Below are positions 1 through 34,013 of a stretch of 34,013 bases of DNA, one piece after another; the stretch's first letter is position 1; each line of letters begins with the position of its first letter. The notes beneath the pieces are model-generated. The model worked only from the letters and a program-made list of their open reading frames with translations, searched no databases and was not told where the DNA came from. The DNA is taken from contig CADCBB010000025.1 in the NCBI GenBank assembly GCA_902799555.1, forward strand, positions 1-34,013, given 5' to 3'. The position numbers and the translations under genes were made by a program. The stretch comes from an uncultured Bacteroidales bacterium (GTDB lineage Bacteria > Bacteroidota > Bacteroidia > Bacteroidales > Paludibacteraceae).

Positions 1-582
1 GACGGCGATGACTTCGATGGTGAAGTTACGCTCCTTGAGTGCACGACCTACTCCACTGACCGTGCCGCCGGTACCTACTCCTGCAATAAAAACATCCACT
101 TGTCCATTCGTATCCTCCCATATCTCCTGACCTGTTGTGGTATAATGGATAGCAGGATTGGCAGGATTGGTAAACTGACCTAAGATGAGCGCACCGGGTG
201 TGTTGTCACGGATCTCTTCCGCTTTGGCGATCGCACCTTTCATTCCTTCGGCACCCGGCGTGAGGATGAGTTCTGCCCCATAGGCAGCAAGGAGGTTACG
301 ACGTTCTACAGACATCGTGTCCGGCATGGTGAGGATGACCCGATACCCTTTGAGCCGACCGATCCAAGCGAGACCGACACCGGTATTACCGGAAGTGGGT
401 TCGATGATGGTTGCCTCGGGTTGCAACGCACCCGATTTCTCCGCATCTTCGATCATCGCCAGAGCCGTACGATCTTTGATGGAACCGCCGGGATTAAAGC
501 GCTCGAGTTTGAGGAGCAGACCTTTTTGCACCTCCAACATCGGCGTCTTTCCTATTAATTCTATGAGGGATTGAACTATCAT
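1..582 (-). CDS. cysK: Cysteine synthase (O-acetylserine sulfhydrylase), 3' part outside window
   Basis: Encodes the start of a PLP-dependent cysteine synthase, which makes L-cysteine from O-acetylserine and sulfide in the cytoplasm. I translated the minus strand from the ATG at 582. Visible motifs are LIGKTPML at the N-terminus, NPGGSIKDRTA with the PLP-binding lysine, PTSGNTGVGLAW (the substrate-binding loop) and GVGTGGTVSG (the phosphate-binding glycine loop), in the family order. About 194 codons are present and the frame runs off the left edge, so the C-terminal third is missing. The segment between TPML and the PLP lysine is shorter than in many CysK proteins. The start overlaps the stop of the upstream gene by 4 bp (ATGA), so the two are probably translationally coupled and share the promoter at 1077-1108. 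CysK and CysM cannot be separated with certainty from this part. Confidence 0.93.
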   Translation of the reverse strand, partial: MIVQSLIELIGKTPMLEVQKGLLLKLERFNPGGSIKDRTALAMIEDAEKSGALQPEATIIEPTSGNTGVGLAWIGRLKGYRVILTMPDTMSVERRNLLAAYGAELILTPGAEGMKGAIAKAEEIRDNTPGALILGQFTNPANPAIHYTTTGQEIWEDTNGQVDVFIAGVGTGGTVSGVGRALKERNFTIEVIAV

Positions 583-1058
583 AAGCTGCGTAAATATATT
601 CTAACGGCCTCTGCGATCATTTCGGGGCATGGTCTTTTCTCATAATACTCCTGTGTGCGCTCTGCCGGACGAGGGTCTAAGTCGAGTTGGACATTGCATT
701 GACCTTTCGGCGCCAAACCGAGGAGTTCTCCGCAGATGAGGCTTCCGTATTTGCCCTTAAACTCGCCCGCTAATTGTTGCACAAAGGCATAGTTGGCCAT
801 CTTACCTTCGTTATCGTGCGGGGTGTAGGAACCGTTTTGGAGTCCGGCCAACATGAACATACCGGAAGCGGCACCGCAAACGAGGCGCATGCGACCCATT
901 CCGCCGCCAAAAGAGGCAGAGAGCCGCAGAGCGAGGGATTCGTCCGTTATACCATATATATCAGCACAGGAAGTGAAGACCGCTTGGGAGCAGTTATAAC
1001 CTTGTTTGAAGAGTTCTACCGCGCGTTGCGCGCGCATTTCGATATCGCGTTCGTTCAT
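579..1058 (-). CDS. C_GCAxxG_C_C family protein
   Basis: A 159-residue soluble protein of the C_GCAxxG_C_C family, small redox-type proteins defined by spaced cysteines and found in anaerobes. Its function is not settled. The defining pieces are visible: an early cysteine in GYNCSQAVF, then CGAASG after a glycine-rich GGGMGRM stretch, then cysteines in LICGELLG, GQCNVQ and RPCPEM. The frame is open back to a TTG at 1079, but that codon lies inside the -7 promoter element (1077-1084), so the ATG at 1058 is the credible start. It lies about 19 nt from the end of the promoter and has no Shine-Dalgarno site, as is usual in this phylum. Its stop overlaps the cysteine synthase start by 4 bp. That pairing hints at a role in sulfur or cysteine metabolism, which is inference only. 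Confidence 0.85.
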   Translation of the reverse strand: MNERDIEMRAQRAVELFKQGYNCSQAVFTSCADIYGITDESLALRLSASFGGGMGRMRLVCGAASGMFMLAGLQNGSYTPHDNEGKMANYAFVQQLAGEFKGKYGSLICGELLGLAPKGQCNVQLDLDPRPAERTQEYYEKRPCPEMIAEAVRIYLRSL

Positions 1059-1076
1059 AGTGTTACAATTGGGCTG

Positions 1077-1108
1077 CAAAGGTACAAAAAAAAATCGACC
1101 CTTGCAAA
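1077..1108 (-). promoter_or_regulatory. Bacteroidetes-type promoter for the C_GCAxxG_C_C-cysK operon
   Basis: On the minus strand a -33 TTTG (1105-1108) is separated by exactly 20 bp from a -7 TACCTTTG (1077-1084). This matches the TTTG / TAnnTTTG consensus of the primary sigma factor of Bacteroidota. The -33 box lies in the loop of the upstream operon's terminator hairpin. Confidence 0.8.
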
Positions 1109-1123
1109 TAAAAGTCGATTTTT
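1087..1123 (-). terminator. Rho-independent-like terminator of the exporter operon
   Basis: Ten-base inverted repeat AAAAATCGAC (1090-1099) and GTCGATTTTT (1114-1123) with a 14-nt loop. Read on the minus strand it ends in a run of T residues just after the last permease gene stops at 1128. The stem is AT-rich and therefore modest. It overlaps the -33 box of the next promoter. Confidence 0.6.
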
Positions 1124-1127
1124 ATTG

Positions 1128-2279
1128 TTAAAAGGCATTATTTTGCCTTTTGCGTACGTAAAAGAGAATACTCGCCAGGACAAAATAAACAAGGGTGAGT
1201 ATCCAGAGGGCGATATACTCCGTGCTTGTTGTTGCGAGGTTGGCTCCCATGGAGTTGATATGGATGAAGGCATGTGCGCCATGCGTATAAGGAATACAGC
1301 ACGCTATATACCACCATGCGTCCGGGATCATCTCTTTCGGCCACGATATACCGGCCATGAAGAGGAAGATGAGGGAAGACGAGATGAGGAGTACCAAACC
1401 TGATTCGCGATTCCTAATGAAGACCGACACGCAGAGGGAGAAGAAGATGATCGCCAGCAGATAGGGTACGATCAGCAGTTGGATATCCCAGAATGAACCG
1501 ATATGCGGGAGGTCAAACAGACGCGGGAAGGCGCAGAGGAGGATCGTGGACAGGCCGTAATAGATCGTGAAACAAGCCGCAGCGCGACCGATCAAGGAAT
1601 AGAAGGTATAACTCTCCTGGTTCTCTTCGCGCGCCGTTCCGCCAAGCATACAGATTCCGAAGAAAAGGGTCTGATGCAAGATCAGCATCAAGACCGCCGG
1701 AATGAGGAAGGAACCGTATCCGCCGGTAGGTGTGAAGAGGGCGGTTTCGGTATAAGGTGCGTCTTGAACGAGCGCCCAGGCGAAGTTCTTATCGACACCC
1801 ATGTTCTCGTAGCGGTCAATCTGGATATTGCGCATGGACTCGAGCATAACATTATTGCAGGAGAGGTAGATCGCTTTCATGTAAAGGAAAGAGGACATAT
1901 CGCAGTAGAGCGATATATGGGCTTGTCCGAGCGGGTCAGCGAGTTGGCGTGCAAAATCGCGCGGGAAATAGATGATACCATGCACTTTCTGGTCGCGCAG
2001 CAGTTGTTCGGCTTCCGCCATGGAGGTGCAGGAATAGGTCAGTTTGATATCAGGAGCCGCATTCCATCGATGCAGGAACTCGTGACTCTGGGGACTATTG
2101 GAAAGATCAACCACAGCAACCGGCACGTTGGTGATCTGTTCATTCCAATAGATGGCCTTGTAGATAAGCGGGTACACGAGGGTAGCAACGATGAAAATGA
2201 CCGTCACGCCCGGATCGCGAAAAATGCGGAATAGTTCGGCTACAAAAGCCTTCACTATGGGATATTGGAATTTGGACAT
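1128..2279 (-). CDS. ABC-2 type transporter permease (second of pair)
   Basis: A 383-residue inner-membrane permease of the ABC-2 (YhhJ/YbhR-like) type. One N-terminal membrane helix (about residues 23-43) is followed by a large extracytoplasmic domain with the family signature VPVAVVDLSNSPQS and the segment KVHGIIYFPRDF. A C-terminal block of about five hydrophobic helices follows (about residues 185-375). The protein is related to its upstream neighbour and the two probably form a heterodimer. It is the last gene of the minus-strand run TolC-HlyD-permease-permease and is followed by a hairpin terminator. The spacer to the upstream permease is a heptameric repeat (2280-2307). No ATP-binding subunit is encoded anywhere in the run. 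Confidence 0.9.
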   Translation of the reverse strand: MSKFQYPIVKAFVAELFRIFRDPGVTVIFIVATLVYPLIYKAIYWNEQITNVPVAVVDLSNSPQSHEFLHRWNAAPDIKLTYSCTSMAEAEQLLRDQKVHGIIYFPRDFARQLADPLGQAHISLYCDMSSFLYMKAIYLSCNNVMLESMRNIQIDRYENMGVDKNFAWALVQDAPYTETALFTPTGGYGSFLIPAVLMLILHQTLFFGICMLGGTAREENQESYTFYSLIGRAAACFTIYYGLSTILLCAFPRLFDLPHIGSFWDIQLLIVPYLLAIIFFSLCVSVFIRNRESGLVLLISSSLIFLFMAGISWPKEMIPDAWWYIACCIPYTHGAHAFIHINSMGANLATTSTEYIALWILTLVYFVLASILFYVRKRQNNAF

Positions 2280-2307
2280 GGGTTATGGGTTACGGGTTAT
2301 GGGTTAT
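2280..2307 (-). repeat. Heptameric tandem repeat, four units (GGGTTAT type)
   Basis: Four contiguous 7-bp units (GGGTTAT or GGGTTAC on the plus strand) fill the junction between the two permease genes. The last unit contains the stop codon of the upstream permease (2304-2306). Confidence 0.85.
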
Positions 2308-3479
2308 TTGAGGGGATAATTCCAATAGACGAGGGCTCTATGCAGACGCGGGGCGACGCAGAGGGCGGCAACGAGGAAGGCGTTGAGCGCCAACATATGC
2401 GGGATACTGTTCTCGACAGGTGCAGCCATCAGGGCTTCGTTAACATAGATGAGATAATAATGGCGAAGGGGTTCGAGGTACGAGAGTGCCTTAACCGGCG
2501 CCAACATCGACATCTGCGGATAGGTGAAACCCGAAAGCGAGAACCCGAGCATGGAGTACAGGGCACCTATCGAGAGGGCGTCACGGAGCGTAGGAAGCAA
2601 GCCTATGAGGGTGATACCAAGGGCTTTCATGGCGAAGATGAACAGCATTAGACCGAACATCAAGCGGGTTGTGCTGCCATAGACCGGGAAGCCTGCAAAA
2701 CGATAGAGGATGAGATGGCAACCGACACCAAGGACGAAGTACATGACCGAGTAAGGAAGAAGTTTACCGATCATCGCGACCGTATAGTTACCTCCTGCGG
2801 CACGCAGCCAGGCGTGGGAAGTGCGCATCTTAAGTTCAAACCCGATCGCGAAGATGGTGAGCATCAAACAGATGAGGCCTAAGATACCCGGCAGGATGGT
2901 ACTGACGAGATAGACGGAGTAGTTTCCCCAAGGGTTGGCAACCATATGGCCTTCGATAGCGAGGGGTTGGATACGATGCATAATGACATCGTCCGGCAGG
3001 CCTTTCTTACGGAGCACCTCGCGTTGGAAAGCGCCGGAAGTAAGATTGACCATGGTGAGCATCTGCTTATAGGCCGTGTTACCGCCAACGGTATAGGCAT
3101 TGGTGACATAGAAGTCCATCTGCGGCCGTTTGAAGGCAACGAGGTCGCTGTAGAAGCCCTCTGGAATGACGAAGATACCATAGATCTTCCCCTGCTGCAT
3201 GGCCTTGCGGGCCTCCGGGTAGGAGTTCGTGATGAGTTGGATATCGACCGAAGGGGTCGCCTGCATCTCATGGATGAGTCGACGGGAGATAGAGGTCTGG
3301 TCGAGGTCCACTACTGCTACCGGCATGTTCTCCGCCGTTCCGCCTTTCATAAGGGTAAGGAAGAAGAAGGTAGAGAGCAACATAACGCCGACCGAAGCGA
3401 ACATGTACAGCGGTCGTGCGAACATCATTTTGAGTTCGCGCTGCGTCACACGCCATATGTTTATGAAGATGTACTTCAT
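2304..3479 (-). CDS. ABC-2 type transporter permease (first of pair)
   Basis: A 391-residue inner-membrane permease of the ABC-2 superfamily, homologous to the next gene. It has an N-terminal helix (about residues 24-44, MFASVGVMLLSTFFFLTL), then a soluble domain with MPVAVVDLDQTSISRRL and GKIYGIFVIPEGF, the usual landmarks of YhhJ/YbhR-like permeases. C-terminal hydrophobic helices run from about residue 190 to 375. The ATG at 3479 is the only sensible start. It sits between the HlyD gene and the second permease, separated from each by a heptameric repeat. In this type of cluster the permeases work with the adjacent HlyD adaptor and TolC channel to export an unknown small molecule or lipid-like compound. 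Confidence 0.9.
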   Translation of the reverse strand: MKYIFINIWRVTQRELKMMFARPLYMFASVGVMLLSTFFFLTLMKGGTAENMPVAVVDLDQTSISRRLIHEMQATPSVDIQLITNSYPEARKAMQQGKIYGIFVIPEGFYSDLVAFKRPQMDFYVTNAYTVGGNTAYKQMLTMVNLTSGAFQREVLRKKGLPDDVIMHRIQPLAIEGHMVANPWGNYSVYLVSTILPGILGLICLMLTIFAIGFELKMRTSHAWLRAAGGNYTVAMIGKLLPYSVMYFVLGVGCHLILYRFAGFPVYGSTTRLMFGLMLFIFAMKALGITLIGLLPTLRDALSIGALYSMLGFSLSGFTYPQMSMLAPVKALSYLEPLRHYYLIYVNEALMAAPVENSIPHMLALNAFLVAALCVAPRLHRALVYWNYPLK

Positions 3480-3484
3480 TAATT

Positions 3485-3515
3485 ATTGGTCATTGGTAAT
3501 TGGTGATTGGTCATT
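3485..3515 (-). repeat. Heptameric tandem repeat, four units (ATTGGTC type)
   Basis: Units ATTGGTC, ATTGGTA, ATTGGTG and ATTGGTC followed by a partial ATT. The array fills nearly the whole junction between the hlyD stop and the permease start. Confidence 0.85.
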
Positions 3516-4504
3516 TATTCAGCAATCAAGGCAGTCATTCCCGGACGAAGATTCGGAATAGTAGTTGTCGGCCGACACTTGACATCGAACGTGCGGACGT
3601 CGTATCCGCCATTTTGCTTGGTGGAACGCCAGGTAGCATACGTGCCCATCGCTTTGACGTGCGTGACGGTCAAGGGGTACTTGGTGTCCGTGCCGAGCGC
3701 AGGGATGGTTACTTCCACGACACTTCCCATCGGGAAATGCGACAACAGATCTTCGCGCACAGCGAACGTGAACCATACATCGTTGAGATCCACAATAGAC
3801 ATCACCGGACTACCCTGCCCTACCAGTTCACCTACTTTTGGGAAGAGTTCCGATACCTCACCGTCGCAAGGCGATAAGAGGTATTTCTCCGCTTCAGCAG
3901 CAGCTACTTCCTGCAAGATACCATCGACCTTGGCCACCTGTGCCTCCGCCGCAGCTTTGTCTTCCTCCCGTGCACCGGAGAGCGCCATCTGGTACTGACT
4001 TCGTGCGGCTTTGACGGTTGCCTCCGCGGCTTTGTACTGCGCCTCTACCTCGTCGCGTTTCTGCGCGCTGACGACTCCTTTCTCATACAGACGCTGCACA
4101 CGCTCGTAGGACTTGCGATAGATCTCCTCACCGGCCTTAGCCTTCTGATAGAGTTCATACGCTCCTTGTATCTGCTCTCGTTGTGCACCGTTCTTGGCCT
4201 TCTGGTTGACGGCCTCTGCCATCTCACGGGCAGCGAGTGCCTGGGCTTTCTTAGCCTCCACTTCCGGAGAGTAGATGACGACAAGCGTGTCACCCTTCTT
4301 GACCTGCTCGCCTTCTTCGTACAAATACATCTCGATACGTCCCGGCACCTTACCGGACACGCGGTATTCGGCAGCTTCCGCTTCACCCTGGATGAGCGTC
4401 TTCTCCGGACGGAGAGCCAGTACACCTACGACCGCAACAATAACGACTACTGTGAGGAGAGCAATCAGACCTAACAGTAGACTTCCTTCTTTTTGATGTT
4501 TCAT
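3515..4504 (-). CDS. HlyD-family periplasmic adaptor (membrane fusion protein)
   Basis: A 329-residue periplasmic adaptor that links inner-membrane permeases to a TolC-like outer-membrane channel. The N-terminus has one membrane anchor (about residues 9-30). A split biotinyl-lipoyl domain follows (VSGKVPGRIEMYLYEEGEQVKKGDTLVVI), then a long alanine/glutamate/lysine-rich alpha-helical hairpin (about residues 75-205), the second lipoyl half (LLSPCDGEVSELFPKVGELV) and a beta-barrel domain ending in LRPGMTALIAE. The start is the ATG at 4504, one base away from the TolC gene stop at 4506, which indicates coupled translation. The architecture is complete and of usual length for the YbhG/EmrA-like class. 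Confidence 0.93.
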   Translation of the reverse strand: MKHQKEGSLLLGLIALLTVVVIVAVVGVLALRPEKTLIQGEAEAAEYRVSGKVPGRIEMYLYEEGEQVKKGDTLVVIYSPEVEAKKAQALAAREMAEAVNQKAKNGAQREQIQGAYELYQKAKAGEEIYRKSYERVQRLYEKGVVSAQKRDEVEAQYKAAEATVKAARSQYQMALSGAREEDKAAAEAQVAKVDGILQEVAAAEAEKYLLSPCDGEVSELFPKVGELVGQGSPVMSIVDLNDVWFTFAVREDLLSHFPMGSVVEVTIPALGTDTKYPLTVTHVKAMGTYATWRSTKQNGGYDVRTFDVKCRPTTTIPNLRPGMTALIAE

Positions 4505-4505
4505 C

Positions 4506-5972
4506 TTATAGTTTTCCTAAATATTTTCGGACTTGTGTTTCCGTTGTTTTGGCTTCAGCCTCAGCATCTACCAGATCGGTAGCGGCAGCAAGCCAAGCTG
4601 TCTGCGCCTGCATGAGTTCAGAGGCGGTGATCATTCCTGCATCATAGGACTCCTGCGCCATACGAAGCACTTCAGCCGCGTTGTTCTGGTTGAGTCGCGC
4701 GAGCACGATCTTCTGCTGCGCCTCCGTCAGTTTCTGCGTAGCTTGCGTGGTTTGGAGTGTGAGCAGTTCACGCATCTCCTCCTCTTTTAATTGCGCGGCG
4801 CGCGCGGTATGTTTCGCGGCTTTGAGGCGATAGATATCATCCGCATGCACGATCGGTATATTGACCACAACGCCTGCCGTGAAGAAACCTTTACCTTTCC
4901 AGTCGCTGTTCAGGCCGTTGTCGGCGCTGATATTGGAGTAGATATAATTGGCGCTGGCCACGATATTCGGTTGCAGACCGGCTGAGATAAGGCGTGTATT
5001 GACCTTAGCCATCTCTGCGGCTTTCTGCAGCATCTGCAGTTCGGTACGTTGCTCCACGCTGGCTTGGATATCCGCCGTGTCTTGCAGGAGCGACTCGGAC
5101 AGTTCGTTCTCATCAACCTCTATCGGTTCGTTGAGCGGTAAACCGCAGACCTGCGCAAGCGCCATCTTCGAGAGCACGAGACCGTTCTCTGCCTGCAGTT
5201 TCTTGACTTCTGCCTCGCCGCGCTTGGTGGTCACTTTGAGCAAGTCAGCCTGCGTGACCAGACCTTCATCCAATGCCGCTTTGACATCGTTCTCCAGTTG
5301 GCAAAGGAGGTTGTAATACTGCTCCGCCAGTTGTTGTTTACGCGAAACGGACACCACGCGCCAATAGGCTTCGTCCACCGACACGATGATATCGTCATGT
5401 TTCTTATCAGTCTCCAGCGAGACAGTCTGTTCTGCCAGTTTTGACAGGTCATAGAGTGCAGCCAAGCGACCACCCACATAGATCGGTTGCGTCACACCCA
5501 CCTGCGCCACGAACAGATGCTTGGTGTTGAGGTTGAGATGGTCGTACAGATTTTGATAACCGTCCGCTATCATTTGACCGGAGGCATCGGCTAAAGCCTG
5601 TACCTGATCGCTCACGAGCGGCACATCCTTGCTGGTCTGGATCAACTGACCCATCGCTGAGCCTTCGTCCCAGAAGAACTGACTCGAACCGTCCTGCGAG
5701 ATGATGGCCGTACCTGCGCCCAGATCCATCTCCGACGGCAGGAGTGTCATTTTGGCATTGGTCCACGAATAGGCCGAATTGGCTGATACACGCGGGAACA
5801 TTGCCGCTAATGCCGCTTTACGATTGTCCTCGGCAGCCGCCTTGAGTTCCTGCGAAGCCTGCGATTGCGTCGCCTTCAACGCCATCTCACGGCACTGCTC
5901 CAAGTTCAGCGAACGTGCCCCGCAAGGCACCGCGGCGATTAGCAATATGAGCGTATAGAATTTATTTCGCAT
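4506..5972 (-). CDS. TolC-family outer-membrane efflux protein
   Basis: A 488-residue outer-membrane channel of the TolC/OprM family. A signal peptide (residues 1 to about 19, ending CGARS) is followed by the N-terminal helical segment beginning LNLEQCREMALKAT. Two pseudo-repeats of long alpha-helices contain the usual beta segments, for example VGVTQPIYVGGRLAALYDL and GVVVNIPIVHADDIYRLKAA. The tail, YDAGMITASELMQAQTAW, is typical of the family. The gene overlaps the upstream lipoprotein gene by 11 bp and abuts hlyD, so the products very likely form one export complex. The residues give no hint of the substrate. Confidence 0.94.
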   Translation of the reverse strand: MRNKFYTLILLIAAVPCGARSLNLEQCREMALKATQSQASQELKAAAEDNRKAALAAMFPRVSANSAYSWTNAKMTLLPSEMDLGAGTAIISQDGSSQFFWDEGSAMGQLIQTSKDVPLVSDQVQALADASGQMIADGYQNLYDHLNLNTKHLFVAQVGVTQPIYVGGRLAALYDLSKLAEQTVSLETDKKHDDIIVSVDEAYWRVVSVSRKQQLAEQYYNLLCQLENDVKAALDEGLVTQADLLKVTTKRGEAEVKKLQAENGLVLSKMALAQVCGLPLNEPIEVDENELSESLLQDTADIQASVEQRTELQMLQKAAEMAKVNTRLISAGLQPNIVASANYIYSNISADNGLNSDWKGKGFFTAGVVVNIPIVHADDIYRLKAAKHTARAAQLKEEEMRELLTLQTTQATQKLTEAQQKIVLARLNQNNAAEVLRMAQESYDAGMITASELMQAQTAWLAAATDLVDAEAEAKTTETQVRKYLGKL

Positions 5973-6471
5973 TGCGTTTGCATTGTAACATGATATTCTT
6001 GCCGTTCAGCGTGCGAGAAGCATCATTGAGGGCTTTTCCCGAATAAGAGAGTACGAACGATACATTGCCGTTGGACAGCATCTTGCCCGAACCTGCCACT
6101 TCGATATCGAAGGTCTCGTTGTTCTTGATAACCGTGCCCAGCGCAGTCGTGTCACGCGACACCTCTACATCCAAATAACGATGCATCGGACGAACGTACA
6201 GACTGTCTTTCGTCACCGTGGCGCGGATCTCATAGGCATCGCCGCTGTTGTGATTAAAACTCATGATCACCTCGTCCTCTTTGTCGGTATCCGTGAGGGA
6301 CATCGTGCCCGTCTCCGGCGTTAGATGGATATCACCCACTTCGCTCACGTTCACCACTCCGGATGCTTTGTACGTATAATTACCGACCAAGGCATTCACC
6401 TCTTCATTCTGATTGCACGCTGTCAGCGCCAAGGCCAACACACTGCACATAATGACATATATCTTTTTCAT
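5962..6471 (-). CDS. Small lipoprotein of the exporter operon
   Basis: A 169-residue predicted lipoprotein. The signal peptide ends in the lipobox LTAC with the modified cysteine at residue 19. The mature part looks all-beta and resembles small Bacteroidales lipoproteins with one calycin- or transthyretin-like domain (GNYTYKASGVVN, then repeated beta hairpins). I do not recognise a named family. It begins at the ATG at 6471 and overlaps the tolC start by 11 bp. Its fixed place in front of tolC suggests an accessory or substrate-binding role in export, which is inference. A very weak -7-like TGCATTTG lies about 40 bp upstream of the start with no matching -33, so transcription from the upstream HAD/plsC genes is more likely. 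Confidence 0.8.
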   Translation of the reverse strand: MKKIYVIMCSVLALALTACNQNEEVNALVGNYTYKASGVVNVSEVGDIHLTPETGTMSLTDTDKEDEVIMSFNHNSGDAYEIRATVTKDSLYVRPMHRYLDVEVSRDTTALGTVIKNNETFDIEVAGSGKMLSNGNVSFVLSYSGKALNDASRTLNGKNIMLQCKRNAK

Positions 6472-6543
6472 TTTTCAGTTTTATTTTGCCGTATTTGTTG
6501 TAACAAAAAGCGTGCCAAATGCAACACTTTATATTTTATTTTT

Positions 6544-7191
6544 TTATATTTTATTATACCAGTTTTCGAGTTTTTCGTTGAACTCACGGCGTGTGAGGGT
6601 CTGTGCCCAGGTTCGGACATCGGTTGTATGGTCTTCAAAATGCAGGGTCACCGTGCGACGCCATTTCCATTGTTTAGGTTTGAGTTTGGACCAACGGCTG
6701 GTCTCCAGCCCCCGCATGCGGCAGAGGATAACACGCACGTTGTCCGGCAGTTCACGGCACACTTCGTACGCCATGCGACGGTTTCCAATGACTTCTTTAT
6801 CGATGGTCTTGACATGTCCCGAAGGATAGAAGCAGATCTGCTTACCGGCTGCGAGACTATCGATGGCGATCCTACTCAAGCGGGAAGCCGCTTCGGCTTT
6901 GGCCTTGAGCCCTTCCCCGTCCGCCTTGAGCAAGTCCGGCACCTCGATGGCGTCGGCTTTGCGAAGGATATGACCGTAGAACTTGTGGCGCATAAAGAGT
7001 TCGTCCACTAAGGGGCAAATCGGCAGCCACCATTCCTCGGAAAAGAGGATGAGCGGATCAATGTACGCGGTGTGATTCGGCAGGACGAGGTGCGTGGAGT
7101 CATCCCGGAGCAGGTCTTCCCCGGTGACACGAATATCGTAATGCCAATGAAAGAAAAATCGAACGATTTTAGCTAATGTATATCTATTCAT
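6544..7191 (-). CDS. Lysophospholipid / 1-acylglycerol-3-phosphate acyltransferase family protein
   Basis: A 215-residue PlsC-like acyltransferase, transferring acyl chains from acyl-ACP or acyl-CoA to a glycerophosphate-type acceptor at the inner face of the membrane. The catalytic HX4D motif is seen as NHTAYID near residue 40. The second conserved block is FYPSGHVKT, in the place of the usual FPEG motif and divergent from it. The open frame extends to a TTG at 7194, but the ATG at 7191 is preferred. The gene is separated from the HAD gene by a heptameric repeat and lies 72 bp upstream of the lipoprotein gene. The altered FPEG-like block means the acceptor may differ from lysophosphatidic acid. 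Acylation of an ornithine or other lipid is possible. Confidence 0.8.
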   Translation of the reverse strand: MNRYTLAKIVRFFFHWHYDIRVTGEDLLRDDSTHLVLPNHTAYIDPLILFSEEWWLPICPLVDELFMRHKFYGHILRKADAIEVPDLLKADGEGLKAKAEAASRLSRIAIDSLAAGKQICFYPSGHVKTIDKEVIGNRRMAYEVCRELPDNVRVILCRMRGLETSRWSKLKPKQWKWRRTVTLHFEDHTTDVRTWAQTLTRREFNEKLENWYNKI

Positions 7192-7192
7192 C

Positions 7193-7230
7193 AATGTATA
7201 ATTTACAATTTACAATTATCAATTTACAAA
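7193..7230 (-). repeat. Heptameric tandem repeat, about five units (AATTTAC type)
   Basis: Units AATGTAT, AATTTAC, AATTTAC, AATTATC and AATTTAC on the plus strand occupy the junction between the HAD gene and plsC. The stop codon of the HAD gene (7224-7226) lies in the last unit. Confidence 0.85.
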
Positions 7231-7853
7231 TGCGCTGTAAGCGCTAACAGATTATCTTTTTTTCTGTCAAAGAAGAGGGCATCGATGCCGGCGGCCTGTG
7301 CGCCGAGAACATCGGTTGTCATAGAGTCGCCAATCATCAGGACCTCAGAGGGTTGAAGCCCGCAACGACGCAGGGATTCCTGGTAGAAACGAATGTCAGG
7401 TTTGTCATAACCGATATCCATAGAGATATAGGTATCTTCGAAATAAGGAAGGATACCGGCCTGTTCGAGTCGGGAACGTTGTAAATGCCCGAAACTGTTG
7501 GAGGCGGCAAAGAGGCGGTAACCTTTTGCATGGAGCGATTCAAGCATCTCTTTGGCACCCGGAACGAGAGTGTGGGTAGTACCCCATGCAGCCCGAAAAG
7601 CATGCTTGAAAGGATCGACGGCAGACTCCGGATAGCCGATTGCGGCAATGAACTCTTTGGGATAGAGTTCCATAACTTCGGCTATCGTGTGCTGACCATG
7701 CTTCGCTTCGGAAAACAATCTTCCGCTTATCTCGAAGAAAAGCTGAAAATGCTCAGGATGTTCCGGCAAGGCCGCCTCAAAAGCAGCTCGACAACAAGGG
7801 ATGTAATCGAGCAAAGTGTCATCTATGTCTATAAAAATCGCCTTATATTTCAC
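7224..7853 (-). CDS. HAD-superfamily hydrolase, YjjG-like nucleotidase
   Basis: A 209-residue HAD phosphatase of subfamily IA. Motif I is FIDIDDTLLDY at residues 7-17 with the nucleophile aspartate, motif II is AASNS, and the C-terminal acidic motif is MIGDSMTTDVLGAQAAGID. The cap is helical. Overall similarity in length and motifs is to YjjG, which dephosphorylates non-canonical pyrimidine nucleotides, but the substrate cannot be read from the sequence. The only suitable start is a GTG at 7853, since no in-frame ATG precedes motif I. It is divergent from the tRNA-Pro gene, with only about 60 bp between them and no clear promoter of its own. It heads the collinear run that continues into the exporter genes. 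Confidence 0.87.
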   Translation of the reverse strand: MKYKAIFIDIDDTLLDYIPCCRAAFEAALPEHPEHFQLFFEISGRLFSEAKHGQHTIAEVMELYPKEFIAAIGYPESAVDPFKHAFRAAWGTTHTLVPGAKEMLESLHAKGYRLFAASNSFGHLQRSRLEQAGILPYFEDTYISMDIGYDKPDIRFYQESLRRCGLQPSEVLMIGDSMTTDVLGAQAAGIDALFFDRKKDNLLALTAHL

Positions 7854-7868
7854 TTTTTTGTCAAAAAA

Positions 7869-7900
7869 TTTGCGTATCTCAAATAATTGTAGTACCTTTG
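7869..7900 (+). promoter_or_regulatory. Promoter for tRNA-Pro
   Basis: TTTG (7869-7872), 20-bp spacer, TACCTTTG (7893-7900). The predicted start of transcription is only a few bases before the mature tRNA 5' end at 7917. Confidence 0.8.
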
Positions 7901-7916
7901 CACGCTTTTTTGAGCG

Positions 7917-7991
7917 CGGGTAGTAGTTCAGCCCGGTTAGAATGCCTGCTTTGGGAGCAGGAGGTCGTGAGTTCGAATCTCGCCTACCCGA
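7917..7991 (+). tRNA. tRNA-Pro (anticodon TGG)
   Basis: A full cloverleaf can be drawn. The acceptor stem CGGGTAG pairs with CTACCCG, and the discriminator base is A. A D arm contains AGCCCGGTTA. The anticodon stem CCTGC/GCAGG encloses the loop TTTGGGA with anticodon TGG. The T arm GTGAG-TTCGAAT-CTCGC has the normal loop. The terminal CCA is not encoded. The gene is a singleton with its own promoter and lies 5 bp from the convergent stop of the beta-CASP nuclease gene. Confidence 0.96.
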
Positions 7992-7996
7992 CCGGT

Positions 7997-9436
7997 TTAC
8001 AGCGTGACGGTTTCTCCTTTGTGAGGGACCGTTATTTGTTTAAATCCCGCTTCCTCCAAATGGCCTTTATACGTTTCAGCCGCTTGTTCTTCGCCATGTA
8101 CGACAAACACTTGCTTAACTTGATCCACGGTCAGGCTGCGGGTGAAATAATCAATCATCTCTTTATAGTCCCCATGGCCGGAGAAGCCTTCGATCTTGGT
8201 GATCTGCGCTTTGATGCGTCGGTCGAGTCCGAAGATGGATATCCACTGCAGGCCGGGTTCCTGGATCCGTGCACCGAGGGTGGTCGGCGCACAATAACCG
8301 ACGATCAAGATCGTGCAATTCGGGTCCGAGATATGGTTGGCTACATGGTGCTTGATTCGTCCTGCCTCCAACATGCCGGAAGCGGAGATAATGATACAGG
8401 GTTCTTCTTTATGATTGAGCGCTTTGGACTCGCGGATGTCGGTTATATAGTGCAGCGTGTTAAAGCCAAAGGGATCGGCATCAAAACGAAGGGTATCCTG
8501 CACTTCGTCACTTAGTTCTTCGGGGTACATGCGGAAGATCTGCGTGGCGTTCGTACTCATAGGCGAGTCCACATAGACCGGTATATGCGGCAAGCGACCA
8601 TCGTTATAGAGTTGGTTGAGCACATAGACAATCTCCTGGGTTCGGCCGACGGAGAAAGAGGGGATGAGCAGTTGGCCTTTACGATAGACGCAGGTATCTT
8701 CCACTACGCCAAGCAGTTGCTCTTCCGAGACGAGTTGTTCATCGTGGATACGGTCTCCGTAAGTCGATTCGCAGATGAGGTAATCGCATTGCGGGAAGAG
8801 CTGCGGAGGCGGCAGGATATGACTATGCAGACGACCTACGTCACCTGTATAAGTGACACGTTTCCAGCGCTTCTTTCCCTCCTCTTCTTCGTACACCTCA
8901 AGCGAGCATATCGCACCGCCGAGCATGTGACCGGAGTTGGTGAAGGTAAGCAGTACGTCGTCAAAGAGTCGGAAACGGCGATCGTAACTATAGGTCACGA
9001 AATGGCGCATGGCGCGATTGACATCGTTCTGATTATAGAGCGGTTCGATCTTATAGGTCTTCCCCTTCTCCTTATGAGGGTGCTGTTTGTCGATCTTCTT
9101 ATTATAAGTGCGGACATCCTGCTCTTGAATAAAAGCGGTGTCGGTTAACATCAACGCACAGAGGTCTCGCGTAGCCGGCGTACAGTAGATATCGCCTTTG
9201 AAACCCATCTTAACGATATACGGAATAAGACCCGAATGGTCGATATGCGCATGGCTGAGCACAACGCAATCGAGCGTAGCTGGATCGAAGCCAAGGTCCC
9301 TATTATCAGCGTCAGTCTCCATACCTTTACCTTGGTACATACCGCAGTCCAGCAGGATGGTGTGACCCGAATCGGTCGTGATCAGATGCTTGCTTCCCGT
9401 CACCTCACGTGTGGCACCTAAGAATTGTATTTTCAT
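7997..9436 (-). CDS. Beta-CASP metallo-beta-lactamase-fold RNA nuclease
   Basis: A 479-residue protein of the MBL-fold RNA-specific exonuclease family (YSH1/CPSF-like). The zinc-binding HxHxDH motif is SHAHIDHSG at residues 61-69. The beta-CASP module is shown by YVDSPMSTNATQIFRMYP, IIISASGMLEAGRIKHH and the final GFSGHGDYKEMIDY. Such proteins process or degrade RNA in the cytoplasm. The open frame extends about 63 codons upstream, but the ATG at 9436 (MKIQFLGATREVTGSKH) matches the usual N-terminus of the family. It also lies just downstream of a good promoter at 9458-9489. It is divergent from the S9 peptidase operon and convergent with the tRNA gene. No terminator was seen, so readthrough would be antisense to tRNA-Pro. 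Confidence 0.92.
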   Translation of the reverse strand: MKIQFLGATREVTGSKHLITTDSGHTILLDCGMYQGKGMETDADNRDLGFDPATLDCVVLSHAHIDHSGLIPYIVKMGFKGDIYCTPATRDLCALMLTDTAFIQEQDVRTYNKKIDKQHPHKEKGKTYKIEPLYNQNDVNRAMRHFVTYSYDRRFRLFDDVLLTFTNSGHMLGGAICSLEVYEEEEGKKRWKRVTYTGDVGRLHSHILPPPQLFPQCDYLICESTYGDRIHDEQLVSEEQLLGVVEDTCVYRKGQLLIPSFSVGRTQEIVYVLNQLYNDGRLPHIPVYVDSPMSTNATQIFRMYPEELSDEVQDTLRFDADPFGFNTLHYITDIRESKALNHKEEPCIIISASGMLEAGRIKHHVANHISDPNCTILIVGYCAPTTLGARIQEPGLQWISIFGLDRRIKAQITKIEGFSGHGDYKEMIDYFTRSLTVDQVKQVFVVHGEEQAAETYKGHLEEAGFKQITVPHKGETVTL

Positions 9437-9457
9437 GTTATTTTTGATTTTGTGGTG

Positions 9458-9489
9458 CAAAATTACTAAAATATTTCTATTTACGCAAG
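9458..9489 (-). promoter_or_regulatory. Promoter for beta-CASP nuclease
   Basis: Minus strand: CTTG (9486-9489, one mismatch to TTTG), 20-bp spacer, TAATTTTG (9458-9465), followed after 21 bp by the ATG at 9436. Confidence 0.7.
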
Positions 9490-9514
9490 TAAATACGATT
9501 AATTTTTTCAAATT

Positions 9515-9546
9515 CTTGCATATATGCAAAAAAAACTGTAAATTTG
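9515..9546 (+). promoter_or_regulatory. Promoter with palindromic extended -33 box for the S9 peptidase operon
   Basis: CTTG (9515-9518), 20-bp spacer, TAAATTTG (9539-9546). The -33 box lies in a near-perfect palindrome, CTTGCATATATGCAAA (9515-9530), one base short of the perfect version at 29926-29941. The ATG is 19 bp downstream of the -7 box. Confidence 0.75.
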
Positions 9547-9565
9547 CACGATTTTTTGAACGAAT

Positions 9566-11662
9566 ATGAAAAAAATACATGTTTTTATTATGGCATTGAT
9601 GGCGTTGGTTGGCGCGAGTTGCCAAAAAGCAGAAGAAGGTAAGGCTCCTATCACGAAGCCGCAGATCACGATTGAAGGCGGTCGTCTGACGCCGGAAGGT
9701 CTCTGGGCAATGGGTCGAATCGGTAGTGTAAAGAGCGATATCGAGACTGGTCTGCTCGCATATACAGTAAGTTACTACAGCGTAGAAGAGAACCGGAGTA
9801 CGACCTGGATCCGGATTTGCAACCCGTTCGAGAATATGCAGGTGGTGGATGAGTTTGTAGGTTCCGAGCCGGCATGGTTCGGTAATAGCGGTGCGTTGGC
9901 GTACCTCAAAGGCGGCAAACTCTATCTCCGTCGCGACAAAGAGGAAGTGGAGGTAGAAGGCACAGAGGATATCGAAGGTTTCCTACTCTCCCCGATGCGC
10001 GACAAGATCATCCTCGTCAAGCAGGTAAAGACCGTTCCCACGACCGCGGACAAGTATCCTGATCTGCCGTTGGCAACCGGTCATATGCACGAGGATCTTA
10101 TGTACAAGCATTGGGACGAATGGACCGAGACCGCACCGCAGCCTTTTGTATGCGATCTGGAGATCACCTATTACGGCGAGGGCGAACGTATCAAGACGGC
10201 GAAGATCGGAGAGCAGGTCAATATCCTCGAAGGAACAGCCTACGAATGCCCCATGAAACCGTTTGGCGGCGTGGAGCAGTTGGCTTGGAATCCCAACAAC
10301 GAGGAGATCGCTTATACCTGCCGCAAGAAGACGGGGTTGGAATATGCCATCAGTACGAACAGCGATATATACCTATATGATTTACGTACGCGTGCGCATA
10401 AGAATCTGACGAGTGACAACAAGGGATATGACACCAACCCGACTTACTCGCCGGACGGTAAGCATATCGCTTGGCAATCCATGGCGCGGGACGGCTATGA
10501 GAGCGATGAGAACCGCTTGATGGTGCTGGATTTCGAGACCGGCGAGAAGAAATTCCTGAGTCGAATCATGGATACGAACGTGGATGAGTACGCATGGTTA
10601 GACGACACGAGTCTGGTCTTCACCGCTTGCTGGCATGCAACCGTGCAGCTCTATAAAGTGGACCTGAAGGGTTGGGTGACTAAACTGACCGAAGGTCAGC
10701 ACGACTTAGGCATAGGTGACGTAACAGACTATAACGTCTGGACCTTGGTGCACTCCATGCGGCAGGCAAATGAGATTTATCGGTTAGCGATTAAGGATGA
10801 GGGAGTTAGTGAGTTAGTGAAACTGACGCACGAGAACGACAATATCTACGATCAGATTGAACGTTCGACCGTAGTGCCGAGATGGCAGAAGACGACAGAC
10901 GGCAAAGATATGCTGACCTGGATTATTTATCCGCCGCATTTCGATCCGAATAAGAAATACCCGACGATCTTGTATTGCGAGGGTGGTCCTCAAAGTCCGG
11001 TGAGTCAATTCTGGTCTTTCCGTTGGAACTTTATGATGATGTCTGCCGGCGATTATATCATCGTCGCTCCGAACAGACGTGGTCTGCCGGGCTTCGGCAT
11101 GGAGTGGAATGAAGAGATCTCCGGCGACTACGGAGGTCAGTGTATGAAGGATTATTTCACGGCTATTGACGAGTTCTGCAACGAGCCGTATGTGGATAAG
11201 GAGCATTTAGGCTGCGTAGGTGCGTCGTTCGGCGGCTTCAGCGTCTATTGGATCGCCGGACACCATGATGGACGATTCAAGGCATTCATTGCACACGATG
11301 GTATCTTCAACCTGGAGATGCAATACCTGGAGACCGAAGAGAAATGGTTTGCTAACTGGGATATGGGCGGTGCTTATTGGGAGAAAGACAACAAGATCGC
11401 ACAGCGTACGTTTGCAAACAGTCCGCATAAGTTCGTGGACAAGTGGGACACCCCTATTCTCTGTATCCACGGCGAGAAAGATTACCGCATCTTGGCGAAC
11501 CAGGCTATGGCTGCCTTCGATGCCGCGAAAATGCGAGGCGTACCGGCAGAGTTGCTGATCTTCCCGGACGAGAACCACTGGGTCCTCAAACCCCAGAACG
11601 GCATCCTCTGGCAACGCGAGTTTAGAGGATGGCTTGATAGATGGTTGAAAGTTGAAAATTGA
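9566..11662 (+). CDS. S9 family prolyl-oligopeptidase-type lipoprotein (DPP5-like)
   Basis: A 698-residue serine peptidase. The signal peptide ends in the lipobox VGASC (Cys19), so it is probably anchored to a membrane facing the periplasm. The N-terminal half is a beta-propeller with PD40-like repeats such as NPTYSPDGKHIAWQS. The C-terminal part is an alpha/beta hydrolase with the nucleophile in GASFGG (Ser554). It continues with HGEKDYR (Asp639) and ENHWV (His671), a complete catalytic triad. This layout matches the S9C group with DPP5 and acylaminoacyl peptidases, which release dipeptides in asaccharolytic Bacteroidales. Substrate preference cannot be fixed here. It heads a three-gene operon, and its last codons lie inside a heptameric repeat. 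Confidence 0.92.
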   Translation: MKKIHVFIMALMALVGASCQKAEEGKAPITKPQITIEGGRLTPEGLWAMGRIGSVKSDIETGLLAYTVSYYSVEENRSTTWIRICNPFENMQVVDEFVGSEPAWFGNSGALAYLKGGKLYLRRDKEEVEVEGTEDIEGFLLSPMRDKIILVKQVKTVPTTADKYPDLPLATGHMHEDLMYKHWDEWTETAPQPFVCDLEITYYGEGERIKTAKIGEQVNILEGTAYECPMKPFGGVEQLAWNPNNEEIAYTCRKKTGLEYAISTNSDIYLYDLRTRAHKNLTSDNKGYDTNPTYSPDGKHIAWQSMARDGYESDENRLMVLDFETGEKKFLSRIMDTNVDEYAWLDDTSLVFTACWHATVQLYKVDLKGWVTKLTEGQHDLGIGDVTDYNVWTLVHSMRQANEIYRLAIKDEGVSELVKLTHENDNIYDQIERSTVVPRWQKTTDGKDMLTWIIYPPHFDPNKKYPTILYCEGGPQSPVSQFWSFRWNFMMMSAGDYIIVAPNRRGLPGFGMEWNEEISGDYGGQCMKDYFTAIDEFCNEPYVDKEHLGCVGASFGGFSVYWIAGHHDGRFKAFIAHDGIFNLEMQYLETEEKWFANWDMGGAYWEKDNKIAQRTFANSPHKFVDKWDTPILCIHGEKDYRILANQAMAAFDAAKMRGVPAELLIFPDENHWVLKPQNGILWQREFRGWLDRWLKVEN

Positions 11663-11677
11663 AAGGTGAAAGGTGAA
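11643..11677 (+). repeat. Heptameric tandem repeat, five units (AGGTGAA type)
   Basis: Units GGTTGAA, AGTTGAA, AATTGAA, AGGTGAA and AGGTGAA. The array covers the last codons and stop of the S9 peptidase and the GTG start of the thioesterase. Confidence 0.88.
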
Positions 11678-12386
11678 ATACAGCTATAATTACGAGATAA
11701 AGTATCAGGAGGTAGACGGGAAGAAGAAACTGCGTCTCTTTAACCTGGAGAACTATCTGCTGGAGGTAGCCGGAACGGTTGCCGATGAGCTGGGATTCGG
11801 TATCCAAGTGCTGCATCCGAGAGGCGTGACATGGATCCTGACGCGGCTCTCCGTAGAGATGTACGAACTGCCGACACATTGCGAGAAGGTACGTTTTGAG
11901 ACATGGATAGAGAGCAACGCACATATGCTGAGTACGCGTGACTTCCGGATCTACAGCGGTGATAAACTCATCGGGCAATGCAAGTCCGTGTGGGCGGTAC
12001 TGGATTTGGAGAAACGCGAGATCGTCAATATCTTCGACGACCCGATCTTCGAGGGTTGCGTAGACGGCGAAGTACTGGATATGCCGCGCGTACGAATGAC
12101 GACCATCCCTGAACCGACGGGCTGCGTGCCGCATAAAGTGGTTTATTCGGATATCGACTATAACGGGCATTGCAACAGTTGTCGGTACCTGCAGGCTATG
12201 ACCGACGCCTATCTGCCGGATTATTACGGCAAGAAAGTGCGGCTCGATATCAATTACAGCAAAGAGGCTATGCTGGGCGAGACGCTGCAGACGAATTATC
12301 TCGTCACGGAAGACGGCGTGCAATACCAGCAGAAGAACGAAGCCGGCGAGACGAGTTGTTCGGCGAAAATAACGATTAACGATTAA
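11673..12386 (+). CDS. Acyl-ACP thioesterase
   Basis: A 237-residue double hot-dog protein of the acyl-ACP thioesterase family (PF01643), which releases fatty acids from acyl carrier protein. The first hot-dog begins YEIKYQEVDGKKKLRLFNLENYLLEVAG and continues with RGVTWILTRLSVEMYELPTHCEKVRFETW. The second carries SDIDYNGHCNSCRYLQAMTDA, the usual position of the conserved aspartate, asparagine and histidine region. The start is a GTG at 11673 within a heptameric repeat, 10 bp after the S9 peptidase stop. No in-frame ATG gives a full domain. The last residues (TIND) are also encoded by a heptameric repeat, so both ends of this gene have been shaped by repeats. Confidence 0.88.
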   Translation: MKYSYNYEIKYQEVDGKKKLRLFNLENYLLEVAGTVADELGFGIQVLHPRGVTWILTRLSVEMYELPTHCEKVRFETWIESNAHMLSTRDFRIYSGDKLIGQCKSVWAVLDLEKREIVNIFDDPIFEGCVDGEVLDMPRVRMTTIPEPTGCVPHKVVYSDIDYNGHCNSCRYLQAMTDAYLPDYYGKKVRLDINYSKEAMLGETLQTNYLVTEDGVQYQQKNEAGETSCSAKITIND

Positions 12387-12398
12387 GGATTAGCGATT
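12371..12398 (+). repeat. Heptameric tandem repeat, four units (AACGATT type)
   Basis: Units AACGATT, AACGATT, AAGGATT and AGCGATT end exactly at the ATG of the next gene (12399). The thioesterase stop codon (12384-12386) spans the second and third units. Confidence 0.88.
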
Positions 12399-12896
12399 AT
12401 GGAGATTCAAGATGGTTCAACCCTATTAAAACGTCCGACGGAGTTGGAGGCGGATGTGGTGCGCTTTCAGAATCAGAAAGATAAATGGATTGCATTTGTG
12501 GGTCTAAAGGACGGAAAACCGTACGAGATCTTCACAGGTCTGGCCGACGACGAGATGGGTATCGCGTTGCCGAAGAGCGTGACGAAAGGCAAAATCATCA
12601 AGGTCGTGCAAGAAGACGGCAGCAAGCGGTACGATTTTCAATTCGTGAACACGAGAGGTTTCAAGACGACGGTAGAGGGATTGAGTTATAAGTTCGACCG
12701 CGAGTTCTGGAACTATGCCCGTTTGATCTCCGGCGTACTCCGCTACGGCATGCCGATCGATCAGGTGGTTCATATGATCAGTGGTCTGCAGATGGACAGC
12801 GATTCGATCAACAACTGGACGACGGGTGTAGCACGCGTATTAAAAAGATACATCCCCGGCGCTGTGGCCGAGGATGATCTCACTTTTCTGCAATAA
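12399..12896 (+). CDS. Free-standing C-terminal (TSCPD-type) segment of class II ribonucleotide reductase
   Basis: A 165-residue protein resembling the C-terminal region of adenosylcobalamin-dependent ribonucleotide reductases of Bacteroidetes. Landmarks are RPTELEADVVRFQNQKDKWI, then a YEIFTGL segment, RYDFQFVNTRGFKTTVEGLS and FWNYARLISGVLRYGMPIDQ. In the full enzyme (roughly 850 residues) this follows the catalytic barrel and precedes a zinc-binding tail. Here there is no barrel upstream, and the protein stops before any CxxC tail. It is therefore not a ribonucleotide reductase by itself. It has an in-frame ATG directly after a heptameric repeat and no internal stops, so it may be a working stand-alone domain rather than decay. 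It is third in the S9 peptidase operon, and its 3' end overlaps that of RNase G by 17 bp. Confidence 0.78.
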   Translation: MEIQDGSTLLKRPTELEADVVRFQNQKDKWIAFVGLKDGKPYEIFTGLADDEMGIALPKSVTKGKIIKVVQEDGSKRYDFQFVNTRGFKTTVEGLSYKFDREFWNYARLISGVLRYGMPIDQVVHMISGLQMDSDSINNWTTGVARVLKRYIPGAVAEDDLTFLQ

Positions 12897-14406
12897 ATCG
12901 AGTTTCGAGCATTCCGAGTGATTGATTTTCAACTACTCTGATGCCGTATTTACGATGCCATTGATGAGCGAGGGACTTCAGCCATCCACGCGTGACGTAC
13001 GCGTAAATATAAGGATGTAGATGAAGTTGGATTCCTCGTCCATGCTGCTCCACTTCGTGCTCTATCTGCTCGACGATCTGGTCGGTAAAGAGGATGGACG
13101 ATTGGATCTTTCCTTTTCCTCCGCAGGTCGGGCACACTTCTTCCACTTGCATTTCGACGGCAGGTCGAACGCGTTGGCGTGTGATCTGCATCAGGCCGAA
13201 CTTACTGAGCGGCAACACATTATGTTTGGCGCGATCGCGATCCATCAACTTCCGCACATAGTCGTACAACTGTTGCTGATGGTCTTTATCATCCATATCG
13301 ATGAAATCGACAATGATGATTCCGCCTATATCGCGCAGACGAAGTTGATGCACCAACTCGTCCGCCGCCAGCATATTAAACTGGAAGGCATTCTGCTCTT
13401 GGTCCTCGAATAGTTTCTTACTGCCCGAATTGACATCAATAGAGAACAGGGCTTCGGTTTTATCTATGATGAGGTATCCCCCATGCTTGAAACCGACCGT
13501 TCTACCGAGTCCCGTTTTCATCTGACGGGTAATGTCAAAATGGTCAAAAATAGGCTGTGTACCTTTGTAGAGTTTGACGATCTTCGTGCTCTCCGGCGCG
13601 ATGAGGGACAGATAATGACGAACCTCTTCGTAGATATCCTTGTCATTGATCTGGATCGTTGTGAAATCCGGACTGAGTACATCTCGGATGATACCGAGGG
13701 TACGTCCCATCTCTTCACTGACGAGGCTTACGGGCTCTTTGGTCTGGAGCGACTGGATAGTCTGCGTCCAGCGGTCGAGCAATAAGCGTAACTCGTTGTC
13801 TAACTCTGCGGCACGTTTGTCTTCAGCAACTGTACGAATGATGATTCCGAAACCCGCAGGTTTGATGGAAAGCATTAATTGTTTCAAACGTTGGCGTTCT
13901 GCCTCGCGTTTAATCTTCTGTGAAACCATAACGCCGTCGGAGAAGGGGATGAGGACGATATTACGTCCTGCGATAGAGATCTCGGCGGTCAGGCGCGGAC
14001 CCTTGGTATTGATCGGCTCTTTGGAAACCTGCACCAGAATAGGGTCGCCTACCTTAAGCACCTCTGCGATCTGTCCTTCTTTTCCTACTTCGGGTTGACG
14101 CGGCGTCTTGGTCAGAATAGGAAGGCGACGCTTGTCCGAAACGGCTTTGGTTACATACGTGTTGAGCGTACGAAACTGAGAACCTAAATCCAAATAGTGC
14201 AGAAAAGCTTCTTTTTCGTGACCTACGTCCACAAAAACCGCGTTCAGCGCCGGCATAACTTTCTTGACCCGACCATAGTAGATATTACCTACCGAGAAAT
14301 TGTCCTGGTCCCGTTTCTCACGAGCCACCTCTTGCAAGCGGTCGTCCTCTGTCAGCGCGATTGCGATCTCTTGCGGCTGTACGTCCACAATCAATTCGCT
14401 TTTCAT
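12880..14406 (-). CDS. rng: Ribonuclease E/G family endoribonuclease
   Basis: A 508-residue RNase G-type enzyme, an endonuclease for rRNA and mRNA processing. An S1 domain begins near residue 37 (SVGNIYYGRVKKVMPALNAVFVDVG). The catalytic aspartates are recognisable in ALFSIDVNSG (about Asp324) and IIIVDFIDM (about Asp367). The Zn-link motif CPTCGGKG has cysteines at about 425 and 428. The length fits RNase G without the long C-terminal scaffold of RNase E. The open frame continues to 14448, but the ATG at 14406 (MKSELIVDV) is the conserved start. A strong hairpin at 14436-14485 lies between this gene and the upstream ribosomal-type gene, and no separate promoter was found. Expression may therefore depend on readthrough or processing there. 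The 3' end overlaps the convergent reductase fragment. Confidence 0.94.
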   Translation of the reverse strand: MKSELIVDVQPQEIAIALTEDDRLQEVAREKRDQDNFSVGNIYYGRVKKVMPALNAVFVDVGHEKEAFLHYLDLGSQFRTLNTYVTKAVSDKRRLPILTKTPRQPEVGKEGQIAEVLKVGDPILVQVSKEPINTKGPRLTAEISIAGRNIVLIPFSDGVMVSQKIKREAERQRLKQLMLSIKPAGFGIIIRTVAEDKRAAELDNELRLLLDRWTQTIQSLQTKEPVSLVSEEMGRTLGIIRDVLSPDFTTIQINDKDIYEEVRHYLSLIAPESTKIVKLYKGTQPIFDHFDITRQMKTGLGRTVGFKHGGYLIIDKTEALFSIDVNSGSKKLFEDQEQNAFQFNMLAADELVHQLRLRDIGGIIIVDFIDMDDKDHQQQLYDYVRKLMDRDRAKHNVLPLSKFGLMQITRQRVRPAVEMQVEEVCPTCGGKGKIQSSILFTDQIVEQIEHEVEQHGRGIQLHLHPYIYAYVTRGWLKSLAHQWHRKYGIRVVENQSLGMLETRFIAEK

Positions 14407-14424
14407 ACGTGTGTTGAGTTTTGT

Positions 14425-14485
14425 AATAAAATAAAAGCCTTGTGGCAACTTGCCTACACTTAGGACAAGTTAGCGCCACAAAGCT
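14425..14485 (-). terminator. Strong hairpin with U-rich tail between the 29-residue gene and rng
   Basis: Arms 14436-14446 (including TTGTGGC) and 14475-14485 (including GCCACAA) form an 11-position stem with one mismatch. An inner AACTTG/CAAGTT stem extends it. Read on the minus strand it is followed by a T-rich stretch (TTTTATTTTATT). It sits 15 bp after the 29-residue gene and 30 bp before rng, so it is either a terminator or a leader structure controlling rng. Confidence 0.7.
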
Positions 14486-14499
14486 AAATCAACCGTCAA

Positions 14500-14589
14500 T
14501 TACTTATGCTTATGACGATTCTTGCGTAAACGTTTTTTGCGTTTATGCGTAGACATCTTATGTCTCTTATGCTTCTTTCCGTTTGGCAT
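14500..14589 (-). CDS. 29-residue basic ribosomal-type protein (AURKAIP1/COX24-like, mS38/bS22 type)
   Basis: A 29-residue, very basic protein beginning MPNGKKHKRHKMSTHKRKK and continuing with RLRKNRHKHK. It resembles small Bacteroidetes proteins annotated as AURKAIP1/COX24 domain-containing, related to the mitochondrial small-subunit protein mS38 and to bS22. It probably binds rRNA in the 30S subunit. I found it by reading the minus strand between the HU gene (38 bp upstream) and rng, with ATG at 14589 and TAA at 14500-14502. The lysine/arginine/histidine pattern and the KRKKRLRKNRHK core are the evidence. The exact ribosomal position is not provable from sequence alone. Confidence 0.85.
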   Translation of the reverse strand: MPNGKKHKRHKMSTHKRKKRLRKNRHKHK

Positions 14590-14627
14590 AATAGTGAAGA
14601 TTAAAAAAAGTTAGTATATTAAAAAAA

Positions 14628-14915
14628 TTATTTTGCTTTTACGTTGCGTACTGCCTCTTTAAGTTCAGCGCCGGCTTTGAAAGCAGGAATGCTGTGCTCC
14701 GGAACATGTACGGATTGTTTTGCGCGGATGTTACGTGCAACCTTGGCAGCACGAGTCTTCAATTCAAAGGTACCAAATCCGCGGAGATAAATACTCTCGC
14801 CTTTGGTCAAACTGTCTTTGATCTCGTCGATAAAATTCTCGACAATAAGAGTGATCGTACGTTTGTCATAGCCGGTGTTGATGGCGATCTCGTTCACTAA
14901 ATCAGCTTTTGTCAT
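14628..14915 (-). CDS. HU/IHF-family DNA-binding protein
   Basis: A 95-residue histone-like protein that bends and compacts DNA. The N-terminus MTKADLVNEIAINTGYDKRT and the core FGTFELKTRAAKVARNIRAK are typical. The canonical arm motif GRNPxTG is replaced by ARNIRAKQSVHVPEHSIPAF, which keeps the P-x-F turn. The length matches the family. The open frame extends upstream to 15044, but the ATG at 14915 gives the conserved N-terminus and lies downstream of a -7 box at 14963-14970. It is followed after 38 bp by the 29-residue ribosomal-type gene. The two are likely co-transcribed. Confidence 0.93.
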   Translation of the reverse strand: MTKADLVNEIAINTGYDKRTITLIVENFIDEIKDSLTKGESIYLRGFGTFELKTRAAKVARNIRAKQSVHVPEHSIPAFKAGAELKEAVRNVKAK

Positions 14916-14962
14916 ATTGTTTGTAATTTTATAATTTTTAAGTTTAAAATCAAAAAAGCGTG

Positions 14963-14994
14963 CAAAGTTACTATAAATAAATGAAATATGAAAA
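14963..14994 (-). promoter_or_regulatory. Promoter for the HU gene
   Basis: Minus strand: -7 box TAACTTTG (14963-14970), with TTTT (14991-14994) at the 20-bp spacing in place of TTTG. It is divergent from the mutY promoter. Confidence 0.55.
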
Positions 14995-15009
14995 TTTTTC
15001 GGCAAAAAA

Positions 15010-15041
15010 ATTGCAAATTTGTGTATTTTTTTGTAATTTTG
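15010..15041 (+). promoter_or_regulatory. Promoter for mutY
   Basis: ATTG (15010-15013), 20-bp spacer, TAATTTTG (15034-15041). The ATG at 15050 lies only 9 bases after the -7 box, so the mRNA would be leaderless or nearly so. Confidence 0.6.
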
Positions 15042-15049
15042 CACCGAAA

Positions 15050-16021
15050 ATGGAGAATTTATACCGACATTTATATCATTGGTACGAGATTAACCACCGC
15101 ATTTTGCCCTGGCGCGAGACGGAGGATCCGTATGCTATCTGGTTGAGTGAAATCATCTTACAGCAGACTCGTGTGGCGCAAGGGATGGAATATTATATGC
15201 GATTTCTGAACCGCTGGCCGACAGTAGAGGACCTGGCGAAAGCCGACGAAGCGGAGGTGCTGCGCGAATGGCAAGGTTTAGGATACTACAGCAGGGCACG
15301 GAATCTGCATAAGGCGGCAAAGATGATAGGCTCCTCTTTTCCGAAGACCTTTGAAGAATTGAGGGCGTTGCCGGGCGTAGGGGACTATACAGCAGGGGCG
15401 ATTGCCAGTTTTGCGTATAACCTGCCCTATCCGGCCATGGACGGCAATGTGTATCGGGTTGTGGCGCGTCTATTGGATATCGATGAGGCGTTTGATACGA
15501 GTGCCGGTAAGAAATTGTTTCACCAGAAGATAGAAGAACTGCTGGATCGGGAGCACCCGCGGCTTTTCAACTCCGCGATCATGGAGTTTGGTGCGCTGCA
15601 TTGTACGCCGGCGCTGGGAGACGCCTGTATGACCTGTCCGCTGCAGGAGTGTTGCTTAGGTTATGCCCATGGAACGGCCGAGGTACTGCCGGTACGCAAG
15701 CCACGGCCGAAAGTAAGAGATCGCTGGTTTACGTATCACGTCTATCTTTGCGGCGATGAGACACTTATTCGCCGGCGAGAGGAAAAGGATATCTGGTATC
15801 ATTTGTACGAGTTTCCGTGCGAGGAAGGTCAAACGGAGGATAAATATCCGTTTACACATGTGCTCTCGCATCAAAAATTGCATGCGCGGTTCATTGTACA
15901 TAACGTACAAAAAATGCCGGACATAGCCGGCACGATTTGCATTCGTTGGGACGAACTCAATGATTATGCGCTTTCTCGATTAACGCTGCGAGCTCTTGAT
16001 ACAATGCAGCATAAGGCGTAG
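15050..16021 (+). CDS. mutY: A/G-specific adenine glycosylase
   Basis: A 323-residue base-excision-repair glycosylase that removes adenine opposite 8-oxoguanine. The catalytic glutamate is in LSEIILQQTRVAQG, the helix-hairpin-helix is LPGVGDYTAGAI, and the active-site aspartate is in AMDGNVYRVVARL. The [4Fe-4S] cysteines are in HCTPALGDACMTCPLQECC, and the first gap is seven residues instead of the usual six. A short C-terminal NUDIX-like domain (about residues 225-320) contains the FTHVLSHQKLHARF segment that recognises 8-oxoG. The frame is open upstream to 14981, but the ATG at 15050 matches the conserved start and the promoter. Its last 65 bp overlap the convergent DUF2520 gene. Confidence 0.94.
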   Translation: MENLYRHLYHWYEINHRILPWRETEDPYAIWLSEIILQQTRVAQGMEYYMRFLNRWPTVEDLAKADEAEVLREWQGLGYYSRARNLHKAAKMIGSSFPKTFEELRALPGVGDYTAGAIASFAYNLPYPAMDGNVYRVVARLLDIDEAFDTSAGKKLFHQKIEELLDREHPRLFNSAIMEFGALHCTPALGDACMTCPLQECCLGYAHGTAEVLPVRKPRPKVRDRWFTYHVYLCGDETLIRRREEKDIWYHLYEFPCEEGQTEDKYPFTHVLSHQKLHARFIVHNVQKMPDIAGTICIRWDELNDYALSRLTLRALDTMQHKA

Positions 16022-16688
16022 CGCGCAGGATTTCCAAATGATGATTTATGACCGCGTGATCTGCTCGCTTGGCAGGTCCCGTTTGGGCGTCGGCGGGTTT
16101 CATGACATGGATCTTCGCGGCGGTATTATCGATAAGCGGTAAGAGCGCCTCAAAGGGGATCGAGGTGCCTTTGAGGACATCTTCGGCAATGCGGCACATA
16201 AGATTCGTATAGTTATTGGCGAAGATACCGGCGATATGGAGCCGTTCGCGATCGTGCTGATTCGCCTCGTAGATCCGACTCGTCAGACATTGCGCGAGGC
16301 TGTAGATCGCAGCGACATCGTCGATGTTATGCCCCTCGATGAAACAAGGGATCGTGCTCCAATCATCAATGAGTGTCTCGCGGCTGAAACTCTGGAAGAA
16401 ATACAGGATTCCGGAATGAGGTTTATCCGGCCCAAAGACCGAAATCGGCATCGAGCCCGAGGTGTGCAGGTGTAAGGCTTGAGGCGCATGGATTTTGGAG
16501 ATCACTTCCGCTAATACATGGTCCACGACCGTATAAATATAGACATCTGCCTTGGGCAGATCGTTCACCGCAGCAGGATTTGCAGTAAGCGGTCGTGCAT
16601 GGACAAGCTCCGCATGGATTCCTTTCAATTCAAACGCGTGGTGCAGGTTCGTGCCCACACTGCCGGCACCTATGATAGCTATTCTCAT
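15957..16688 (-). CDS. Rossmann-like and DUF2520 domain protein
   Basis: A 243-residue protein with an N-terminal NAD(P)-binding Rossmann fold (MRIAIIGAGSVGTNL, glycine motif GxGxxG) and a helical C-terminal half of the DUF2520 type (ERLHIAGIFANNYTNLMCRIAEDVL). The family is related to 6-phosphogluconate and pyrroline-5-carboxylate-type dehydrogenases. Its substrate is not established. The start overlaps the dipeptidase stop by 4 bp (ATGA), so both are on one transcript from the promoter at 18114-18145. Its final 22 codons are antisense to the end of mutY. Confidence 0.87.
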   Translation of the reverse strand: MRIAIIGAGSVGTNLHHAFELKGIHAELVHARPLTANPAAVNDLPKADVYIYTVVDHVLAEVISKIHAPQALHLHTSGSMPISVFGPDKPHSGILYFFQSFSRETLIDDWSTIPCFIEGHNIDDVAAIYSLAQCLTSRIYEANQHDRERLHIAGIFANNYTNLMCRIAEDVLKGTSIPFEALLPLIDNTAAKIHVMKPADAQTGPAKRADHAVINHHLEILRATPYAALYQELAALIEKAHNH

Positions 16689-18094
16689 TTCGCGTACTCC
16701 TTATAAAATTCTGTTACCGCGATGATTCCGCGTTCCCATACTTCGAGATCCATTGATTCGTTGGGCGAATGGATGGCGTTCTGCTCGAGGCCAAAGCCCA
16801 TAAGGATGGTTTTGCAGCCCAAGATCTGCTCGAAAGATGAGATGATAGGGATAGAACCACCGCGACGAGCCGCTAAGGGGCGTTTACCGAAAGCTATCTC
16901 GAAGCCCTTCTCGGCGGCTTTATAGGCCGGTATATCGATCGGGCAGACATAGCCCTGACCGCCATGCATGGGAGTAACTCTTACGCGGACGCCCTTCGGC
17001 GCAATAGAGGCGATATAATCGATAAACGCCTGCGAGATTTTCTCGTGGTCTTGGTTAGCTACGAGACGACAGGACACTTTCGCAAAAGCCTTGGACGGCA
17101 GGACGGTTTTGGAGCCTTCTCCGGTATAGCCACCCCATATGCCGCAGACGTCGAAAGAGGGGCGACAAGAGTTACGTTCGAGGGTCGAATAACCGACTTC
17201 TCCGAAGACCTCATCCACATCAATCGCTTTGTTGTATTTTTCCTGCGAGAAAGGAATCTGTGCGATCATATCGCGTTCCGCTTGCGGGATAGGCAGCACA
17301 TCGTCGTAAAAATGTGGTATTGTGATTCTTCCGTCCTTATCAACGACTTGAGCAAGCATCTCGCAAAGGGCATTGATCGGGTTCTTCACCGCGCCGCCGA
17401 AATGTCCGGAATGGAGGTCACGATTCGGGCCATCCACTTCGATCTCCCAGTACGCGAGACCGCGGAGTCCGGTAGTGATAGAAGGCGTCTCTTTACCGAT
17501 CATCGAGGTGTCCGAAACCAAAATTATATCTGCCTTGAGCAACTCTTTGTGGTCCTCGAGGAAAGCCTCCAGAGAGGGCGAACCGATCTCTTCTTCACCT
17601 TCGAAGATAAACTTGACGTTACAAGCCATCAAGCCTTCATGAACGAGGTATTCGAAAGCCTTCGCTTGAATCATGGCTTGGCCTTTGTCATCGTCTGCAC
17701 CGCGGGCATAAAGACGGCCGTCCCGGATAGAAGGCTCCCACGGATTCGATTTCCAGAGATCGAGCGGCTCTACCGGCATTACGTCGTAGTGGGCGTAGAC
17801 CAAAACGGTAGGAATAACCCCACCCTGCCCCTCCCCCCAAGGGAGGGAACATTGATATTCACCATAGACGAACGGATTCGAAGACTCCTTCCCTTGAGGG
17901 GAAGGCAGGGATGGGGTTATCACATCTGCTTTTTGGCAGCCGGCTGCGATCAGCAGCTCTTTCCAGCGCTCCGCGCATTTCAGCATATCGGCTTTATGCT
18001 CAGCCTGACAACTCACACTTGGGATCCGAATGAGGCTCGCCCACTCCTCCATAAACCGCTCACGATGAGCGTTGATATACGATTGAATATCCAT
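16685..18094 (-). CDS. M20-family dipeptidase with two in-frame palindromic insertions
   Basis: A 469-residue zinc metallopeptidase of the M20 family. It has the metal ligands in LVYAHYDVMP, ARGADDDKGQ and EGEEEIGSPS (catalytic and binding glutamates), and the lid-region marker DLHSGHFGG. It should hydrolyse dipeptides or short peptides in the cytoplasm. Residues 58-72 (VITPSLPSPQGKESS) and 81-95 (QCSLPWGEGQGGVIP) are encoded by two inverted copies of a palindromic element. They flank NPFVYGEY, which resembles the normal family segment before the HYD motif. Both insertions keep the frame, so the enzyme is probably still made. The ATG at 18094 follows a well-matched promoter, and the stop overlaps the DUF2520 gene. 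Confidence 0.92.
   Translation of the reverse strand: MDIQSYINAHRERFMEEWASLIRIPSVSCQAEHKADMLKCAERWKELLIAAGCQKADVITPSLPSPQGKESSNPFVYGEYQCSLPWGEGQGGVIPTVLVYAHYDVMPVEPLDLWKSNPWEPSIRDGRLYARGADDDKGQAMIQAKAFEYLVHEGLMACNVKFIFEGEEEIGSPSLEAFLEDHKELLKADIILVSDTSMIGKETPSITTGLRGLAYWEIEVDGPNRDLHSGHFGGAVKNPINALCEMLAQVVDKDGRITIPHFYDDVLPIPQAERDMIAQIPFSQEKYNKAIDVDEVFGEVGYSTLERNSCRPSFDVCGIWGGYTGEGSKTVLPSKAFAKVSCRLVANQDHEKISQAFIDYIASIAPKGVRVRVTPMHGGQGYVCPIDIPAYKAAEKGFEIAFGKRPLAARRGGSIPIISSFEQILGCKTILMGFGLEQNAIHSPNESMDLEVWERGIIAVTEFYKEYAK
17814..17850 (+). repeat. REP-like palindromic element, copy 1 (inside dipeptidase gene)
   Basis: A 37-bp element with an internal CCCTCCC/GGGAGGG palindrome. It starts ATAACCCCACCCTGCC on the plus strand and is roughly 85% identical to the reverse complement of copy 2. 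Confidence 0.8.
17884..17920 (-). repeat. REP-like palindromic element, copy 2 (inside dipeptidase gene)
   Basis: Minus-strand copy starting ATAACCCCATCCCTGCC, with an internal CCTTCCC/GGGAAGG palindrome around CTCAA. With copy 1 it forms an inverted pair separated by 33 bp of apparently native coding sequence. Confidence 0.8.
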
Positions 18095-18113
18095 GATTAT
18101 TGATTTTGCGGTG

Positions 18114-18145
18114 CAAAATTACAACAAAAAAATGATACAAACAAA
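18114..18145 (-). promoter_or_regulatory. Promoter for the dipeptidase operon
   Basis: Minus strand TTTG (18142-18145), 20-bp spacer, TAATTTTG (18114-18121). The ATG at 18094 follows 19 bp later. Confidence 0.8.
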
Positions 18146-18217
18146 TAAATTAGTAACAAAATTATTAGTAATAAAATTATTACAAGCTTAAAACATTGTT
18201 ATAGTGCGATTTACATA

Positions 18218-18258
18218 AACAAAAAAAAGTGAGCAGCACACACGTACTACCCACTTTT
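18218..18258 (-). terminator. Terminator of the LRR protein gene
   Basis: A 12-bp stem between 18225-18236 and 18247-18258 (G-T pairs allowed) with a 10-nt loop. Read on the minus strand it ends in eight T residues. It lies 18 bp after the LRR gene stop. Confidence 0.78.
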
Positions 18259-18272
18259 CACTCTTCACTTTT
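18252..18272 (-). repeat. Heptameric tandem repeat, three units (CACTTTT type)
   Basis: Units CACTTTT, CACTCTT and CACTTTT on the plus strand lie directly after the LRR gene stop. The last plus-strand-left unit also forms one arm of the terminator stem. Confidence 0.75.
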
Positions 18273-18275
18273 CAG

Positions 18276-21200
18276 TTATCTCACCTCTTGTCCTTGGAGA
18301 GTGTAGGTCTTGTTGTCAAAAAGAATATAAACATTTCCTTCTCGAATAAGTTTTTGTGCGGAATTATTGGAATTAATTATTACTTCTTGTAATGAAGTTT
18401 CTTCGTTAGCTTCATAGATAGCTTCGATCTCTATAACATTATTGTCTATGATAGTCGCTTTAGGACGCCAACCAAGAAATGTAAAGCCATTTATCTCAGG
18501 TGCGGCAGGAACTTTAAGTGTTATATCATTACTTAAAATCTCATCTCCTTCCTTGGTGTTGAATATAACGATAAAGTTAGCATTTTCTCCCAATTCATAT
18601 TGTGCTGTAACGGTTAAATCCTCGGTTATATTGTGATAGTCTTTATCCCAACCGATAAATGTATAACCTTCTCGAATCGGATCTAAGGGAGCCGTTGCTG
18701 AAGTATTCCAATCTACACTATCGCGTTTTAGTATTGTATTATCCCAATCTAAAAATTCAACTCTGTATCGTTTGATCTTGTAAAAAGCAGTGATAGTCAT
18801 ATTTTCTGTGACATTCGAAAAATCTCTATCCCAACCTATGAAAGTATACCCTTCGCGCATAGGATCTGCTGGAGCTGTGGCTGATTCTCCACTAATAACT
18901 TGTTCGGTTTTTATAATAGCACCATCCCAATCTACAAAATTTACCACATATTCATTGACAACATAATTTTGAATAGTCCATCCTGTAGGTATGCCGTTAT
19001 TCCCATTTGTCCATGAAGTCATCTTACTATTTTTAACAAATGTTCCTGATGAGGCAACGCCATTTACCCATCCCTGTGTACATCCTGTTGCGCTGATATT
19101 AGTTGCTAAACATTTTATATAATTAAGAAGACTGCACTGATAAAACATTTGATTATAACTATAGTCGCCTAAAGTTTTTGCCGGTAACTCTGGCGCACTT
19201 GTTATTGCAGTTTGCATAAACATTTGATTATAGCAATAAGTTGTTAGATTAGTAGCCGGTAGTATCGTAGGAGCAGATGTGAGAGAAGTACAACCTCGAA
19301 ACATGCGCCAATAACAATAATCAGTTAAGCTTTCTGCCATTAGCGAAGGAGCAGACATTAATGAAGCACAATCTTGAAACATACTCACATAACAACATGG
19401 AGCTAATGTAGTAGCCGGCAGTTCCGGTGCTGTAGAAATAGCGGTACCAGAGAACATGCTTTGGTAACAATAATCAGCTAATGTCTGAGCAGGAAGAATT
19501 GTTGGAGCCAAAGTCAAATTAGTGCATCCCTGAAACATACTAGTGTAACAACTGGCTGCTATTGTTGTCGCAGGTAATGATGGAGCAGAAATTAGCGAAG
19601 TACATTCTCTGAACATACTACAATAACCATGATCAGTCAATGTCATTGCAGGTAGAACAGGAGCAGAACTTAATGAAGAACAACCTCGGAACATACCTAT
19701 ATAACAATAATCAGCAAGTTCTGTAGAGGGTAATTCAGGTGCATAAATTAAACCAACACAGTCCTTAAACAGATTTGCTCCACAATATTCTTTTAGAGGA
19801 GCATTTAAGTTTGCATAATTCCATAAATAATTGATATTTCCATATGCTGCAATTGCACCTGTCATAGTAAACTGAGTGTAATCAGTTGAAGTATTGTTGT
19901 CACTAAGCACACCTCTCATATAGACCGAATCGCCATTATTTAAAGTTATACTAGTGGCTGTTGTCATATTTATCCATGTGGTTCCATTTCTAGAATATTC
20001 TATGACCTGATGACTAGCCAATGATGACAAACCTATTGTTGAACCGTTTTGATAAGATGTAAAAAGAAAATCGTCACTAGATAATTCTGATCTAAAAATA
20101 GCAGTATATGTCGCATCTTCTGAAACTACAATTGTTCTTGGATTATCCGTGTTTCCATCAGACCAATGACTGAATATGTATCCTTCATTAGGTATAGCAA
20201 CTAATGATATTGATGTGCCACTTTCATATTCGCCCGCGCCCTCTACATGTCCATTTATAGCATCGGTATAAATCGTGTAACTACCTGAAGGAATCGGAAG
20301 AATTTGATAAAACTCTTCCCACCAAATTGCATTTGAATATAATTCTATGCTCTCTTCTGGTACATAGAGAGGAATATTTTTATTAGGGAACGAACTACTT
20401 TTAGAAGTAGGAGGTGTTGTCGCCTTACAAACCACTTCTGTCAATGTATTATAAAAAGCATTATCTCCTATACTTGTAACATTTTTGGGAATTGTTATTG
20501 TTGTAAGAGGTTCATATCTAAAAGCATTGATACCTATCTTAGTAATACTATCTCCTAAGATAAGTTCTCTTATAGGATAATCAAGTCCAATTTTGTTTGC
20601 AAAGCAGTTTTGTGTGTATACCTCAGTGTAATCCATCCCTACATACTTATCTGAATTTATTGATATTTTTTGGATCGGGCTTTGTGAGAAAGCGTAGTTG
20701 CCTATATATGAGATACTATGAGGTATAGAAACAGCATGTAAACTATTGCATCCCCGAAAAGCATTATCTCCAATTCTAGTTACATTGGTTCCTATAATAT
20801 ACTCCTTTACCTGTTGTCCATAAATTGATCCACTCACATTTGATTCTAAAGTAACCACATATAAACTATCACACGCATAAAACGCGTTCTCTCCTATACT
20901 ATTTACTTTGGAAGGGATGGTTATTGAGGATAACCTCTTGCATTGATAGAAAACCTCTGCTCCTATTTTAGTAATACTATTAGGAATATCTACATGGACT
21001 AAATTGCTGCATCTATAAAAAGTCTTATCGTTAATATCCGTCACTCCATTTGGAATAATTACGTTATTTAAACTAGAACATTCTTCAAATGCACTTATGC
21101 CAATAGTCTTAACACTATTGGGAATGGTTAATGTAGATAGTTTTTGACAACCGTAAAATGCTTGTTTCCCTATACTACTAATACTATTGGGAAGTTCTAT

Positions 21201-22211
21201 AGACTCTAAATTTTTACAATTATAAAAAGTCATATTTTTTATACTTGTCGCCCCTCCTATTACTACAGATGTCAGAGATGTACAATGCTGAAATGCGCTA
21301 ACTCCTATACTTGTAACCGTATTGGGAATAGTTATTGATTTCAAGTTTTTACAATTAACAAAAGCATAATTACTGATACTTGCAACGTTACCTGGAATAG
21401 TTATATTTGCTAATAACTCCATATTTAGATACAAGTTCTTGGCGTAAGATAATGGATTCGCATAGTATCCCCCGAATGATATATTGCACCAGGTTAGTAT
21501 GTCCGAAACATTAACTGAAGTTAATCCACTGCATGAAAAGAACGCACTATCACCAATATTTGTAACACTATTCGGTATAATAATAGATGTTAAATTTTTC
21601 ATGCCATAACAGAGACATGAAGGTATCTTCTTAACATTGTTGCCAAATGTAAAAGTTTGTACGGAAGATGCAAATGGAGGATGTGTTCGGGAAAAATTGT
21701 TACAACTTTGAGCATTCCACTCAATGGATACAACATTACTACACCCAAAAGCATCTGAGGACATACTTGTAACTCCTCGCCCAATAGAAATAGATGTTAC
21801 TCCAGAACAATTTCCATAGGCACTAGTTCCAATATTTGTAACTCCATCAGGCAAGGTAATAGTATTTAATCGTATGCATCCGTAAAAAGAGTATGCTCCA
21901 ATTTTTGTAATACTGCTTGGGATTTCTATAGACGCCAATTTGGCGCAATTATAAAAAGCCCTATTACCTATACTAGTAATTCCTTCTGACAAAGAAACTG
22001 TTGCAATGTACGAGACATATTCATACCAAGGAACACTGTTGTTAGTTGACCAATTTGTCATAGTACCACTTCCCTCTATGACGAGTGTGCTATCGCGAGT
22101 GTTTAATACCCAGGTAAGATTAGTACCACAAGTTCCATCAATAATGGCTGCTTGGCAAATATATACACATGCAAATAATGTTAATAAAAGAAGTGAAATC
22201 TTGTGTTTCAT
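18276..22211 (-). CDS. BspA-like leucine-rich-repeat surface protein with InlB-type repeats
   Basis: A 1311-residue exported protein. A signal peptide (residues 1-21) is followed by about 600 residues of BspA-type LRR_5 repeats with the rhythm SIGxxAFxxCxxLxxITIPxxV. A divergent InlB B-repeat-like domain follows (about 643-705, ending FSHWSDGNTDNPRTIVV). Next comes a second repeat array of about 24 residues per unit with the pattern CYxxMFxGCxxLxxAPxLPA (about 815-1030), then Listeria-Bacteroides repeats (VNFVDWDGAII, REGYTFIGWD; about 1085-1270). The C-terminus IREGNVYILFDNKTYTLQGQ resembles a short T9SS-type sorting tail, which fits PorU encoded nearby. Such proteins mediate adhesion to host or to other bacteria. 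Codon use is visibly AT-richer than in the flanking genes. No clear promoter was found upstream, and the gene before it ends 12 bp away. Confidence 0.88.
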   Translation of the reverse strand: MKHKISLLLLTLFACVYICQAAIIDGTCGTNLTWVLNTRDSTLVIEGSGTMTNWSTNNSVPWYEYVSYIATVSLSEGITSIGNRAFYNCAKLASIEIPSSITKIGAYSFYGCIRLNTITLPDGVTNIGTSAYGNCSGVTSISIGRGVTSMSSDAFGCSNVVSIEWNAQSCNNFSRTHPPFASSVQTFTFGNNVKKIPSCLCYGMKNLTSIIIPNSVTNIGDSAFFSCSGLTSVNVSDILTWCNISFGGYYANPLSYAKNLYLNMELLANITIPGNVASISNYAFVNCKNLKSITIPNTVTSIGVSAFQHCTSLTSVVIGGATSIKNMTFYNCKNLESIELPNSISSIGKQAFYGCQKLSTLTIPNSVKTIGISAFEECSSLNNVIIPNGVTDINDKTFYRCSNLVHVDIPNSITKIGAEVFYQCKRLSSITIPSKVNSIGENAFYACDSLYVVTLESNVSGSIYGQQVKEYIIGTNVTRIGDNAFRGCNSLHAVSIPHSISYIGNYAFSQSPIQKISINSDKYVGMDYTEVYTQNCFANKIGLDYPIRELILGDSITKIGINAFRYEPLTTITIPKNVTSIGDNAFYNTLTEVVCKATTPPTSKSSSFPNKNIPLYVPEESIELYSNAIWWEEFYQILPIPSGSYTIYTDAINGHVEGAGEYESGTSISLVAIPNEGYIFSHWSDGNTDNPRTIVVSEDATYTAIFRSELSSDDFLFTSYQNGSTIGLSSLASHQVIEYSRNGTTWINMTTATSITLNNGDSVYMRGVLSDNNTSTDYTQFTMTGAIAAYGNINYLWNYANLNAPLKEYCGANLFKDCVGLIYAPELPSTELADYCYIGMFRGCSSLSSAPVLPAMTLTDHGYCSMFRECTSLISAPSLPATTIAASCYTSMFQGCTNLTLAPTILPAQTLADYCYQSMFSGTAISTAPELPATTLAPCCYVSMFQDCASLMSAPSLMAESLTDYCYWRMFRGCTSLTSAPTILPATNLTTYCYNQMFMQTAITSAPELPAKTLGDYSYNQMFYQCSLLNYIKCLATNISATGCTQGWVNGVASSGTFVKNSKMTSWTNGNNGIPTGWTIQNYVVNEYVVNFVDWDGAIIKTEQVISGESATAPADPMREGYTFIGWDRDFSNVTENMTITAFYKIKRYRVEFLDWDNTILKRDSVDWNTSATAPLDPIREGYTFIGWDKDYHNITEDLTVTAQYELGENANFIVIFNTKEGDEILSNDITLKVPAAPEINGFTFLGWRPKATIIDNNVIEIEAIYEANEETSLQEVIINSNNSAQKLIREGNVYILFDNKTYTLQGQEVR

Positions 22212-22223
22212 AATTATATTTAT

Positions 22224-22946
22224 TTAGAAATTAATATGCGATATTATTGCCCAAATTGCCGTTGTCGTGAGATTTGCCAACAATCTTGCGACAAATGTTT
22301 GCAACCACTGCTTTGTAGGAGAAATATTTGAGTACTTAATATCCTTCTCTATTAACAAATACATGCGGATAGCGCCCCAAATATATTTATCAACCTCTCG
22401 ATAACTTTTATAGAAAGATTTAATACCAGACTTGTCTATAAATTCATTATAAACATATATGTAATCGCTATATGCAGTACTGCGATTCTTATTTACATTT
22501 GCAATCTTTTTCTCGGTTGCTTTATCAAAAAAACCTAATTTATTTAGGTGTAAGAAAAACTTCCAAACGTATCTGTCATAAATTGGATAATAATCAGGTT
22601 GTAATAATGCACAATATTTAGTAGCGAAACTGAATTCATTCCGATTTCCTGTAAATGCAATCAGAGAAACCGCACATGGAAGATGATTTGTTATATCACT
22701 ATCTATTATATTACAATTCTTAACAATATGACTCGTTACATCATCTTCATTTACACGAGTATGGAAATACTTATTAAGGATCTTTACTTTTTCTCTAACA
22801 TCGCTTTCGATATTGTTTGCAGGATGCGCATTTTTACATTGCTGACATTCCATTTCTTGAATTTCAGACAAAAAGAGTATTTGTCGTCTCGCTTCAAGAA
22901 CTAATTGATACTCTTGTCGGGTGACTTTAAAATTAAATTTTGACAT
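22224..22946 (-). CDS. Unknown 240-residue protein, AT-rich
   Basis: I do not recognise a family. The protein is rich in lysine, asparagine, tyrosine and isoleucine. It has a CxxC pair (QEMECQQCKNAH, about residues 34-37) and a central segment EFSFATKYCALLQPDYYPIYD of a kind seen in some uncharacterised bacterial proteins. The C-terminal segment (LLANLTTTAIWAIISHI) is hydrophobic and could be a membrane helix. The ATG at 22946 starts the frame, and no TAnnTTTG promoter is visible in the 60 bp upstream. It lies downstream of the structured RNA and its terminator on the same strand, and 12 bp upstream of the LRR gene. Its AT-rich composition is shared with the LRR gene. A defence or toxin role is possible but unsupported by a motif. 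Confidence 0.72.
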   Translation of the reverse strand: MSKFNFKVTRQEYQLVLEARRQILFLSEIQEMECQQCKNAHPANNIESDVREKVKILNKYFHTRVNEDDVTSHIVKNCNIIDSDITNHLPCAVSLIAFTGNRNEFSFATKYCALLQPDYYPIYDRYVWKFFLHLNKLGFFDKATEKKIANVNKNRSTAYSDYIYVYNEFIDKSGIKSFYKSYREVDKYIWGAIRMYLLIEKDIKYSNISPTKQWLQTFVARLLANLTTTAIWAIISHINF

Positions 22947-23007
22947 AGTATTAAATCATTTTATTTTGCCTATTCTTAACGTTTTTCGGCATTCTCCATA
23001 CTCATAA

Positions 23008-23037
23008 ACAAAAAGCATGGACGGTTCTTGTCCATGC
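23008..23037 (-). terminator. Rho-independent terminator of the structured RNA
   Basis: Perfect 8-bp stem GCATGGAC (23015-23022) and GTCCATGC (23030-23037) with a 7-nt loop. Read on the minus strand it is followed by TTTTTGTTT. This is the clearest intrinsic terminator in the window. Confidence 0.88.
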
Positions 23038-23156
23038 TCTGAGGTCCTAGGAAAACCTATAACTACAAACGAGAATCGCCCACACTCAATGTGGACGTTC
23101 GCGTATTTGTTGTTGTAGTTATCACGATTTGAAATTTCCTAGGTTCCAGAGCGTGT
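23008..23156 (-). ncRNA. Rod-like structured RNA, 6S-RNA-like candidate
   Basis: The gap of about 305 bp between the 240-residue gene and the HEPN gene holds a nested inverted repeat ending in a perfect terminator. On the minus strand GCTCTG pairs with CAGAGC, then CCTAGGAAA pairs with TTTCCTAGG. After an asymmetric internal loop of about 12 by 4 nt, ATAACTACAA pairs with TTGTAGTTAT. After a second loop, a terminal hairpin forms around CCACA-TTGAG-TGTGG. A long rod with a central bubble, no open reading frame and its own terminator is what a 6S RNA looks like. The assignment rests on shape only. No convincing promoter was seen, so the 5' end (about 23156, possibly further upstream) is a guess. 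Alternatives are a mobile palindromic element or another regulatory RNA. Confidence 0.55.
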
Positions 23157-23201
23157 TACGAACAAATAGCAAACGCTTTATTTCAATATGTCCTTGCTCT
23201 T

Positions 23202-23221
23202 TTACGTCGGCAAGCGACGTC
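23202..23221. repeat. Short perfect inverted repeat downstream of the HEPN gene
   Basis: ACGTCG and CGACGT arms around GCAAG, about 30 bp beyond the HEPN stop. It has no T-run and may be a weak transcription-end or processing structure. Apart from this, the stretch 23160-23251 holds nothing I can identify. Confidence 0.4.
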
Positions 23222-23251
23222 CGCATTTCCGCTCGCGGCAAAGCGATACAA

Positions 23252-23650
23252 TTATTGTTTAAGCAATTGTTCAATAATATTCAATAACTCATAAGCTAAT
23301 GGCTTAAGCGCATCAAGATCCTCGCGGGTTACATCATAAATGACATCATAGTCTGCTTTCTCGCGCATATTTTCCATGACAGCCACAAAATGACCATATT
23401 TAGGTTCAATTAGTCCTGTCTTGATAAATTGCTGATTAAATTGTGCGATAGTGCCATTATGAGACTTGGATTGTATACCATTTGTTACGAATAGTGCATG
23501 TATCGCATGAAAAACAGCATAGTAAAAGCGATTTGCAGCTGCAGAGATGGATTCCATCTGCAGCAACTTCTCTCCATCTTCTAAACAGGCATGTGCTTTG
23601 TCTAAATGCAATTGGGTTAATACTTTCTTGTCTTCATCCGTAAGGCTCAT
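23252..23650 (-). CDS. hepT: HEPN-domain toxin of MNT-HEPN (type VII) toxin-antitoxin pair
   Basis: A 132-residue all-helical HEPN protein. The RNase-type motif R-x6-H is seen as RFYYAVFH (Arg41 to His48), within the family's RX4-6H definition. The segment REKADYDVIYDVTREDLD near the C-terminus is also typical. In characterised pairs HepT is an RNase that is silenced when its partner nucleotidyltransferase adds AMP to a tyrosine near the RX4-6H motif. Tyr43 and Tyr44 here are candidates. The start at 23650 overlaps the partner gene stop by 4 bp. The length is usual for the family. No terminator with a T-run follows. Confidence 0.85.
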   Translation of the reverse strand: MSLTDEDKKVLTQLHLDKAHACLEDGEKLLQMESISAAANRFYYAVFHAIHALFVTNGIQSKSHNGTIAQFNQQFIKTGLIEPKYGHFVAVMENMREKADYDVIYDVTREDLDALKPLAYELLNIIEQLLKQ

Positions 23651-23967
23651 ACTAAAACTATTTTATCGTGTTCAACATTCTGATAGAACGGGGTAAAATG
23701 GCGTTCTTGCCATTCTTTGCGAGTATATAGCATAGGGTTAATCTCCGCTCCTATTTCCCAGCCCATTTCCATGAAAGGATAAGCGTAATCTGTAAAATCC
23801 TGCAATTGTTGCCTATCTTTGTCCAATAGCACAACCAAATCAAAATCGGAGTCTTCACGATTATCACCGCGTGCCCGTGAACCATATAGCAACAAACTAC
23901 TACCCTCAGGGAGCAAGTCTCGCCCAAGAGTTTGAATTTGCATTAATATGTTGCGGTCATTCGTCAT
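23647..23967 (-). CDS. mntA: MNT-type nucleotidyltransferase antitoxin
   Basis: A 106-residue minimal nucleotidyltransferase. The catalytic GSX10DXD motif is present in full, LYGSRARGDNREDSDFDLVV, with Gly29, Ser30, Asp41 and Asp43. In type VII toxin-antitoxin systems this enzyme AMPylates and inactivates the HEPN toxin. The open frame continues upstream to 24291, but that part crosses the promoter. The ATG at 23967 gives the normal length and N-terminus. Its stop overlaps the hepT start by 4 bp, so the antitoxin is made first. Transcription is from the promoter at 23996-24027. Confidence 0.86.
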   Translation of the reverse strand: MTNDRNILMQIQTLGRDLLPEGSSLLLYGSRARGDNREDSDFDLVVLLDKDRQQLQDFTDYAYPFMEMGWEIGAEINPMLYTRKEWQERHFTPFYQNVEHDKIVLV

Positions 23968-23995
23968 GTGAGGACATCTTAAACCTTTGCGCCTG

Positions 23996-24027
23996 CAAAG
24001 GTACAACAAATATTTGAAATATGCAAG
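23996..24027 (-). promoter_or_regulatory. Promoter with extended -33 box for mntA-hepT
   Basis: Minus strand: CTTG (24024-24027), 20-bp spacer, TACCTTTG (23996-24003). The -33 box continues as CTTGCATATTTCAAA, a relative of the palindromic box in front of lptD and porU. A GCAAAG/CTTTGC inverted repeat (23985-24000) overlaps the -7 box and start region. Confidence 0.78.
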
Positions 24028-24074
24028 AAAATGCGCATTTTTTGCCAAAAAACTTAACTTTTTGTGTCCAAAAA

Positions 24075-24122
24075 TTTGCATATTCCAAAATTTGCATATT
24101 CCAAAATATTTTTGTATCTTTG
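24075..24122 (+). promoter_or_regulatory. Promoter with tandem 16-bp repeat for the 231-residue gene
   Basis: Two adjoining identical copies of TTTGCATATTCCAAAA (24075-24090 and 24091-24106). The second supplies the -33 TTTG (24091-24094), 20 bp before TATCTTTG (24115-24122). The first copy could be a spare -33 or a regulator site. The remaining leader (24130-24269) has no gene. It can form a CGAGCC/GGCTCG stem (24156-24161 with 24193-24198). Confidence 0.75.
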
Positions 24123-24269
24123 CACCCGAATTAAAAATCCCCGTTCTCATATTTTCGAGCCCCAAAAGGGTCCAAATCAGAGGCGGAAACAAGGCTCGTT
24201 CTATGCGTCCTAGACCATACCTATTATTGCATATAAATAAACAACACATATACAACGATTTAAACACAC

Positions 24270-24965
24270 ATGTCACGGCACTTAAAAACACGCATTCAGA
24301 TGGGTTTGAGAAGCATCATTGACCATTATGTCTCGCTCCCGCCCAATTCCACGCCTCGAGCCCGAGGAGTGCGCTATTTTGTGCCTATAACCCTCTACGA
24401 AGCCTACTGGGGCGCTATGAACTCCGTCAAAGCAGGTCGCCGTTACAAAATGCACATCGTTGTCCGCCGGATGCCTTATGCTCAAGGCCTTCTCCAACTC
24501 TATACCTACCATTTTCCGAAGACCTGGTCTGCAGCCTGCGTAGCGAATCGTGAACTCATCAAGCAAGCTCAGCGCCAAGCCCACGCTTTGGAGCATGCTC
24601 ATACCCGCGAAGCCCTCGAATGGAGACTCCGCTTCTTTAACCATTATTTCTCTGTTGTCAAAGGCGGCGCTGCTCCCGAACCCGGCCTCAAACCCTACTC
24701 CCGTTTCTACCAATACACCTACGTCTCCATCTATCGCCAGCTCCAAGCCGCCCGCGACAAAGCCCTCCATCCCGACGAGTCTGTTTCTTTTGATCAAATA
24801 GACGTATGTTCATTCCAGGCGGATTCAATCCGCCGCTCTATAGCGTCCTCTCTATCCCGCTCCTTCGCCCATTCTCCGCTCCGTTCTGTGGCTCGCCGCA
24901 CCTTCCTCTCGTCCTCTCTTGACGAGTCCTTCATCCTTAAACCTACCGCCTGTTTCTCAGGTTAA
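24270..24965 (+). CDS. Unknown basic 231-residue protein
   Basis: I do not recognise the family. Residues 1-165 look like a compact basic domain rich in arginine, tyrosine and histidine (YKMHIVVRRMPYAQGLLQLY, KPYSRFYQYTYVSIYRQL). Residues 178-231 are a serine/arginine-rich, low-complexity tail (RRSIASSLSRSFAHSPLRS). There is no signal peptide or membrane helix. The plus-strand frame is preferred over a long open frame on the other strand (24282-24797) because a strong promoter precedes it. It has an unusually long leader of about 140 nt for this genome, with a possible hairpin that may regulate translation. It stands alone between the divergent toxin-antitoxin pair and lptD, and may be nucleic-acid binding from its charge. 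Its function is unknown. Confidence 0.7.
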   Translation: MSRHLKTRIQMGLRSIIDHYVSLPPNSTPRARGVRYFVPITLYEAYWGAMNSVKAGRRYKMHIVVRRMPYAQGLLQLYTYHFPKTWSAACVANRELIKQAQRQAHALEHAHTREALEWRLRFFNHYFSVVKGGAAPEPGLKPYSRFYQYTYVSIYRQLQAARDKALHPDESVSFDQIDVCSFQADSIRRSIASSLSRSFAHSPLRSVARRTFLSSSLDESFILKPTACFSG

Positions 24966-25055
24966 GTTTCGAAGAGTATATACGCTATCCGAATGGCTCT
25001 TAGGCTTTCCTTTATCACAAAGTTACTTTGTCAAGCAAAAAAAATCCCTTAAAAA

Positions 25056-25087
25056 TTTGCATATGTGCAAAATTTGTTGTAATTTTG
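25056..25087 (+). promoter_or_regulatory. Promoter with near-palindromic extended -33 box for lptD
   Basis: TTTG (25056-25059), 20-bp spacer, TAATTTTG (25080-25087). The -33 box is part of TTTGCATATGTGCAAA (25056-25071), a palindrome with one mismatched pair. Confidence 0.82.
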
Positions 25088-25111
25088 CGCCCGATTTTAT
25101 TTTGCGGTATT

Positions 25112-27994
25112 ATGCGCATGCGTATATACATAGTGTTAGGAATGCTCCTGTGCTGCCTTTCGGCGGTACGGGCAGAGGATAGTATACCGCAAGATACAGT
25201 ATTCAGAAATCAGTATTCAGATACCCTATTGGTAGATACGTTGACGATGGACTCATTGGCGACGGATACGCTGACGATGGACTCATTGGCGACGGATACG
25301 CTGACGATGGATTCGGTGAAGGTGATGCCGAAGAAGAAGAGTGATTTGAAGGCGCCGGTACATTATCAGGCGAGTGATTCGATGATTATGATGGGGAATG
25401 GAACGGCATTCCTGCACGGTAAGGGCGAGCTCAAATACGAGAAGATGGAATTGACGTCGGAGTTTATCCGAATGAACCTGGACAGCAGCCTTATCTACGC
25501 GCATGGCGTATATGACACGCTGAACTACGAATGGAAAGGTAAGCCGGTCTTCAAAGACGGGAAGGACAGTTACGAGACGAACGAGATCACGTATAACATC
25601 AAGACGCAGAAGGGTTATATCCGGCATGTCGTGACGCAGCAGGGTGAGGGATATATCATCGCGGACAAGACGAAGAAGATGCATGGCAATGAAATGATGC
25701 TTGCCGGCGGACAATATACCACGTGTGACGACCACGACCATCCTCACTTCTACCTCAAAATGACGAAAGCGAAAGTGAAGCCGGGCGATTATATTGCCGC
25801 AGGTCCATCCTATATGGTAGTGGGCGACGTGCCTTTGCCTCTGGCGATCCCCTTCGGTTTCTTCCCCTTCACCCAATCGTACTCGAGCGGAATCATTATG
25901 CCGAACTTCGGTGACGATTACAGCAGAGGTCTGTATCTGAGCAATTTCGGATACTACTTCGCGCTATGCGATTACATGGATCTGGAGTTGACGGGCGACG
26001 TGTATTCGAAGGGAACTTGGGCTATCCGCGGTAAATCGCGGTATATATGGCGATACCATTTCTCCGGCAATTTGAGTATCAACTACCGTAATGATGTGAC
26101 AGGAGAAAAGGGCATGCCGGGCTATGCAAAGCGCAATAACTTCAGCGTAGCCTGGACGCATACGCAGGACGCGAAAGCGAATCCGTACAGCACATTCTCC
26201 GCGAGTGTCAACTTCTCGACCAGCGGTTATAACCGCGATAACATCAACAGTTACTACAACCCGTCCTTGTATTCGGAGAACACGAAGAGCAGTAGCATCA
26301 GTTATCAGCAGCGTTTTCCGGACAGTCCGTGGAGTTTGAGCTTGAGTGCGAACCTGACGCAGCGTACGAGTGACTCGACGATCAGCCTGACCGCACCGCA
26401 GTTGACAGTGAATATGAGCAGCCAGTATCCGTTTAAGTTATTGCGCCAGGCAGTGCTCAAACGTAAGGGACAAGTGGGCGGCAAGGAGAAATGGTACGAG
26501 AAGATCAGTATGAGTTATTCGGGCGAAGGACAGATCCGAACGAACAACATGAAAGAGAAAGAATTTCTGCATTCGAATTTCTTCCGCGATTGGCAAACGG
26601 GAATGCGTCATTCGGTACCTATCCGCGCCAGCTTCATGTTGTTCAAATACTTGTCCGTGACGCCATCGATCAACCTGCGTGACCGCATGTACTTCACGCG
26701 AATCGATCAGATGTATGACACGATCGGTCAGAGCGTTGTGCAAGATACGACGAATGGTTTCTACAACGTGTTTGATTTTGATATGGGCCTGAATTTCAGC
26801 ACGAAGCTATACGGATTCTACACGCCGCTGAAGAAATTATTCCCGAACAGCAAGATTGAGAAAATCCGCCATGTGCTGACGCCGAGATTCGGTATATCGT
26901 ATCACCCGGATTTCGGGCAGTCTTTCTGGGGTTATTACGGATCGTACGACCAGCCTGTTTATTACAAAGACTCGCTGGATGCGGCAGGCAAGCGTGTGCC
27001 GACCGGCGAAGTAGTCAAACAGACCTATTCGCGCTTTGCGAACAGCCCGTACGGCAATGCAGCGCAAGGGACATCCGCGACGCTGACATTCGGCGTGCAG
27101 AACAACTTGGAGATGAAAGTGGTCAATTCCGAAGATACGACAGGTAAGAAGCCGTATAAGGTAGTGAGCCTGATCGATAACTTTTCTGTCGACGGAGGCT
27201 ATAACTTCGCTGCGGACTCCATGAACTGGAGCTTATTCACGGTGAACCTGCGTCTGAAATTCCCGAAGTTGAACAACTACAGCCTCAATATCTCCACGAA
27301 GCTGGATCCGTATATGTACGAGTTGAACGCGTTTGGCAAGCCTGTTCGAACGAACAAGCAGTACTGGCATAACGGTCGCTTCCCGCACTGGGACGGTTTC
27401 AGTTGGAACTTCAGTTATACCATCAGCGACCAGACGATCCGTAAATGGCGGAATGAGATCGCCAAGAAACGCGGGGAGAAAGTGAATGATGCAAATGAGG
27501 GGAATGATGCGAATGATGAAACGAACCTCGATGCGATCGAGAAAGATGGTGAAGGCTTAGAGACAAACGGTAAGCTCAACAACAAGAAGAAAAACGAAGA
27601 GGTAGAAGACGGGTATATCAAGACCGAATTCCCATGGAGCATATCGATCAACTATTCGCTGGCATACCGCAACGGAAGTGAGTTCGATTACGAGAAGATG
27701 CAATACAAGATGAAATGGCGTAACTCGTTGAGCCTGAACGGAAGTCTCGGTCTTGGTCAAGGATGGAAAGTGAGCGCGAATATGACGTATGACTTCGATT
27801 ACAAGAAAGTGACGAGTTGTACGTTCAACGTAAGCCGTGACCTGCACTGCTGGAATATGAGCGCGAGCATAAACCCGATCGGACCATTTAAGAGCTATAC
27901 GTTCCATATCGGCGTGAATGCGTCGATCTTGAGCGATCTTAAATATGATAAAAACAGTAATGAATCAACCAATAGTAGAACAGAATGGTGGTAA
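25112..27994 (+). CDS. lptD: LptD-family outer-membrane LPS assembly protein
   Basis: A 960-residue outer-membrane protein that inserts lipopolysaccharide into the outer leaflet. A signal peptide (residues 1 to about 20, CCLSAVRAE) is followed by a low-complexity linker with a 10-residue tandem repeat (DTLTMDSLAT). An OstA/LptA-like beta-jellyroll domain comes next (HYQASDSMIMMGNGTAFLHG to about residue 220). The long C-terminal beta-barrel is rich in aromatic, alternating strands (for example SYSSGIIMPNFGDDYSRGLY). An acidic/lysine loop (about 790-830, NDANEGNDANDETN) interrupts the barrel. The frame is open from 25028, but this lies upstream of the promoter, so the ATG at 25112 is chosen (25118 is also possible). 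It is followed by slyD after a heptameric repeat. Confidence 0.9.
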   Translation: MRMRIYIVLGMLLCCLSAVRAEDSIPQDTVFRNQYSDTLLVDTLTMDSLATDTLTMDSLATDTLTMDSVKVMPKKKSDLKAPVHYQASDSMIMMGNGTAFLHGKGELKYEKMELTSEFIRMNLDSSLIYAHGVYDTLNYEWKGKPVFKDGKDSYETNEITYNIKTQKGYIRHVVTQQGEGYIIADKTKKMHGNEMMLAGGQYTTCDDHDHPHFYLKMTKAKVKPGDYIAAGPSYMVVGDVPLPLAIPFGFFPFTQSYSSGIIMPNFGDDYSRGLYLSNFGYYFALCDYMDLELTGDVYSKGTWAIRGKSRYIWRYHFSGNLSINYRNDVTGEKGMPGYAKRNNFSVAWTHTQDAKANPYSTFSASVNFSTSGYNRDNINSYYNPSLYSENTKSSSISYQQRFPDSPWSLSLSANLTQRTSDSTISLTAPQLTVNMSSQYPFKLLRQAVLKRKGQVGGKEKWYEKISMSYSGEGQIRTNNMKEKEFLHSNFFRDWQTGMRHSVPIRASFMLFKYLSVTPSINLRDRMYFTRIDQMYDTIGQSVVQDTTNGFYNVFDFDMGLNFSTKLYGFYTPLKKLFPNSKIEKIRHVLTPRFGISYHPDFGQSFWGYYGSYDQPVYYKDSLDAAGKRVPTGEVVKQTYSRFANSPYGNAAQGTSATLTFGVQNNLEMKVVNSEDTTGKKPYKVVSLIDNFSVDGGYNFAADSMNWSLFTVNLRLKFPKLNNYSLNISTKLDPYMYELNAFGKPVRTNKQYWHNGRFPHWDGFSWNFSYTISDQTIRKWRNEIAKKRGEKVNDANEGNDANDETNLDAIEKDGEGLETNGKLNNKKKNEEVEDGYIKTEFPWSISINYSLAYRNGSEFDYEKMQYKMKWRNSLSLNGSLGLGQGWKVSANMTYDFDYKKVTSCTFNVSRDLHCWNMSASINPIGPFKSYTFHIGVNASILSDLKYDKNSNESTNSRTEWW
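25201..25221 (+). repeat. Heptameric repeat inside lptD (ATTCAGA type)
   Basis: Units ATTCAGA, AATCAGT and ATTCAGA in the codons of the linker after the signal peptide. Only three imperfect units, but the 7-bp period matches the intergenic arrays. Confidence 0.5.
25235..25320 (+). repeat. 30-bp tandem repeat in lptD (DTLTMDSLAT linker)
   Basis: Three 30-bp copies (25235, 25265 and a partial one at 25295) that differ by single bases encode a repeated 10-residue unit after the signal peptide. Copy number could vary without breaking the frame. Confidence 0.9.
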
Positions 27995-28000
27995 ATAAAG

Positions 28001-28028
28001 TTTAAAGTTGAAAGTTTAAAGTTGAAAG
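28001..28028 (+). repeat. Heptameric tandem repeat, four units (TTTAAAG/TTGAAAG)
   Basis: Alternating units TTTAAAG, TTGAAAG, TTTAAAG and TTGAAAG fill the gap between the lptD stop (27994) and the slyD ATG (28031). Confidence 0.88.
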
Positions 28029-28030
28029 AT

Positions 28031-28609
28031 ATGATAGAGAATCTAAAAGTTGTGAGTGCGACGTATGAGTTGTATATCACAGATGAGAACGGCAAAGAAG
28101 AACTCATGGAGAAAGCAACGGAAGAAGCTCCGTTGACATGGTGTCATGGCGAAGGAATGATGTTACCCGCTTTCGAGGCCGCGATGAACGGCAAAGAAGT
28201 AGGCGACAGTTTTGATTTCGTGCTGGCAGCCAAGGACGCGTACGGCGAGTATATCCCGGAGGGCCTGATGGACCTGCCGAAGAAGATGTTCTTCAACGGC
28301 GACGGGGAGTTTGACGAAGAGCGCGTGTATGTAGGCGCTATCGTGCCGATGAACACCGTGGACGGACAAGTCGTTCGGGCGCAGGTTTGCGAGGTGACAG
28401 ACGATCAGGTGACGATCGACCTCAACCATCCTTATGCCGGTGAAGACCTGCATTTCAAAGGCGTTATCTTGAGCATCCGTGACGTAACGGAAGGTGAGCT
28501 CAAAGCAATACGAAACCCGCATCACTGCGGCAAATGTCACGGTCAATGCAACGACTGTGAGAAAGGAGACTGTAATGGCGAACATTGTGGCAATTGTGGG
28601 GAGGCCTAA
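28031..28609 (+). CDS. slyD: SlyD-like FKBP-type peptidyl-prolyl isomerase
   Basis: A 192-residue FKBP-type prolyl isomerase and chaperone of the SlyD type. The FKBP core is split by the insert-in-flap (IF) domain as usual: [25 protein letters not shown], then [18 protein letters not shown], the IF strands, and the return [20 protein letters not shown]. The C-terminal tail is cysteine/histidine-rich ([18 protein letters not shown] and on), the metal-binding tail known for nickel binding in SlyD. A TTG at 28022 is in frame, but the ATG at 28031 directly after the heptameric repeat is preferred. The last 35 bp overlap the start of der in another frame, so part of the metal-binding tail is encoded over the der N-terminus. 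Confidence 0.9.
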
Positions 28610-29891
28610 TGTAGGCAAATCCACGCTTTTTAACCGCTTGACGGGAACGCGTCGGGCGATAGTGAATAATACGGCAGGTACGACACGTGACCGTCAGTAC
28701 GGTAAGGCCGAATGGTGCGGTCGTGAGTTCTCGGTGATCGACACCGGAGGATGGGTTGTTAACAGCGATGACACGTTTGAGAGCGAGATCAACCGTCAGG
28801 TGGACTTGGCGATCCGTGAATCGGACGTGGTGCTGCTGGTCGTTGATGTGAACGAAGGTGTGACGCAGTTCGATACCGAAGTGGCACACCTGTTGCGTCA
28901 GGCAAAAAAACCGACGATCTTGTGCGTCAACAAAGTCGATACGTTCGAGAACCAGTACGGCGCGGCGGAGTTTTACAAACTCGGCCTTGGTGAACCGTTC
29001 ATCGTGTCCGCAGAGAACGGACTTGGTACGGGTGATCTGCTGGACGAGGTAGTGAGTCGTTTCCGTAAGGAAGACGACAGCGACGAGGAGTTGGAAGAAC
29101 TGCCGCGTTTTGCGATCGTAGGTCGTCCGAATGCCGGTAAGTCGAGCATTCTGAATGCTTTTATCGGCGAGGAACGTACGATCGTGACCGATATCCCGGG
29201 TACGACACGCGACTCGATCTACACGCGGTACAATAAATTCGGCAAGGATTTTTACCTGGTCGATACAGCCGGTATCCGTAAGAAAGCGAAAGTGACGGAA
29301 GACCTGGAGTACTACTCAGTTGTTCGTTCGATCCGTGCGATTGAAAACAGCGATGTATGTATCCTGATGATTGACGCGACGCGTGGTATCGAGGCGCAAG
29401 ACCTCAATATCTACTCGCTGATTCAGAAGAACAAGAAGGGTCTGGTCGTTTGTATCAACAAGTGGGATTTGGTTGAAAGCAAAACGAACGCGGATATTAA
29501 AGCCTATGAAGCGGCTATTCGCGAACGCATTGCGCCGTTTACGGATTTCCCGATCATTTTCACAAGTGCACTGACCAAACAGCGTATCTTCAAGGTAGTA
29601 GAGACGGCGATCCATGTGTATGAGAACAAGAATAAGAAAGTGCCGACCGCACAGTTGAACGAGAAATTCCTGCCGCTGATCGAGAACTATCCCCCACCCG
29701 CCTGGAAGGGAAAATATATCAAGATCAAGTATTGTACCCAGTTGCCGAACACGCAGATTCCGACCTTTGTCTTCTTCGCGAACCTGCCGCAGTACGTCAA
29801 AGAGCCGTATAGACGATTCTTGGAGAACAAGTTACGGGAATGGTGGGACTTTACGGGAACGCCGGTACAATTGTTTATCCGGGCAAAGTAA
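28575..29891 (+). CDS. der: Ribosome biogenesis GTPase Der (EngA)
   Basis: A 438-residue double GTPase needed for 50S subunit assembly. The first G domain has [14 protein letters not shown] and NKVD. The second has [17 protein letters not shown] and NKWD. A C-terminal KH-like domain follows (about residues 350-438, ending PVQLFIRAK). The frame is open from 28494, but the conserved N-terminus [14 protein letters not shown] fixes the start at 28575. An AGGAG sequence lies 10 nt upstream inside slyD codons. This is a real Shine-Dalgarno match, uncommon in this phylum. The 35-bp overlap with slyD suggests coupled translation. Confidence 0.95.
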
Positions 29892-29925
29892 TTTTTTAAG
29901 AAAAAATTGCATAATTGCATTTTTA

Positions 29926-29957
29926 TTTGCATATATGCAAAAAAAGTTGTACCTTTG
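29926..29957 (+). promoter_or_regulatory. Promoter with perfect palindromic -33 box for the FAH-porU operon
   Basis: TTTG (29926-29929), 20-bp spacer, TACCTTTG (29950-29957). TTTGCATATATGCAAA (29926-29941) is a perfect 16-bp palindrome. Two further TTGCAT half-sites lie just upstream (about 29907-29920). A CCGGTT-tag-AACCGG hairpin (29962-29976) lies in the leader. Confidence 0.83.
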
Positions 29958-30007
29958 CACGCCGGTTTAGAACCGGAGCAAGATATCCATTCGGCGAGTA
30001 GGGTAAA

Positions 30008-30532
30008 ATGAAAATTATCGGTTTTGTATATCATAACGGCAGTACTGAGATGGTGCTGAAAGGCGACAGTTGTCTGCTGAATGGACGCAAGCCGTTCTTT
30101 ATGCCCGACTGGAGTGAAGCGATAGGTGTGACCCCCTGTATGATCCTGCGGGTAAGCCGTTTAGGCAAGGAGATCGCCCCTAAGTTCGCCGACCGTTACT
30201 ACGATGCGGTGGCGCCCGGAGAAGATTTTGTAGCCTTGGATATATTGCGCGAAGCGGAGAAAGAAGGTAAGCCGTGGACAAAGGCTTTGGCGTTTGACTA
30301 CTCCTTATCCATCGGAGAGTGGATCGATAAAGGTGAAAGGTTAAAGGTGAAAGGTGAAAGTCTTATCATCTCCCCTGAAGAAGCGATTGCGGAGGCAAGT
30401 AAGGTAATGACCATTCGGCAAGGGGATTTGATATATATCCAAGCGAAGCAAGACCCGAAGCCGGTACAGAAAGAAGATGTCCTTCGTGTCGAAATAGAAG
30501 GCGAAGAAAAATTGTATTGTAAGATCAAATGA
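30008..30532 (+). CDS. Degenerate fumarylacetoacetate-hydrolase (FAH) family protein
   Basis: A 174-residue protein aligning by motif with the small FAH-family proteins of Bacteroidetes. Landmarks are NGRKPFFMPDWSE, ILRVSRLGKEIAPKFADRYYDAV, GKPWTKALAFDYSLSIGEWI, and VMTIRQGDLIYIQAKQDP in the place of the usual phase-II GDLLFTGTP block. The normal metal ligands are not in place. The E-x-E of YETEIVVRI corresponds to VTPCMILRV here, and the TARDLQ segment with the aspartate is deleted. It is therefore probably not a hydrolase of the usual kind. The span encoding KGERLKVKGES comes from a four-unit heptameric repeat. Its stop overlaps the porU start by 4 bp, and an FAH-family gene next to porU is, as I recall, also found in other Bacteroidales. 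Confidence 0.75.
   Translation: MKIIGFVYHNGSTEMVLKGDSCLLNGRKPFFMPDWSEAIGVTPCMILRVSRLGKEIAPKFADRYYDAVAPGEDFVALDILREAEKEGKPWTKALAFDYSLSIGEWIDKGERLKVKGESLIISPEEAIAEASKVMTIRQGDLIYIQAKQDPKPVQKEDVLRVEIEGEEKLYCKIK
30329..30360 (+). repeat. Heptameric tandem repeat inside the FAH-like gene (AAAGGTG type)
   Basis: Units AAAGGTG, AAAGGTT, AAAGGTG and AAAGGTG plus AAAG lie in frame and encode KGERLKVKGE. Loss or gain of one unit would shift the frame. Confidence 0.9.
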
Positions 30533-33500
30533 GAAAATGGATTAGTATAATACTGTTGGCCTTGAGCCTGCCTATGATGGCAGGTATCCATTCGTATGCC
30601 GATCAGTCGGTTTTGGCGAGTGGTAAATGGGTGAAGATACGCGTGAGCGAGTCCGGCGTATGCCGTATGAGTTTCGATGAGATACGTGCTGCCGGCCTGG
30701 AGCCTACCCGTCTGCGGGTATTCGGTTATGGTGGTGCGCAGAAAGAGCAGGACTTCAGCAAGCGTAACATTGACGACCTGCCGCAGGTACCCGTTTACAT
30801 AGGCAGCAGTTATGTGCTTTTCTACGTGCAGGGTCCGATCAGTTGGATGTACAACACCTCGAATTCCCGTTTTACACACACGCGGAATACGTATTCGGAC
30901 TACGGCTATTATTTCCTGAGCGACAATGCGGGATCAATGTTGGCGCCGACGGAAGGTGCAGCTGTAAGCGGTACGCCGACAGACGTGGACACGTATGTGC
31001 TGTATAAGGTACACGACAAAGACTCGATCAACCTGATCGACCGTACGGGTGTCTCCGGCGGCGGACGTACGTTCTACGGCGAGCAGTTCGGCGCAAACCA
31101 GAGTAAGAACTTCACTTTCTCTACCCCGAACGCGATTACTTCCGAGCAGACCAAGATCTATGTGGATGTGGCAGCCAATGCTTCAACCGAGTCGTATTTC
31201 AAAGCGACCCTCAACGGCGGGACCTCCAAGAGTATTTTTATCGCATCCATCCCCGATCACTACACCTTCGGTGTGACCGGTTCGACAAGCGTGAGCGGTA
31301 CGAGTGCCGCAAATCAGCAGAAGGTACAACTGCAACTTCAGAACAGTAATGCCTCCGCTTTGGGATGGCTCAATTATATCGAGATCACGACTCCTTGTTC
31401 GTTGACGATGACCGGTGACTACATGCCGATCCGTACACTGACCAACCGCGGAAGTAATACGCCGGTGCGTTTTCATCTCAGCGGAGCGACTGCTGCTACG
31501 CAGGTATGGGACATCACCAACCTCGATGCAATCGAGAAAATGCCGGTGACGCTGAGCGGCAACGAGGCAACTTGGGTAGGTTCGCAGAAAGACGGCATCC
31601 ATGAGTATATCGCCGTTAACACGCAAGGCAGTTCGTTCGTACAAGCGACCGTGATCGGCGAGGTGAAAAACCAGAACCTGCACGCACTGAGCAACATTGA
31701 CTATGTCATTATCTGCCCAGAGGGCTATCAGGAGATAGCGGCTGATTTGGCAAGGACGCACGAAACCAAAGAGGCAATCACGTGGAAAGTGGTGACGGAC
31801 AAACAAGTATATAACGAGTTCTCTTCCGGCACGCCTGACGCGAGCGCGTATAGATGGTTAATGAAGATGCTCTATGATCGCGCCAACAACGGCCAGGGCA
31901 ATAAACCTCGTTGGCTGCTGCTCTTTGGTCACGGTTCGTTTGATAACAGAAACCTATGCCAAACACAATACGGTTCTTCCACTTCGGGCGCAAAATTACT
32001 GCTGACCTATCAGGCGGAGAACTCCGTCAATGAAGTGAACGCCTACGCTTCGGACGACTATTTCGGTTGGTTGGACGATAACGAAGGAGCATCGGACAAG
32101 AAAGCCAAGATGGATATCGGCGTGGGACGTCTGCCGGTTGTGGACCTCGAAGAGGCCCGTACGACGGTAGATAAGTTGATTGCATATATGGAGAACGACC
32201 AACCGGGCAAATGGAAGAACCAATTGGTTTATCTGGCCGACGACGGCGAGAACGGCATGCATACCGATACGGCAGAGAAGAGCGCGGAACTGGTACGGGT
32301 GAAGAACCCTGATTTTGTGGTGCATAAGATTTTCCTGGATGCCTATCCGCAAGAGGTGAACGCCAGCGGAGAGAGCTACCCCTTGGCCAAGAACCGCGTA
32401 CTCAACCTGCTTAAAAACGGTGTGCTCTTCTTCGACTATTCCGGACATGGCGGTTATAATGCGATCACCAGTGAGTCTATCCTCAATCAGAAAGATATCG
32501 AGCAGATGACCAATAAGAAACAGGCTTTCTGGCTATTTGTGACTTGTAATTTCGCACAATGCGACGGCGGTCGGCGCAGTGCTGCTGAGTCGGCGGTACT
32601 TAACACGCGCGGCGGCGCTATCGGTATCTTGTCTGCGACACGAACGGTATATGCCGATCGGAATACCAGCCTAAACCGTGCGATCTGTGACACCCTCTTC
32701 GGACATAAAGATGCGTTCCATTACGAAATGACGCTTGGCGAAGCGGTTGCTATCGGAAAGAACCAACTGAGCGATGAGAACCGCCTGGCGTATGTGCTGT
32801 TAGGCGATCCGGCTATGCGGCTTCATTTCCCGACCGACTATCAGGTACAGACGCTGACGCAAATGGACACGCTCAATGCGCTGAGTGTACAACAGGTAGA
32901 GGCGCAGATCATCGATAAAGACAGCCTGCTTGTCAGCGATTTCAACGGCACGGTAGATATCACGATCTACGATAAGATGCAATCCATCCCGACGCGTGAT
33001 AACGACCAGGCGGGCGGAGATCCGAAGGTAGTTGCCTACAACGACTACCCAAGCACTATCTTCTCGGGTTCGACCAACGTCAAGGACGGACATTTCAGCT
33101 ACACCTTCATGGTACCGAAAGATATACGGTACAACTACGGCAACGGGCGTATCGTTTATTATGCACACGACGACACCTATAACGAGGACGCCGTCGGCCA
33201 TTTTGAACAGTTTGTTATTGGCGGTACAGGCTCCATTGTCACGGCAGACACCACGGGACCGCTGATGAACATCTACCTCAACACCCCGAGTTTTATGGAC
33301 GGCGACAAGACCTACTCGACTCCGCGTTTCTTTGCCGAACTGGAAGACGAGAACGGAATCAACACAGCCGGCGCAGGTATCGGTCACGACCTGCAACTGA
33401 CCATCGATAATGACCTCAAACAAGTATATATCCTTAATGACTATTTCACCACGGCGAACAACAGTTACCGTCAAGGAATGGTGAACTATCTCATGGAGGC

Positions 33501-33888
33501 TCTTCCGGACGGCATGCATACGCTGACTTTCCGTGCATGGGACTTACTGAACAACAGTACCTCCAAGAGTCTGAATTTCATCGTCGAAGCCGGACTCGAT
33601 CCATCGATCGTCTCCGTCACGACCTACCCCAACCCTGTGCAAGCAAGCGGTGTAGTGAAGATGATTGTGCTGTACGACCAATTGGACGAACTGCTTGAAA
33701 CGGACTTGTATCTATTTAATACTAACGGTCAGATGGTATATAGCCACCATCAGGATAACCCGGACGATGTATCGATTAATATTGGCGAATTGGGAGTCCA
33801 ACCGGGTATCTATTTATATTCTATTCGTATCAAATCCGCATCGAGCCAATACAGTATGATGTCGGGTAAAATTATTGTAACTCATTAG
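30529..33888 (+). CDS. porU: Type IX secretion system sortase PorU
   Basis: A 1119-residue C25-family (gingipain-like) cysteine peptidase. PorU removes the C-terminal signal of T9SS cargo at the cell surface and attaches the cargo to anionic LPS. A signal peptide (residues 1 to about 19) and the N-terminal PorU domain (SVLASGKWVKIRVSESGVCR, RVFGYGGAQKE) are followed by the peptidase core. The catalytic histidine is in FDYSGHGGYNAI (His640) and the cysteine in LFVTCNFAQCDGG (Cys673). The C-terminal region holds beta domains and ends in a retained T9SS-type tail (YPNPVQASGVVKM, QPGIYLYSIRI, SGKIIV). The ATG at 30529 overlaps the FAH-like gene stop. Transcription is probably from 29926-29957. 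The start of another exported protein follows after 72 bp. Confidence 0.93.
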   Translation: MRKWISIILLALSLPMMAGIHSYADQSVLASGKWVKIRVSESGVCRMSFDEIRAAGLEPTRLRVFGYGGAQKEQDFSKRNIDDLPQVPVYIGSSYVLFYVQGPISWMYNTSNSRFTHTRNTYSDYGYYFLSDNAGSMLAPTEGAAVSGTPTDVDTYVLYKVHDKDSINLIDRTGVSGGGRTFYGEQFGANQSKNFTFSTPNAITSEQTKIYVDVAANASTESYFKATLNGGTSKSIFIASIPDHYTFGVTGSTSVSGTSAANQQKVQLQLQNSNASALGWLNYIEITTPCSLTMTGDYMPIRTLTNRGSNTPVRFHLSGATAATQVWDITNLDAIEKMPVTLSGNEATWVGSQKDGIHEYIAVNTQGSSFVQATVIGEVKNQNLHALSNIDYVIICPEGYQEIAADLARTHETKEAITWKVVTDKQVYNEFSSGTPDASAYRWLMKMLYDRANNGQGNKPRWLLLFGHGSFDNRNLCQTQYGSSTSGAKLLLTYQAENSVNEVNAYASDDYFGWLDDNEGASDKKAKMDIGVGRLPVVDLEEARTTVDKLIAYMENDQPGKWKNQLVYLADDGENGMHTDTAEKSAELVRVKNPDFVVHKIFLDAYPQEVNASGESYPLAKNRVLNLLKNGVLFFDYSGHGGYNAITSESILNQKDIEQMTNKKQAFWLFVTCNFAQCDGGRRSAAESAVLNTRGGAIGILSATRTVYADRNTSLNRAICDTLFGHKDAFHYEMTLGEAVAIGKNQLSDENRLAYVLLGDPAMRLHFPTDYQVQTLTQMDTLNALSVQQVEAQIIDKDSLLVSDFNGTVDITIYDKMQSIPTRDNDQAGGDPKVVAYNDYPSTIFSGSTNVKDGHFSYTFMVPKDIRYNYGNGRIVYYAHDDTYNEDAVGHFEQFVIGGTGSIVTADTTGPLMNIYLNTPSFMDGDKTYSTPRFFAELEDENGINTAGAGIGHDLQLTIDNDLKQVYILNDYFTTANNSYRQGMVNYLMEALPDGMHTLTFRAWDLLNNSTSKSLNFIVEAGLDPSIVSVTTYPNPVQASGVVKMIVLYDQLDELLETDLYLFNTNGQMVYSHHQDNPDDVSINIGELGVQPGIYLYSIRIKSASSQYSMMSGKIIVTH

Positions 33889-33913
33889 CCTATGAAACAT
33901 ATCGCTGAATAAA

Positions 33914-33937
33914 ATTGAAAATTGAAAGTTGAAAATT
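33914..33937 (+). repeat. Heptameric tandem repeat, three units (ATTGAAA type)
   Basis: Units ATTGAAA, ATTGAAA and GTTGAAA followed by ATT lie between porU and the next gene. Confidence 0.85.
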
Positions 33938-33960
33938 AATAACAATCCTAATTAATAAAA

Positions 33961-34013
33961 ATGAAAAAAATTCTTATTTCTCTTGCTGCCGTTCTTTTTG
34001 CGGCAACGATGAG
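33961..34013 (+). CDS. Start of an exported protein, probably PorV (cut by window edge)
   Basis: Only 17 codons are visible: MKKILISLAAVLFAATM, the start of a signal peptide. The gene follows porU at 72 bp on the same strand. In most T9SS-containing Bacteroidota the gene after porU is porV (lptO), the outer-membrane shuttle partner of PorU. That identity is inferred from position alone. Confidence 0.6.
   Translation, partial: MKKILISLAAVLFAATM

Follow-up and report, generated by a model that had tools for sequence, protein, structure and literature searches.

Short heptanucleotide arrays with a recurring vocabulary and unit turnover between sister species in a lineage of uncultured Bacteroidales

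Heptanucleotides are the commonest class of long simple sequence repeats in most prokaryotic genomes, and a link to DNA polymerase has been proposed (Mrazek, Guo and Shah 2007, via PMC4679880, PMC4692102). For the dominance of period 7 in bacterial repeats, these sources offer the polymerase footprint as a guess (PMC4679880, PMC4692102). TAACTGA direct repeats occur in marine Beggiatoaceae, in some Cyanobacteria and in five Bacteroidetes including Paludibacter propionicigenes (PMC4679880), and the GGGAATC and GGGGA(C/T)T repeats of Xanthomonas and Nostoc are G-quadruplex-type units at conserved places (PMC4692102). Geobacter metallireducens carries four tandem heptamers in 49 copies within and between genes, and another class with five heptamers in 15 of 16 sites (PMC2700814). 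Heptanucleotide repeats of several heptamer families are also found in the cyanobacterium Calothrix (cited in PMC4692102). Outside bacteria, the tandem repeats of archaeal Borgs evolve fast, arise independently, are enriched in A and lie both in and between genes (PMC9879509). Microdiversity loci are small variable segments between conserved flanks, often in frame in genes, and change by replacement more often than by insertion or deletion; the replacement of segments is in itself already known (PMC2884548). Our search of the literature, in which few subscription journals were covered, found no description of sister species that have swapped heptamer units at orthologous positions and no papers on tandem repeats in Paludibacteraceae.

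The window analysed here is a stretch of 34,013 nucleotides, contig C25 of a Bacteroidales MAG. An earlier note had listed ten arrays in it, all with a 7-bp period. Arrays were detected with TRF and with a strict ungapped lag test, and the chance level of lag-7 runs per window was obtained from 200 shuffles. Eight of the ten arrays were recovered with lag-7 scores of 13–19 (Table 1), whereas only 0.02 runs with a score of at least 12 are expected per shuffled window. The array at 18252 is weak, and the one at 25201 has to be regarded as noise, since 43.7 runs are expected at a score of 5 or more. By the strict lag test no period from 3 to 13 other than 7 reaches a score of 12 in the window; periods 14, 15, 16 and 18 do, 14 being a multiple of 7. 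The placement of eight arrays at gene ends proved correct (those at 2278, 3485, 7193, 11644, 12370, 18252, 27996 and 33911), and the two off gene ends are those at 30329 and 25201. The statement that each array repeats a different unit holds for the strong arrays of the window, but several units differ by one or two letters (AAAGTTG, AAAGTTT, AAAGGTG and AAAATTG) and units recur genome-wide. The array at 3485, for example, matches eight further places in the genome by BLAST, and the larger sample described below contains seven arrays of its class.

Table 1. Period-7 arrays of the window with their gene context and the evidence for each
Feature	Position	Strand	Context	Evidence
Heptamer array, sense unit ATAACCC	2278..2307	-	Spans the stop of the ABC-2 permease gene (2304-3479) and the start of the next gene (1128-2279)	Lag score 17; TRF; gene calls; Pfam ABC2_membrane_3
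Heptamer array, sense unit AATGACC	3485..3515	-	Between the HlyD-like gene (3515-4504) and the ABC-2 permease gene	Lag score 15
Degenerate heptamer array	7193..7224	-	Flanked by the HAD hydrolase gene (stop at 7224) and the acyltransferase gene (6544-7191)	Lag score 13; Pfam for neighbouring genes
Heptamer array GTTGAAA/GGTGAAA	11644..11678	+	Holds the dpp5 stop (gene 9566-11662) and runs into the thioesterase start (11673)	Lag score 19
Heptamer array TAACGAT	12370..12399	+	Holds the thioesterase stop and ends at the start of the next gene (12399)	Lag score 14
Weak heptamer array	18252..18274	-	Directly 3' of the stop of the BspA-type LRR protein gene (18276-22211)	Lag score 10; 0.17 expected per window at a score of at least 10; Pfam LRR_5
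Listed array, noise	25201..25221		Inside the LptD ORF	Lag score 5
Heptamer array TTTAAAG/TTGAAAG, 14-bp higher order	27996..28028	+	Directly 3' of the LptD stop	Lag score 17; 100% at period 14; Pfam LptD_2
In-frame heptamer array AAAGGTG, one TGA-to-TTA variant	30329..30360	+	Inside the FAA-hydrolase-like gene (30008-30532), peptide KGERLKVKGES	Lag score 19; Pfam
Heptamer array ATTGAAA	33911..33934	+	22 bp 3' of the stop of the C25 peptidase gene (30529-33888)	Lag score 14; Pfam

To assess the period spectrum of the genome, we analysed a sample of 824,280 bases, made up of the window and 40 stretches of the same MAG, which measures 2.34 Mb in 82 contigs and is 86% complete. Strict arrays of period 7 numbered 127, compared with 39 of period 8, 13 of period 11 and 10 of period 9, and the remaining periods were rare (four arrays of period 6, one each of periods 5 and 10). 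One Markov shuffle of the first 424 kb of the sample gave no strict period-7 array. Periods are thus not evenly spread over 6–9 bp, and seven is the commonest of periods 5–11 and above chance, as in the known class of heptanucleotide long simple sequence repeats. The supposition of the earlier note that one shared process with a period of seven is at work is supported. The arrays have a GC content of 29%. Arrays of periods 8 and 11 have their own, separate vocabularies.

For comparison with relatives we used the best 80 named loci matched with the dpp5 protein, which come mostly from MAGs of uncultured Bacteroidales or Paludibacteraceae, many of them from ruminants or horses, and which include eight loci of Bacteroides and allies. 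A genus-like set of 43 loci (L049-L085 and six others) was picked by dpp5 identity, with a few loci at 70–71% excluded. The density of period-7 arrays per 100 kb was 14.8 in the genus-like loci, 6.7 in the 29 more distant loci and 1.1 in the eight loci of Bacteroides and allies. Among ten congeners the density is patchy, with values of 14.0, 1.0, 10.0, 0, 4.0, 17.0, 13.2, 0, 7.4 and 5.0 (G001-G009 and G011) that rest on samples of 20–100 kb. Other families of the order had five period-7 arrays in 310 kb, and E. coli had none in 50 kb.

The same sites differ widely between relatives. At the dpp5-thioesterase junction an array is present in 16 of 30 loci, i.e. the window and 15 of 29 relatives, with many different units. 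The junction of the thioesterase with the next gene has a period-7 array in nine of 28 loci, the window included; the array of L065 is nearly the same as that of the window, and L117 has none. The loop that holds the in-frame array at 30329 was followed in 19 relatives, where it is occupied by other heptamers (L215, L228), by hairpin-like elements (L214, L216, L218, L219, L221) or by other sequence. We then compared four pairs of sister species, with one genome per species and with sites picked for an array in one of the two genomes. The 79 arrays gave 46 non-redundant mapped sites, as 15 were unmapped and 18 were duplicates. The sister had the same unit at 12 sites, a different heptamer array at nine and no period-7 array by our rule at 25. 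Inspected by eye, these 25 sites are a mixed group: at some the sister retains a shorter or decayed array from the same family, at others it has degenerate heptamers from a different family, an array with another period or a hairpin-like element, and some are clean absences. In total, 27 of the 46 array sites were less than 70% identical between sisters and 19 were conserved, compared with 54 of 835 mapped random 32-bp windows (1,200 drawn) below 70% by the same measure. Mean flank identity was 93–95% in all three unit groups.

On balance, at slightly better than even, we think that a lineage-specific mutational process writes the arrays and that tolerance filters them. Such a process would place short runs of tandem 7-nt units, as a rule four complete units and a few bases, at many points of the genome. 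Purifying selection would spare those that do little harm, namely arrays just past stop codons between co-directional genes and arrays in frame inside genes. An existing array can change by whole 7-bp units, and the loss of array sites, or their exchange for a different array or short repeat, outpaces the divergence of the flanks. Several units of an array would be written at once. The writer is probably a DNA polymerase that, while filling a gap or during repair, copies about 7 nt of its product over again, and the arrays themselves would serve no function. The features on which this account draws are direct observations, namely the period of the arrays, their length and placement, their vocabulary and their turnover.

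Array length bears on how the arrays are made. Among the 127 arrays of the genome, 75 have four whole units, 32 have three, 15 five, three two and two six, so that the mode is four whole units (28–34 bp) and the typical array has about four and a half copies. The score threshold works against short arrays and favours longer ones. The other species of the group share the four-unit mode (72 of 175 arrays), but their tail extends further, 53 of 175 arrays having at least five units. One explanation would be ordinary replication slippage that extends a heptamer already present step by step, the polymerase footprint favouring a step of seven nucleotides, as suggested by Mrazek and colleagues in the form relayed by later papers (PMC4679880, PMC4692102). 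The dominance of period 7 is consistent with slippage, as is the fall of mismatch-free runs of at least 17 bp with length (56, 18, 15 and 1 at two to five units). Copy number also changes by whole units between sisters, where same-unit arrays differ by +7, +21, +28 and +70 bp, with the exception of one site that differs by 8 bp and one by -13 bp with an inserted hairpin. In addition, some shorter alleles keep part of the array, e.g. in G023 compared with G024 at 28928. However, by a count that does not depend on the score threshold, isolated two-copy duplications of 7 bp are not in excess: 82 were observed and about 82 are expected from shuffles (60.3 + 18.0 + 3.7). Together with the four-unit peak, this chance-level count suggests that arrays may arise already long. 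Slippage also does not readily account for the larger gains where no array was detected in the sister (26, 28, 30, 33, 34, 47 and 70 bp), five of seven of which are not multiples of 7, or for the 65 of 127 arrays that lie in predicted genes, where 7-bp steps would shift the frame. We therefore regard stepwise slippage as unlikely, if still deserving of weight. In favour of the proposed writing process, serial copying would give two features of the arrays outside genes, where adjacent units differ less than distant ones (0.110 versus 0.159 differences per site) and variants share a column in 397 versus 159 pairs. A slight excess of transversions inside arrays was given no weight.

Next, units were merged over rotation and strand into heptamer classes. 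Fifty classes cover the 127 arrays of the genome, which form 250 same-class pairs. Only 8.4 pairs (maximum 22) are expected when units are drawn as local heptamers, and 24.4 (maximum 41) when letters are permuted. The idea that the units are unrelated in sequence is therefore contradicted genome-wide. The class was also present in genus-like loci for 87 of the 127 arrays, against 17.1 expected with letters permuted. With our own genome omitted, class sharing is 6.8% within genomes and 1.6% between genomes, a level reached in none of 300 label shuffles. The vocabulary is thus far from random and partly clade-specific, which a sequence-blind polymerase leaves unexplained. The Calothrix repeats, known as STRR, include the unit TTGGTCA, which equals class AATGACC (seven of 127 arrays in the genome, one of 122 in genus-like loci); the other two of the three Calothrix units compared are absent from the genome sample.

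Such a vocabulary would also be expected if arrays were dispersed or exchanged as cassettes by short-tract recombination between loci or species, with the clade-specific words as a common stock. This possibility draws on the class sharing described above and on two shared alleles: one in the loop of the thioesterase that is common to non-sisters, and a 31–32-bp array that is identical in the window at 30329, in L043 and in L139 and that is found in L064 in a different gene. The loop allele indicates that short-tract exchange contributes, and some unit swaps may be exchanges of short-tract alleles. On the other hand, 3 of 77 imperfect arrays have an exact copy at another place in the genome sample, the same level as in a control with unit order permuted (1–5 of 77). 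As the earlier note had proposed, there is hence no sign of a conventional mobile repeat, and a mobile cassette is not favoured as the main route. Nor is class sharing within genomes beyond 5 kb (4.7%, eight genomes) above that between sisters (5.5%, a part of which comes from orthologous arrays), with non-sisters at 1.9%, and in the course of these comparisons we noticed no shared flanks or terminal repeats. Cassette exchange as the general source of the arrays appears to us rather improbable.

We then considered the placement of the arrays relative to genes. Gene calls were home-made with uncertain starts, so that assignment to the inside of a gene is approximate near starts. By these calls, 65 of the 127 arrays fall within predicted genes. 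Of the others, 55 are at co-directional junctions, four at convergent and two at divergent ones, and one has no further gene on one side. The number of arrays per kb is 1.27 in co-directional gaps, 0.45 in convergent and 0.17 in divergent gaps, and 41 of the 55 co-directional arrays touch or overlap the upstream stop, compared with 25% in a placement null. The preference for co-directional junctions claimed for the window thus extends to the genome, and arrays are denser there than in other non-coding DNA, a comparison that differs from one with shuffled intergenic DNA. These observations, and the presence of a stop codon in the units at the stop in 39 of 41 arrays in sense and only nine of 41 in antisense, could point to a selected device of operon junctions, i.e. 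three-frame stops, a spacing element, a translation leader or an RNA-binding site. The stop-codon bias is, however, largely forced by the overlap of the arrays with the stop: the 14 co-directional arrays farther from it show little bias (nine sense, seven antisense), and we rejected a stop-codon insulator for this reason. Selection on the spacing between coupled genes, raised in the earlier note, is contradicted by the dpp5-thioesterase junction, where spacing ranges from -4 to 183 bp across 30 loci, and by the patchy presence of arrays there and at the next junction. The junction arrays are too poorly conserved for a spacing device. Unlike a leader, arrays in co-directional gaps of at least 60 bp are closer to the stop (15) than to the start (5), and about half of all arrays lie in genes. 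A selected junction device is, in our view, very unlikely. Chance or an assembly artefact, which the noise at 25201 and the weak array at 18252 might suggest, is practically negligible in view of the empty shuffle, the same pattern in many other MAGs and the scarcity of arrays in E. coli and in other families of the order.

Several candidate writers were considered under the favoured account, in which a mutational process writes the arrays and tolerance filters them. Three candidates were rejected by a survey of 21 genomes. Loss of mismatch repair does not distinguish them, as MutS1 is present in all 21 including array-poor ones; Ku, required for Ku end joining, is present in none; and a reverse transcriptase (RVT_1) as template copier was found in eight of 21 and not in the array-rich G001, G003 and G006, whose MAGs are 75–84% complete. 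For Y-family polymerases, copy number showed a weak, non-significant correlation with array density (rho 0.57, p 0.07, n=11, incomplete MAGs), and IMS-family matches numbered three in the genome studied here compared with 0–2 in relatives. None of the surveys of MutS1, Ku and RVT_1 (21 genomes) or of the IMS family (n=11) named a writer. As a bolder and doubtful proposal, an enzyme might write a tract of about 30 nt in one event by repeating a 7-nt word, drawn from a small set specific to the clade, four to five times. It might also rewrite arrays in place by exchanging their word for a different one with the same period, both at gene ends and, in frame, within proteins. The large number of arrays, the sisters that differ between conserved flanks, the length of about four and a half units and the lack of a two-copy excess make slippage and one-step writing testable against each other. 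The lineage also illustrates the origin and turnover of peptides inserted in frame into proteins.

How do these arrays compare with the described systems? The heptamer excess is already in print (PMC4679880, PMC4692102), and so are the position near the upstream ORF and the four-unit mode in other bacteria (PMC4679880, PMC4692102, PMC2700814). The TAACTGA repeats have one unit and, in the genome reported, lie mostly just upstream of start codons, whereas the arrays described here usually lie at the upstream stop (PMC4679880). None of the 127 arrays of the genome and none of the 122 genus-like arrays belong to the TAACTGA class, one array of the genome contains the word, and a position just upstream of the start is not the rule in the longer co-directional gaps, where the upstream stop is more often the nearer. 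The GGGAATC and GGGGA(C/T)T repeats have more in common with our arrays: they are heptamers, with a four-unit majority in Xanthomonas, are mostly intergenic and nearer the 5' neighbouring ORF, and likewise vary in length and sequence between relatives (PMC4692102). They differ in their G-quadruplex-type units, while the units found here are AT-rich and often different between sisters (PMC4692102). Four G-tracts, judged by GGG in four or more places, were present in just two of 127 arrays of the genome and four of 122 genus-like arrays. Each of the elements of Geobacter metallireducens is a single BLAST-matched family, in contrast to the 50 classes and in-place turnover of this lineage (PMC2700814), and the repeats of Calothrix belong to another phylum.

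Among the less closely related systems, microdiversity loci share with the arrays the replacement of segments of 20–500 bp, seen here at the 27 of 46 sister sites that diverge between conserved flanks. These loci are described within species and not as heptamer arrays, whereas we compared sister species. Borg repeats are nearly perfect and have unit lengths divisible by three in ORFs; our arrays are degenerate and keep period 7 inside genes (PMC9879509), so that the divisible-by-three rule does not apply to those 65 arrays. With long simple sequence repeats in general the arrays share the abundance of heptamers, and they differ from them in being short and degenerate, in drawing on a vocabulary that recurs, in swapping units in place and in lying, in many cases, inside genes. 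What is unusual in this lineage of gut bacteria is that units are swapped between relatives and that arrays typically have about four and a half copies.

Short hairpin-like elements take up the variable sites where heptamer arrays also lie, and in some cases such an element lies within a heptamer array. In the thioesterase gene downstream of dpp5, an array-bearing loop allele is common to non-sister species (loci L068, L051, L052 and L072), whereas the sisters L062 and L050 do not have it. This distribution indicates that the loop allele was likely exchanged between species as a short tract.

The period-8 arrays have a distinct vocabulary, and many of their units are near-palindromic words like ACGTCATG/ACGTTATA. 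Period-11 arrays are intergenic in 12 of 13 cases in the sample from the window's own genome (824,280 b) and are perhaps regulator sites. Both large proteins of the window listed below are likely surface or secreted proteins.

Coordinates of the features, with examples of the period-8 and period-11 arrays
Feature	Source	Position	Remark
BspA-type LRR protein	window	18276-22211	large
30-bp repeat	window	25235-25311	LptD ORF; 2.6 copies, 97%
C25-family peptidase	window	30529-33888	large
Period-8 array	L037	7516-7549	
Period-8 array	L031	3387-3412	
Period-11 array	L145	10150-10212	
Period-11 array	L133	5815-5859	
Hairpin-like element	L221		
Hairpin-like element	L085		
Hairpin-like element	G026 (related genome)		segments partnering G025 46178 and 74004

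The window's own genome has three Y-family polymerase matches (on C19, C24 and C43), compared with 0–2 in its relatives.
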